The translations under genes were made by a program, and so were the position numbers. A stretch of 64,000 bases of DNA from Liolophura sinensis (taxonomy: Eukaryota; Mollusca; Polyplacophora; Chitonida; Chitonidae), in NCBI RefSeq assembly GCF_032854445.1, contig NW_027017953.1:684501-748500 (forward strand). Reading direction: 5' to 3'. Shown in pieces: positions 1 through 64,000 of the stretch. Within the stretch, counting starts at the first letter, position 1, and each line of letters starts with the position of its first letter. The notes beneath the pieces were generated by a model that saw only the letters and a list, made by a program, of their open reading frames with translations, was not told the DNA's origin and did no database searches.

Positions 1-559
1 TACTGGTCAGTAGTTGAGAGTAAAATGTCTCAATCTTCTTGATCAAATTGATTGTCAGTGTAAGTGTGGCAAGCGTAAATTGAGATGACCCTTTCAAACG
101 TAAAGCTTACGTGTTGATTGGTTATTGACATATTGCCCTACAGCCAATGGATTCACAGGAAACTTTGTTAACCAGCTGAGATCTCCCAGTGGGTACAGTC
201 CAATACGGTCTCTTTGGCAGCATGACCTTTACAAAACAATGTCAACACAGAAACATATTTTTTTTTTTTTAAAAAGCAAGCAGTAATGAAGTTATTTGCT
301 TCTTTGTTGTCTGATGCAGCACTTGGCAATATTCTGCGTTTCAAAAGCCATGTGTGAGAATTACACAAGTATAATTTTATAAAAGAACCAGCAAATTTGT
401 CTCTCTAACCAATATGTGTTAATTAACATGCATGTATACTGCTTCATTATTTATATATTCTTTCTGTGTGGTTGATAAAACAGATCAATTAATTAATGGC
501 CTGCTAAACCAAAAGCTTAAATGTGCCGCTTCACTGCAGTATTATGGGAGGTCTCAAAC

Positions 560-683
560 CTGTATATAATCCATGATAAGTGTTTGTCATTGCCGTCAAT
601 CAGAGTTCCATCCAGACAACGGAAAATAAACGGGTTAGCAAGACTGGCGAAGAATATCGGCTCATAGGGTAGGTATATGGTGC
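560..683 (-). CDS. possible coding exon of an unrecognised gene
   Basis: On the minus strand a 124-nt open segment lies between an acceptor-like TTCCAG and a donor-like TACAG|GTTTGAG. It would encode a hydrophobic peptide containing LPYEPIFFASLANPFIFR and ending DKHLSWIIYR, with phases 2 + 40 codons + 2. The composition looks protein-like, but I recognise no family and the donor is weak. The open frame continues through the acceptor, so the true exon could start further upstream. It may belong with the candidate exon at 2043-2181, although their phases do not join directly, so at least one exon would be missing between them. Confidence 0.3.
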
Positions 684-1254
684 CTGGAAGTGAAATCAAG
701 TGCTTGTAATCTTCATGTTCAATATCAAACTTTGAATTAGTGGAACTACAATACTTTCTTCAACATAAAATATGTGTGTAAGATTTAAATCCCACAAGAG
801 TATGTCTCCTGCATCCAGGATCTTGAAGCAATCTTAGACTTAAGTCAAAAATGACTGAATTTGGGATGTTCGTTTCCGTTATTTTAGCTGAAATTTATTC
901 TATAATACCTTACCTAGAATTTACATTGTCAAGCAATACTTTCACCTTGTTACATAGGAAATAGCAATTTTATATTCATTTCAAATTTTGGCTTAAATCT
1001 AAGGTCGTTTCATGATCCAGGGGCCTGTTCTATTTCTAATACCTCAATGAACTTTAACACTGGCTAATCTCAATTACAAAGACAGCTTTCAGTACAAATT
1101 TCAAACTGACAGACTTATTTATTTGTTTGACTTGTACCACATTACCATACTCACTAATATTTCCTGCATTTGGATTGGGGAAACTAGATGAATGACAAAG
1201 GAAACCAGACAAAATTATTGGAGACCAGAAAATACACTGACGATATCAGGTAGT

Positions 1255-1830
1255 ACATGCTGAAATTCTGGCAGTGCAGACAGGAAACCAGCCAGTGCAT
1301 GAAGGCAACCACATAGTGCACAGATGAAAACAGACAGTGTACAAAGGAAACAGACAGTGCACAGAGGAAACCAGGAAATACACAATGGTGACCAGGCAGT
1401 GCACAGACGAAACCAGGCAGTGCATGGAGGAAATGAGGCAGTGCTCAAAGGAAACCAGGCAGATTACAGGGAAAATCAGGCAGTGCACAAAGGACATCAG
1501 GCAGTGCACAGAGGAAATCAGGCAGTGTGCAGAACAAGCAGACAGTGCATTGTGAAAACCAGGCAGTGCATGGTGGAAAGAGGCGTGTACACAGAGGGAA
1601 GAAACCAGGAAGTGCATGGAGCAAAGAGGGGGAGTGCATTGAGGAAAGAAACCAGGCAGTGCATGGAGGAAAGAGGGGAGTGCATAGAGGAAAGAAACCA
1701 GGCAGTGCATGGAGGAAAGAGGGGAGTACATAGAGGAAACCTCTTAGGGCACAGTGAAATTAGGCAGTGCACAGTGGAAAGTAGGCAGTGCGCAGAAGAA
1801 ACCACTTGCCACAACCAGTGCAAGGAACTG
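1255..1830. repeat. 21-bp minisatellite (42-bp variants in the second half)
   Basis: The repeat core GAAACCAGGCAGTGCACAGAG recurs every 21 bp from about 1255. From about 1560 it alternates with a GGAAAGAGGGGAGTGCAT block, giving 42-bp units. Because 21 and 42 are multiples of 3, open frames run across it on both strands. The low-complexity peptides (RQCTEET-type and ALPGF-type) argue that these are not genes. Confidence 0.9.
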
Positions 1831-2042
1831 CAGAATCTTTAAGACATGATGGGTACTGTAATTGCTACCTGGGTACATGGAGACGATGGCGCCTGGGGGA
1901 ACCGTGCCTCTACACACAGCCACACCTGTCCCTCCTGTTGCTAACTGACTTGTGCACCTCTGCACAGCATAGCCCAGGTGGGTAAACATCAGGTCTAAGT
2001 TCTCTGAGCATACCTCTTGCGGCAATTTACGTGGCGTCCCAC

Positions 2043-2181
2043 CTGACCATTGGGACCATTTTATCTATCCCATCCTGAGAGGTGTCATGGAGAGCTGTGA
2101 AGAAGTTTAACAAAGTCTTCTCAACATCTTCATCCGCGATAATCTTGTCTGGTTGACCCTTAGGGGACTGATCGCCGAGCT
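2043..2181 (-). CDS. possible coding exon of an unrecognised gene
   Basis: On the minus strand, TGATTTATTTCAG is a good 3' splice site and ATGGTCAG|GTGGGA a fair 5' splice site. The 139 nt between them stay open in one phase (2 + 45 codons + 2). The peptide is polar and helical in character, including KIIADEDVEKTLLNFFTALH and ending DKMVPMVR. It looks like genuine coding sequence but I do not recognise the protein. If real, it belongs to a minus-strand gene whose 5' end lies between here and EIF2B2. Confidence 0.45.
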
Positions 2182-3430
2182 CTGAAATAAATCACACAAT
2201 AAATTTATATATTTTTTTTTTTTTGAGATTTGATCTTAATTGATGCTGTACTTAATATTTCTGTTATATATCCTAGCTCATAGGCAGAGTTAACTGAGCA
2301 AAGCTTATCGGAAAACACCTCATCGGGTACCTGGCATAGTCATTGACTTAAAGCTACAGCCAAACCAAGGAAAGCATCTTGTCTTATTAGCCGCTAGTGC
2401 ATAAGCTTCCTTTAAGACATAGTGTGGGCGACATTTCATACATTTATATATTACTATACAAGATGATGTTCACCTGACTTCGTGAATGCAGTCGCAGACT
2501 GTACTCATGGTCTAAACTTGAACAAAATCTGCATGCATCCTGATACTGCATCCCTACACTGACCAGACGAGCCACATGTGGCTTTATGTCCCACAGTTAG
2601 ATAAATGAGTCGTTACACGAACTCAGATAGATGTACAGTGGGTCTAACAGGAGTCCAGGCGCTCTCTGCAACACAATCTCCATTTATTATGCTTTCATCG
2701 TGTTGTTTCTTAATCCGTCAGTAATGAAAAGCTGCTGAGTGTATTCCAGAGTGCTGAGGTCAAATCATGTATCATGTAGGCTCCTACCAGGTGTTGTATC
2801 TGTATAAATACACAACATGTAACATACTGGGCTGGGGTCTACATCCATGCATGTTGTTAGTTTTTTCTTTTTTGCTTTTTTTTTTCACTTGATTTTTTGT
2901 TTTCAGTTAGCCAAGAAATCCACTGTGAACTTATAAAATTGGGTAAGGCCTAGTATGGATGGCATCGGTCTCCGTGTATCAGTAAATTAAGCCATACTTA
3001 GGCTTGATTTTCGAGCTAGTTTTCAGTCATATCGAGCGAGTTTCTATACCAGTGCTACTTCCAGATCTTTAACTACAACTAGAGTTTAATTAGATTGTAA
3101 ACTCTAGGACATGTCAATGTGCCACATAACAGCATCACATATACAACCTGTGACAACTGTCATGTAATGTGACACGGCGTGGGAGACTAGGTCATGTGAT
3201 TCACTGATTGATGATGAGTGTCACCTGTGTTTCAAGTTGATAGCCAGCCAGGGAACAAATCGATATCGATATTGATTCCATTTCTTAAGCAGGCGGTTCC
3301 ACATAGCATGTCAGTAAATATTGCTTAACTTAATGGCAACAAAAACAACCTAACTCCCCATCATCGGGGAAGGACGCGTGATGTTTCTAAGGGCGCTGAC
3401 ATGTTTTAAGTCCCACTGTAGAATTTGAAA
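2182..3430. other. intergenic or upstream DNA, no gene recognised
   Basis: AT-rich unique sequence upstream of EIF2B2. No convincing exon, RNA gene or tandem array was found. A short minus-strand segment near 2470-2510 reads like coding sequence (HEYSLRLHSRSQ) before a GTGAAC donor, but its phase does not fit the 2043-2181 candidate, so it is not called. Confidence 0.5.
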
Positions 3431-3536
3431 TGCTGTGATTGGTCAATATTATTACTTCCGGCTGATGAAAGTTTGAAGACAACAGCAACAGCACTGGCAT
3501 CGACATTTTATGGGGGAAAATTGTTAACACATTAAC
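3431..3536 (+). promoter_or_regulatory. proximal promoter of EIF2B2 (CCAAT and ETS-like sites)
   Basis: An inverted CCAAT box (GATTGGTCAAT, core 3438-3442) lies about 95 bp before the start codon. An ETS-type element ACTTCCGG follows at 3454-3461. This pair is typical of TATA-less housekeeping promoters, which suits an eIF2B subunit. The transcription start cannot be placed from sequence alone. Confidence 0.5.
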
Positions 3537-3610
3537 ATGCCAAGCGGAGAGAGTGAAAAGAAAGAGTTGAACGAAAGGATCGAGTCATTCGTGAGTGATC
3601 TGAAACAAGG
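3537..3610 (+). CDS. EIF2B2: EIF2B2 exon 1 (start codon, codons 1-25)
   Basis: The start ATG at 3537 opens [18 protein letters not shown], closely resembling vertebrate eIF2B-beta N-termini. The exon ends in phase 2 at AAACAAGG|GTGAGT, and the split glycine is completed by exon 2. The short N-terminus matches the family, so no upstream start is needed. Confidence 0.93.
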
Positions 3611-6600
3611 GTGAGTAAATTCAGCTCAAAGACGAAAAACATTTGTATACTGAAGTATCATAGGAGCTTTCGTCCAACGTGGTATCACCACACAATATGT
3701 CCTACATGTATATGGGAGTCGGATCATTGTAAGGAAGACTAGTTAATACGGTACAGAGAAGAAACAGTACTTAGTATTTATTTTATTTTTCATTTAATCT
3801 CAGAACCATGTGGTTATAATTGCTTTCCAAACCCAAAACGATGAACTCGTGTTTTATTATGGCAGTATTTATTTATTTCTTTGATTGGTGTTTTACGCCG
3901 TACTCAAGAATATTTCACTTATATGACTGCGGCCAGCATTATGGTGGTTGGTAACCGGGCAGAGCCTGGGGGAAACCCACAACCATCTGCAGGGAGAGAT
4001 AATGTCTGTAAGTTTTATTTGTACAAGAAAATATAAGTGTACTGATCTCGTGAACATATCTCCCGCGATCGACTTACTGAATATGAAGGTTCAGTGAAGT
4101 ACCCCAGCATACCTGATAAATACCCCAGCATACCGGATAAATACCCCAGCATACCTGATAAAAACCCCAGCATACCCAATAAATACCCCGACAGACTTGA
4201 TAAATACCCCGACAGACTTGATAAATACCCTAGCATACCAGATAAATACCTCGACAGACTTGATAAATACCCTAGCATACCTGATAAATACCCCGACAGA
4301 CTTGATAAGTACCCTAGCATACCTGATAAAAACCACAAAAGACTTGATAAATACCCTAGCATACCTGATAAATACCTCGACAGACTTGCTAAATACCCAA
4401 GCATACCTGATAAATACCCCGACAGACAAGATAAATACCCTAGCATACCTGATAAATACCTCAACAGACTTGATAAATACCCTAGCATACTCAATAAATA
4501 CCCCGACAGACTTGATAAATACCCCAGCATACCCAATAAATACCCCGACAGACTTGATAAATACCCTAGCATACCTGATAAATACCCCAACAGACATGAT
4601 AAATACCCCAGCATACCTGATAAATACCCCAGCATACCTGATAAATACCCCGATAGACTTGATAAATACCCTAGCATACCTGCTAAATACCTTGACAGAC
4701 TTAATAAATACTCCAGCATACCCAATAAATACCCCAGCATACTCAATAAATACCCCAGCATACCTGATAAATACCCCAACAGACATGATAAATACCCCAG
4801 CATACCTGATAAATACCCCAGCATACCTGATAAATACCCCAACATACTCAATAAATACCCCAGCATACCTGATAAATACCCCAACAGACATGATACTTAG
4901 CCCCAACAGACATGATAAATACCCCAGCATGCCTGATAAATACCCCATCATACCTGATAAATACCCCAGCATACCTGATAAATACCCCAACAGACATGAT
5001 AAATACCCCAGCATACCTGATAAATACCCTAGCATACCTGATAAATACCCCGACAGACTTGATAAATACCCAAGCATACCTGCTAAATACCTCGACAGAC
5101 TTAATAAATACTCCAGCATACCCAATAAATACCCCAGCATACTCAATAAATACCCCAGCATACCTGATAAATACCCCAACTGACATGATAAATACCCCAA
5201 CATACTCAATAAATACCCCAGCATACCTGATAAATACCCCAACAGACATGATACTTAGCCCCAACAGACATGATAAATACCCCAGCATGCCTGATAAATA
5301 CCCCAGCATACCTGATAAATACCCCAGCATACCTGATAAATACCTCGACAGACCTGATAAATACCCCATAAATACCCCAGCATACCTGATAAATACCCCG
5401 ACAGACTTGATAAATACCCTAGCATACCTGCTAATTACCTCGACAGACTTAATAAATACTCCAGCATACCCAATAAATACCTCAGCATACTCAATAAATA
5501 CCCCAGCATACCTGATAAATACCCCAACAGACATGATAAATACCCCAGCATACCTGATAAATACCCCAGCATACCTGATAAATACCACAACTGACATGAT
5601 AAATACCCCAACATACTCAATAAATACCCCAGCATACCTGATAAATACCCCAACAGACATGATACTTAGCCCCAACAGACAAGATAAATACCCCAGCATG
5701 CCTGATAAATACCCCAGCATACCTGATAAATATCCCAGCATACCTGATAAATACCCCAGCATGCCTGATAAATACCCCAGCATACCTGATAAATACCCCA
5801 GCATACCTGATAAATACCTCGACAGACCTGATAAATACCCCATAAATACCCTAGCATACCTGATGAACACCTCGACAGACATAATACTTAGCCCCAACAG
5901 GCATCATATATATCCCAACTGACCTCATGAATACCCCAACCGACGTGATAAATACCCCAACATACCTGATAAATACCACAACATACCTGATAAATACCCC
6001 CAACAGACATGATAAATACCCCAACTAACCTCTTGAATACCCCAACCCACATGATAAATACACCAACATACCTGATAAATACCCCAGCATACCTGATAAA
6101 TACCACAACAAACGTGATAAATGCTTTAACAGACCTGATAAATAATCTGCAAATTTCCAGGTTGTGTTCTAAGACACATGTCGTAGAGGTTCTAAGGCAA
6201 AGGCCCTAACACTTTGCCACAGCCAATTCCTCTAGCCTCATTTGAGGCTAATATCAGCATGAGGGGGTTGACAAAGTGCTACTTGTCCTAGTGTCACTTT
6301 ACCGGCCTGGATAGCACAGTTGGTAGAGCGTTCGCTTCATGAGCGGTAGATCCAGGATCAATCCTGGGTTGAGTCACCTAAGACTTTAAAAGGGGAAGTT
6401 GGAACTTCCTCGCCGGGCATTCAGCATAATGGGGGTAGTGCAATAACTGGTTGACCCGTATCAGTATAATGGCTCGGGTAGGGCAACTTACTTGCCTTCG
6501 GTAAGTCATCTCAGTGCACTTCTAGTGAAGCAGCACTAGATAAAAGAGTGATGGAAATCCGTCCTGCAACAAGGAGGCACATTACACATACATGCACCCT

Positions 6601-9600
6601 AATGATTCCTTCGTCGTCATATGACTGAAAAATTGTTGTGCTATGACATTAAACCCCAAGCACTCACTCACTCACTCACTCACTAGTGTCACTTTAATGA
6701 TACACGGAGCACAATAATGATGTGACCTGCGATGAGGAGACGCCATTATGGTCTGGCAAAGGATGATCAAGGAAAGGGACTGATGAACTTCCAAAAAACA
6801 ATAGAGGAGCAAAACTTTTGCTTGAATCCAGAAAGAGCTCTTCCCATCTTGAACTTGCGTCACTTGTGAACTGTGTAGCGCTATACATGTATGTAGGCCT
6901 ATTCATGATTCAGATTAACAGGATTGTATAGAGACACGAACTGGATATACCATTATCTGCATTGTTTTTACAGAACCTTTCATGGATCCTACAATGTGGC
7001 CTTGAAGACGGTGAATTTATTAATCAGTGTTATAGGCCAGAAGAAATGGACCAATGCTGGGTAAGCTTGAAATGCCACCAATCATGAAGGGATTGGATCT
7101 TTACAGGGAAAGTAAATTTCCTGTAATGAATTATTGAAAAAGAAACATAATACTGTGTTAAAGTGTGGCTTATTTTTTTTTTTTTGAGAATTACATTTTA
7201 TCCTTAGAGCTTTAGATGTTTCATTTCTTTCTTTAGTTTTTATTCTGTTATGTTAACAGTAAATTTACCAGAAAACCTTGTATCTTAGTGACAGTTATCT
7301 GATCACATACTCCATGACCGTAGGACTCTAGAAACTGCATGAACAAAGTAATGCCTAATGCATGCACCTGAACTGTGTCATAATACTACAGCTTTTAAAA
7401 TTCATGGTCGCCACGATATTGTTAAAATACTGCTGAGGCGTTAAGCCATAATCACTCATTCAACGCGTTCATGGCATTACACAAACAATCAAATAAATAA
7501 ATGAAATCAAAAGATGCATGAAGAAAACAGTGCAAATGTGCAGAGATGTATGTTATAACAGAATATCTTCAGTATACGTTTGATCTGCCGTGACTATATT
7601 ACTGTATCAGGGAGTTGATGGAATCCGTGAGAGAGGAGGGAAAACGGATGATGGCTGCCCAGTCCTCGGAGACGGCTGTAGGAAACATGGCACGAAGAGT
7701 TCTGAAGATCATCAGAGAGGAATATGCCACGTAATGTTTCTACTTCATGTTTCCTTTGCATTCAGGGTTTAAATCACCCCTGATATTTAACTCCGTGACA
7801 TGAGTTACATAGTGATGAGTGTGCTGTAAAACATAGGACTTGCCTGTTTATAGCATTCCAGTGGCATGTAGAACTGTGAGGGTTTGTGTGTATGCCTCAC
7901 TGCTGGCAGATGTTTTAATGCATCTTGAGGAGTTTAATCAGCTTTGGATCAGTAGATAAGATTTGTTGCAGCAGCTTCCCTGCCCCTCTATTCCCAGAGA
8001 TCTCATTTTGTAAGCAAAAACTACTTTAGCTTGCTGTAAAACAGTGAGGTAATAAGTTTCTGAATAATTTTGACAATGTACTTGATGTGGCCTAATGATG
8101 AGGTATTCGATGTCTTGTTGTTCTGGCCTAATGATGAGGTATTCAATGTCTTGTTGTTCTGGCCTAATGATGAGGTATTCAATGTCTTGTTGTTCTGACT
8201 TCAGATCTAAAGGGAAGTCAGAAGAGGGAGATCCCCAGGAATCTTTACAGGTGAGCTATGTGTCATACACAGGTCCACTGTACAGGTAAGCTGTGTGTCA
8301 TATGCAGGCCTGCTGTACAGGTAAGCTTTGTGTCATACACAGGTACAGTGTACAGGTCAGCTTTGTGTCCACTGTACAGGTGAGGTTTGTGTGATACACA
8401 GGTCCACTGTACAGGCGAGCTTTGTGTCCACTGTACAGGTGAGGTTTGTGTCATGCACACGTCAACTGTACAGGTGAGTTTTGTGTCATACGCAGGTCCA
8501 CTGTACAGGTCAGCTTTGTGTCATACACACGTCCACTGTACAGGTGAGGTTTGTGTCATGCACACGTCTACTGTACAGTTGAGCTTTGTGTCATACACAT
8601 GTCCACTGTACAGATGAGGCTTGTTTCATACACACGTCCACTGTACAGGTCAGCTTTGTGTCATACACAGGTCCACGGTACAGGTGAGGTTTGGCGTCAT
8701 ACGTAGGTCCACTGTACAGGTGAGCTTTGTGTCATACACACGTCCACTGTACAGATGAGGTTTGTTTCATACACACGTCCACTGTACAGGTCAGCTTTGT
8801 GTCATACACAGGTCCACGGTACAGGTGAGGTTTGGCGTCATACGTAGGTCCACTGTACAGGTGAGCTTTGTGTCATACACAGGTCCACTGTACAGGTGAG
8901 TTTTGTGTCATACACACGTCCACTGTACAGGTGAGCTTTGTGTCATACACAGGTCCACTGTACATGTGAGGTTTGTGTCATGCACACGTCCACTGTACAG
9001 GTGAGCTTTGTGTCATGCACATGTCCACTGTACAGGTGAGGTTTGGTGTCATACGCACGTCCACTGTACAGGTGAGCTTTGTGTCATACGCAAACCCACT
9101 GTACATGTGAGGTTTGTGTCATACACAGGTCCACTGTACAGGTGAGGTTTGTGTCATACGCAGGTCCACTGTACAGGTGAGCTTTGTGTCATACACAGGT
9201 CCACTGTACAGGTGAGCTTTGTGTCATACGCAAACCCACTGTGCAGGTGAGGTTTGTGTCATACACACGTCTACTGTACAGGTGAGTTTTGTGTTATATG
9301 TAGGTCCACTGCACCGGCCTGCTTTGTGTCATACACAGGTCCACTGTACAGGTGAGCTTTGTGTCATACACAGGTCCACCCTACAGGTTAGCTTTGTGTT
9401 GTACATGCACAGGTCCAGTCTACAGGTGAGCTTTGTGTTGTACATGCACAGGTCCACCCTACAGGTGAGCTGTGTGTTGTACATGCACAAGTCCAGTCTA
9501 CGGGTGAGCTTTGTGTTGTACATACATAGGTCCACCCTACAGGTTAGCTTTGTGTTGTACATACATAGGTCCAATGTAATGGTGAGCTTTGTGTTGTACA

Positions 9601-12600
9601 TGCACAGGCCCAGTCTACAGGTGAGCTTTGTGTTGTACATGCACAGGTCCACCCTGCAGTTGAGCTTTGTGTTGTACATGCACAGGCCCAATCTACAGGT
9701 GAGCTTTGTGTTGTACATACATAGGTCCACCCTACAGGTTAGCTTTGTGTTGTACATACATAGGTCCAATGTAATGGTGAGCTTTGTGTTGTACATGCAC
9801 AGGTCCAGTCTACAGGTGAGCTTTGTGTTGTACATGCACAGGTCCACCCTGCAGGTGAGCTTTGTGTTGTACATGCACAGGCCCAATCTGCAGGTGAGCT
9901 TCGTGTCATACACAAGTTAAATCTACACAGCACAAAAGCATGAAATGAAATTACATAAATAACTATTTAAAATGAATGTGAATATATGTAATAAATAGAA
10001 AAACACACTTCTGGAAAATTGATCACTTGGAGAAAGAATAGAATTAAAAACTGGAATAATTAATATATGTATAACCAAAGTTAAGACAGGAAAGATGTAA
10101 GATTAGTGTAAGTCATGTATATGTGGGATTAGTGAAAGTCATGCAGAATTAGTGTAAGTCATGTAGGATTAGAGTATGTCTTGTAGCATGGTAAAGGATG
10201 AAATATGCCTTATGTTAACTGTTTGTGTTTTCAGAAACTACTACTGGCAGAAGGCAAGATTGATGACTACTCAATCACCTTTCAAGATCTCAAAGTATGT
10301 TTAGTACAGTTTTTTACTTGCAGTGTTTTCTTCATTGAGAACTAAAACCACTCTTTCCTGTCAATCATGAGATGGCAATTCAGCTAAATGCAGAATAAAC
10401 TTAGCAAAACTTTCCAACAATATGATGGCGGATTTTTCAATGTGCTTTTAGGTTAGCATCACATTGCTGCAGTCATATAATGAGGGTCTCACTCATGATA
10501 TGAAAGCATGAGGCAGAGGTGCGTACAGTGTAGCTGCGTACGTGGGAAGGTCTGCCAACAACATGCGGATGGTCATTGGTTTCTCCCAGTTCTTCCTTGT
10601 TTCCTCCAATAATGCTGTTAGCCTTCGTTAAAGTGAAATATTCTGGAATATGACATAAAACATCAATCAAATAAATAAATGAACAAACAAACAATGTAGC
10701 TGTGTGCAGCCTCAAATTCAGGTCAATATGTAGTTATCTGCCCTTGAGTGTTCCACAGATGTCTTTGGTTGAAGATGACCATCACTTCATTGTCCCCAGT
10801 TATGAAAGCGTCACATCATTACAGCTGTGAGATAGGAAGATCAATACTAAAGGATGTATTTTACATTTGTTTTTTGACAGGGCTGTATAATTGATGCAGT
10901 TAGTGAGCTGAAAACAGAATTGGAAACAAGGTGAGTGTCAGCACAGTGTTATCACAATTGTACAAAGTCTTCACTTTGAACTGCGTGGATACTTTAATGA
11001 GGGAGTGAGTTATGATCTTATCTGAACTTTGCTGGAGGGAGTTATGATGTTACCTGAACTTTGATGGGGATGGTTAGTCGACAAAATTCTACAGCATAGA
11101 GGGTAAAACCAGAGCAGCGATGATGGTGTGATAGCTGGCAAATGATCACATGTAACCAGTGAAACCCGGCTACAGCATAGAGAGTAAAACCAGAGCAGCA
11201 AGACGGTTAAACCCGGCTGCAGCATAGAGAGTAAAACCAGAGCAGCAATGACGGTTAAACCCGGCTGCAACATAGAGAGTAAAACCAGAGTAAAACCAGA
11301 GCAGCAATGACGGTTAAACCCGGCTACAGCATGGAGAGTAAAACCAGAGCAGCAATGACGGTTAAACCCGGCTGCAGCATAGAGAGTAAAACCAAAGCAG
11401 CAATGACGGTTAAACCCGGCTGCAGCATAGAGAGTAAAACCAGAGCAGCAATGACGGTTAAACCCGGCTACAGCATAGAGAGTAAAACCACAGCAGCAAT
11501 GATGGTTAAACCCGGCTACAGCATGGAGAGTAAAACCAGAGCAGCAATGACGGTTAAACCCAGCTACAGCATAGAGAATAAAACCAGAGCAGCAATGACG
11601 GCTAAACCCGGCTACAGCATAGAGAGTAAAACCAGAGCAGCAATGACGGTTAAACCCGGCTACAGCATAGAGAGTAAAACCAAAGCAGCAATGACAGTTA
11701 AACCCGGCTACAGCATAGAGAGTAAAACCAGAGCAGCAATGACGGTTAAACCTGGCTACAGCATAGATAGTAAAACCAGAGCAGCAATGACAGTTAAACC
11801 CGGCTACAGCATAGAGAGTAAAACCAGAGCAGCAATGACGGTTAAACCCGGCTACATTATGGAGAATAAAAGCATGGCAACAATGACGGTTAAACCCGGC
11901 TACAACATGGAGGGTAAAACGAGAGCAGCAATGACGGTTAAACCCAGCTACAGCATGGATTGTAAAACGAGAGCAGCAATGACGGTTAAACCCGGCTACA
12001 ACATGGAGGGTAAAAGCATGGCAACAATGACGGTTAAACCCGGCTACAACATGGAGGGTAAAACCAGAGCAGCAATGACGGTTAAACCCGGCTACAGCAT
12101 GGAGGATAAAAGCATGGCAACAATGACGGTTAAACCCGGCTACAGCATGGAGGGTAAAACGAGAGCAGCAATGACGGTTAAACGCGGCTACAGCATGGAG
12201 AGTAAAACCAGAGCAGCAATGACGGTTAAACCTGGCTACAGCATGGAGGGTAAAACCAGAGCAGCAATGACGGTTAAACCCGGCTACAGCATAGAGAGTA
12301 AAACCAGAGCAGCAATGACGGTTAAACCCAGCTACAGCATAGAGAGTAAAACCAGAGCAGCAATGATGGTTAAACCCAGCTACAGCATGGAGGGTAAAAC
12401 CAGAGCAGCAATGACAGTTAAACCCGGCTACAACATGGAGGATAAAAGCATGGCAACAATGACCGTTAAACCCGGCTACAACATGGAGGGTAAAAGAATG
12501 ACAACAGTGACAGTGTGCTAGTTGGCAAATGATCACATGTAACTGGTGAAACATGGCTACAGCCTAGAGAGTAAACCATATGGCCTCTTGTTTAGTTACC

Positions 12601-15600
12601 GTAGTTAAGATTTTGTTCTAGGTCAGTGGTGTTAATACTTTTGGCAGTCTGATTTCCTCAACCCATAAATCTGGCCTCTATCTCATGAGTAAAAGAATTA
12701 TTGAGTATGGCATTAAACCAGAATTGAACAAATGAATGAACAAATGAATTTGTCAGAGAAGGACATGAATGAATGAATGAACATTTGTCAGAGAAGGACA
12801 TGAATGATGAATGAACATTTGTCAGAGAAGGACATGAATGATGAATGAACATTTTTCAGAGAAGGACATGAATGATGAATGAACATTTGTCAGAGAAGGA
12901 CATGAATGATGAATGAACATTTGTCAGAGAAGGACATGAATGAACATTTGTCAGAGAAGGACATGAATGATGCTGAATTCATAGGACCTAGTCACAGCAG
13001 GGGAATTAGTGCCTGGAATTTCCCGTAAACTTAACAGGATTTTACAGTAATTTACATATACTTTCATATGATGTTTTCACCTGCGCTGTAATACAACAGG
13101 GTGATAAAAAAGGTGATGGAACATGTCTTACTGGTTCAGTGTACAATTGTGTTGTTTTTGTTGTCCAGTGGTGATACGATAGCCTCCCAGGCTCATGTCT
13201 TCCTGGATCAGTGTATAATCGAGTTGTTGTTGTTGTCCATTGGTGATAGGATAGCCTCCCAGGCTCATGTCTTACTGGATCAGTGTGTAATCGTGTTGTT
13301 CTTGTTGTCCAGCGGTGATAGGATAGCCTCTCAAGCTCATGTCTTACTGGATCAGTGTATAATTGTGTTGTTCTTGTTGTCCAGTGGTGATAGGATATCC
13401 TCCCAGGCTCATGTCTTACTGGATCAGTGTATAATTGTGTTGTTCTTGTTGTCCGGTGGTGATAGGATAGCCTCCCAGGCTCATGTCTTACTGGATCAGT
13501 GTATAATTGTGTTGTTCTTGTTGTCGAGTGGTGATATGATAGCCTCCCAGGCTCATGCCTTACTGGATCAGGGTACAATCGAGTTGTTCTTGTTGTCCAT
13601 TGGTGATAGGATATCCTCCCAGGCTCATGCCTTACTGGATCAGTGTATAATTGTGTTGTTCTTGTTGTCGAGTGGTGATACGATAGCCTCCCAGGCTCAT
13701 GCCGTACTGGATCAGTGTGTAATCGTGTTGTTCTTGTTGTCCATTGGTGATAGGATAGCCTCCCAAGCTCATGTCTTACTGGATCAGTGTATAATTGTGT
13801 TGTTCTTGTTGTCCAGTGGTGATAGGATAGCCTCCCAGGCTCATGCCTTACTGGATCAGTGTATAATCGTGTTGTTCTTGTTGTCCAGTGGTGATAGGAT
13901 ATCCTCCCAGGCTCATGCCTTACTGGATCAGTGTATAATTGTGTTGTTCTTGTTGTCCAGAGGTTATACGATAGCCTCTCAGGCTCATGTCTTAATGGAT
14001 CAGTGTATAATTGTGTTGTTCTTGTTGTCGAGTGGTGATAGGATATCCTCCCAGGCTCATGTCTTACTGGATCAGTGTATAATTGTGTTGTTGTTGTTGT
14101 CGAGTGGTGATAGGATAGCCTCCCAGGCTCATGTCTTACTGGATCAGTGTATAATTATGTTGTTGTTGTTGTCGAGTGGTGATAGGATAGCCTCCCAGGC
14201 TCATGTCTTACTGGATCAGTGTATAATTGTGTTGTTGTTGTTGTCGAGTGGTGATACGATAGCCTCCCAGGCTCATGTCTTACTGGATCAGTGTATAATT
14301 GTGTTGCTTTTGTTGTCGAGTGGTGATATGATAGCCTCCCAGGCTCATGTCTTACTGGATGAGTGTATAATTGTGTTGTTCTTGTTGTCAAGTGGTTATA
14401 CGATAGCCTCTCAGGCTCATGCCTTACTGGATCAGTGTATAATTGTGTTGTTCTTGTTGTCGAGTGGTGATATGATAGCCTCCCAGGCTCATGTCTTACT
14501 GGATCAGTGTATAATTGTGTTGTTCTTGTTGTCGAGTGGTGATAGGATAGCCTCCCAGGCTCATGCCTTACTGGATCAGGGTACAATCGAGTTGTTCTTG
14601 TTGTCCATTGGTGATAGGATATCCTCCCAGGCTCATGCCTTACTGAATCAGTGTATAATTGTGTTGTTCTTGTTGTCCAGTGGTGATAGGATAGCCTCCC
14701 AGGCTCATGTCTTACTGGATCAGTGTATAATTGTGTTGTTCTTGTTGTCGAGTGGTGATATGATAGCCTCCCAAGCTCATGTCTTACTGGATCAGTGTAT
14801 AATTGTGTTGTTCTTGTTGTCCAGTGGTGATAGGATAGCCTCCCAGGCTCATGTCTTACTGGATCAGTGTATAATTGTGTTGTTCTTGTTGTCCAGTGGT
14901 GATAGGATATCCTCCCAGGCTCATGTCTTACTGGATCAGTGTATAATTGTGTTGTTCTTGTTGTCCGGTGGTGATACGACAGCCTCCCAGGCTCATGCCT
15001 TACTGGATCAGTGTATAATCGTGTTGTTTGTGTTGTCCAGTGGTGATAGGATAGCCTCCCAGGCTCATGTCTTACTGGATCAGTGTATAATTGTGTTGTT
15101 CGTGTTGTCCAGTGGTGATAGGATAGCCTCCCAGGCTCATGTCTTACTGGATCAGTGTATAATTGTGTTGTTCTTGTTGTCAAGTGGTTATACGATAGCC
15201 TCCCAGGGTCATGCCTTACTGGATCAGTGTATAATCGTGTTGTTCTTGTTGTCCAGAGGTTATACGATAGCCTCTCAGGCTCATGCCTTACTGGATCAGT
15301 GTATAATTGTGTTGTTCTTGTTGTCCAGTGGTGATAGGATAGCCTCCCAGGCTCATGCCTTACTGGATCAGTGTATAATTGTGTTGCTCTTGTTGTCCAG
15401 TGGTGATAGGATAGCCTCCCAGGCTCATGTCTTACTGGATCAGTGTATAATTGTGTTGTTCTTGTTGTCGAGTGGTGATAGGATAGCCTCCCAGGCTCAT
15501 GTCTTACTGGATCAGTGTATAATTGTGTTGTTCTTGTTGTCGAGTGGTGATAGGATAGCCTCCCAGGCTCATGTCTTACTGGATCAGTGTATAATTGTGT

Positions 15601-18600
15601 TGTTCTTGTTGTCCAGTGGTGATACAATAGCCTCTCAGGCTCTGGAGCACATCCATTCTAATGAGGTGATAATGACTGCTGGTAGATCACAGACGGTGGA
15701 AGCATTTCTCAAAGTAAGTCCATGGAAAACATACAGTTATGTGTCATTTCAAAACTGATTAATTTTTGGGGTGTGGGAGAAAGGCGGGACTTTGTGGCAG
15801 AGGTGGTTAGCACACCAGTACGGTGCAATAACCCAGGATCCTCTCACCACTGTGGTCACTGTGAGTTCCAAGTCCATAACTGGGAAGGTCTGCCGGTGAC
15901 CTGCAGATGATGGCGGGATTCCACCGGGCTCTGCTCAGTTTCCTTCCACCATAATGCTAGCCGCCGTTGTATATGGAATATTCTGGAGTGCAATGTAAAA
16001 CCGATCATCCGATTTTGTGAGTGCGGTACTGCTCCAGTAGTATAACCGATTGACTTAAAACTTTGAAGTAAAATTGCCCCATATCTGAAGTTATCAGTCC
16101 TGCAAATTGTTTTTTTCTAAGTCATCTGGTTTGGCAGCCATATTGGAGTGAGTTGCAAATCACTTTAACATCTTCTCAGGAACCACTGAACTGATTATGG
16201 TATTAGGCTTCATGCTTTCTGCTGCACTGTCCATGATTTCCCCAAAAGGTTGGGCGACTACAGACAGCTATGCTGTCTTCTATTTGATAGTGTAGAATGA
16301 TAACTACAACAACAAATGACATGGACGCTGGCCGAAACTGCTTTGCAGTTCTAGTTAATGTATATTTTTTATTTATCTTTCAGAAATGAAATATATGCCT
16401 TATTTTTCCATTATCTTGTTTTAAAGAATGCTGCTAGGAAAAGGAAATTCCAAGTGATTGTTGTGGAGTGTGCACCCTTCTTTCATGTAAGTTTCCTTGT
16501 GTTGGTCACTGTGATACTGTAGATGGAGTGTTTATAAAGAATTCCTCAGACATAGCTCATAACAATGATTGTAAATGTTTGATATGAAAGATATTACGAC
16601 AGAAATCAGTACCACAGATATTTTTCATTTTTGGGGTATATTTGCTGTCTTGCTTATTTGTTTTATTTATTTTTTTGATTGATGTTTTACACTGTACATT
16701 GCTTATTTGAACACTAAGGACTTGACATAAATTGGATATACATGTGGAGTATAAGAAACATTACATTTGTTGCAGCCTTTAACTCAAAATTACCCCGTCA
16801 TGGTTTGCTGTATTTAAGAGAGCCAGGTCAAGAGTGTCGTTGAAATATAATTGAGAGTAAGAGCTTAAGCGACCACATGATGGCCGCCAAATGCTCATCC
16901 ATGTATATAACTGGTGTTATCTGACCAATTTACCTTTGTTACGATTTCGTTTTAACCGTTCATGTAAATGCTTAGATAATAGCACCATTGCTCAAGCAGA
17001 ATCAGATTAATAAGAGAAGCAGTGATGTTGGTGTGCTATTTATGACACTTTACTGGTGTAGGATTATTACAAATTGTTGCTAGGATTAGGGTTGTTCTAA
17101 TTAGGATTTTGAACACAAATCACCTGAACACTTAAGTCCATGAACTAAATATACATAGCAGTTGTTCATTCTGAAAGCCTTATTGGTCACATTCTTAGTA
17201 TACCTGTGACGGTTCAGGCTGCAGTCAGTTGTGAATATTTCACTCCAGTTAGAATGAGTTTTACGTATAAAGATTACCCTGCTGTTCTGTGTTGTACAGG
17301 GTCAAGAGCTGGCCGTCAGCCTGGCTAAACATGGCATAGAGACAACGGTTATCAATGACTCAGCGGTTTTTGCTGTGATGTCACGTGTCAACAAGGTTAT
17401 CATAGGCACACATACTGTCATGGCAAACGGCGGGTAAGTTGTACAGAAAGGACACTCGCTCTTCACTGACAAGTCAAACATTTGTGTACAATTGCTGTTT
17501 GATTGTGAAATGACTATAATCCAAGTGATCATTACACAAATGTTACAACATCAGAGCAGTCTCCTTCCCAAGACATTATTGGGTCAGAATGTAACTAGCA
17601 CCTGTGTTCTTGGTGAAGTCACTGTAGACTCCAGATGCAAGGACGTTTGAAGAAAATAGCTTCTCTTGAGCCATTTAGCCTACTCTGTGCAATGTAACCA
17701 CCAAAGCAACATAAAACAAAACTTGATTCTGTGATAGTTATACCCATGTGCTCTTGTGTACATGGAAATACAGTAGAAATGTAAAACCATGTACACTTGA
17801 TGGCGTGGTAGTTATACCTATCTGCTCTTGTCTACATGGAAATACAGTAGAAATGTAAAACCATGTACACTTGATGGTGTGGTAGTTATACCTATGTGCT
17901 CTTGTGTACATGGAAATACAGTAGAAATGTAAAACCATGTACACTTGATGGCGTGGTAGTTATACCCATGTGCTCTTGTGTACATGTAAATACAGTAGAA
18001 ATGTAAAACCATGTACTCTTGATGGCGTGGTAGTTATACCCATGTGCTTTTGTGTACATGTAAATACAGTAGAAATGTAAAACCATGTACACTTGATGGC
18101 GTGGTAGTTATACCCATGTGCTCTTGTGTACATTGAAATACAGTAGAAATGTTAAACCATCTACACTTGATGGCGTGGTAGTTATACCTATGTGCTCTTG
18201 TGTACATGGAAATACAGTAGAAATGTAAAACCATGTACACTTGATGGTGTGGTAGTTATACCTATGTGCTCTTGTGTACATGGAAATACAGTAGAAATGT
18301 AAAACCATGTACACTTGATGGCGTGGTAGTTATACCAATGTGCTCTTGTGTACATGGAAATACAGTAGAAATGTAAAACCATGTACACTTGATGGCGTGG
18401 TAGTTATACCTATGTGCTCTGGTGTACATGGAAATACAGTAGAAATGTAAAACCATGTACACTTGATGGCGTGGTAGTTATACCCATGTGCTCTGGTGTA
18501 CATGGAAATACAGTAGAAATGTAAAACTATGTACACTTGATGGTGTGGTAGTTATACCCATGTGCTCTTGTGTACACGGAAATACAGTAGAAATGTAAGA

Positions 18601-21600
18601 CCATCTACACTTGATGGCGTGGTAGTTATACCCATGTGCTCTTGTGTACATGGAAATACAGTAGAAATGTAAAACCATGTACACTTGATGGCGTGGTAGA
18701 TATACCCATGTGCTCTTGTGTACATGGAAATACAGTAGAAAGGTTAAACCAAGTACACTTGATGGCGTGGTAGTTATACCTGTGTGCTCTTGTGTACATG
18801 TAAATACAGTAGAAATGTAAAACCATGTACACTTGATGGCGTGGTAGTTATATCCATGTGCTCTTGTGTACATGGAAATACAGTAGAAAGGTTAAACCAA
18901 GTACACTTGATGGCGTGGTAGTTATACCTGTGTGCTCTGGTGTACATGGAAATACAGTAGAAATGTAAAACCATGTACACTTGATGGCGTGGTAGATATA
19001 CCCATGTGCTCTTGTGTACATGGAAATACAGTAGAAATGTAAAACCATGTACACTTGATGGTGTGGTAGTTATACCTATGTGCTCTTGTGTACATGGAAA
19101 TACAGTAGAAATGTAAAACCATGTACACTTGATGGCGTGGTAGTTATACCCATGTGCTCTTGTGTACATGTAAATACAGTAGAAATGTAAAACCATCTAC
19201 TCTTGATGGCGTGGTAGTTATACCCATGTGCTTTTGTGTACATGGAAATACAGTAGAAATGTAAAACTATGTACACTTGATGGCGTGGTAGTTATACCAA
19301 TGTGCTCTTGTGTACATTGAAATACAGTAGAAATGTTAAACCATCTACACTTGATGGCGTGGTAGTTATACCTATGTGCTCTTGTGTACATGGAAATACA
19401 GTAGAAATGTAAAACCATGTACACTTGATGGTGTGGTAGTTATACCTATGTGCTCTTGTGTACATGGAAATACAGTAGAAATGTAAAACCATGTACACTT
19501 GATGGCGTGGTAGTTATACCAATGTGCTCTTGTGTACATGGAAATACAGTAGAAATGTAAAACCATGTACACTTGATGGCGTGGTAGTTATACCTATGTG
19601 CTCTGGTGTACATGGAAATACAGTAGAAATGTAAAACCATGTACACTTGATGGCGTGGTGGTTATATCCATGTGCTCTGGTGTACATGTAAATACAGTAG
19701 AAATGTAAAACTATGTACACTTGATGGTGTGGTAGTTATACCCATGTGCTCTTGTGTACATGGAAATACAGTAGAAATGTAAGACCATCTACACTTGATG
19801 GCGTGGTAGTTATACCCATGTGCTCTTGTGTACATGGAAATACAGTAGAAATGTAAAACCATGTACACTTGATGGCGTGGTAGATATACCCATGTGCTCT
19901 TGTGTACATGGAAATACAGTAGAAAGGTTAAACCAAGTACACTTGATGGCGTGGTAGTTATACCTGTGTGCTCTGGTGTACATGTAAATACAGTAGAAAT
20001 GTAAAACCATGTACACTTGATGGCGTGGTAGTTATATCCATGTGCTCTTGTGTACATGGAAATACAGTAGAAAGGTTAAACCAAGTACACTTGATGGCGT
20101 GGTAGTTATACCTGTGTGCTCTGGTGTACATGTAAATACAGTAGAAATGTAAAACCATGTACACTTGATGGCGTGGTAGATATACCCATGTGCTCTTGTG
20201 TACATGGAAATACAGTAGAAAGGTTAAACCAAGTACACTTGATGGCGTGGTAGTTATACCTGTGTGCTCTGGTGTACATGTAAATACAGTAGAAATGTAA
20301 AACCATGTACACTTGATGGCGTGGTGGTTATATCCATGTGCTCTTGTGTACATGTAAATACAGTAGAAATGTAAAACCATGTACACTTGATGGCGTGGTA
20401 GTTATACCAATGTGCTCTGGTGTACATGGAAATACAGTAGAAATGTAAAACCATGTACACTTGATGGCGTGGTAGTTATACCTATGTGCTCTTGTGTACA
20501 TGGAAATACAGTAGAAATGTAAGACCATCTACACTTGATGGCGTGGTAGTTATACCTATGTGCTCTTGTCTACATGGAAATACAGTAGAAATGTAAAACC
20601 ATGTACACTTGATGGCGTGGTAGTTATACCTATGTGCTTTTGTGTATATGGAAATACAGTAGAAATGTAAAACCATGTACACTTGATGGCGTGGTAGTTA
20701 TACCCATGTGCTCTTGTGTACGTGTAAATACAGTAGAAATGTAAAACCAAGTACACTTGATGGCGTGGTAGTTATACCTGTGTGCCCTTGTGTACATGGA
20801 AATGCAGTAGAAATGTAAAACCATGTACACTTGATGGCGTGGTAGTTATACCCATGTGCTCTTGTGTACATGGAAATACAGTAGAAATGTAAAACCATGT
20901 ACACTTGATGGCGTGGTAGTTATACCTATGTGCTTTTGTGTATATGGAAATACAGTAGAAATGTAAAACCAAGTACACTTGATGGCGCGGTAGTTATACC
21001 CATGTGCTCTTGTGTACATGTAAATATGGTAGAAAGGTTAAACCATGTACACTTGATGGTGTGGTAGTTATACCTATGTGCTCTTGTGTACATGTAAATA
21101 TGGTAGAAATGTAAAACCATGTACACTTGATGGCGTGGTAGTTATACCTATGTGCTCTTGTTGACATTTAAATTCATTTAAAAAATAGCGCATAATTCCT
21201 GATGAAAGAAGTGTACTATGGTAGATTTATAATGAAGAATAAAGTAAAAAATGGGTGGGTCATATTTGTCAAATAGAACTCTCTGTTTATGCTTATGCTT
21301 GCGAGATATTAGAACTTCATTTTTTATACGCTCCTGCCATTTGGAAGAGCGTAATATGTTATAGCGAGTTTGTCTGTTTGTCTGTCTGTATTCATGTCCG
21401 AGCTATAACTCCAACTGTTTTCTGAGTAACTGTTATTTTTGGCGGATACATACTTACACACATGATGATGTGTTGTGACTCACATTTGTTCATTTACGCC
21501 ATAGTCATGGTTACCAGATTGCCAGTTTCCCTTTATGTATCATATTGCTAGATATGATTTCGTGTTCGGGCTATAACTCCAACAGATACAGAGACACACA

Positions 21601-24600
21601 GATGAGGATGTGTCGCGACTCATGGTAACCAGATAGCCATTTTCCCTATATATACTATATAGATAGATATGATTTCGTGTCCGGGCTATAACTCCAACAG
21701 TTTTCAACATTGCGTTTTAATTTTTGGTGGATACAGAGATACACAGATGAGAATGTGGCGCGACTCATGGTAACCAGATAGCCATTTTCCCTATATATGC
21801 TATATAGACAGATATGATTTCGTGTCCGGGCTATAACTCCAACAGTTTTCCACATTGAGTTTTAATTTTTGGTAGATACAGAGATACACAGATGAGGATG
21901 TGTCGTGACTCATGGTAACCAGACAGCCATTTTCCCTATATATACTATATAGATAGATACGATTTCGTGTCCGGGCTATAACTCCAACAGTTTTCCATAT
22001 TGAGTTTTAATTTTTGGTGGATACAGAGATACACAGATGAGGATGTGTCGCGACTCATGGTAACCAGACAGCCATTTTCCCTATATATACTATATAGATA
22101 GATATGATTTCGTGTCCGGGCTATAACTCCAACAGTTTTCCACATTGAGTTTTAATTTTTGGTGGATACAGAGATACACAGATGAGGATGTGTCGTGACT
22201 CATGGTAACCAGATAGCCATTTTCCCTATATATACTATATAGATAGATATGATTTCGTGTCCGGGCTATAACTCCAACAGTTTTCCACATTGAGTTTTAA
22301 TTTTTGGTGGATACAGAGATACACAGATGAGGATGTGTCGCGACTCATGGTAACCAGATAGCCATTTTCCCTATATATACTATATAGATAGATATGATTT
22401 TGTGTCTGGGCTATTACTTCAACTGTTTTCTGCGTAGAGTTTTAATTTTTGGTGGATACAGAGATACACAGATGAGGATGTGGCACGACTCATATTTGTT
22501 TATTTGTGTTGTTGTCATGGTTACCTGATTGCCATTTTCCATATATATACTATATAAATAGGTATGCTTTCATGTCTCAGGCTAGAACTGTAACTGCTTT
22601 TTACATACAGTTTTAATTTTTGGGTGGATACATACACAGATGACGATGTGTCGTGACTCACATTTGTCCATTTCTGCGGTTGTCATGGTTATGAGATTGC
22701 CATTTCCCTACTATATTAATACTATATAAATAGATATGATATCGTGTCCAGGCTTCAACTCCTACTGTTTTCCGCACAGAATTTTAATTTTTGGTGGATA
22801 CGTAGATACACAAATGATGATGAGTCACGACCAACGGTTGTCCTTTTCCGTGGTTGTCATGGTAACCAGATAGCCATTTTCCATATACATACCATATAAA
22901 TTGAAATGATTTTGTGTCGGGGCTACATCTCCAACTGTTTTCTAGATAAAGTTTTAGTGGACACATTTGTCCACTTGCGGGGTTATCATGATAAAAACAT
23001 ACCTATCATCAACACCCATTAAGATACCCCTCATTCGTTACACTCACAACAATGCTGCTGCTATTTTTTTTTATACATTTGAAACAAATGCATTTGTTGG
23101 GGTGTATGTTGTGTTCATCTGAACTCTTGTGGTCTTTTGTCAGGCTGAAGTCCATTAATGGAACCCATGCTATTGCATTAGCAGCGAAACATTACTCTGT
23201 ACCTGTAAGTATGAACAGTTTGTGTGTGCGTTCACATTTTACATTGAGCTAGAGGCCTCCACTACCAAGAAGGTTAGCAGGCCAGGGCGGAGCATTGACC
23301 CAGGAACCTCTCATCATTGCGGTGGTTGCGAGTTCACTTCCAGCTCAAGCTGGTCGCAGGTGTGAAGGTCTACCACCAACCTGTGTATGGTCATGGTTGT
23401 GATTTACTAGCATTAATTTGCTTTTCTGCATGGTATCTCATGGTGTATATTTGAGGTCTTCGTCATGTGTATATTTAAAGTCTTGTTCTTGGTGTATATG
23501 TGAAGTCTTGCTCACGGTGTAAATATGAAGGCTCTCTCATGTATATTTGAACTCTTGTCCATGGTGTATATTTGAAGTCTTGCTCATGGTGTATATAAAG
23601 TCTGTCTCGTGTATATTTGAACTCTTGTCGATGGTGTATATTTGAAGTCTTCCTCATGGTGTATATAAAGTCTATCTCGTGTATATTTGAACTCTTGTCC
23701 ATGGTGTATATTTGAAGTTTTGCCCATGGTGTTTATTTGAAGATTTGCTCATGGTGTATATTTGATGTTTTTCTGACATTGTATATTTCAGCTGACTGTG
23801 TGTGCTCCAATGTTTAAACTATCCCCCAGGTACCTGTGCTCCTATGATCAGGTAGGCCTGCATGTAACGACTGGGTCAAAAACAGTCGGATTTATCTGAT
23901 ATACTAATAGATATACCCTGGATGTGTGAAAAAAGGTTGTTGTTTACATGGAATAAAGCAGACGACAAATATAGACAAAGAAACAAAATGGCTATTTTTT
24001 CTGTCGGAAGGAACGTTTACGGAGAAAAGTATCAGCTTTCAGATAATTTAAAGCCCATAGGGACGTTTGAATGCTACGCAATAAGAGATAATAATGTTTT
24101 CACAAAAATTTTTTTTTTTTACATACGGACCTGATAATTCTTCCTGCGAGTCTTTCTTTCAGCGGCCTCTCCTAAATGTCCTAGTTGACCACAAACCATG
24201 GTATGGCAGTCAACCAATGGGTCACAAACGATCGGATCCATGGTGTGTGATATTTCCCGCGATGCAAAACTTAGCCGCCGGTACACGAATCACTGAGTCC
24301 GGGCTATGACAGCCACAGTTCTTGCTGATGGCAGAGTTTCTGTGATGGACGCTATGTCTGTGACAGGTCACCGCAATGAATCCAGTGTACGGAGTTATGT
24401 CACCAAACCGTCCATTTCAAAATGCCGTGAAATCAGCAATACCCTGCATGCTTCAAGTGTGTTATCAGAAAATGCTGAAAGTGAAAATGGCGTTGAGTGA
24501 AAATACTCCCATGTCAGTCACGCCACTCTCAGTGCCCTACGCTGTCGACTGTAATGTTACACGTAACAGTAGCTGTACCATCCAAATGGCATGGCTTCAC

Positions 24601-26733
24601 CTTCGACCTAAAATATAAACTCTTCCACATCGATTTGATGTAAAACTACCATTAGACTACCCTGACACAAACATAATTTCTTAAATTTAGGGGGAGGAGG
24701 TGACAAGCTACTAGTATAACTTAATGAGTATTCAGATATAAACGGTGGAGTTGTATTTATATCATGAATAATCCCAACCTTTCCCACAGCTCTGGGTATA
24801 GTCTTGGAAGTTTCCACTTGTTTAGGAGACTGGATCCGACCACCTGATGTTTTGGAAATTGTTTTTAATTCTACTCACAGTAAATGGGTTACGTGTGTTG
24901 CGTAAACCACTGAAACACATGACTACATGGCTTTACTGAAATGGTACAGTAGCAAAGTCCAAAGTGGTCTCACGAAAATTACAGTACATGCATTTCACTG
25001 GGCATGTGGCTGTATGTTACTTAATGGATCTCCGTCTGCTGGTCTAGATTCGGCAGGAGATTTGAGGCTCCAAGGGGTGGGTCAATGGAAATAAATGCAT
25101 CTAGTTGGTCAGCATTGAAATCAGTAAGCTGTGAGTTACCTGTACACATTTACCATGAGTCCAGTTCATGGCAATTGGCTGTCAGACACATCTTGTATCT
25201 AGTTTCGGAAACTTTACTCAAATGCGTTTTCTGTGTTGAACTGAAGGTACTGTTATAAGGCAGGAAAATAGAATCTTCTGAAATGGGTTGTAATTCGATT
25301 GTAATGAAATAACACGTAACCTGTTTAGTGTGGACAGTTGTGGAATACATGTTTGTTGCAACTGTGGCTTGATACTTTATTCACTTGAATTCATGGGTAA
25401 AAACAAATGTGTGACTGGTTGGGAAATGATTAAACCTCACTGACTGGTTGGGAAATGTTTACGCCTGACTTGTTGGGAAATCGTTAAGCCTCACTGACGG
25501 GCTGGGAAATCGTTAAGCCTCACTGACTGGTTGGGAAATCGTTAAGCCTCACTGACGGGCTGGGAAATCGTTAAGCCTCACTGACTGGTTGGGAAATCGT
25601 TAAGCCTCTCTGACTGGTTGGGAAATCGTTAAGCCTCACTGACGGGCTGGGAAATCGTTAAGCCTCACTGACTGGTTGGGAAATCGTTAAGCCTCACTGA
25701 CGGGCTGGGAAATCGTTAAGCCTCACTGACTGGTTGGGAAATCGTTAAGCCTCTCTGACTGGTTGGGAATCTTTAAGCCTCACTGTCAAGTACCGTAGTT
25801 TACCCTCATACTGTGTGGATTAGCAACCTAAGCCTTGTGAATTGTAATGGAGGGTGGGGGACTAATATCTCATATGTCATGCCGCCCCCCAACGCAGACT
25901 GTGCAGAAGTAACTGACGGGAGAAATTTATAGATCCTTTTACCCATGTTATTTCACCGGTCAAAAAATTTTTTTTTTGCGACGACCAATAGACCCAGCCA
26001 GACCATCGTTGGGGATTACTACACAACTGGGGTCTGATCACTCTCACTTGTGATCTTCTCTGGTAACTCAAATCGGCTAAGCTTTATGACCAGAAATTTT
26101 CAGCTAAACTGATTTACGTGATTTACAGTACTCATATGGGTCCTATTTTGTTATCAGCTTTTCTGATATTAGTCATCAACTTTATCATTGGCCTCCCCCA
26201 TCCAGCTTGGTCAAAATACCCCCATGACAGGGCCCCTGCATTGTTAGTTTTGTTTTGGGTGGTGTGGACTGTTTTTTTATCTTATGGTTACCATACCAAC
26301 GAGGACATTACGTTCATTTGTTCGTTTATGTTTTTCTGGCAGGATGCCTTTAACAAGTTCCTCAGTCCTCATGATGTGATGAACTTTTCTGAGGGGGAAA
26401 TCCTGTCTAAAGTTCACATTCAGAACCCAGTGTTTGACTACGTGCCTCCTGAGCTTGTCACTCTCTTCATATCTAACATGTGAGTATCCACCCATAATCC
26501 CTACTTAGGAGAAATGCAGAGGGGAAACAGAGAATATGCTGTTCACCGTAAGTCATATGGTCAAATAAACTGTATATGGATTATAAACAGAAGTAAATGT
26601 AGACATATGTGTTGTTATTGTCTCAGTTTTATCAGTGTTTATGTGATTTGACTGTTTCAGAGGGGGAATTGCTCCATCATATGTTTATAGACTGCTAGGA
26701 GAGTTGTACCATCCTGACGATCACGAGTTATGA
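3537..26733 (+). CDS. EIF2B2: EIF2B2, translation initiation factor eIF2B subunit beta (13 exons, 352 aa)
   Basis: eIF2B is the decameric guanine-nucleotide exchange factor that recharges eIF2 with GTP. The beta subunit, with alpha and delta, forms the regulatory core that senses phosphorylated eIF2. Coding exons are 3537-3610, 6974-7060, 7611-7730, 8205-8250, 10235-10294, 10881-10930, 15617-15713, 16427-16486, 17300-17433, 23144-23204, 23792-23851, 26343-26479 and 26661-26733. All junctions are GT-AG and all phases join to one 352-codon frame; the human protein is 351 aa. Recognisable blocks are [14 protein letters not shown] at the N-terminus, [76 protein letters not shown] and the terminal [15 protein letters not shown]. 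These are the N-terminal helical domain and the Rossmann-like C-terminal domain of the eIF2B alpha/beta/delta family. Nearly all introns are enlarged by minisatellites or SINEs, and exons 4 and 7 abut arrays copying their own splice junctions. Identity is recalled, not searched. Confidence 0.97.
3868..3993 (-). mobile_element. SINE 3' fragment, minus orientation (same family as 60081-60348)
   Basis: Read on the minus strand it gives the family's 3' half: CATAATGCTGGCCGCAGTC-like text, then a segment near AAATATTCTTGAGTACGGCG, then TAAAACACCAATCAAAG and an A/T-rich tail. The tRNA-like 5' head is missing, as is usual for 5'-truncated retroposons. Confidence 0.85.
4096..6150. repeat. 21-bp minisatellite with higher-order structure, about 95-98 units
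   Basis: The unit is ATACCCCAGCATACCTGATAA-like, alternating with units carrying GACAGACTTGATAA or AACAGACATGATAA. A larger block marked by CATGATACTTAGCCCC recurs at about 4872, 5243, 5653 and, degenerately, 5880, so blocks of roughly 370-410 bp were copied as a whole. Since 21 is a multiple of 3, open frames of up to 383 codons exist on both strands (YPSIPDK and GYLSGML heptads). They are repeat artefacts inside intron 1. Confidence 0.97.
6302..6684 (+). mobile_element. tRNA-derived SINE with CACT-repeat tail
   Basis: The head is tRNA-like, with an A-box-like TAGCACAGTTGGTAGAGCG and a B-box-like GGATCAATCC. The body is about 300 bp and the 3' end reads ATTAAACCCCAAGCACTCAC followed by five CACT units. 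This tail type is widespread in molluscan SINEs as I remember them. It differs from the AATCAAA-tailed family found elsewhere in the window. Apparently full length, in sense orientation in EIF2B2 intron 1. Confidence 0.8.
6974..7060 (+). CDS. EIF2B2: EIF2B2 exon 2 (codons 25-54)
   Basis: Flanked by TTTTTACAG and CTGG|GTAAGC. It encodes [20 protein letters not shown] and then a KKWTNAG end matching the family's (R/K)W(S/T)NAGEL motif, completed by exon 3. Length 87 nt, phases 1 and 2. Confidence 0.9.
7611..7730 (+). CDS. EIF2B2: EIF2B2 exon 3 (codons 54-94)
   Basis: Begins after ACTGTATCAG and ends GCCAC|GTAATG. Encodes [20 protein letters not shown] followed by the strongly conserved [17 protein letters not shown] of the beta subunit, 120 nt. 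Confidence 0.96.
8089..8196. repeat. 3 x 36-bp tandem repeat carrying a polypyrimidine-like tract next to the exon 4 acceptor
   Basis: Three near-identical 36-bp units, each starting GGCCTAATGATGAGG and ending GTCTTGTTGTTCT, stop 8 bp before exon 4. The remaining GACTTCAG completes the acceptor, so each unit supplies another copy of the TC-rich tract that precedes the splice site. Confidence 0.92.
8205..8250 (+). CDS. EIF2B2: EIF2B2 exon 4 (codons 94-109)
   Basis: A 46-nt microexon-like exon encoding [15 protein letters not shown], equivalent to the variable linker before KLL in vertebrates. It is sandwiched between the 3 x 36-bp repeat upstream and the 35-bp array starting exactly at its GTGAGC donor. 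Confidence 0.9.
8251..9920. repeat. 35/39-bp minisatellite built on the exon 4 splice donor, roughly 45 units
   Basis: The first unit is the real intron 4 start, GTGAGCTATGTGTCATACAC, and units end ...CACTGTACAG directly before the next GTGAGC or GTAAGC. From about 9395 the unit lengthens to 39 bp with TTGTACATGCAC in place of CATACAC. Nearly every junction therefore reads TACAG|GTGAGC, matching the real exon 4 junction TTTACAG|GTGAGC. The 39-bp part gives a spurious 233-codon frame. Confidence 0.96.
9921..10234 (+). other. remainder of EIF2B2 intron 4
   Basis: A-rich unique sequence with a short degenerate repeat of GATTAGTGTAAGTCATGTA at about 10100-10190. No gene seen. Confidence 0.7.
10235..10294 (+). 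CDS. EIF2B2: EIF2B2 exon 5 (codons 110-129)
   Basis: Between TGTGTTTTCAG and CTCAAA|GTATGT. Encodes [20 protein letters not shown], 60 nt, phase 0 at both ends, matching the KLL..G...DFS segment of the family. Confidence 0.93.
10485..10694 (+). mobile_element. SINE fragment (AATCAAA-tailed family)
   Basis: Diverged copy in EIF2B2 intron 5. It contains the family markers GTGGGAAGGTCTGCCAACA, TAATGCTGTTAGCC and a GAAATATTCTGGAATATG segment, then ACATAAAACATCAATCAAAT and an ATAAATAA tail. Confidence 0.8.
10881..10930 (+). CDS. EIF2B2: EIF2B2 exon 6 (codons 130-146)
   Basis: Between TTTTTTGACAG and GAAACAAG|GTGAGT. Encodes [16 protein letters not shown] and ends in phase 2. The split serine codon is completed by the T at the start of exon 7. 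Confidence 0.93.
11090..12560. repeat. 48-bp minisatellite, about 28 units
   Basis: The unit centres on AGCAATGACGGTTAAACCCG and continues GCTACAGCATAGAGAGTAAAACCAG-like; the first copies are shorter or partial. The 48-bp length is 16 codons, giving spurious frames of 404 codons (plus) and 514 codons (minus) inside EIF2B2 intron 6. Variants with AAAAGCATGGCAACAATG are interspersed from about 11860 onwards. Confidence 0.96.
12700..12975. repeat. 34-bp minisatellite next to a SINE-tail remnant
   Basis: At 12700-12750 a SINE-like tail (TATGGCATTAAACCAGAATT, then AATGAATGAAC) leads into about six or seven copies of AATGAACATTTGTCAGAGAA plus GGACATGAATGATG. The array may have grown out of the SINE tail. 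Confidence 0.85.
13122..15616. repeat. 72-bp minisatellite made of the exon 7 splice acceptor plus exon start, 34 full units
   Basis: Full units run from 13169 to 15616, exactly 34 x 72 bp; 13122-13168 is a partial leading unit. Each unit is 26 nt resembling the first 26 nt of EIF2B2 exon 7 (TGGTGATACAATAGCC...) followed by 46 nt of intron-like sequence ending TTCTTGTTGTCCAG. The last unit's AG is the true exon 7 acceptor. The unit is stop-free in the exon 7 frame, giving an 885-codon open frame through the exon. The minus-strand 490-codon frame is also a repeat artefact. Confidence 0.98.
15617..15713 (+). CDS. EIF2B2: EIF2B2 exon 7 (codons 146-178)
   Basis: Follows TTGTTGTCCAG and ends CTCAAA|GTAAGT. 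Encodes [20 protein letters not shown] and then [13 protein letters not shown], strongly conserved in eIF2B beta. Only the first 26 nt are shared with the upstream array; the rest of the exon is single-copy. Confidence 0.96.
15783..16013 (+). mobile_element. diverged SINE (AATCAAA-tailed family, nearly full length)
   Basis: The head GTGGCAGAGGTGGTTAGCAC and a B-box-like GTGAGTTCCAAGTCC match the tRNA-like part. The 3' half carries GGGAAGGTCTGCCGGTGACC, CATAATGCTAGCCGCCGTTG and GGAATATTCTGGAGTGCAAT. It lies in EIF2B2 intron 7; the tail is eroded. Confidence 0.82.
16014..16426 (+). other. remainder of EIF2B2 intron 7
   Basis: Unique AT-rich sequence up to the exon 8 acceptor. No array, RNA gene or exon seen. 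Confidence 0.6.
16427..16486 (+). CDS. EIF2B2: EIF2B2 exon 8 (codons 179-198)
   Basis: Between TTGTTTTAAAG and TTTCAT|GTAAGT. Encodes [20 protein letters not shown], matching the (A)ARKR(K)FxVIVxECAP block of the family. 60 nt, phase 0. Confidence 0.96.
16487..17299 (+). other. EIF2B2 intron 8
   Basis: Mostly unique. At about 16660-16700 the string TTTTTTGATTGATGTTTTAC is a minus-orientation remnant of the AATCAAA SINE tail. Confidence 0.6.
17300..17433 (+). CDS. EIF2B2: EIF2B2 exon 9 (codons 199-243)
   Basis: Between GTTGTACAG and GGCGG|GTAAGT. Encodes [40 protein letters not shown] and MANGG. This is the nucleotide-binding-like Rossmann core shared by the eIF2B regulatory subunits and related sugar-phosphate isomerases. 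Confidence 0.97.
17730..21172. repeat. 74-bp minisatellite, about 46 units, with a 1184-bp higher-order repeat
   Basis: The unit begins GTTATACCCATGTGCTCTTG and ends CTTGATGGCGTGGTA. Variant patterns seen around 18034-18870 recur exactly 1184 bp (16 units) later at 19218-20057, showing that a 16-unit block was duplicated. 74 is not a multiple of 3, so only staggered frames of about 66-142 codons appear. It fills most of the first part of EIF2B2 intron 9. Confidence 0.97.
21385..22990. repeat. about 145-bp tandem repeat, roughly ten units, probably derived from a mobile element
   Basis: Units begin GATTTCGTGTCCGGGCTATA, pass through TTTTAATTTTTGGTGGATAC and CTCATGGTAACCAGATAGCC, and end TATATACTATATAGATAGAT. 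Central units are nearly identical at 145-bp spacing; the outer units are diverged and longer. The left flank (TTATACGCTCCTGCCATTTG, then GAGCGTAATATG and TGTCTGTC repeats) resembles the end of a dispersed molluscan element, so the array may be the internal repeat of a larger transposon. Confidence 0.85.
23144..23204 (+). CDS. EIF2B2: EIF2B2 exon 10 (codons 243-263)
   Basis: Between CTTTTGTCAG and GTACCT|GTAAGT. Encodes [20 protein letters not shown], matching the GTHxLALAAKH(H)S(T/V)P block of eIF2B beta. Confidence 0.96.
23253..23403 (+). mobile_element. 3'-truncated SINE (AATCAAA-tailed family)
   Basis: The head reads GGCCTCCACTACCAAGAAGG with TTAGCAGGCC; B-box-like GCGAGTTCACTTCC and GTGAAGGTCTACCACCAACC follow. 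It stops near TGGTCATGGTTGTG, before the CATAATGCTGG part. It lies in intron 10. Confidence 0.75.
23440..23785. repeat. degenerate minisatellite (TGGTGTATATTTGAAGTCTT, 70-bp composite units)
   Basis: Short variants of TGGTGTATATTTGAAGTCTT and TCTCGTGTATATTTGAACTC alternate in units of about 70 bp and end at the exon 11 acceptor GTATATTTCAG. The acceptor itself resembles the repeat motif GTATATTTGAAG, so this could be another junction-derived array, but the similarity is too short to be sure. Confidence 0.8.
23792..23851 (+). CDS. EIF2B2: EIF2B2 exon 11 (codons 264-283)
   Basis: Between TATATTTCAG and GATCAG|GTAGGC. Encodes [29 protein letters not shown] is diagnostic for the beta subunit. 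Confidence 0.96.
24150..24500 (+). pseudogene. decayed DUF3504/Crypton-type tyrosine recombinase C-terminal fragment
   Basis: One frame gives PWYGSQPMG (from about 24196). Near 24228 the reading must change frame to continue as IGSMVCDIS and YTNH. An in-frame TGA at 24294-24296 interrupts YTNH*VR. The same frame then runs [20 protein letters not shown] with the tyrosine codon at 24395-24397, ending at a stop at 24498. The order HxxR, GH(R), Y matches the catalytic box of tyrosine recombinases, and the surrounding words resemble the DUF3504 domain of Crypton-derived animal proteins. It lies in EIF2B2 intron 11 and is broken by one frameshift and one stop. Family assignment is from memory. Confidence 0.7.
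24620..25400 (+). other. EIF2B2 intron 11, middle part
   Basis: Unique sequence between the recombinase relic and the 29-bp array. It could be further transposon debris, but nothing is recognisable. Confidence 0.5.
25404..25786. repeat. 29-bp minisatellite, about 13 units
   Basis: The unit is CTGACTGGTTGGGAAATCGT plus TAAGCCTCA, with a GACGGGCTGGG variant alternating in a roughly regular way. It lies in EIF2B2 intron 11. Confidence 0.95.
26343..26479 (+). CDS. EIF2B2: EIF2B2 exon 12 (codons 284-329)
   Basis: Between TTTCTGGCAG and TCTAACAT|GTGAGT. Encodes [29 protein letters not shown] and [16 protein letters not shown]. The open frame happens to continue about 75 codons upstream into intron 11; that extension is not conserved-looking and the acceptor is clear. 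Confidence 0.97.
26661..26733 (+). CDS. EIF2B2: EIF2B2 exon 13 (stop codon)
   Basis: After GACTGTTTCAG. Encodes [20 protein letters not shown] and HEL, then TGA at 26731. The YRL.(S/G)ELYHPDDH end is the conserved C-terminus of eIF2B beta. Confidence 0.97.
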
Positions 26734-27700
26734 CCTTGAGAAAAACACAAGGTCACAGAGAGAGGCCTCACACAGGACACGGATAGACTGGACACACGGC
26801 TCTACGGTGATCTGTATAAACTGTCAGTGCTTGTATGAATCTGCTGAACTGTTCTACTGCCATTAGAATTGCCATTAGATCTGTACACAACTCTCAACCC
26901 AGGAATGCTTTACCTGGTTACTGGATGGAATTAGGAACACAAGACAAGGAAAAATTGTCCTGCATGAACATCAACAACTTCAGACCCAGCACACAGCATC
27001 ATGACAACTTTCTACTTTCAGATTTCCTCGTCTCAGCTGCATGTATGTGTAGTGCTCACAAGATTCCAAGCCAAAGTTGTCAAACTTGAAGCTGTTCATA
27101 TCTGACAGACTGCTACTTGTGTAAAGGTGTGTAGATAACTCAGAAGATGGTCACACATATGTCAGACCATCCAATCAGCAGACGCATGATTGTCAAACAA
27201 CAATATTCATAGTATGGGAGAGCTAAGTCATGAAGATAAACTTCTTACGGGAGAGCTCTCATGAAGATAAGCTTCTTACGGTAGAGCTAAGTCATGAAGA
27301 TAAGCTTCTTACGGGAGAGCTCATGAAGATAAGCTTCTTACGGTAGAGCTAAGTCATGAAGATAAGCTTCTTATGGTAGAGCTAAGTCATGAAGATAAGC
27401 TTCTTAAGGGAGAGGTAAGTCATGAAGATAAGCTTCTTATGGGAGAGCTAAGTCATACTCAGGTGTTACTAAGTAAACTGGACACTGGACAGCTGGTTAA
27501 GTTGTGTTAGATTGAGTCTTGAAGAAACAAACCAAATTTCCCATCAGAATTACTCCACTTGTTGTTTCATAAATAGAGAGAGTTTCTTTGGGCATGATGG
27601 CTGTTTGACTGTCAGGAACACAGATTCTTCTCATCCGTGTAAGTGCCCACCACATATGGCAGTTGTCAATAAATTTGGCTCATTTCTACAGGTTGTTTAT
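26734..27700 (+). other. probable 3' UTR and 3' flank of EIF2B2
   Basis: No coding sequence. A 33-bp array (separate entry) interrupts it. AATAAA at 27668-27673 is a plausible polyadenylation signal. At about 27720-27790 TGTGGGTTCAAATCC and CGTTAAACACCAAACAAACA look like a SINE remnant. Confidence 0.5.
27225..27450. repeat. 33-bp minisatellite, about 7 units
   Basis: The unit is AGCTAAGTCATGAAGATAAG plus CTTCTTACGGGAG, with some copies lacking AAGT. It lies about 0.5 kb after the EIF2B2 stop, probably in the 3' UTR. Confidence 0.93.
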
Positions 27701-27884
27701 GTGTTTATGTGAGTCCCAGTCACAAGGTTGTGGGTTCAAATCCAGTCCCTTAAGTACAACGTTAAACACCAAACAAACACTCAAATCCAGTTCCTTCTGG
27801 TGCAGCTTAAGCTTTACCTCCTAGGTTGTCAGGTCCTGGATTCGTTGTTTTCCTAGGGCAGGTGTTGGTTTCTTCTTGGTTTTC

Positions 27885-29226
27885 AGCCAGGTTTCCTCAC
27901 TGATCTGCTCAGTTTCATCTGGGATCTCTTTGGTTTCCTCTGGGATCCGCTCAGTTTCATCTGGGATGTGTTTAATTTCCTCTGGGATCTGTTTGGTTTT
28001 CTCTGGGATCTGGTCAGTTTCATCTGGGATCTGTTTAATTTCCTCTTGGATCTGGTCAGTTTCCTCTCGGATCTGCTCAGATTCCCCCATCCTCTGCTCA
28101 GTTTCAGCTGGGATCTGTTTAGTTTCCTCTGAGATCTGCTCAGTTTCATCTGGGATCTGTTTGATTTCCTCTGGGATCCGCTCAGTTTCATCTGGGATGT
28201 GTTTACTTTCCTCTGGGATCTGGCCAGTTTCCTCTGAGATCTGGTCAGTTTCCCCTGTCCTCTGCTCAGTCCCCCCTGTCATCTGCTCAGTTTCCCCCTG
28301 TCATCTGCTCAGTTTACCCCTGTCCTCTGCTCAGTTTCCCCTGTCCTCTGCTCGGTTTCCCCTGTCCCCTGCTCGGTTTCCCCTGTCCTCTGCTCGGTTT
28401 CCCCTGTCCTCTGCTCAGTTTACCCTGCATCTGCTCAGTTTCCCCCTGTCCTCTGCTCAGTTTACCCTGTCATCTGCTCAGTTTCCCCCTGTCGTCTGCT
28501 CAGTTTACCCCTGTCCTCTGCTCGGTTTACCCTGTCCTCTGCTCAGTTTACCCTGTCTTCCGCTCAGTGTCCTCTGCTTAGTTTACCCTGTCCTCTGCTC
28601 AGTGTCCTCTGCTCAGTTTCCCCTGTCCTCTGCTCGATTTCCCCTGTCATCTGCTCAGTTCCCCCTGTCCCCTGCTCAGTTTCCCCTGTCCTCTGCTCAG
28701 TGTCCCTCTGCTCAGTTTCCCCCTGTCCTCTGCTCAGTTTACCCTGTCATCTGCTCAGTTTCCCCCTGTCCTCTGCTCAGTTTACCCCCTGTCCTCTGCT
28801 CAGTTTCCCTTGTCCTCTGCTCAGTTTACCCTGTCTTCCGCTCAGTGTCCTGTGCTTAGTTTACCCTGTCCTCTGCTCAGTGTCCTCTGCTCAGTGTCCT
28901 CTGCTCAGTTTACCCTGTCCTCTGCTCGTTTTCCCCTGTCCTCTGCTCAGTTTCCCCTGTCCCCTGCTCAGTTTCCCCTGTCCTCTGCTCAGTGTCCCTC
29001 TGCTCAGTTTCTCCTGTCCCCTGTTTTCCCCTGTCCTCTGCTCGGTTTCCCCTGTCCTCTGCTCAGTTCCCCCCGTCCTTTGTTCAGTGGCCTCTGCTCA
29101 GTTTACCCCTGTCCTCTGCTCAGTTTCCCCTGTCCTCTGCTCGGTCTCCCCTGTCTTCTGCTCAGTGTCCTCTGCTAAGTTTCCCCTGTCCTCATTTCAG
29201 TTTCCCCTGTCCTCTGCTCGGTTTCC
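27885..29226. repeat. 21-bp pyrimidine-rich minisatellite between convergent genes
   Basis: From 27885 to about 28250 the unit is TTTCCTCTGGGATCTGTTTGG-like. From about 28255 it becomes TTTCCCCTGTCCTCTGCTCAG with shorter variants. The plus strand is strongly C/T-rich, and most units end CTGCTCAG, an acceptor-like sequence. 21-bp periodicity creates spurious frames of 102-327 codons on both strands. It separates the 3' ends of EIF2B2 and ZNF367. Confidence 0.95.
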
Positions 29227-29365
29227 TCTTATCTGATGACCATCCAGGAAAACAATCAACCATTGTTTACAATGTGGCCCCCAACTGCATTGTGAACACT
29301 CAGTTTGAAAATATTACAAACTTTTAATAAAAAGGACACAACTGGAAATCGATCTTATCCTTGTG

Positions 29366-30490
29366 TTTATTTGTGCACCTCTAAACAGATCTGAATACTA
29401 AGTAAGTATTTACAAAAATAAATTACTTTGTCTTGCATAGCTGCACTGAAGGGGTAAAATGGTACATAGCTGTAAACAATCATTGTTAGCATAAAGTATA
29501 TTGTTGTAAAGCACTTGTTTCAATATTTAAAAAAAAATGTACAAAATGTGTAAACAAATGGATGATGATAATCTAAAACAAGCAGGCAGTGGTGTCAGAT
29601 TCATGGATTCAGTTGCACTTGTTCCTGTAAATAATTTTAACACAAATATTTGATCTAACATGATGGGACTGCAAAAATTCAGGCCTCTACCTCTACCTGT
29701 ACATGGGAGTGACGACAGATAACTGGCTCAGAAATGGCTTATGAAAACTATGCATGATGGAGTAAAAACAAAAAAGAAACAAAACTAAAAATGATACATG
29801 AAACTGACTGAGCGAGCAACTGACGTAAGCTATGAAAAACTCCTCCATCTTAGCAAAACATGTTGAACAACTGAAATAATTGTCAGACGTATGTTGGTGT
29901 TGTACTGAGTACACGAAAGTGAATCGTTTGTCAGCAGGGAAGAATTTGCCCATAAATCATAATGTATGTTTGTGCAGTCTGTACAGGTAATGGACAAAGT
30001 GCAAATTGTGTGAATGATATTGAAGGAACGTTTTTTACACTGAAACATGCATATGCGAAAAAGAAAACCCTATGTGAAATATGAAATTTTCTTAATTTGA
30101 AATGCTATGGGTACAAATATTTGTTTATTAACTTTTAAAGCTAATGAATGCATGAAATGAGTTTAAGTGAAAAACAATAATCATACATTTCTGGAATGTT
30201 ATAAACGTGGACATGTCTTTTATATAGCCCCCTTGTAACTTCTCATTGTTATTCATGTATTTACAAATAACACAGAAGACTGTTGACACAACGATCACCC
30301 ACTACACACCTCAAACGTGAACCCTCACAAAGTCGGGCTGATTCCATAAATCAGCGAGATGAGTACAAATATGTAAAACGACAAAAATTATCTGGAATTG
30401 TTGAATGATAGACAATGAGAATGTATGTAGTAATAGGCAAAAGATTCAGCATAACTTAAAATTCAGCACCTTTCATAGTTGTCAGAAAAA
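29366..30490 (-). other. probable 3' UTR of ZNF367
   Basis: AT-rich non-coding sequence following the ZNF367 stop on the minus strand. TTTATT at 29366-29371 is AATAAA on the minus strand and could be the poly(A) signal; the exact end is unknown. Confidence 0.4.
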
Positions 30491-34207
<3,717 letters not shown>

Positions 34208-34466
34208 CTTCACTGTTTGTGTGCTAGTAGCCGAGTGCTGAGGTGACGAACTAACGGTACATGGGAAATCGTTTTGTAAAGGACACTACCGGTATAGTAT
34301 TGAACCCGATGAAAAAACCGATAGCTGTCGTGTCTATGCCTGTAGCCGTGTTAAATAGGCCATGGTATTCCCTCCAACACACAATACTCAGGCCTATCAC
34401 CCACATTTGCATTTTCCCGCCTGATGGGGATGACGGGAATTTAACCTATTTTACATCCACTTTAAG

Positions 34467-34524
<58 letters not shown>

Positions 34525-34956
34525 GTCTACACGCGTAAATACGTACGTCGTGCGAAATACAAGAAATTGTAAAGACGAAGACACTAATAACATTAACCTC
34601 ATAATTAAATAAGGTACGTTGAGACTTCCAGAGGGGCAGATTTGTTAGTGGCTATTTGTTTTTTTTTTAATTTTTTTATTGCAAATGATAAATGTCAGAG
34701 TCCACTCGATGTCCCTAGTCCACACTGTTCCCATGTGCAGCTCGTTTTACAAGGGAATTCCCGCCAGGACTCCTTTTATGGAATAATGACATCACCGAGG
34801 GGCCTTCCCCAAGCAGGACCCAGCATGCATCTAGGGCTCTACCGAGCATGCTCGTGACATAGTCGACAAGGAGCACGCCATATTGGAGAAAGTTCATGGG
34901 ATTCTAAAGCCGTGTGGTGAAAAATCCATTGCCATCCTCCGACAAGAGAGGACATA
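34208..34956. promoter_or_regulatory. divergent promoter region of ZNF367 and SERBP1/HABP4
   Basis: 749 bp between two start codons pointing away from each other. It contains TTTTCCCGCC (34412-34421, a strong E2F consensus TTTCCCGC), TTCCCGCC (34758-34765, E2F-like) and TGACATCA (34788-34795, one base from a CRE). An (AT)n microsatellite separates the two E2F-like sites. Another GCGGGAAA lies at 35281-35288 in SERBP1 intron 1. E2F sites fit the known cell-cycle expression of mammalian ZNF367; their use here is inference. Confidence 0.55.
34466..34521. repeat. (AT)n dinucleotide microsatellite
   Basis: About 27 uninterrupted AT dinucleotides within the divergent promoter, likely polymorphic in length. 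Confidence 0.98.
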
Positions 34957-35200
34957 ATGGAGACCACATACGGCGTAGCAGTTGCCAACAAATATTCACT
35001 TTTTACAGACGAGGATGCTGATCCTTTAGAAATATTAAGGCAGCAGGAGGAGCAGCTAAAGAAAAAGAAGGACGAGGTAAAACCGAAGTCCGACAAATCT
35101 GCAAAAACTGCGAAAAACAAGCAGGTGAAAAAAGCTGTTGCTCCTCCTGAACCAGAGCAGAAAGTGAAGCAACAGGACCAAAATACGAATAGGAGAGAAG
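34957..35200 (+). CDS. SERBP1: SERBP1/HABP4 exon 1
   Basis: Starts [16 protein letters not shown] after an in-frame-independent 5' leader and ends AGAGAAG|GTATAA. Codons 1-81 cover the conserved N-terminal motif and a lysine-rich segment ([19 protein letters not shown]). The open frame runs 17 codons past the donor but loses similarity there. Confidence 0.92.
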
Positions 35201-38200
35201 GTATAACTGCAGGTGTCAAGAAATTCTGGTGCAATATGTCCAGATTTGCATTGTAAACATGATCTTGCACATTGAAAATTGCGGGAAATAAGTGTAGTCA
35301 GGCCTACACGCGTGTTGAGGTAAATGGAGGAAACTGCGTTTTAAGCTATTTATCAGGCCTTAATTATGTTTTCACTTTGCATTCATTACATAGAGTTCCA
35401 TTTCTAATCAACACGTTTTGTGTGAAGGGAGGTATTTCTGATGTAATAGCCTAAAAGTAACATGAATAGAGTGTTTACAATGCATTGTGACCATGTGCTC
35501 TTATCTGATTTCGTAATACCCTAGCAGGCTGTTTAGAGATGCAGCGACAGGGGGTCAGTATTAATTAAGTGATGGACAGTACACAAATTTGGCACGCTAG
35601 GTGTCCCCATTTAGAGGTACGCGTGAGAAGGTTAAAGAATTAAGATGGAAGTGAAGCAATAAGTCGAGTCATCTGGTATTGTAATTTGAAGTAGAGCTCA
35701 TCCCAATTTTTGTGATTTACTCTGTGTATTTGTTCCTGTTCTTGTTTGCATGTTGTATACCTGTCGAATGATAAATGGCCTTCTTCATTTGTCAAACTGA
35801 CCATGAACATACAACATTGAGGCTCTCTGATATCCCATATGCCAGGTGTTGCATTTGTGTTAACATTATAGGGAAAACTGATCAGTTACGTTCAGCTTGA
35901 GGTATACAGGAAAAACCAAAATTGTCTGGGGTTAGGAATGTTGGCTAAGAAATTATGAATGAAAAGTTTGTGAGACATGTTGCACATTTTACGCCAACAT
36001 AAGGTAAAAGACTGTAAAAATAAAGGTTTTAATTCCCCAAAACTCCCATAACATCATTAAAGTAGCTCGGCTCTTAGCTTATCCATCCTACCTGTTCCAG
36101 CTACACCTGCATCTGAGATTAGATGCCAAAGGCTCTACCTGTACTCGACCATGCTATCTTTTCTTGGTTGTCACTGGTTATGTAATACCTTTCACCAGGT
36201 TAACACTCTCAAACCAATTACAAGTTATGGTTCATTTCTTTAAAAAAAAACATGGCTAGTATCATCCAGAATGGAATTATCTTGTCAATCTGATCTGATC
36301 GTTTTTTGACAATTAAATCTGAAGCTTTGGGTTATGAACTACAGGCCCTATTATGGTAAGAAAAATAATTGTCTATACTCTTAGCCACTTTTTCAGAAGT
36401 TACTTCAAAAAAGGCTTTTTTTTTTTTAAATTAGATCGGACATAAAGGTATTGCCTTCTGTGAGAATCAAAACATTTTTTTTTTTTTTTCAATGGGTGTA
36501 AATACGGTGGCACATTTCCACAAGGCTAGGTAAGAGAGCCTCACTTTAATATCTTTAGGCTAGATAAGAGAGCCTCACCTTAATATCTTTAGGCTAGGTA
36601 AGAGCCTCACCTTAATATCTTAAGGCTAGGTAAGAGAGCCTGACCTTAATATCTTTAGGCTAGGTAAGAGAGCCTCACCTTAATATCTTTAGGCTAGCTA
36701 GGTGAGAGAGCCTCACTTTAATATCTTTAGGCTAGGTAAGAGAGCCTCACCTTAATATCTTTAGGCTAGGTAAGAGAGCCTCACTTTAATATCTTTAGGC
36801 TAGGTAAGAGAGCCTCACCTTAATATCTTTAGGCTAGGTAAGAGAGCCTGACCTTAATATCTTTAGGCTAGGTAAGAGAGCCTGACCTTAATATCTTTAG
36901 GCTAGGTAAGAGAGCCTCACTTTAATATCTTCAGGCTAGGTAGGAGAGACTCACTTTAATATCTTTGACTTCACAACTATGACAAGAGGCCTGTGCGCCG
37001 AAAAACAGATTTGACAAAGTTAAACCTAAGTTTATGGTTACGGTGCTTGAAATGAACTGTTAGTTACGTGCTAGGTGCAATGTTCTACATATGCAGGCTG
37101 TTGGGTTTAATTTTGACCAGGTTTATTGTCACAAATGTACATCCCACTGATCTGGCTTATCAGTTTGCCCAAGGGTTATGTCTGTCTACCTTCTCGCCCA
37201 TGGCTCCTTCTGTCATAAAGGTGTCTTAAAGCTGTCACCACTGCATGAGTTTTGATATCTGGGATATAAAGAGAAAAGGGAAAGTAGTATGAAGGTACGA
37301 AACTAGATAGCCTGATTATTGAAGAAGTATTTACACACCTGTGGCAGTGGCTTGTGACGAGGTAAAAAATAATATGGGAAGGCATTAAGAAATAAAGAAT
37401 GGATGATTTGAGAACTTCGCCTGATAATGTTGGTTACGTTCATTTTAGAACAATTAGCGCAATTAACAACACATACTTGATTTGTGACCCTAGACAACAG
37501 TTTTGGCTTTGCCACAAAGTTTTTTTATGAAGTGCTTGTCTGTCAAGGGTCTTAGAGGCTACATGGTCTAAAACATTGCTTATGTAATTCTGCTCAGAGT
37601 TATTTCTCTAGTTACATGGTGTTACATGCACACAGCTGGGTGTCCAAGCATGTCCGATCACTGATGTACCCTGAAGGCAGGTTTTCATGCATGAGTAACT
37701 GGTGACAGTCACAGGACCAAGGCTTAATCATATACTGGAGATTTTAACCTTTTAGCATGTAGGGGAACAATATGTGTGTAGTCTGTCTGCAATTTTTAAT
37801 TAAAGAGAAATATTTTCATATCAACTACAGGATTTACAGAAGGTAATCATGCTCTAATACACGCCATAAAAACATTTAAAAAGTTTGGAGAATTGCAGTC
37901 GTGGTTCAGTTTTTGAAATTAGATTGAGAGATCTTTTGCCAGCATGTTTGATATGTCAAAGTTATCCGTGGAAGGCACATATTACCACATTCAAGAAGTA
38001 AAACTGTTACCCATGGTAGTGAGAATGGAGATGTGAACAGTTGTCGTCAAATCTTGTTTTATACCACTTCTGTCACAGTTGTGGTCACTGTCCTAGATAA
38101 GAGTATATTTGAACTGGAAGTGTATTGGGCTCTCACCTGCTGTAAGGTGCTGGAAATCGAATGTGGGGAATGCGATTACCTCGGTTATTTTTTTTTTTTT

Positions 38201-41200
38201 TTTTTTGCTCAGGCATAGCCATCATACACAAAGTGTCAGCATTCAAAGCAATACTTAACCAAATATTATGGGTGACGTCTCAAAAAGTATTCATGTGTAT
38301 TAAGCTTAAGTTTTGATGTTCATTCTTGATGAAAGTTATACCAGCTACTTTTGTGTTGACCCTGCATCCTACATGATGTGTCACATTTTCAAAGTTAGCA
38401 CAGTGTAACTGTGTATCTTGTGTCTGCGCAGATAACCGCTCAAAAGGCTCGGGTCAGGGGCGGTCAGAGCGTGGAGGCCGTCCCTTCAGGGAACCACGGG
38501 AACATCGGGACAACGATGGTGACAGACGTCCAGATCGCAGGAGAAGGGAAGACAACTCAACAGGGGAATTCAGGTACCCAGCATGCACTCCACATTTTAC
38601 TGTTTAGCTTGCATTGAACTTGTTAAAGGTCATATGATGTAAATGCATACTCTACTATGGGAATATCTGTTTGAAGCAGCATATTCAAGCCTTTCCATAA
38701 AAGCCGGGGGTCAGCGGTTTAGTCGCCTGTTTTTGGTCAAACCGCCGGGTGTATTGGGCAAAGTTTCAACCGAGCAAATAATACACCTACGAGCAATATG
38801 TTACCCTTATCTTTGACGACTCATAGTTTGAGGTATGCTGGTTTCAGTTCCAGAAGTAATTCCCACTAGACCTACATGTGTGGCTGTGTATGTGTACATA
38901 CATATCGTGGCATCCTTCTGTCGTTCCCATTGCCAAGCTGTACAGTAACATAACATTTGAGCTGATTGGCTACTCGAAAGTTAGCAAACCAATTGGGGAA
39001 CACAACATATACTGGCTACGCTATGCGTTGACTTCGTTTATTGTCGTGTTTACAATATGAAGCAAACATTTGCCAAGTTACTTAAGCAAATGTTTTTAAA
39101 AAATGCAGGAGCCAACAACCAATCAACACAGTTGCCATCATTTCCATATTAGGATATACAGTGAAGGTTTATTTTGAACTAAGTCACACTTTGTTAGAAC
39201 ATCAAGAACTGCATGTTGCAAAGGGTAATAGAAGTAAAAGAATTGAGGTTTGTATTGCAGAATTGAGTTTATTTCAGCAAAGAGTTCAGTTTTTGGCTGT
39301 TTCGGGAAACCTGAATAACCAATTACTACATCTATACGTCATAGCTTAAACAGGTGTAAATTGAATTTTCTGAAGTTCTCAAAAGTTGCTTCAGGATTGA
39401 GTTTCTTTCAGATTTGGAATTTAGCAGCCTTTTGATGGTATCTGAATTGGACTCCTAGGAATCCTGTGATTCATAAACGAAATAAAGTAAAGTAGGGTGT
39501 AAAGTCAAATTTACTTACCCCTTTTCATAAAGACCATGTTTTCTGTACATTCTTTAAACAGATTGAACCATTATCGGACATAAAAACTATGACATCAATG
39601 GTCCCCTGGTTTCCATTGTTACTTATTGTCTTGAATATCACAAACAATGACACTGATGGATAATTGATATGTACAACAGCAAACGGCTTAAAACGACAGA
39701 GAATGTATTTTAGACCATGTTGCAAAAGTGTTGGCGTAGGGGCCAGCAGCTCCCAAACCCCCAGCTCTTTTGCTAATGCTCAGCTGGCTAATGAGAATAA
39801 CCCATCATACAGGTGTTCCTGTATGAGCGTGGAGAGCCCTGATATATCATGCCAAAGCTAGTGCTCGTAATGGTTACTTAGGTAAACACACTCTTTTCGT
39901 TTGAATCTTAGGTTTAGGATATTCGCAGGTTTGATATGGCCCATAATTTAGTTTAAAATGTTAGTAATCCAGTGCTAAAACTGGGTGTGTGCTCCTTATT
40001 CAATCGGGTATGAAGAGGATTAATTGCCTGCGAGACTGATCAACCAAATCAAGAAAGCTAGATGTCAGCTCTGTCACAAACTAGTGTACAATGGGTCAAT
40101 GTTTGCAGCCTGTTCTGACTGGGCTTTTGAATGGTTTCAGTAATGGTGAAGGTCAGATTTGCCTTCAGAACAAAGTTTTAGTGTGTATCGGTATGATGCT
40201 CATTCAGAGATGTGCTAGTGAATTAGCTTTATGCAGCCTGTGTATTCTGTACGGGAGAGTTCACATCAGTAATCTTGTGTTCATATTTGACATGATGATG
40301 CCGAGTGCCATCCGATGACATAGGTGATGAAAAACAACTCTTTGCTTTACCGGATTCTGATCAGATATGAACCAAAGTGTTACCCCAGAACCTTGGTTTT
40401 ATTTCTGTTACCTTGGTGACCCTTCAGTCTCTTGATATTTTCTTGTTGCAGAGAAAGTGGTGGATTTGGGAACCGATCAGAAGGCAGCAGTGGTGGAGGA
40501 TTTGGAAGTCGCCAAGAAGGCGGATTTGGAAATCGACAGGAAGGAGGATTTGGAAATAGACAGGAAGGCGGATTTGGAAACCGACAGGAAAGTGGATTTG
40601 GTAACAGAATGGACAGTTCCAGAGGTGGACGTGGGGGATTTGGTCGTCGTGGCCGTGGTGGAAGAGGTGGACGGGGCGGTGGACCAGGTGGAAATGACAG
40701 ACAAGGCAGGCGGGAGTACGAGAGACACAGTGGCAGTGATAAGACGTAAGTATTCCCCATGAATACTGAACGGTTGGTAGGGTGTACATAGCCGCTTAGA
40801 GGGGTTGAAAGTGGTGAATTCATGGCAAGTCTCTCTTGTATGTTTTAGCAAGTTCAACTAAATAGTAAACCATACATCATATGTGAGCGCAGTGTTTTGC
40901 CATTGAGGAGGGGGAATATGCTAGAAGTTAGTGCAATGATGTGGTGAATTGTACCGTGCCAGGAACCTCATTCTGTAAAGTGTCAGTTTTCCTAGTAATG
41001 AAGCCTAATTTCCTGGCTGCAAGGACAATATTATTACAGCACAGTTATGCCATATCCATGCTACAGAGGTAATGTTTTGAGTTCTCCTGGCACATCCCCT
41101 TGTTAGCTGCACGTTGCACAGTCATCCAGCAAAAACTGGGTGATGGGTTAACACAGCCTGAGCTTATCGGATATTGTTATCAATGGCATTAATTAGGTGT

Positions 41201-44200
41201 CCATGCATAAGTCATTCTGGATACAAATTTTCATGGTAATTCTTCTGGATGATGGGTATGGAATGTCAGTTTACTATATCATTTTCCAGAACACTAGTGT
41301 GTATAGTTTTCTTTAGTAATTAGGAGAAAAAATTTATTTAAATTGTCTTAACTCAAAGCTTGTTTTGTGGGCCTGAGCTGAACGTATAGGTGCATCTGCA
41401 ATGTCTGTGTGAAGTCTGAAAATAATGGAAAAAGTAAAAAAAACTATGATTGGAAACCTGTCTTGTTTTGATGACTGATTCATTTGGCACATTCTTTATG
41501 ATACATTGTTTCACACCAAATATGTTATAAATGGATTTATTAAGTTTTTCATATCGTTTCCTTTCATATGTAAAATTTCGGTGAGCATTCTGCCAAAGGC
41601 ATAACAATATATACAGAGGGCTCCATTGAAAGCAGACCTCTGCTAAATCTGTCCTTGCTCCATTTCGGCTGTTCTGGCCTGATTTGGGATGATAAGGGAA
41701 ACTATGGCCTTTTTGCAGAGGGATAAAGTCTGTTGAGAAGCGGGATGGTGGTGGTGCCCACAACTGGGGGTCCGTCAAGGATGAGCTAGAGTAAGTGTGT
41801 ATAGTGAGGACCTTGACCCTGCTCCTCTCCCTGCCTTACAAACTAAAATTTGCTTGTGAAAAACTACAGCTTGTTTCTTTACCATTTGAGTGGGGTGGAA
41901 ATAGAAGTGGGAGTTGCTGGTCCTGTAGTGTCGTAATGCATGAGGAGGATTTCCAGGGAACATTTCCACCCTCTGGTTGTGTAAAACTTGTGTTGATTTA
42001 GCATTCAACCATATTCAGTCAAGTTTTTGTGAAAATTGCTACTAATCACCAAGAAAAAAAGAATGCAAATTTTATTTAACAGCTTGCGTTATTAATGTAT
42101 TGATTTTGCAAGGTTTTTCTATGTATAGATTAGCCTACTTTTCAACTCAAGAAACCTCTGGTTTTCGCACCACTTGAGTTAGATTGTGTGCAGTTACCTT
42201 GCATGTGTTAGCTCCACCTTTATTCACAAAATGCAGGTAATAGTTCACTCTTTCACCTAGTAATGATGCCGATTGCTCTGCTTTTTTCACTTCCTTCTTT
42301 GACCTTGTCTCCATGGCCACTTTCACAATACGTAATAATAATTTTTTGGTTTTTCCTTGTCATTTAACCTGGAAAGTGTCTTTTCAGAAAAAAACCCTTT
42401 TGGATGGAAGGTGTTTAAAGTGTTGTGAGGGTGGCCGTGTCCCCTTTGTTCTCTTGACACTAACAATGAATTATTGCTGTACATGTCATACCTTCACTAT
42501 ATAGCATACTCTGCTCATTTGGAGTCCAGTAGAATGGAGTATACAGTGATCTTAATTTTTCTAGTGGTGGTGTTCTCTTTCTGGGATTTGTCAGAATTTA
42601 CTGACCTGTTTGGTGTGAAATGTTCCTTGTGTTACTAACAGTTTTGTTTTGCATACCGTCACTGTTATACTTTTTTTGCCAACTTCCTACCTCCAGGTAA
42701 AGTGGATGTAGTGATCCTGTCTTTGCTTGAAGACATTTTATATTAAAATACTAAAAACAGTAGGTCTGGCATGATGAGGGTGCAACAAAAAAGACCATTT
42801 AAGAATGGGTATATTATGGAAGGCATACTTTTATCCTGACTCTCTTAGAAAGGAACTGCTGATGGTGTTGTGGAGATACGCTTCTTACGATTTAAACACT
42901 TTGAGAAAGGGGCTACCTTACTGGACACCCAAATGAATCTTCACGCCTTTTAAAGTGAACATACAATGCGTGTAGCATTTGGGCAGGGAAGTGGCGGGGA
43001 GATTAAGATCTGAGCAGTTTGATGACGAAGTGGGATGCTTTCAATTCTGAGTGAAGCAGAGTGGTTTAGCCAAGGTACACGGGTTTCCAACACATAAAAC
43101 TTGTCATACACATTGTATGGCATTACACTTTACGGTAAACGGAGTTAATTTGGAATAGAGTGAAGCAGGTTCACTCATTAAGATTTTTGTCTTCACTTGA
43201 CATTCTCTTTGTGGGCATTTAACTCTCATCGGGTATATACTACAAGGCCGTTGGTAAATATCCACTTTCTCCATTATTTTTGGCTTGATCTCACCCTGCC
43301 TTAGATCTAACAATTCCCATGGTTTTGTGGTGACTGCATGTATTTTAAAATAGTTTATGTTTGGTTGCAAGTTCTTACCTTGTTCATTATGCACTGTAGA
43401 GATTCGTTTGATATCTTATTTTTCAGTTGATATGTGAAAATATTTTTAAAAATTCAGATAATGTACTGCTCAAGCAGAAGTCAAGTTGAATGGACAGTAT
43501 AACTATTGATGAAACAAACTCAGCAGTTAATGGTGTCACTTTGGTAGTAGTTGGGCCCTTAACCAGCAATAGGGCATGTTCTGATCCATCTGCTGCTGGT
43601 AGAGCAGTGAGCAATGTTGGGAGGTTGTCGGGTGCTTGGGGGAGAGCTGTGATTCCTGAAGGGTTCTGCCTCTACCTTCATCTTTAAACCCGGCCAGTGT
43701 TATTGTACAGTGTAAATTGTTAATGGAGTAAACAATGACTTATTTTAGAACTTGTGAGAGGGTAGGAATTTCAGTGGTTTCATGCGTGTTTTTTTCTTGG
43801 CAGTGAACAGTTGAAGGATGCTAATGACAGCCAGGAGATCCACCCCCCAACTGAGGACACGGAAAATCAGGATCCCAAGTATGTACACACAACACGACAT
43901 TGTTATGGATAAGAAAGAGTACGTCATTGTCAGGGATGAATATGAATACGACCATGTCAGGGATGAGAATGAATACAAGTGTCAGGGGTGAGAATGAATA
44001 TGGCATTGTCAGGGGTGAAAATGAATACGGCATTGTCAGGGATGAGAATGAATACAACAGTGTCAGGGGTGAGAATGAATATGGTATTGTCAGGGGTGAA
44101 AATGAATACAACAGTGTCGGGTGAGAATGAATACGGCATTGTCAGGGATGAGAATGAATACGGCATTGTCAGGGATGAGAATGAATACGGCATTGTCAGG

Positions 44201-46054
44201 GATGAGAATGAATACGGCATTGTCAGGGATGAGAATGAATACGACATTGTCAGGGATGAGAATGAATACGGCATTGTCAGGGGTGAGAATGAATACGGCA
44301 TTGTCAGGGATGAGAATGAATACAAGTGTCAGGGGTGAGAATGAATACAAGTGTCAGGGGTGAGAATGAATATGGTATTGTCAGGGGTGAAAATGAATAC
44401 GGCATTGTCAGGGATGAGAATGAATACAACAGTGTCAGGGGTGCGGATGAATATGGCATTGTCAGGGGTGAAAATGAATACGGCATTATCAGGGATGAGA
44501 ATGAATACGACCTTGTCAGAAATGAAAATGAATACGACCTTGTCAGAAATGAAAATGAATACGACCTTGTCAGAAATGAAAATGAATACGGCATTGTCGG
44601 GGATGAAAATCTTCAGCTGGTTTTATAGGAAATCAGGATTTTCATAGCAGCTAATGATCAAAATGAATGATTTTACTAATTGAGTTGAAGGGGTGGTGAT
44701 TTTGATGGAAAAGATTGTTTCCCCCCTGGTTTATACATTATCTACCAGTTGTCGGGTCTTTGTCAATTACTATGTATACTGTAGGAGGAAAGTTCAGAAT
44801 GCAGAATATAGTCTTCCTGATCCGAAGGTGTAAGATGTGCTTCTGTGGATTCTGGTGGTGGCACTAATGTAAAAGCAGTATGGGGAGTTAAAGGTTAACC
44901 GAGAATTTCTCCACAAGTTAGGGTGAAAAACATTAGTCTTCTTTCTGGTAGTCTCCCTTTGAAGTCTAGTCGTTGTAACTCTGGCGTCCTGATATACAGA
45001 TAAGGTGCTCATTGAAACTCAGCACCTGATAAGTGGTATTATGTAGATCTCCTCAGGTGGTGGAGGCCAGTCCCTAGGTTCACCTGGACTGCTGTGTTAA
45101 GGTGTATGTTTGTGTTTCAGTGAGAGTGGGGAGTTGTCTGAGCCAGCCCACGATGCGGAGCCTCAAGAAGAGGAGAAACAAATGACGCTGGACGAATGGA
45201 GAGCTCTCCAGTCCCGGAACAGAGTCAAGACTGAGTTCAACATCCGCAAACCCAATGAAGGCGTGGATGACAGTCAGTGGCGCAAGATGACCAAACTGGC
45301 CAAAAAACCCAAGGAGGAAGAGAGCGAGGAAGAAAGTGAGGAGGAAGAAGAGGTAATGTGTAGCATGAGAGCAATGTGTTAAGGCTGTCTGAGAGAGCCA
45401 CCAACTTCACAAGACTACATTAGCAGGTTTGGCTTTTACAGTAAACACACAAGTTATCACTTGTTTTCATAGTGTGGTGAAAGTCTCATTTTATGACTGA
45501 CAAGAACCATTATGTGTAGCCCATTTAAAGCAAAAACATTACATATGCATTCTTCTAGTTTTAGTTTTCATCAGGTAATGTTCTTTTGGTATTCTAAAAT
45601 TCCTGTCCGGGCAGTTAAGCACAAAATTTCAAGATCAGCAACTTGCTGTACTTCTATTTTTTCTCACAATTACATGTCCATTGTTCAGCCAACTGCTTGG
45701 TTCTCGCTAAAGGTTAACTTGTGCTACAATAGAACTGAATTGGACACCGTGATATTGAAACTTCCAAAGCAGGGTTGATTCAATTGATATAACAAAACTA
45801 GTCTTAAAGTATTGTCTTTGTTCACCTTACAGGAAGACGAGAGAGCACGTCAGAAGGCCCTGTTGAACATTAAAATCACATTCAACGACTCTCCTCGCCG
45901 TGGGCGTGGAGGCAGGCGGCCGCGTGCCAGTCGTGGCGGGCGAATGCCCAGTGGTGGTGGTCGTGGTGAGAGGCGTGGTCCGCGCGAAGCTGCGCCGAGG
46001 TTTGACGATGAGAATGACTTCCCGAGTCTGGGGGTCATCAAGACGGTGGCGTGA
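34957..46054 (+). CDS. SERBP1: SERBP1/HABP4-family RNA- and ribosome-binding protein (7 exons, 426 aa)
   Basis: Members (SERBP1, HABP4/Ki-1/57, yeast Stm1) bind mRNA and idle ribosomes, with nuclear and cytoplasmic pools. Exons 34957-35200, 38432-38573, 40452-40745, 41719-41790, 43804-43878, 45121-45352 and 45833-46054 join to 426 aa with consistent phases; human SERBP1 is about 400 aa. The N-terminus [18 protein letters not shown] matches the (N)RF..LFDDE.DPFEVL motif. A basic/RGG region follows (NRQE repeats, [17 protein letters not shown]). Next are the family signatures [10 protein letters not shown] and [10 protein letters not shown], then [18 protein letters not shown], an acidic EEESEEE run and a C-terminal RGG tail with NDFPSLG. 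One gene probably represents the ancestor of vertebrate SERBP1 and HABP4; the ZNF367 neighbourhood matches HABP4. Confidence 0.96.
35201..38431 (+). other. SERBP1/HABP4 intron 1
   Basis: 3.2 kb, unique except for the 34-bp array at 36525-36968 and poly-T runs near 36420 and 38190. GCGGGAAA at 35281 is an E2F-type site near the 5' end. No exon is seen between the two called exons. Confidence 0.7.
36525..36968. repeat. 34-bp minisatellite carrying a donor-like GGCTAG|GTAAGAG, about 13 units
   Basis: The unit is GGCTAGGTAAGAGAGCCTCA plus CCTTAATATCTTTA. Each unit contains TAG|GTAAGAG, a close match to the 5' splice-site consensus, in the sense orientation of the host intron. Unlike the other arrays, it does not copy a neighbouring exon edge. 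Confidence 0.94.
38432..38573 (+). CDS. SERBP1: SERBP1/HABP4 exon 2
   Basis: Between TGTCTGCGCAG and GAATTCAG|GTACCC. Encodes an arginine-rich segment: [20 protein letters not shown], then [20 protein letters not shown]. Phase 2 at both ends. Confidence 0.9.
38574..40451 (+). other. SERBP1/HABP4 intron 2
   Basis: 1.9 kb without tandem arrays, SINEs or recognisable exons, which is unusual for this window. Confidence 0.7.
40452..40745 (+). CDS. SERBP1: SERBP1/HABP4 exon 3 (octapeptide repeats and RGG box)
   Basis: Between TCTTGTTGCAG and AAGAC|GTAAGT. Codons 129-227. Begins [11 protein letters not shown], then successive GGFG(S/N)RQE octapeptides (24-nt coding repeat, about four copies at 40500-40610). 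An RGG box follows, then [16 protein letters not shown], the family's conserved (R)EFDRHSGSD motif. The octapeptides are not in the human proteins I recall. Confidence 0.95.
40746..41718 (+). other. SERBP1/HABP4 intron 3
   Basis: Unique AT-rich sequence; nothing beyond splice signals recognised. Confidence 0.6.
41719..41790 (+). CDS. SERBP1: SERBP1/HABP4 exon 4 ([10 protein letters not shown] motif)
   Basis: Between CTTTTTGCAG and GCTAGA|GTAAGT. Encodes [20 protein letters not shown] and DEL, the most conserved word of the HABP4/PAI-RBP1 domain. 72 nt. Confidence 0.95.
41791..43803 (+). other. SERBP1/HABP4 intron 4
   Basis: 2.0 kb of unique sequence with no tandem array or transposon recognised. 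Confidence 0.6.
43804..43878 (+). CDS. SERBP1: SERBP1/HABP4 exon 5
   Basis: Between TTCTTGGCAG and GATCCCAA|GTATGT. Encodes acidic [20 protein letters not shown] and NQDP, parallel to the HPPADTENKE segment of SERBP1. Confidence 0.9.
43905..44625. repeat. 27-bp minisatellite, about 26 units
   Basis: The unit is GGTGAGAATGAATACGGCAT plus TGTCAGG. It starts about 30 bp inside SERBP1 intron 5. Many units contain AGG|GTGAGA, a donor-like string. 27 bp is 9 codons, so ENEYGIVRG-type frames of 74-122 codons appear on both strands; they are artefacts. Confidence 0.95.
45121..45352 (+). CDS. SERBP1: SERBP1/HABP4 exon 6 (MTLDEW block)
   Basis: Between TGTGTTTCAG and GAAGAG|GTAATG. Encodes [39 protein letters not shown] and [17 protein letters not shown], then an acidic tail. 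Clear family signature. Confidence 0.97.
45833..46054 (+). CDS. SERBP1: SERBP1/HABP4 exon 7 (C-terminal RGG tail, stop)
   Basis: After TTCACCTTACAG. Encodes [20 protein letters not shown], then [19 protein letters not shown] and [18 protein letters not shown] before TGA at 46052. The ITF-x-RGG-x-FPSL architecture matches the family end (INFGD...RGG...FPAL). Confidence 0.96.
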   Translation, partial: EDERARQKALLNIKITFNDSPRRGRGGRRPRASRGGRMPSGGGRGERRGPREAAPRFDDENDFPSLGVIKTVA

Positions 46055-46960
46055 AGGCCCCCCCCCCCACCCAGTCCTGTCTCCTCAGCAGATGGTGGAC
46101 TTGTTCAGTTTTCACCCAGACCTTAACAGAAATGGGGTCATAGGTTTCAAACCATTGTGGATTTTTGCATTTACATCACCATAGATTCTTGTGTACTCTT
46201 TGACTACCTGGTCTACAATGGAATGTAGACGGGCTGGCATGCTGCACGGATCATGGGGCACAGCCTCAGGTGCTGCTGCTGCTGCCCAAAGGACTTCGAT
46301 TTATTGTGCTTAATGGGAGATTAAATTAATGGAGTGCCAACAAAAGACCAGAGCTCCAGATTCAAGATGCGGATTTCCTGGCTCTTCCCCAGTTTGGTTA
46401 GGTCTTGTTTACACAAATCGTTTTGGTTCTCACATGGCAAGGACAGAGCTGATGTATACTTTAGCGTCCAGTTTGGTTACCAGAACTCTTAACCAGTTGT
46501 ACAGACCTGGTTGTTTTATGTACAAACTGTACGAACTAAAACTCATGTTGATTTCAGAATGATATTGTGGAGCGTGACGTAACTAAGTCATGACATAGCC
46601 AGAAAGTGCTGATTTTGTTTTGTTTTCTTTTTTTTTTTACTTACTACCAAAGCCTGGATCATTTAAAGGGCTTTAGACTGTTATGTTCTATTTTCTCAAA
46701 AAGTGAAGAAAACAAAAACAAAAGTTATTGCTGAGGAAGACCTTATTCAGATTGTTATTATGGATTTTTTGATACCCTTGCAAGGGTAGACATTACCATC
46801 TGATATACCAGACGGTCAATGACGAAGCTAAGTAATAGCTACTTTTTCATTATGCTAAATTAAGATTGTCCATTTCCATGTCTGGTGTGAGAATTTCTGT
46901 ACCACTATTTGTTTATAGTAAAATGGAATAATAAAGCCATCTGTAACTAGGTAACATCAC
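46055..46960 (+). other. 3' UTR of SERBP1/HABP4
   Basis: Non-coding; begins with a C9-10 run just after the stop. GGAATAATAAAGCC contains AATAAA at 46929-46934, a good poly(A) signal about 0.9 kb after the stop. Confidence 0.65.
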
Positions 46961-49300
46961 ATCATTGGTCCTTGTTGAGTTGAGCATCTCTGATAATTTG
47001 TCGTCAATTCACATTTTCTACGAAAAGACTTTCCAGCTTGCTGTCACCGTGGCTGTTTTTAAATGTGGTGTCCTGCATGATTCTGTCATGGAGCGAGTGT
47101 TCCATGAGAAAGTCTTGTCTCGGGGGGGGTTTCAGTTACTTTCGATAAGCATTTTGAAGCACTAGATCTTTCAAGGTGATGTAGGATATGGGGTCATGTT
47201 TAGGAACCATGTGGTATGTCTGGTGATGTTTTGGAGTGAATGTAATTCATGTTTGCAGGCTGTGTATTCAAGGAGTAGTATCGTGATAACATTGTGCTTT
47301 TTGTCAAGCCCTGAAACTAATCCAATGAATGTATCAAAAGTCAAATTAAAAATGTGCATTAATTGCACTGAAAGTTGGTCTTTCATATGGGTAAAGGTTG
47401 AGGAGTTAGAGCAATCTGTATTGTGAGAAAATTTCCATGGAGTCAATGGTAAACGCAGTTTACTTTTGCTCTTTGATTTACCAAATGTATCCAAGGGTTC
47501 CTTGCATCTGATTCTTAATCAACCCCGCTTCTTAATCGCTTCTGATACCAAAAGCAGAAAATTTTGACCTTGACAAATGTTCTTACACTTCATAACTGAG
47601 AAAGCGTTCACTGTTTATATCAAGGCCTACACTGTCTCATTAGACCTGAATCGACCAGAGAGGCAGACACAGCTTGCCTGTTAGACGTTTGTAACACCGC
47701 TCACTGCTTATCTGTGGCTATCATATTGAAGTCGGAACCAGGACATTACTTGGAACCATGGCTCCTACACTCAATGCTCTGAATTCTAATCTTTAAATGT
47801 GTAAAAAAAAATTTCAGTTCTACATTACATACAAGAGGGATATTGCCTAGTAAAGCATGCACTTTGTAGGTTATGTCACATTAGTGACAAATATTTTCTA
47901 GGCCACAGAATGTAAGAAAACATGAAATCCAGCTAATAGTCAGAAATATACAGAGATCTTGAATGAAGTCGGCTCGAGCGGTCCCCTGGACCAGGATTGT
48001 AAAAGTAACTCCGTATGGATCAAAAGGTTTATCCTCGACTTTCCAAATCCGTTCACAAAATAAAACTCAGTCTTAAAGCTGGGGCTGTGGAGCCTCGCTT
48101 AATTCTGTTTAAATTTTCGAAATGTGCAAACTTTAGTAACAAAATGAAACTGTTAGTGTTGAATAACAAGTCCGCAACACCAAAACTTTGGAAAATACTG
48201 ATTTAATGGCAAGTGCTTCAAAAGTGTAAAATCTGTATAATACATTTAAAAACCTGAATACGCACACTCTATAGGTAGTTTCCAATATTTGGTCTAGTCC
48301 TGAAGGATATTTCTCCTACATGCCAGTGTAATTAATCACATGCTGTACTGGCTATGATCAGGGAATAAAAGGCTAATATGTACATTATGTATTAAAAAAA
48401 TTACTGCCTCAGTGCGGTGCAAATTAAACAGAATTTCTATTTATGGTTGGCATGTATCAACCTAGTATAATCACAGACCATCGGCCATAATGGCTGGTAC
48501 AGCAACGTTTCTCCAGTATGACATTGATCAAAAAGTCCTACAAAACCTTAATATCTGTGAATCCATAACATACATACCTCATCTGGGATTTTCTGTAACT
48601 ATAGGAACCAGTATAAAGATATCTACCTGAATAAGAGTCCGAAACAACTGGTCATGGAAACCTATTGTACAGGTATTGGTATGTAATGTGTCAACATGGA
48701 ATCCCATGATGCACCACGAAATAAACCACTCAGCTGTCCAGCAATAAATGCTATACAAAGTATAGTTAAATATTCAGGATAGGTATGGATCGCCCAGTTG
48801 AACATAAATTACACACAGTCTTAAACAAAATAGGCTTTTTAAAAGACGTATAATATTAGGCAATACAATTTCACTTATGCATGGGAAGCTGACTCTTAGT
48901 CATTGTCTGAGGAAAAAAGAACATACATTTCCAAAATATTAAGCCAGTTCTCAGATAACTACACCATTCAAAAGAAAAGTGGATAAACCTGTTCAGTTAA
49001 ATGTTCAATGCAACATGTAGCTTTATAAGCCTCAAAGTCAATGTTCACTACAATGAGGTGAAGAGCCAGCAAAATACACTAATATACTAAACTTACACCA
49101 ATGCTATAAACAGCCATACTGTATTAAATGTCGTCTTGATTAAAGCTCTGAACATTCACACCTCATACATTAACACTAAACAGATGTACACATGTATCTC
49201 TTGACCTAGCAGAAACCGAGAAACTTCAGAGCTTGTCACCCGCTGATCAAAACCATCACAACCCACCACATCCTGACGGATATATTTACTGATACTCCTA
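46961..49300. other. intergenic, no gene recognised
   Basis: Unique AT-rich DNA between SERBP1 and the downstream minisatellites. Open frames are short and unlike proteins. Part may be the far 3' UTR of SLC4A11 (minus strand). Confidence 0.5.
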
Positions 49301-49304
49301 TGGT

Positions 49305-50665
49305 TCAGTAATACCACCCATATCTGTTACCAACAACTGCACGTCTACCATGATAGCGTACTCCTGTTACTAATACCACCCGTATCTGTTACCAACAACT
49401 GCACATCTACCATGACAGCGCACGCCTGTTACTAATACCACCCGTATCTGGTAGCAACAACTGCACGTCCACCATGATAGCGTACTCATGTTACTAATAC
49501 CACCCGTATCTGTTACCAACAACTGCATGTCTACCATGATAGCGCACTCCTGTTACTAATACCTCCCATATCCGTTGCCAACAACTGCACGTCCACCATG
49601 ATAGCGTACTCCTGTTACTAATACCACCCGTATCTGTTACCAACAACTGCACGTCTACCATGATAGCGCACTCCTGTTACTAATACCACCCGTATCTGGT
49701 AGCAACAACTGCACGTCTACCATGATAGGGCACTCCTGTTACTAATACCACCCATATCTGTTACCAACAACTGCACGTCTACCATGATAGCACACTCCTG
49801 TTACTAATACCACCCATATCTGTTACCAACAACTGCACGTCTACCATGATAGCGCACTCCTGTTACTAATACCTCCCATATCCGTTGCCAACAACTGCAC
49901 GTCCACCATGATAGCGTACTCCTGTTACTAATACCACCTGTATCTGTTACCAACAACTGCACGTCTACCATGATAGCGCACTCCTGTTACTAATACCACC
50001 CGTATCTGGTAGCAACAACTGCACGTCTACCATGATAGGGCACTCCTGTTACTAATACCACCCGTATCTGGTAGCAACAACTGCATGTCTACCATGATAG
50101 CGCACTCCTGTTACTAATACCTCCCGTATCCGTTACCAACAACTGCATGTCTACCATGATAGGGCACTCCTGTTACTAATACCACCCATATCTGGTAGCA
50201 ACAACTGCACGTCTACCATCATAGGGCACTCCTGTTACTAATACCACCCGTATCTGGTAGCAACAACTGCACGTCTACCATGATAGGGCACTCCTGTTAC
50301 TAATACCACCCGTATCTGGTAGCAACAACTGCATATCTACCATGATAGCGCACTCCTGTTACTAATACCACCCATATCTGTTACCAACAACTGCACGTCT
50401 ACCATGATAGCGCACTCCTGTTACTAATACCACCCGTATCCAATACCAACAACTGCATGTCTACCATGATAGCGCACTCCTGTTACTAATACCTCCCATA
50501 TCCGTTGCCAACAACTGCACGTCTACCATGATAGCATATTCCTGTTACTAATACCTCCTCCTATCTCTTACCAACAACCGCATGTCTACCATGAAAGCGC
50601 ACTCCTGTTAGAAATACCACCCGTATCTGTTACCTACAACTGCACGTCTACCATGATAGCATAGT
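49305..50665. repeat. 62-bp minisatellite, about 22 units
   Basis: The unit starts ATACCACCCGTATCTGTTAC, continues CAACAACTGCACGTCTACCA and ends TGATAGCGCACTCCTGTTACTA. Alternating GGTAGCAAC and GTTACCAAC variants suggest block duplication. No open frame crosses it. Confidence 0.96.
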
Positions 50666-50879
50666 TTCATCTACACTAGATATTTGTTACAATCTGTGAA
50701 AAAAGAGAGCTATTAGTTCCAGGATAAAAATGTACAGTGCATGTCTTACATCCGCTAACTGTTTGGGACGGGTCAGTGGTCAGCGATATAACAATTCTGA
50801 CCAGTCGACTGACCAGCACATTACACTAGAGAAATGATAGCAAAGTTGTCATATACGAGCTAGAGTAAACATTCTAACT

Positions 50880-51010
50880 GTAGCGAATTGTGAACACAGC
50901 ATTCTGTGGGCAGGCCAGCCTGCTTGTTACACTAGAGAAATGATAGCAAAGTTGTCATATACAAACACAGTATTCTGTGGGCAAGCCAGCCAGCTTGTTA
51001 CACTAGAGAC
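50880..51010. repeat. short direct duplication (about 68 bp)
   Basis: GTTACACTAGAGAAATGATA and AGCAAAGTTGTCATATAC occur at about 50821 and 50929. ACAGCATTCTGTGGGCAGGC and ACAGTATTCTGTGGGCAAGC follow at about 50896 and 50967. Confidence 0.7.
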
Positions 51011-51164
51011 ATAGGAATAATAAGAGACTATACAAAGGTAGAGGTATATATAGATACAGGTCAATACAAGATGTGAACTAATGATGTCAGAGTATATTCA
51101 GGCCTGCAACTGTCTGGTAACAGCTGTCGGGTACAGACATACAATGAGCTTTATGTACAGCGAT

Positions 51165-51572
51165 ATACAGCAAGCCAGGACATACAGCAAACCAGGTCAT
51201 ACAGCAAACCAGGACATATAGCAAGCCAGAACATACAGCAAGCCAGGGCATACAGCAAGCCAGGTCATACAGCAAGCCAGGGCATACAGCAAACCAGGCC
51301 ATACAGCGCACCAGGACATACAGCACACCAGGGCATACAGCGCACCAGGGCATATAGCAAGCCAGGTCATACAGCAAGCCAGGTCATACAGCAAGGCAGG
51401 ACATACAGCATGCCAGGTCATACAACAAGCCAGGGCATACAGCGTGCCATGGCATACAGCGCGTCAGGATATCCAGCGCGCCAGGTCATACAGCACGCCA
51501 GGGCATACAGTACGCCAGGACATACAGCGCGCCAGGACATACAGCGTGCCAGGTCATACAGCGCACCAGGGC
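51165..51572. repeat. 17-bp minisatellite, about 24 units
   Basis: The unit is CCAGGTCATACAGCAAG, later CCAGGACATACAGCGCG. 74- to 96-codon frames across it on both strands are repeat artefacts. Confidence 0.93.
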
Positions 51573-52007
51573 ACTCATCAACACTTCCCATTTTCTCTCC
51601 ATTTTATTTTTTATTCCAAAAGGACAACGTCTAAGTTAATACCACGTCTGAGATACCAACTATAAATGGTCAACCTTCTCAACCACTAAAGCTCTTTTTT
51701 CACTGAAATTTACGCATATAATTATTATGAAAATGACGCTAATGATTTGTTTGTATCACTGAAGATTTAAGCTTCACAAAACTGTACATGTTATTTCTCT
51801 ACACCCCACAGCTCTCTCAGAATGTTTCAAAATATTGGTCACAGAGATGGTTGAAAAGGTGAAGAATTAGAGTAGGTTGTTTGATAGTGACTGCAGCACT
51901 TACCGCCATCGTCCGTCAATCAACTTAATCAGATGCGTTCATCTGAAGGGGCTGAACACTATAGTTACACAGAAGTCCACTTATATGCTAGGAGTAGGAT
52001 CAGGTTT
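51573..52007. other. unique spacer between arrays
   Basis: No feature recognised. Confidence 0.5.
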
Positions 52008-52356
52008 ATCTGTGGTTGCATGGTAACAAGTATGTTACGAGGCACCCAGATCTGTGGTTGCATGGTAACAAGTATGTTACAAGGCACCCAGATCTGTGGT
52101 TGCATGGTAACAAGTATGTTACGAGGCACCCAGATCTGTGGTTGCATGGTAACAAGTATGTTACGGGGCACCCAGATTTCTGGTTGCATGGTAACAAGTA
52201 TGTTACGGGGCACCCAGATCTGTGGTTGCATGGTAACAAGTATGTTACGGGGCACCCAGATTTCTGGTTGCATGGTAACAAGTATGTTACGAGGCACCCA
52301 GATCTGTGGTTGCATGGTAACAAGTATGTTACGAGGCACCCAGATTTCTGGTTAAC
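52008..52356. repeat. 42-bp minisatellite, 8 units, each with an X-box-like GTTGCATGGTAAC
   Basis: The unit is GGTTGCATGGTAACAAGTAT plus GTTACGAGGCACCCAGATCTGT. 42 bp is 14 codons, giving frames on both strands. GTTGCATGGTAAC is one base short of the RFX X-box palindrome GTTGCCATGGTAAC. Confidence 0.95.
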
Positions 52357-53840
52357 AAAAAAACTTTAAGCATGCATGCTCTACAGATACACTCTACAGG
52401 TAAGACAAATAATAAAGGCCAGAAGGCAGGGACGATTCACAAAATGTCACAGCACGTTTTGAAAGTCTATTTGGGAAATATTTATACAGATCATATATAT
52501 ATTCGCTTCCACTGTGTATAACAAATATGGCTAATGCATAGTAACACATAAATGAACTACAGTGTATAAGTAAAATTCAGGTATGTGGAAAGGTTGAGAT
52601 TTAATTTCCTGTCAGTACAATTTGACTTCAAATCAAAATCTTTTTTTAAGCTTTATCAGACCTAAGACAGTGTTGATTGTAATTCTGTAAAGTTGTACAA
52701 GAAATCAAATTAATTTGATGCAAAAATTTCACTTCAACCACTGCACAGAATCAATGTACAAAACTGATCAAACGAAATATTTAACTTTCAGCTGATTGGA
52801 GTCAAATTACTGAGTCTCTCAATACATGTATATGTCATTCACAGATGGATTTCATAACTGTTTTCGTCACTTGTGGTTAATTCAACCGTGTTTTCCTTAA
52901 CACTGTTGACTTTTTTTTTTACACTGCTTGTTAGAGCTACAGCATCACACAGAAAATGCTGAGTTTTGCTGTCATAACAGTCACTCAACCTCACCCATAT
53001 ACTGTCAAATCAACTGATCAACATCTAGTAAAATAAAAGTTATGACTACAGCAGTGTAAAAACAGCTGACGAAAGCTGCTGTTATTTTCACATGTTTTTA
53101 ACCACAAAAAAAACCAGCATTTTTTTTATCTGTAAACACTAAACACATGTGATACTTCCTGTAGAAAACATTTCACGCGTTATCCAGAAAAAGGGAAATA
53201 CAGATAAAAACATACATTCCTTCAAGGCAAAGATAAATTCTCCCTGAAAAACTGAAACATTATGGGTACTGGTTCCTTTAGAGATTGTTCCTTTTCTAAA
53301 AATACTACATTTATGTACTGGTACAATCTGTTGAAAAGAACTATGTACAAGACCAGTGTGAAAGTATAGATATAGTTAACATGATGAAAAGTTGCCAGTT
53401 TGACATTATGATATTCCAACAAAGTATTAATTGTACAGTGTATTTAATTATCTGTAAAAATTAAGGGTACATCTCTGCGAAAACATAGCTATCACCTGAT
53501 CACAATAAAAATATAAAACTTAATTTATTTATATAACACTTTTATGTATTAAAACGTCCGAAAAGCAATTCATTGGCTAATTTACAGTCTATCGTTTGGT
53601 AAAGCTTGATCGGCAGAAATTATAATCAGCCCTGGCACAAATTAAATAACAACAATATAACAATGATACATAAATTACACATCCTGGTTTTTTGTGCATG
53701 TAGTGTGAGCTCTGAAGATCTGGTATTTACACAAGGATTCATCACATAACAAAAGCACTAATTATGAACAAAATAAATACTGGCTTTCTTTGGACTGCTT
53801 ATATGGACTAGTACACACGTGCATACTGGCTAATGTATTC
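52357..53840. other. AT-rich unique DNA, possibly distal 3' UTR of SLC4A11
   Basis: No gene or array. Several TTTATT strings (AATAAA on the minus strand, for example near 53523) could end the SLC4A11 transcript; none is decisive. Confidence 0.45.
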
Positions 53841-53844
53841 AGAG

Positions 53845-55065
53845 AAAGCTTTCCTGACACACCCCAGGAGGTATTCTGGTTAAAGTAAGGAGAGAAAGCT
53901 TCCTTTACATACTGGAGAAGGCCTACTGGTTGAACTGATTAAAGAAAGCTTCCTTTACATGCTGCTAAAGGCCTACTGGTTGAACTGATTAGAGAAAGCT
54001 TCCTTTACATACTGCAAAAGGCCTACTGGTTGAAGTGAACAGAGAACCCTTCCTTTACATACTGCAGAAGGACTACTGGTTGAAGTGATTAGAGAGTCCT
54101 TCCCTTACATAGTACAACAGTTGAAGTGATTAGTGAACCCTTCCTTTACATGCTGCAGAAGGCCTACTAATGGAAGTGATTAGAGAGTTCTTCCTTTACA
54201 TGCTGCAGAAAGCCTACTGGTTGAAGTGATTAGAGAAACGTTCCTTTATATACTGCAGAAGGCCTAATAATTGAAGTGATTAGAGAGTCCTTCCTTTACA
54301 TATGCAGAAGGCCTACTGGTTGAACTGATTAGAGAGTTCTTCCTTTACATACTGCAAAAGGCCTACTGGTTGAAGTGATTAGAGAACCCTGCCTTTACAT
54401 ACTGTAAAAGGCCTACTGGTTGAAGTGATTAGAGAAACCTTCCTTTACATACTGCAGAAGGCCTACTAATTGAAGTAATTAGAGAGTCCTTCCTTTACAT
54501 ACTGCAGAAGGCCTACTAATTGAAGTGACTAGAGAACCCTCCCTTTACATACACAGAAGGCCTACTGGTTGAAGTGATTAGAGAGTCCTTCCTTTGCATA
54601 CTGCAGAAGGCCTACTGGTTGAAGTGATTAGAGAACCCTTCCTTTACATACTGCAAAAGGCCTACTGGTTGAAGTGAATAGAGAGTCCTTCCTTTACATA
54701 GTACAACAGGTCTACTGGTTGAAGTGATTAGAGAACCCTTCCTTTACATATGCAGAAGGCCTACTGGTTGAAGTGATTAGAGAACCCTTCCCTTACATAC
54801 TGCAGAAGGCCTACTAATTGAAGTGATTAGAGAGTCCTCCTTTACATACTGCAGAAGGCCTACTAATTGAAGTGAACAGAGAACCCTTCCTTTACATACT
54901 GCAGAAGGCCTACTAATTGAAGTGATTAGAGAGTCCTTCCTTTACATACTGCAGAAGGCCTACTAATTGAAGTGATTAGAGAGTTCTTCCTTTACATACT
55001 GCAGAAGGCCTACTAGTTGAAGTGATTAGAGAAATCTTCCTCAACATACTAATATAAGTCTACAA
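53845..55065. repeat. 50-bp minisatellite just downstream of SLC4A11, about 23 units
   Basis: The unit is TACTGCAGAAGGCCTACTGG, TTGAAGTGATTAGAGA and ACCCTTCCTTTACA. It begins about 125 bp beyond the SLC4A11 stop codon (minus strand), so it is likely transcribed in the 3' UTR. Confidence 0.95.
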
Positions 55066-55189
55066 GCAGAAGTAATGAGAGAAAACTTCCTTAACACTTA
55101 TAACAAATGTACACACCATAAACAATCAGTTTCACAGCCTTAAAATAAAAACAAATTTCTTTCTCTTTGGGTTGGTTTGGGCATGGAAT

Positions 55190-55256
55190 TCAGTGAGAAT
55201 GGCCATCCAATGCTCGTAAAAACTTCTGCTCAATTAGACGTGGAACAAGTTTGTGT
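55190..55256 (-). CDS. SLC4A11: SLC4A11 last exon (stop)
   Basis: After TTTTGTCTTGCAG. Encodes [21 protein letters not shown] and TGA, the cytosolic C-terminus equivalent to the LLPRIIEAKYLDVMD end of the human protein. 67 nt. Confidence 0.93.
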
Positions 55257-58200
55257 CTGCAAGACAAAAGTGACATATTTATCAAATATTTATACAAACA
55301 TTTAATAAAGATCTTAATAACACATTCATAAAATATGTAACAATAAATATACAACATTTTGGATGATAAAGTTATTATTATCATGACTTGCCTACATACA
55401 TTGTGTATTAAAAGTCACAGCAATACGTATCTCCCCTTGAGAAGTCAGCTGACACTGCAAGTGACTTACCTAATTGACACTGTAAGTGACTTACCTAATT
55501 GATACTGTAAGTGATTTACCTGCTTTACATTGTAAGTGACTCACCTAACTGACATTGTAAGTGACTTACCTAATTGGCATTGTAAGTGACTTTCCGAATT
55601 GATACTATACTTGACTCACGTAATTCACACTGTAAGTGACTTAACTAATTGACACTGTAAGTGACTTACCTAATTGACACTGTAAGTGACTTACCTAATT
55701 GGCACTGTAAGTGACTTACCTGACTGACACTGTAAGTGATTTACCTAATTGACATTGTAAGTAACTCACCTAATTGACATTGCAAGTGACTCACCTAATT
55801 GACATTGTAAGTGACTCCCCTAACTGACATTGTAAGTGAATTACCTAATTGACACTGTAAGTGACTTACCTTATTGATATTGTAAGTGACTTACCTAATT
55901 GACACTGTAAGTGACTTACCTAACTGGCACTGTAAGTGATTTACCTAATTGACATTGTAAGTGGCTCACCTAATTGACATTGTAAGTGACTCGCCACTTA
56001 TTGATATTGTAAGTGACTTACCTAATTGACACTGTAAGTGACTTACCTAACTGACACTGTAAGTGATTTACCTAATTGACATTGTAAGTGGATCACCTAA
56101 TTGACATTGTAAGTGACTCACCTAATTGACATTGTAAGTGACTCACCTAAATGACATTGTAAGTGACTTACCTAACTGACATTGTAAGTGACTCACCTAA
56201 TTGACATTGTAAGTGACTTACCTAACTGGCATTGTAAGTGACTTACCTAATTGGCATTGTAAGTGACTTACCTAATTGGCACTGTAAGTGACTTACCTAA
56301 TTGGCATTGTAAGTGACTTACCTAATTGGCATTGTAAGTGACTTACCTAATTGGCATGAGAAACATAATGAGAATAGGGAAGATCATCTTCATGTATGGA
56401 ATTGGGGAAAATCCAAAACAACACAGGATGACAAACTGTACAAACTGTATCCCCGTGAAGAGGTGAATCTTCCTCTGTGGTACACGCCGTATGTAGTGGT
56501 TTGGTGGATAGGCAGACTGCAGATAGAAACACAAGCATAGTGAGTCAACAGGGGGAGAGCCGTATGTAATGGTTTAGTGGATAGGCTGACTGGGGATAGA
56601 AACACAAGCATAGTGAGTCAACAGGGGGAGAGCGGTATGTAATGGTTTGGTGGAAAGGCTGACTGGGGATAGAAACACAAGCATAGTGAGTCAACAGGGG
56701 GAGAGCCGTATGTAATGGTTTGGTGGATAGGCAGACTGCGGATAGAAACACAAGCAAAGTGAGTCAACTGAGGGGAGCCGTTTGTTGTGGTTTGGTGGAT
56801 AGGCTGACTGGGGATAGAAACACAAGCATAGTTAGTCGCCTGAGGGAGAGCCGTATGTTGTGGTTTGGTGGGTAGGCTGACTGGGGATAGAAACACAAGC
56901 ATAGGGAGACTGGGGACAGAAACACAAGCATAGTGAGTCAACAGGGGGGGAGCCGTATGTAATGGTTTGGTGGATAGGCAGACTGCGGATATAAACACAA
57001 GCATAGTGAGTCAACTGAGGGAGAGCCGTATGTTGTGGTTTGGTGGAAAGGCTGACTGGGGATAGAAACACAAGCATAGTGAGTCAACTGAGGGAGAGCC
57101 GTATGTTGTGGTTTGGTGGATAGGCTGACTGGGGATAGAAACACAAGCAAAGTGAGTCAATTGAGGGGAGCCGTTTGTTGTGGTTTGGTGGATAGGCTGA
57201 CTGGGGATAGAAACACAAGCATAGTTAGTCACCTGAGGGAGAGCCGTATGTTGTGGTTTGGTGGATAGGCTGACTGGGGATAGGAACACAAGCATTGTGA
57301 GACTGGGGACAGAAACACAAGCATAGTGAGTCAACAGGGGGAGAGCCGTATGTAATGGTTTGGTGGATAGGCAGACTGCGGATATAAACACAAGCATAGT
57401 GAGTCAACTGAGGGAGAGCCGTATGTTGTGGTTTGGTGGAAAGGCTGACTGGGGATAGAAACACAAGCATAGTGAGTCAACTGAGAGAGAGCCGTATGTT
57501 GTGGTTTGGTGGATAGGCTGACTGGGGATAGAAACACAAGCATAGTGAGACTGGGGACAGAAACACAAACATAGTGAGTCAACAGGGGGAGAGCCGTATG
57601 TAGTGGTTTGGTGGATAGGCAGACTGGGGATAGAAACACAAGCATAGTGAGTCAACTGAGGGAGAGCCGTATGTTGTGGTTTGTTCGATAGGTAGACTGC
57701 GGACAGAAACACAAGCACAGTGAGTCAACTGAGGGAGAGCCATATGTTGTGATTTGGTGGATAGGCTGACTGGGGATATAAACACAAGCATAGTGAGTCA
57801 ACTGAGAGAGAGAGGTGTATGTTGCACTTTGGTGCATAGACAGACTCAGGATCAACGCACAAGCATAGTGAGTCAACTAAGAGAGAGCTGTATGTTATGG
57901 TTTGTTCCATAGGCAGACTGCGGACAGAAACACAAGCACAGTGAGTCAGCTGAGAGAGAGTTGTATGTAATGGTTTGGTGGATAGGCAGACTGCGGATAG
58001 AAACACAAGCAGAATGAGTCAACTGAGAGAGAGCCGTATGTAGTGGGTTGGTAGATATACAGACTGGGGATAGAAACACAAGCATAGTAAGTCAACTGAG
58101 AGAGAGAGGTGTATGTTGCAGTTTGGTGGATAGACAGACTCAGGATAGAACACAAGCATAGTGAGACTGGGGATAGAAACACAAGCATAGTTAGTCACCT

Positions 58201-61200
58201 GAGGCAGAATAGTATGTAGTAGTTCAGTGGATAAGCAGTCTGGGGATAGAAACACAAGCACAGTGAGTTATCAAATGAGAAGATCCGTATGTAGAGATTT
58301 GTTGGATAGGCAGACTGGAAAAGTAGCCAGTGGGAGAGAAGGAGACAAAACAGAAATAAAAAGAGAGAGGAGGAAGAGTGATTAACGAGCCAGATGGTGA
58401 GGAGGAAATCAACCAGAGGGAGACAAAGAAACCAGCCTGATGGTGAGGAGGAAATCAACCAGAGGGAGACAAAGAAACCAGCCAGATGGTGAGGAGGAAA
58501 TCAACCAGAGGGAGACAAAGAAACCAGCCTGATGGTGAGGAGGAAATCAACCAGAGGGAGACAAAGAAACCAGCCAGATGGTGAGGAGGAAATCAACCAG
58601 AGGGAGACCAAGAAACCAGCCAGATGGTGAGGAGGAAATCAACCAGAGGGAGACAAAGAAACCAGCCTGATGGTGAGGAGGAAATCAACCAGAGGGAGAC
58701 AAAGAAACCAGTCAGATGGTGAGGAGGAAATCAACCAGAGGGAGACAAAGAAACCAGCCAGATGGTGAGGAGGAAATCAACCAGAGGGAGACAAAGAAAC
58801 CAGCCTGAGGGTGAGGAGGAAATCAACCAGAGGGAGACAAAGAAACCAGCCAGATGGTGAGGAGGAAATCAACCAGAGGGAGACAAAGAAACCAGCCTGA
58901 TGGTGAGGAGGAAATCAACCAGAGGGAGACCAAGAAACCAGCCAGATGGTGAGGAGGAAATCAACCAGAAGGAGACAAAGAAACCAGCCAGATGGTTAGG
59001 AGGAAATCAACCAGAGGGAGACAAAGAAACCAGCCAGATGGTGAGGAGGAAATCAACCAGAGGGAGACAAAGAAACCAGCCAGATGGTGAGGAGGAAATC
59101 AACCAGAGGGAGACAAAGAAACCAGCCTGATGGTGAGGAGGAAATCAACCAGAGGGAGACAAAGAAACCAGCCAGATGGTGAGGAGGAAATCAACCAGAG
59201 GGAGACAAAGAAATCAGCCAGATGGTGAGGAGGAAATCAACCAGAGGGAGACAAAGAAACCAGCCTGATGGTGAGGAGGAAATCAACCAGAGGGAGACAA
59301 AGAAACCAGCCAGATGGTGAGGAGGAAATCAACCAGAGGGAGACCAAGAAACCAGCCAGATGGTGAGGAGGAAATCAACCAGAGGGAGACAAAGAAACCA
59401 GCCTGATGGTGAGGAGGAAATCAACCAGAGGGAGACGAAGAAACCAGCCAGATGGTGAGGAGGAAATCAACCAGAGGGAGACAAAGAAACCAGCCAGATG
59501 GTGAGGAGGAAATCAACCAGAGGGAGACAAAGAAACCAGCCTGAGGGTGAGGAGGAAATCAACCAGAGGGAGACAAAGAAACCAGCCAGATGGTGAGGAG
59601 GAAATCAACCAGAGGGAGACCAAGAAACCAGCCAGATGGTGAGGAGGAAATCAACCAGAGGGAGACAAAGAAACCAGCCTGATGGTGAGGAGGAAATCAA
59701 CCAGAGGGAGACGAAGAAACCAGCCAGATGGTGAGGAGGAAATCAACCAGAGGGAGACAAAGAAACCAGCCTGAGGGTGAGGAGGAAATCAACCAGAGGG
59801 AGACAAAGAAACCAGCCAGATGGTGAGGAGGAAATCAACCAGAGGGAGACAAAGAAACCAGCCTGATGGTGAGGAGGTAATCAACCAGAGGGAGACAAAG
59901 AAACCAGCCTGATGGTGAGGAGGAAATCAACCAGAAGGAGACAAAGAAACCAGCCAGATGGTGAGGAGGAAATCAACCAGAGGGAGACAAAGAAACCAGC
60001 CAGATGGTTAGGAAGAAATCAACCAGAGGGAGACAAAGAAACCAGCCAGATGGTGAGGAGGAAATCAACCAGAGGGAGACGGGGGCCTCCGTGGCTCAGT
60101 CGGTTAGCGCGCTAGCGCAGCGTAGTGACCCAGAAGCCTCTCACCAATGCGGTCGCTGTGAGTTCAAGACCAGCTCATGCTGGCTTCCTCTCCGGCCGTA
60201 CGTAGGAAGGTCTGCCAGCAACCTGCGGATGGTCGTGGGTTTAGGCGGGCTCTGCCCGGTTTCCACCCACCATAATGCTGGCCGCCGTCGTATAAGTGAA
60301 ATATTCTTGAGTACGGCGTAAAACACCAATCAAAAAAAAAAAAAACAAAACCAGAGGGAGACAAAGAAACCAGCCAGATGGTGAGGAGGAAATCAACCAG
60401 AGGGAGACCAAGAAACCAGCCAGATGGTGAGGAGGAAATCAACCAGAGGGAGACAAAGAAACCAGCCTGATGGTGAGGAGGAAATCAACCAGAAGGAGAC
60501 AAAGAAACCAGCCAGATGGTGAGGAGGAAATCAACCAGAGGGAGACAAAGAAACCAGCCAGATGGTTAGGAAGAAATCAACCAGAGGGAGACAAAGAAAC
60601 CAGCCAGATGGTGAGGAGGAAATCAACCAGAGGGAGACGGGGGCCTCCGTGGCTCAGTCGGTTAGTGCGCTAGCGCAGCGTAGTGACCCAGAAGCCTCTC
60701 ACCAATGCGGTCGCTGTGAGTTCAAGACCAGCTCATGCTGGCTTCCTCTCCGGCCGTACGTAGGAAGGTCTGCCAGCAACCTGCGGATGGTCGTGGGTTT
60801 AGGCGGGCTCTGCCCGGTTTCCACCCACCATAATGCTGGCCGCCGTCGTATAAGTGAAATATTCTTGAGTACGGCGTAAAACACCAATCAAAAAAAAAAA
60901 AAAAAAAAACCAGAGGGAGACAAAGAAACCAGCCAGATGGTGAGGAGGAAATCAACCAGAGGGAGACCAAGAAACCAGCCAGATGGTGAGGAGGAAATCA
61001 ACCAGAGGGAGACAAAGAAACCAGCCAGATGGTGAGGAGGAAATCAACCAGAGGGAGACAAAGAAACCAGCCTGGTGGTGAGGAGGAAATTAACCAGAGG
61101 GAGACAAAGAAACCAGCCAGATGGTGAGGAGGAAATCAACCAGAGGGAGACAAAGAAACCAGCCTGATAGTGAGGAGGAAATCAACCAGAGGGAGAGGAA

Positions 61201-63807
61201 GAAACCAGCCAGATGGTGAGGAGGAAATCAACCAGAGGGAGACGGGGGCCTCCGTGGCTCAGTCGGTTAGCGCGCTAGCGCAGCGTAGTGACCCAGAAGC
61301 CTCTCACCAATGCGGTCGCTGTGAGTTCAAGACCAGCTCATGCTGGCTTCCTCTCCGGCCGTACGTAGGAAGGTCTGCCTGCAACCTGCGGATGGTCGTG
61401 GGTTTAGGCGGGCTCTGCCCGGTTTCCACCCACCATAATGCTGGCCGCCGTCGTATAAGTGAAATATTCTTGAGTACGGCGTAAAACACCAATCAAAAAA
61501 AAAAAAAAAAAAAAACCAGAGGGAGACAAAGAAACCAGCCAGATGGTGAGGAGGAAATCAACCAGAGGGAGACCAAGAAACCAGCCAGATGGTGAGGAGG
61601 AAATCAACCAGAGGGAGACAAAGAAACCAGCCAGATGGTGAGGAGGAAATCAACCAGAGGGAGACAAAGAAACCAGCCTGGTGGTGAGGAGGAAATTAAC
61701 CAGAGGGAGACAAAGAAACCAGCCAGATGGTGAGGAGGAAATCAACCAGAGGGAGACAAAGAAACCAGCCTGATAGTGAGGAGGAAATCAACCAGAGGGA
61801 GAGGAAGAAACCAGCCAGATGGTGAGGAGGAAATCAACCAGAGGGAGACAAAGAAACCAGCCAGATGGTGAGGAGGAAATCAACCAGAGGGAGACAAAGA
61901 AACCAGCCAGATGGTGAGGAGGAAATCAACCAGAGGGAGACAAAGAAACCAGCCAGATGGTGAGGAGAGAATCAACCAGAGGGAGACAAAGAAACCAGCC
62001 AGATGGTGAGGAGGAAATCAACCAGAGGGAGACAAAGAAACCAGCCAGATGGTGAGGAGGAAATCAACCAGAGGGAGACAAAGAAACCAGCCAGATGGTT
62101 AGGAGGAAATCAACCAGAGGGAGACAAAGAAACCAGCCAGATGGTGAGGAGGAAATCAACCAGAGGGAGACAAAGAAACCAGTCAGATGGTGAGGAGGAA
62201 ATCAACCAGAGGGAGACCAAGAAATCAGCCTGATGGTGAGGAGGAAATCAACCAGAGGGAGAGGAAAAAACCAGCCATATGGTGAGGAGGAAATCAACCA
62301 GAGGGAGAGGAAAAAACAGCCAGATGGTGAGGAGGAAATCAACCAGAGGGAGACAAAGACATCAGCCTGATGGTGAGGAGGAAATCAACCAGAGGGAGAG
62401 GAAAAAACCAGCCAGATGGTGAGGAGGAAACCAGCTAGAAAATGAAGAGAAAACCAGCTAGAGGCTAAAGAGAAAACCAGCTACAGAGTGAGGAAAAAAG
62501 ACAGGAAGAAGGTGATAAGAAAACCAGCCAAACAGTGATGAGGAAACAACCAGAAAATGAGGAGGAAACCAGTCAGAAGGTGAGGAGAGAACCAGCCAGA
62601 GGTAAGCGAGGAAACCAACCAGAGGTAGCGCAGGAAACTAGTTAGAAACAGAGGAATAAATCCCGCAGAGGGTGATGAGGGCACCAGCCACAGGGTAAGG
62701 AGGAAACCAGTCAGAAGGAGATGAGAAAAACAGCCAGAGTGAACAGGAACCAGCCAGAGGTGAGATGAAAAAACTGTCAGAGAATAAAGGGAAAAAACAG
62801 CCAGAGGGTGGTTGGAAACCAGCTAGACAGTGAAAAGGAAAGCAGTCTGAGGGCGAGGAGAAAAAACAGCCAGAGAGTGAGGAGGACACAAGCTAGAGGG
62901 TGAAAAAGAAACCAGCAAGAGAGGAGAAAAACAGCCAGAGAAAGAGGAAGAAACCAATTAATAACAGAGCTATATAAATGTGCAAATATACCTGTTCCGT
63001 GACCAGCAGGAGGATCCGTTCGAACAGCTGATTACCAAATAAGGCAGTGATGGCCACGTAGAGGAAGAGGCCGTCCAGAACGGGGCGAGGAATGTACGAC
63101 ATTGGGTATGGCAACATGAGCATTGACAGACCAATCATCACATGTGAGATGATACCTGTCAGCCGGGTTTCACGCACACGCACCACTCTGCGAGTAAAAT
63201 ATGTAAAGTAGCAGAATTGGTCAGTCTGTTCATCTAATGTGTATACACTTTCATATCATCCCTTCAAAAAAATCGGTAAACTATTGAATATATTCATGAA
63301 CAAAATGGCATGACTAAGATTCAGGTTTATACTGGTCAAAAGCAAAACCACTTTAATACTGGTAGTCAACTCATATATCTACCCATAAAGTTTAACTATA
63401 ATCGCTCGTGCTTTGAAGTTGCATTGGAGACAAAACCAGAGAAAAAGCTTTCACAATAAATGAATTTTGACAGCTTGCTAGCATATGGCCATTCAAGTGA
63501 TGTATGACCGCACCACTAGCCTACTAATCATGGGCTGTATGATCGAGCAAAGATAGAAGGAATGAGAGGTGATTCATGGTCAGTTTAGATATGGTCAGCT
63601 TAGATATACTACAATGACAGTAGGTGAGGTTACATTTGCTGGACATGTCCCTGCTCTACCCTCTCTTCTATGTCGGCCAGGGCACGTACGTGCAGTGGGG
63701 AGTGAGGCAGCGCTGCATGCACCCAGGGAAAGGCAAACACCGACAGGAAACCATTAATCACAGCTACCACAAATAGGTCCCAGTGATAGGCTGCGCCTTT
63801 CTTTAAC
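55190..63807 (-). CDS. SLC4A11: SLC4A11 (borate-transporter-like, SLC4 family), last four coding exons
   Basis: Partial: the 5' part lies beyond the right edge. SLC4A11 is a multipass plasma-membrane protein reported to conduct H+/OH- (and NH3-coupled H+) rather than bicarbonate. Minus-strand exons 63807-63634, 63187-62992, 56516-56347 and 55256-55190 join in phase to 201 codons plus stop. They encode [107 protein letters not shown] and [15 protein letters not shown]. The [20 protein letters not shown] word is specific to SLC4A11 among SLC4 members as I recall. Hydrophobic segments in exons A-C correspond to the last membrane spans. Introns B-C (6.5 kb) and C-D (1.1 kb) are almost entirely minisatellite. 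Confidence 0.95.
55450..56346. repeat. 25-bp minisatellite built on the SLC4A11 penultimate-exon donor, about 36 units
   Basis: On the minus strand the unit is GTAAGTCACTTACAATGCCA plus ATTAG. The exon ends ATGCCAATTAG|GTAAGT, so units carry the last 11 exonic nt and the donor. Units nearest the exon keep ATGCCAATTAG exactly; distant ones drift to GTGTCAATTAG or ATGTCAATTAG. Each unit begins GTAAGT and ends TTAG. Confidence 0.97.
56347..56516 (-). CDS. SLC4A11: SLC4A11 penultimate exon
   Basis: Between TTCTATCTGCAG and CCAATTAG|GTAAGT. Encodes [39 protein letters not shown] and [18 protein letters not shown]; 170 nt. It is flanked on both sides by arrays made from its own edges. Confidence 0.97.
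56517..58320. repeat. 73-bp minisatellite built on the SLC4A11 penultimate-exon acceptor, about 24 units
   Basis: On the minus strand each unit contains CTTGTGTTTCTATCCGCAG followed by about 31 nt resembling the exon start (TCTGCCTATCCACCAAACCA, then TACATACGGC). About 23 nt of intron text (CTCCCCCTGTTGACTCACTATG-like, split between unit ends) separates them. The true acceptor reads TTCTATCTGCAG|TCTGCC. 73 is not a multiple of 3, so exon-like [10 protein letters not shown] peptides appear in staggered frames. Confidence 0.97.
60081..60348 (+). mobile_element. tRNA-derived SINE copy 1 inside the 46-bp array
   Basis: The head GGGGGCCTCCGTGGCTCAGT plus CGGTTAGCGCGC holds an A box; GTGAGTTCAAGACCAGC holds the B box. 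The body runs through GGTCTGCCAGCAACCTGCGG and CATAATGCTGGCCGCCGTCG to TAAAACACCAATC and poly(A). ACCAGAGGGAGAC occurs on both sides and looks like the target-site duplication, although the array itself contains that string. Confidence 0.95.
60639..60907 (+). mobile_element. tRNA-derived SINE copy 2 inside the 46-bp array
   Basis: Nearly identical to copy 1 (GTTAGTGCGC instead of GTTAGCGCGC in the head, and a longer poly(A)), inserted at the same point of the 46-bp unit and 558 bp downstream. Confidence 0.95.
61244..61513 (+). mobile_element. tRNA-derived SINE copy 3 inside the 46-bp array
   Basis: 605 bp after copy 2, again at the same point of the 46-bp unit. It carries TCTGCCTGCAACC where copies 1 and 2 have TCTGCCAGCAACC. 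Following units (GCCTGGTGGTGAGG, GCCTGATAGTGAGG, GGGAGAGGAAG) match those after copy 2. Confidence 0.95.
62992..63187 (-). CDS. SLC4A11: SLC4A11 exon B of the window
   Basis: Between TTTTACTCGCAG and GGAACAG|GTATAT. Encodes [59 protein letters not shown] and LLVTEQ: a membrane span, a re-entrant or loop segment and another span. 196 nt. Confidence 0.96.
63188..63633 (-). other. SLC4A11 intron between exons A and B
   Basis: 446 bp of unique sequence; one of the few SLC4A11 introns here without an array. Confidence 0.7.
63634..63807 (-). CDS. SLC4A11: SLC4A11 exon A of the window
   Basis: Between TTTTGTTCGCAG and CAGCAAAT|GTAACC. Encodes [40 protein letters not shown] and [16 protein letters not shown]. 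The AYHWDL and [10 protein letters not shown] words are SLC4A11-like. 174 nt, phases 1 and 2. Upstream sequence to 64000 is intron with no further exon seen. Confidence 0.96.
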
Positions 63808-64000
63808 CTGCGAACAAAACACAATCCATACAGGTGAGAGAACAGAGGTAAAGTAATTAAGAAAGTGTAGCATACACTGTTAGTTAATGAAAGTACATTA
63901 AACTTCAGCAATTCATAAACTGTCAAAATTTACCATGTTCAGTAAGGCCACATGTGAGAAGCTACAGGTACATGTATTTTCACACTTTTTATGTATAGAC

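Follow-up and report, generated by a model that had tools for sequence, protein, structure and literature searches.

Minisatellites carrying exon-intron junctions recur in the chiton Liolophura sinensis and are probably products of junction-blind tandem duplication

The window, by which we mean the whole 64,000-nucleotide stretch of Liolophura sinensis DNA that was analysed, contains EIF2B2, ZNF367, HABP4 and the 3' part of SLC4A11. The spliced models of EIF2B2 (352 aa), ZNF367 (282 aa) and HABP4 yield continuous open reading frames, and those of EIF2B2 and ZNF367 match annotated L. sinensis proteins at 100% identity over 100% of their length; in the 3' part of SLC4A11 (201 residues), residues 2-198 align with human SLC4A11, and the penultimate exon is thus supported. 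No tRNA was found in the window by ARAGORN. Tandem arrays, detected with TRF, account for 51.6% of the intronic sequence of the window (the longest measures approximately 4.4 kb), a density that was overlooked in the premise of an earlier note on this DNA that intron minisatellites normally have no relation to exon edges.

Five arrays cross an exon-intron junction (three donors and two acceptors), and in all five the repeat units contain the real splice site of the host exon plus exonic bases. The exonic overlap was taken from the TRF edges, except for ZNF367, where the TRF edge coincides with the exon 2 donor and alignment of the units matches approximately 13 exonic bases. These arrays and the features near them are listed below, the site described as used being that of the gene model.

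8088..8197, forward strand: 36-bp array without AG, its end 7 nt upstream of the EIF2B2 exon 4 acceptor (close to this junction without crossing it)
8205..8250, forward strand: EIF2B2 exon 4; the used donor, between 8250 and 8251, is the first copy of a 35-bp array, and the spliced open reading frame is identical to L. sinensis eIF2B beta isoform X3
8246..9914, forward strand: EIF2B2 exon 4 donor array; 35-bp unit (TACAG/GTGAGC..., junction at the slash), 45 full copies, 5 exonic nt
13122..15642, forward strand: EIF2B2 exon 7 acceptor array; 72-bp unit, 35 full copies, 26 exonic nt; the used acceptor, between 15616 and 15617, is the last copy
31367..31446, reverse strand: tandem duplicate of part of ZNF367 exon 3 (84% over 80 nt, shift 123 nt), within intron 2 shortly before the true acceptor of exon 3
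31454..31719 (TRF edges 31454-31706), reverse strand: ZNF367 exon 2 donor array; 52/61-bp unit, 5 full copies, about 13 exonic nt; used donor between 31707 and 31706
43894..44610, forward strand: 27-bp array that starts 15 nt beyond the HABP4 exon 4 donor (close to this junction without crossing it)
55450..56357, reverse strand: SLC4A11 penultimate exon donor array; 25-bp unit, 36 full copies, 11 exonic nt; used donor between 56347 and 56346
56486..58316, reverse strand: SLC4A11 penultimate exon acceptor array; 73-bp unit, 23 full copies, 31 exonic nt; used acceptor between 56517 and 56516

The exon numbers and overlaps named in the earlier note agree with the TRF edges, the unit alignment and the gene models; its start coordinate, 8089, has to be corrected, as it falls in the separate 36-bp array. 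Among full copies (with the real site counted), GT is intact in 40 of 45 at EIF2B2 exon 4, 4 of 5 at ZNF367 and 32 of 36 in the SLC4A11 donor array, and AG in 29 of 35 at EIF2B2 exon 7 and 23 of 23 in the SLC4A11 acceptor array; on average, copies diverge from the consensus of their own array by 4-9%. On their own, the five exonic bases of the EIF2B2 exon 4 array would carry little weight, but 20 further sites in the array equal or exceed the real donor in score. In the 16 intron-touching window arrays that cross no junction, no sense-strand donor reaches the median of the verified donors, and antisense donors at or above that median occur in four (39 in one, one each in three); in the five junction arrays, sense donors at or above it are many in two (33 and 25), number 2 in one and are absent from two.

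In all 12 junction arrays (five in the window and seven in the sample described below), the annotated or homology-inferred splice site is the exon-proximal copy, although in the sample the inference procedure itself favours sites close to the homologous match. The exon-proximal copies are consistent with the annotated L. sinensis EIF2B2 and ZNF367 proteins, and it is probably these copies that are used in actual splicing.

We evaluated how often such arrays occur elsewhere in the genome in a sample of introns from CCT, SLC4 and myosin genes, picked irrespective of repeats (window and sample together, 90 introns were examined). Of 71 introns inferred in the sample, five, all from myosin genes, were dropped by a score or margin filter before counting, and match pairs that gave no candidate or had non-contiguous model positions were left uncounted; a PF00171 search (14 matches) was left out of the sample. 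Junction-spanning arrays are present in 7 of the remaining 66 introns (five donors, two acceptors), or approximately one in ten. The unfiltered count is 8 of 71, because one dropped intron (MYO_C3_10) has an array over a low-confidence donor, and the count is 6 of 64 without the SLC4A11 gene of the window, whose upstream part contributes two introns and one junction array to the sample. Arrays make up 24% of the intron bases in the sample, and across the chiton junction arrays the copy number ranges from 3 to 45 and the exonic overhang from 5 of 35 nt to approximately 93 of 109 nt (in a CCT gene). Splice-site arrays are therefore a genome-wide class in L. sinensis, as the earlier note had supposed. 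Large 'open_frame' values in the genome search were at one point read as open arrays running through introns; this reading was dropped, as such values appear to extend over adjacent matches that share a frame.

The explanation that we consider likely is that the chiton arrays are equivalent to the 'mirages' of amphioxus (discussed below), produced by tandem duplication that is blind to junctions and then filtered by selection. We infer both the duplication mechanism and the filter. Local tandem duplication, followed by growth of arrays through slippage or unequal exchange, would act throughout transcribed DNA, and would thereby turn half of the intronic sequence of the window into arrays. Occasionally a founding duplication would happen to straddle an exon-intron boundary; this would be tolerated because the exon-proximal copy would still be used and the mRNA would be unchanged, and the remaining copies would drift as intron sequence. 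Duplications farther inside exons would be removed unless their period were a multiple of three (the two wholly exonic arrays in the window have periods of 24 and 21). The variable exonic overhang fits random breakpoints. Adjacent units are barely closer to each other than all pairs of units are (for example, 0.119 versus 0.131), and edge units are more divergent only in some arrays.

The earlier note had instead placed the process at the junctions themselves (slippage or repair at the border, or R-loops), and in its general form this alternative holds that R-loops, AGGT microhomology or nucleosome edges make splice junctions start-point hotspots for tandem duplication. We consider it unlikely. 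What argues for it is a null model in which arrays grow from randomly placed seeds: in the window five junction arrays were seen against 0.97-1.92 expected (P = 0.002-0.035, for a window chosen for its striking look), and in the 66 sampled introns seven were seen against 2.3-2.9 expected (P = 0.006-0.021, a two- to threefold excess; at the 49-intron stage of the sample, four against 1.7-2.0, P = 0.08-0.13). This null hinges, however, on the assumed unit (the shortest TRF period) and on the ancestral intron length. When arrays of fixed length are placed instead, the result depends on how far they are allowed to enter the exon (window, five seen against 0.14 to 3.2 expected, P < 0.0001 to 0.19; sample, P < 0.001 to 0.64), and while the presence of the copies themselves exceeds chance, the closeness of the window arrays to exons is a mild excess only.

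Array coverage was followed from deep intron into exon. In the window (threshold 23 of 32) it declines smoothly from 52% in deep intron to 10/48 at 40 nt, 7/48 at 20 nt, 5/51 at the junction and 2/51 at 16 nt into the exon (at a threshold of 24 of 32, 7/48 at 20 nt and 4/51 at the junction), and in the sample from 18/80 at 300 nt to 14/130 at 100 nt, 10/132 at 20 nt, 7/132 at the junction and 4/132 at 20 nt into the exon; in neither is there a peak at the junction. Array ends are about equally dense on the two sides (6 in the first 60 exonic nt, and 5, 5, 4, 5 and 3 in successive 60-nt intronic steps), and most intron-touching arrays cross no junction (16 of 21 in the window, where the other 5 do, and 30 of 37 in the sample). 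Because coverage lacks a junction peak and array ends are spread evenly, junction targeting is not supported in this genome, though the random-seed excess in the sample might reflect a mild junction bias. It is doubtful that junctions are true hotspots, at which duplication would start two to three times more often than elsewhere in introns and so give arrays in about one in ten introns, perhaps by the same process in chitons and amphioxus.

Alternatively, arrays of donors or acceptors might have been selected to buffer splicing or to permit alternative splicing. GT or AG is kept in most copies; besides the real site, three of the five window arrays hold copies that equal or outscore it (20 in the EIF2B2 donor array, 18 in the SLC4A11 donor array and 11 in that of the EIF2B2 acceptor; none in the remaining two); the annotated EIF2B2 protein is named isoform X3; and alternative splicing has been reported from boundary repeats in duplicated human genes (PMC2812944). 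We nevertheless find this very unlikely, because the splice-site columns are no more conserved than the other columns of the unit in the five window arrays (windows of equal or lower divergence number 18/35, 67/72, 37/52, 16/25 and 20/73), and no constraint on the copied sites was found. The 72-bp array of EIF2B2 is open and in phase with exon 7, but its avoidance of stops is not significant (none of the 32 distinct variants has a stop, and 8 of the 216 possible changes would create one), its variants comprise 24 non-synonymous and 8 synonymous changes, and a search with the peptide it encodes, in which 8000 candidates were scored, gave no protein at E <= 0.001; a coding repeat or an array of alternative exons was rejected on the variant classes and this search.

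Assembly error, with repeats collapsed or falsely expanded, is highly improbable as the source of the arrays: one sampled array (L040, MYO_C2_a) starts with N, and one amphioxus mirage was misassembled in the draft genome according to the globin paper, but the copies differ from their consensus by the margin given above, and the assembly described for this species (PMC11068029, which names accession GCA_032854445) was built with PacBio HiFi reads 8,347 bp long on average, against approximately 4.4 kb for the longest window array. That ordinary intron minisatellites merely abut exons by chance is scarcely credible, for although arrays are very dense and some of them end 7-26 nt short of exons, the units take in coding bases (11-31 nt in four window arrays out of five, about 93 nt in the CCT gene) as well as the real splice site, so that this reading is already refuted in all 12 arrays but possibly two (with 5 nt at EIF2B2 exon 4 and 9 nt at a myosin acceptor).

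The chiton arrays are thus most likely a side effect of a duplication-prone genome, and not aimed at splice sites. They suggest that introns filled with repeats of their own splice site are very numerous in some animal genomes; some copies are as strong as the real site, yet the exon-side copy is apparently the one that the gene uses. Such introns provide a natural experiment in how the spliceosome selects one of several repeated sites and a test bed for the proposal that boundary duplications seed new introns, and they call for caution when genes are annotated or splice sites predicted in genomes of this type.

In unit length and TRF identity range, the window junction arrays resemble ordinary intronic minisatellites and VNTRs, from which they differ in that their units hold coding bases of the neighbouring exon and its splice site. 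Two further systems are comparable in part. Minisatellites (variable internal tandem repeats) have been described in human genes that duplicated recently, at the borders between exons and introns, with 27 intron modifications after manual inspection (PMC2812944); these are confined in that report to segmental-duplication genes, its stress is on new introns and alternative splicing, and the likeness to the chiton arrays lies in the location at the boundary. In the model of Rogers (cited in PMC3087553), introns are gained by tandem genomic duplication of exon sequence containing AGGT, of which potato RdRp is a case (PMC4974935); there too the tandem duplicates bear splice signals, but they make a new intron inside an exon, whereas the chiton copies lengthen an existing one.

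The closest relatives are the mirages of amphioxus, minisatellite-like tandem repeats that span exon-intron boundaries in Adh3, the globins BflGb6 and BflGb9, PGBD5 and troponin C (PMC3087553, PMC3902484). With these and the human boundary repeats on record, the statement in the earlier note that no genome-wide class of splice-junction minisatellites was known does not hold. As described in those papers, mirages lie at 5' or 3' boundaries, carry AG or GT in many copies and preserve regular splicing; the chiton arrays likewise span both boundary types. BflGb6 has 6 and 3 units in two haplotypes, compared with the copy numbers of up to 45 in the chiton, and amphioxus mirages are reported to vary in length between haplotypes and in somatic cells and to evolve in concert within an array, edge units excluded. 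The host here is a mollusc and not a cephalochordate, the group from which mirages have until now mainly been described, and the chiton sample adds an estimate of prevalence (7/66); the phylum and the prevalence are new, and the kind itself is already known.

Gene models were built for five genes in the window, two of which are putatively named SETD9 and HABP4 (SERBP1 type):

SETD9: minus strand, two exons only
EIF2B2: plus strand, 13 exons
ZNF367: minus strand, 4 exons
HABP4: plus strand, 6 exons
SLC4A11, 3' part: minus strand, 4 exons

The EIF2B2, ZNF367 and HABP4 models each yield a single uninterrupted open reading frame after splicing, and the EIF2B2 and SLC4A11 models can be aligned to human proteins with solved structure. 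The EIF2B2 model (352 amino acids) is 100% identical, over its full length, to a protein of L. sinensis, a mollusc of the class Polyplacophora; the protein is named 'translation initiation factor eIF2B subunit beta-like isoform X3', and no isoform X1 or X2 was among the 120 matches listed in the protein search. The ZNF367 model is 100% identical to an annotated L. sinensis protein. ZNF367 and HABP4 are adjacent and in opposite orientation (window 30491-46054); they are neighbors in human as well, which suggests an old synteny.

The 31 merged arrays found by TRF make up 43.7% of the window, and 51.6% of its intron sequence is tandem array. The published L. sinensis assembly (632 scaffolds, 609.5 Mb) has a repeat table that assigns 0.08% to the class 'other (simple repeat, microsatellite, RNA)' (PMC11068029), compared with 43.7% tandem array in the window, and the minisatellite load may be hidden in other classes of that table; 9.21% tandem repeats by TRF are given for another chiton (PMC11545220). 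The species name of the published chiton assembly was corrected in PMC12441733. A tRNA-like, SINE-type sequence was seen by eye at window 6300-6400; ARAGORN found no tRNA in the window.

All five of the splice-junction arrays claimed in the earlier note are real, and their unit-aligned copies continue across the splice site into the exon. The exonic overlap, measured to the TRF edge, is 5 nt at the EIF2B2 exon 4 donor, 26 nt at the EIF2B2 exon 7 acceptor, and 31 and 11 nt at the acceptor and donor of the SLC4A11 penultimate exon; at the ZNF367 exon 2 donor it is 0 by the TRF edge and about 13 nt by unit alignment. In each array the exon-nearest copy is the annotated or homology-supported splice site. 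In addition, 80 nt of ZNF367 exon 3 recur at 84% identity within intron 2, at a shift of 123 nt.

The array copies are not visibly under constraint. Within the five arrays, splice-site columns are no better conserved than other stretches of that length in the unit (windows that diverge as little or less: EIF2B2 donor 18/35, EIF2B2 acceptor 67/72, ZNF367 37/52, SLC4A11 donor 16/25, SLC4A11 acceptor 20/73). GT or AG is intact in 40/45, 29/35, 4/5, 32/36 and 23/23 full copies, respectively, and sites other than the real one that score at least as high number 20, 11, 0, 18 and 0 (same order). The EIF2B2 72-bp array (window 13122-15642) is open in the reading frame of exon 7, such that the choice of an acceptor further upstream would insert multiples of 24 amino acids. 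We rejected this array as a coding repeat, its 32 distinct variants (24 nonsynonymous, 8 synonymous, 0 stop) being without a coding signature; the encoded peptide had no protein match among 8000 candidates scored.

Prevalence was estimated from a profile search of the L. sinensis genome with three Pfam families, selected because their domains are long and spread over many exons (PF00118, 50 matches; PF00955, 43; PF00063, 81). Stretches with neighboring matches were taken, and splice sites were inferred from model continuity together with GT/AG matrices trained on the window, giving 71 introns, of which 66, from 25 genes or stretches, passed the filters. Junction-spanning arrays occur in 7/66 introns (6/64 without SLC4A11, 8/71 without filters; hand-calculated Wilson interval for 7/66, approximately 5 to 20%), as follows:

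Donor arrays: CCT (two genes), SLC4 (two genes, one being SLC4A11 in an upstream part that lies outside the window), myosin (one gene)
Acceptor arrays: two myosin stretches

A 40- or 42-nt probe counted 6, 17, 17, 43, 3, 11 and 7 junction copies in the seven arrays, and the inferred site is exon-nearest in all seven (up to 14 copies inspected per array); one CCT gene has a 109-base unit that includes about 93 exonic bases. Because 7/66 introns of CCT, SLC4 and myosin genes carry such an array, splice-junction arrays form a class that is genome-wide and affects about one in every ten introns, which bears out the class that the earlier note had proposed.

Two features of the sampled myosin sequences were seen in passing. 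A run of N stands at the start of the 43-copy acceptor array (stretch L040, G000:C2:5374900-5380500, near sense index 2240), which may be longer than assembled; and on another contig, two neighboring matches cover the same region of the myosin head (G000:C1:26642195-26642299 and 26643291-26643386; model 118-152 and 121-152) and are possibly mutually exclusive exons.

The earlier note attributed the arrays to a process aimed at junctions. Contacts with exons are expected in any case, because arrays make up so much of the window's intron sequence. When fixed-length arrays were placed randomly within their own introns, with exon entry of 0, 5, 15 or 31 nt allowed, 0.14, 0.79, 1.89 and 3.24 crossings were expected for the five observed (P < 0.0001, 0.0007, 0.025 and 0.19; for arrays of at least 150 bp only, at 31 nt, 2.1 expected, P 0.037). 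Random founding segments of unit length gave 0.97 or 1.92 (P 0.002 or 0.035). A point-wise gradient (near copy, 23/32 matching bases within 5 kb) has no coverage peak at the junction: points with a near copy fall from 52% deep in introns through 13/46, 10/48 and 7/48 at 200, 40 and 20 nt to 5/51 at the junction, with 2/51 and 3/51 at 16 and 20 nt into the exon and 5.8% of points inside exons overall. The window was picked for its striking look, and is therefore unable to settle enrichment.

In the genome sample, a random-seed null with the shortest TRF period as unit gave 2.3 or 2.9 expected for the seven observed (P 0.006 or 0.021); an earlier stage of the sample, still without myosin genes, had 4/49 introns against 1.7 or 2.0 expected (P 0.08 or 0.13). 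Placement of fixed-length arrays within introns gave 0, 1.2, 2.2, 3.8 and 7.4 at overhangs of 0, 10, 20, 40 and 97 nt (P < 0.001, < 0.001, 0.0035, 0.066 and 0.64). Coverage climbs smoothly through the junction, from 4/132 at 20 nt into the exon through 7/132 at the junction to 10/132, 12/132, 14/130 and 18/80 at 20, 40, 100 and 300 nt into the intron; in 60-nt bins running from exon to intron, array ends number 1 (exonic, 120 to 60 nt from the junction) and 6 (final 60 exonic nt), followed by 5, 5, 4, 5 and 3 in the intron. Over window and sample together there is no clear difference between donors and acceptors (8 versus 4). The arrays behave as if the junction were absent, and do so on its exonic side for about the length of one unit. 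A junction-aimed process is not supported, although there may be a mild junction bias.

The likeliest explanation is that local tandem duplications form anywhere in transcribed DNA, probably by slippage or unequal exchange. A duplication straddling a donor would give exon-e/i-e/i, and use of the first donor would restore the mRNA; one straddling an acceptor would give i/e-i/e-exon, restored by use of the last acceptor. Surplus copies would turn into intron and then drift, and duplications deeper in exons would be filtered. The window gene models contain only two wholly exonic TRF arrays:

Window 40498-40601: HABP4, 24-bp period
Window 30590-30631: ZNF367, 21-bp period, two copies

Both periods are multiples of three, as expected if selection filters blind duplication.

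Tandem repeats spanning exon-intron boundaries are named mirages in amphioxus, with Canestro et al. 2002 cited as the founding paper. The name covers the chiton arrays; the observation of the earlier note is confirmed and extended to the genome. Mirages are described in Adh3, globin genes, PGBD5 and troponin C, at both 5' and 3' boundaries, with AG/GT retained in many copies and with normal splicing (PMC3087553, PMC3902484). The open-licence literature, mostly titles and the starts of abstracts, yielded no report of splice-junction arrays in molluscs, and the passages of chiton genome papers on tandem, satellite and intron sequence (including PMC11068029 and PMC11545220) do not mention them. 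A second precedent besides the amphioxus mirages comes from human genes in segmental duplications, which have variable minisatellites at their exon-intron boundaries; 27 intron modifications stood after manual inspection (PMC2812944). The kind of array is therefore already named; what is new in the chiton is the phylum, as far as the literature searched shows, and the prevalence.
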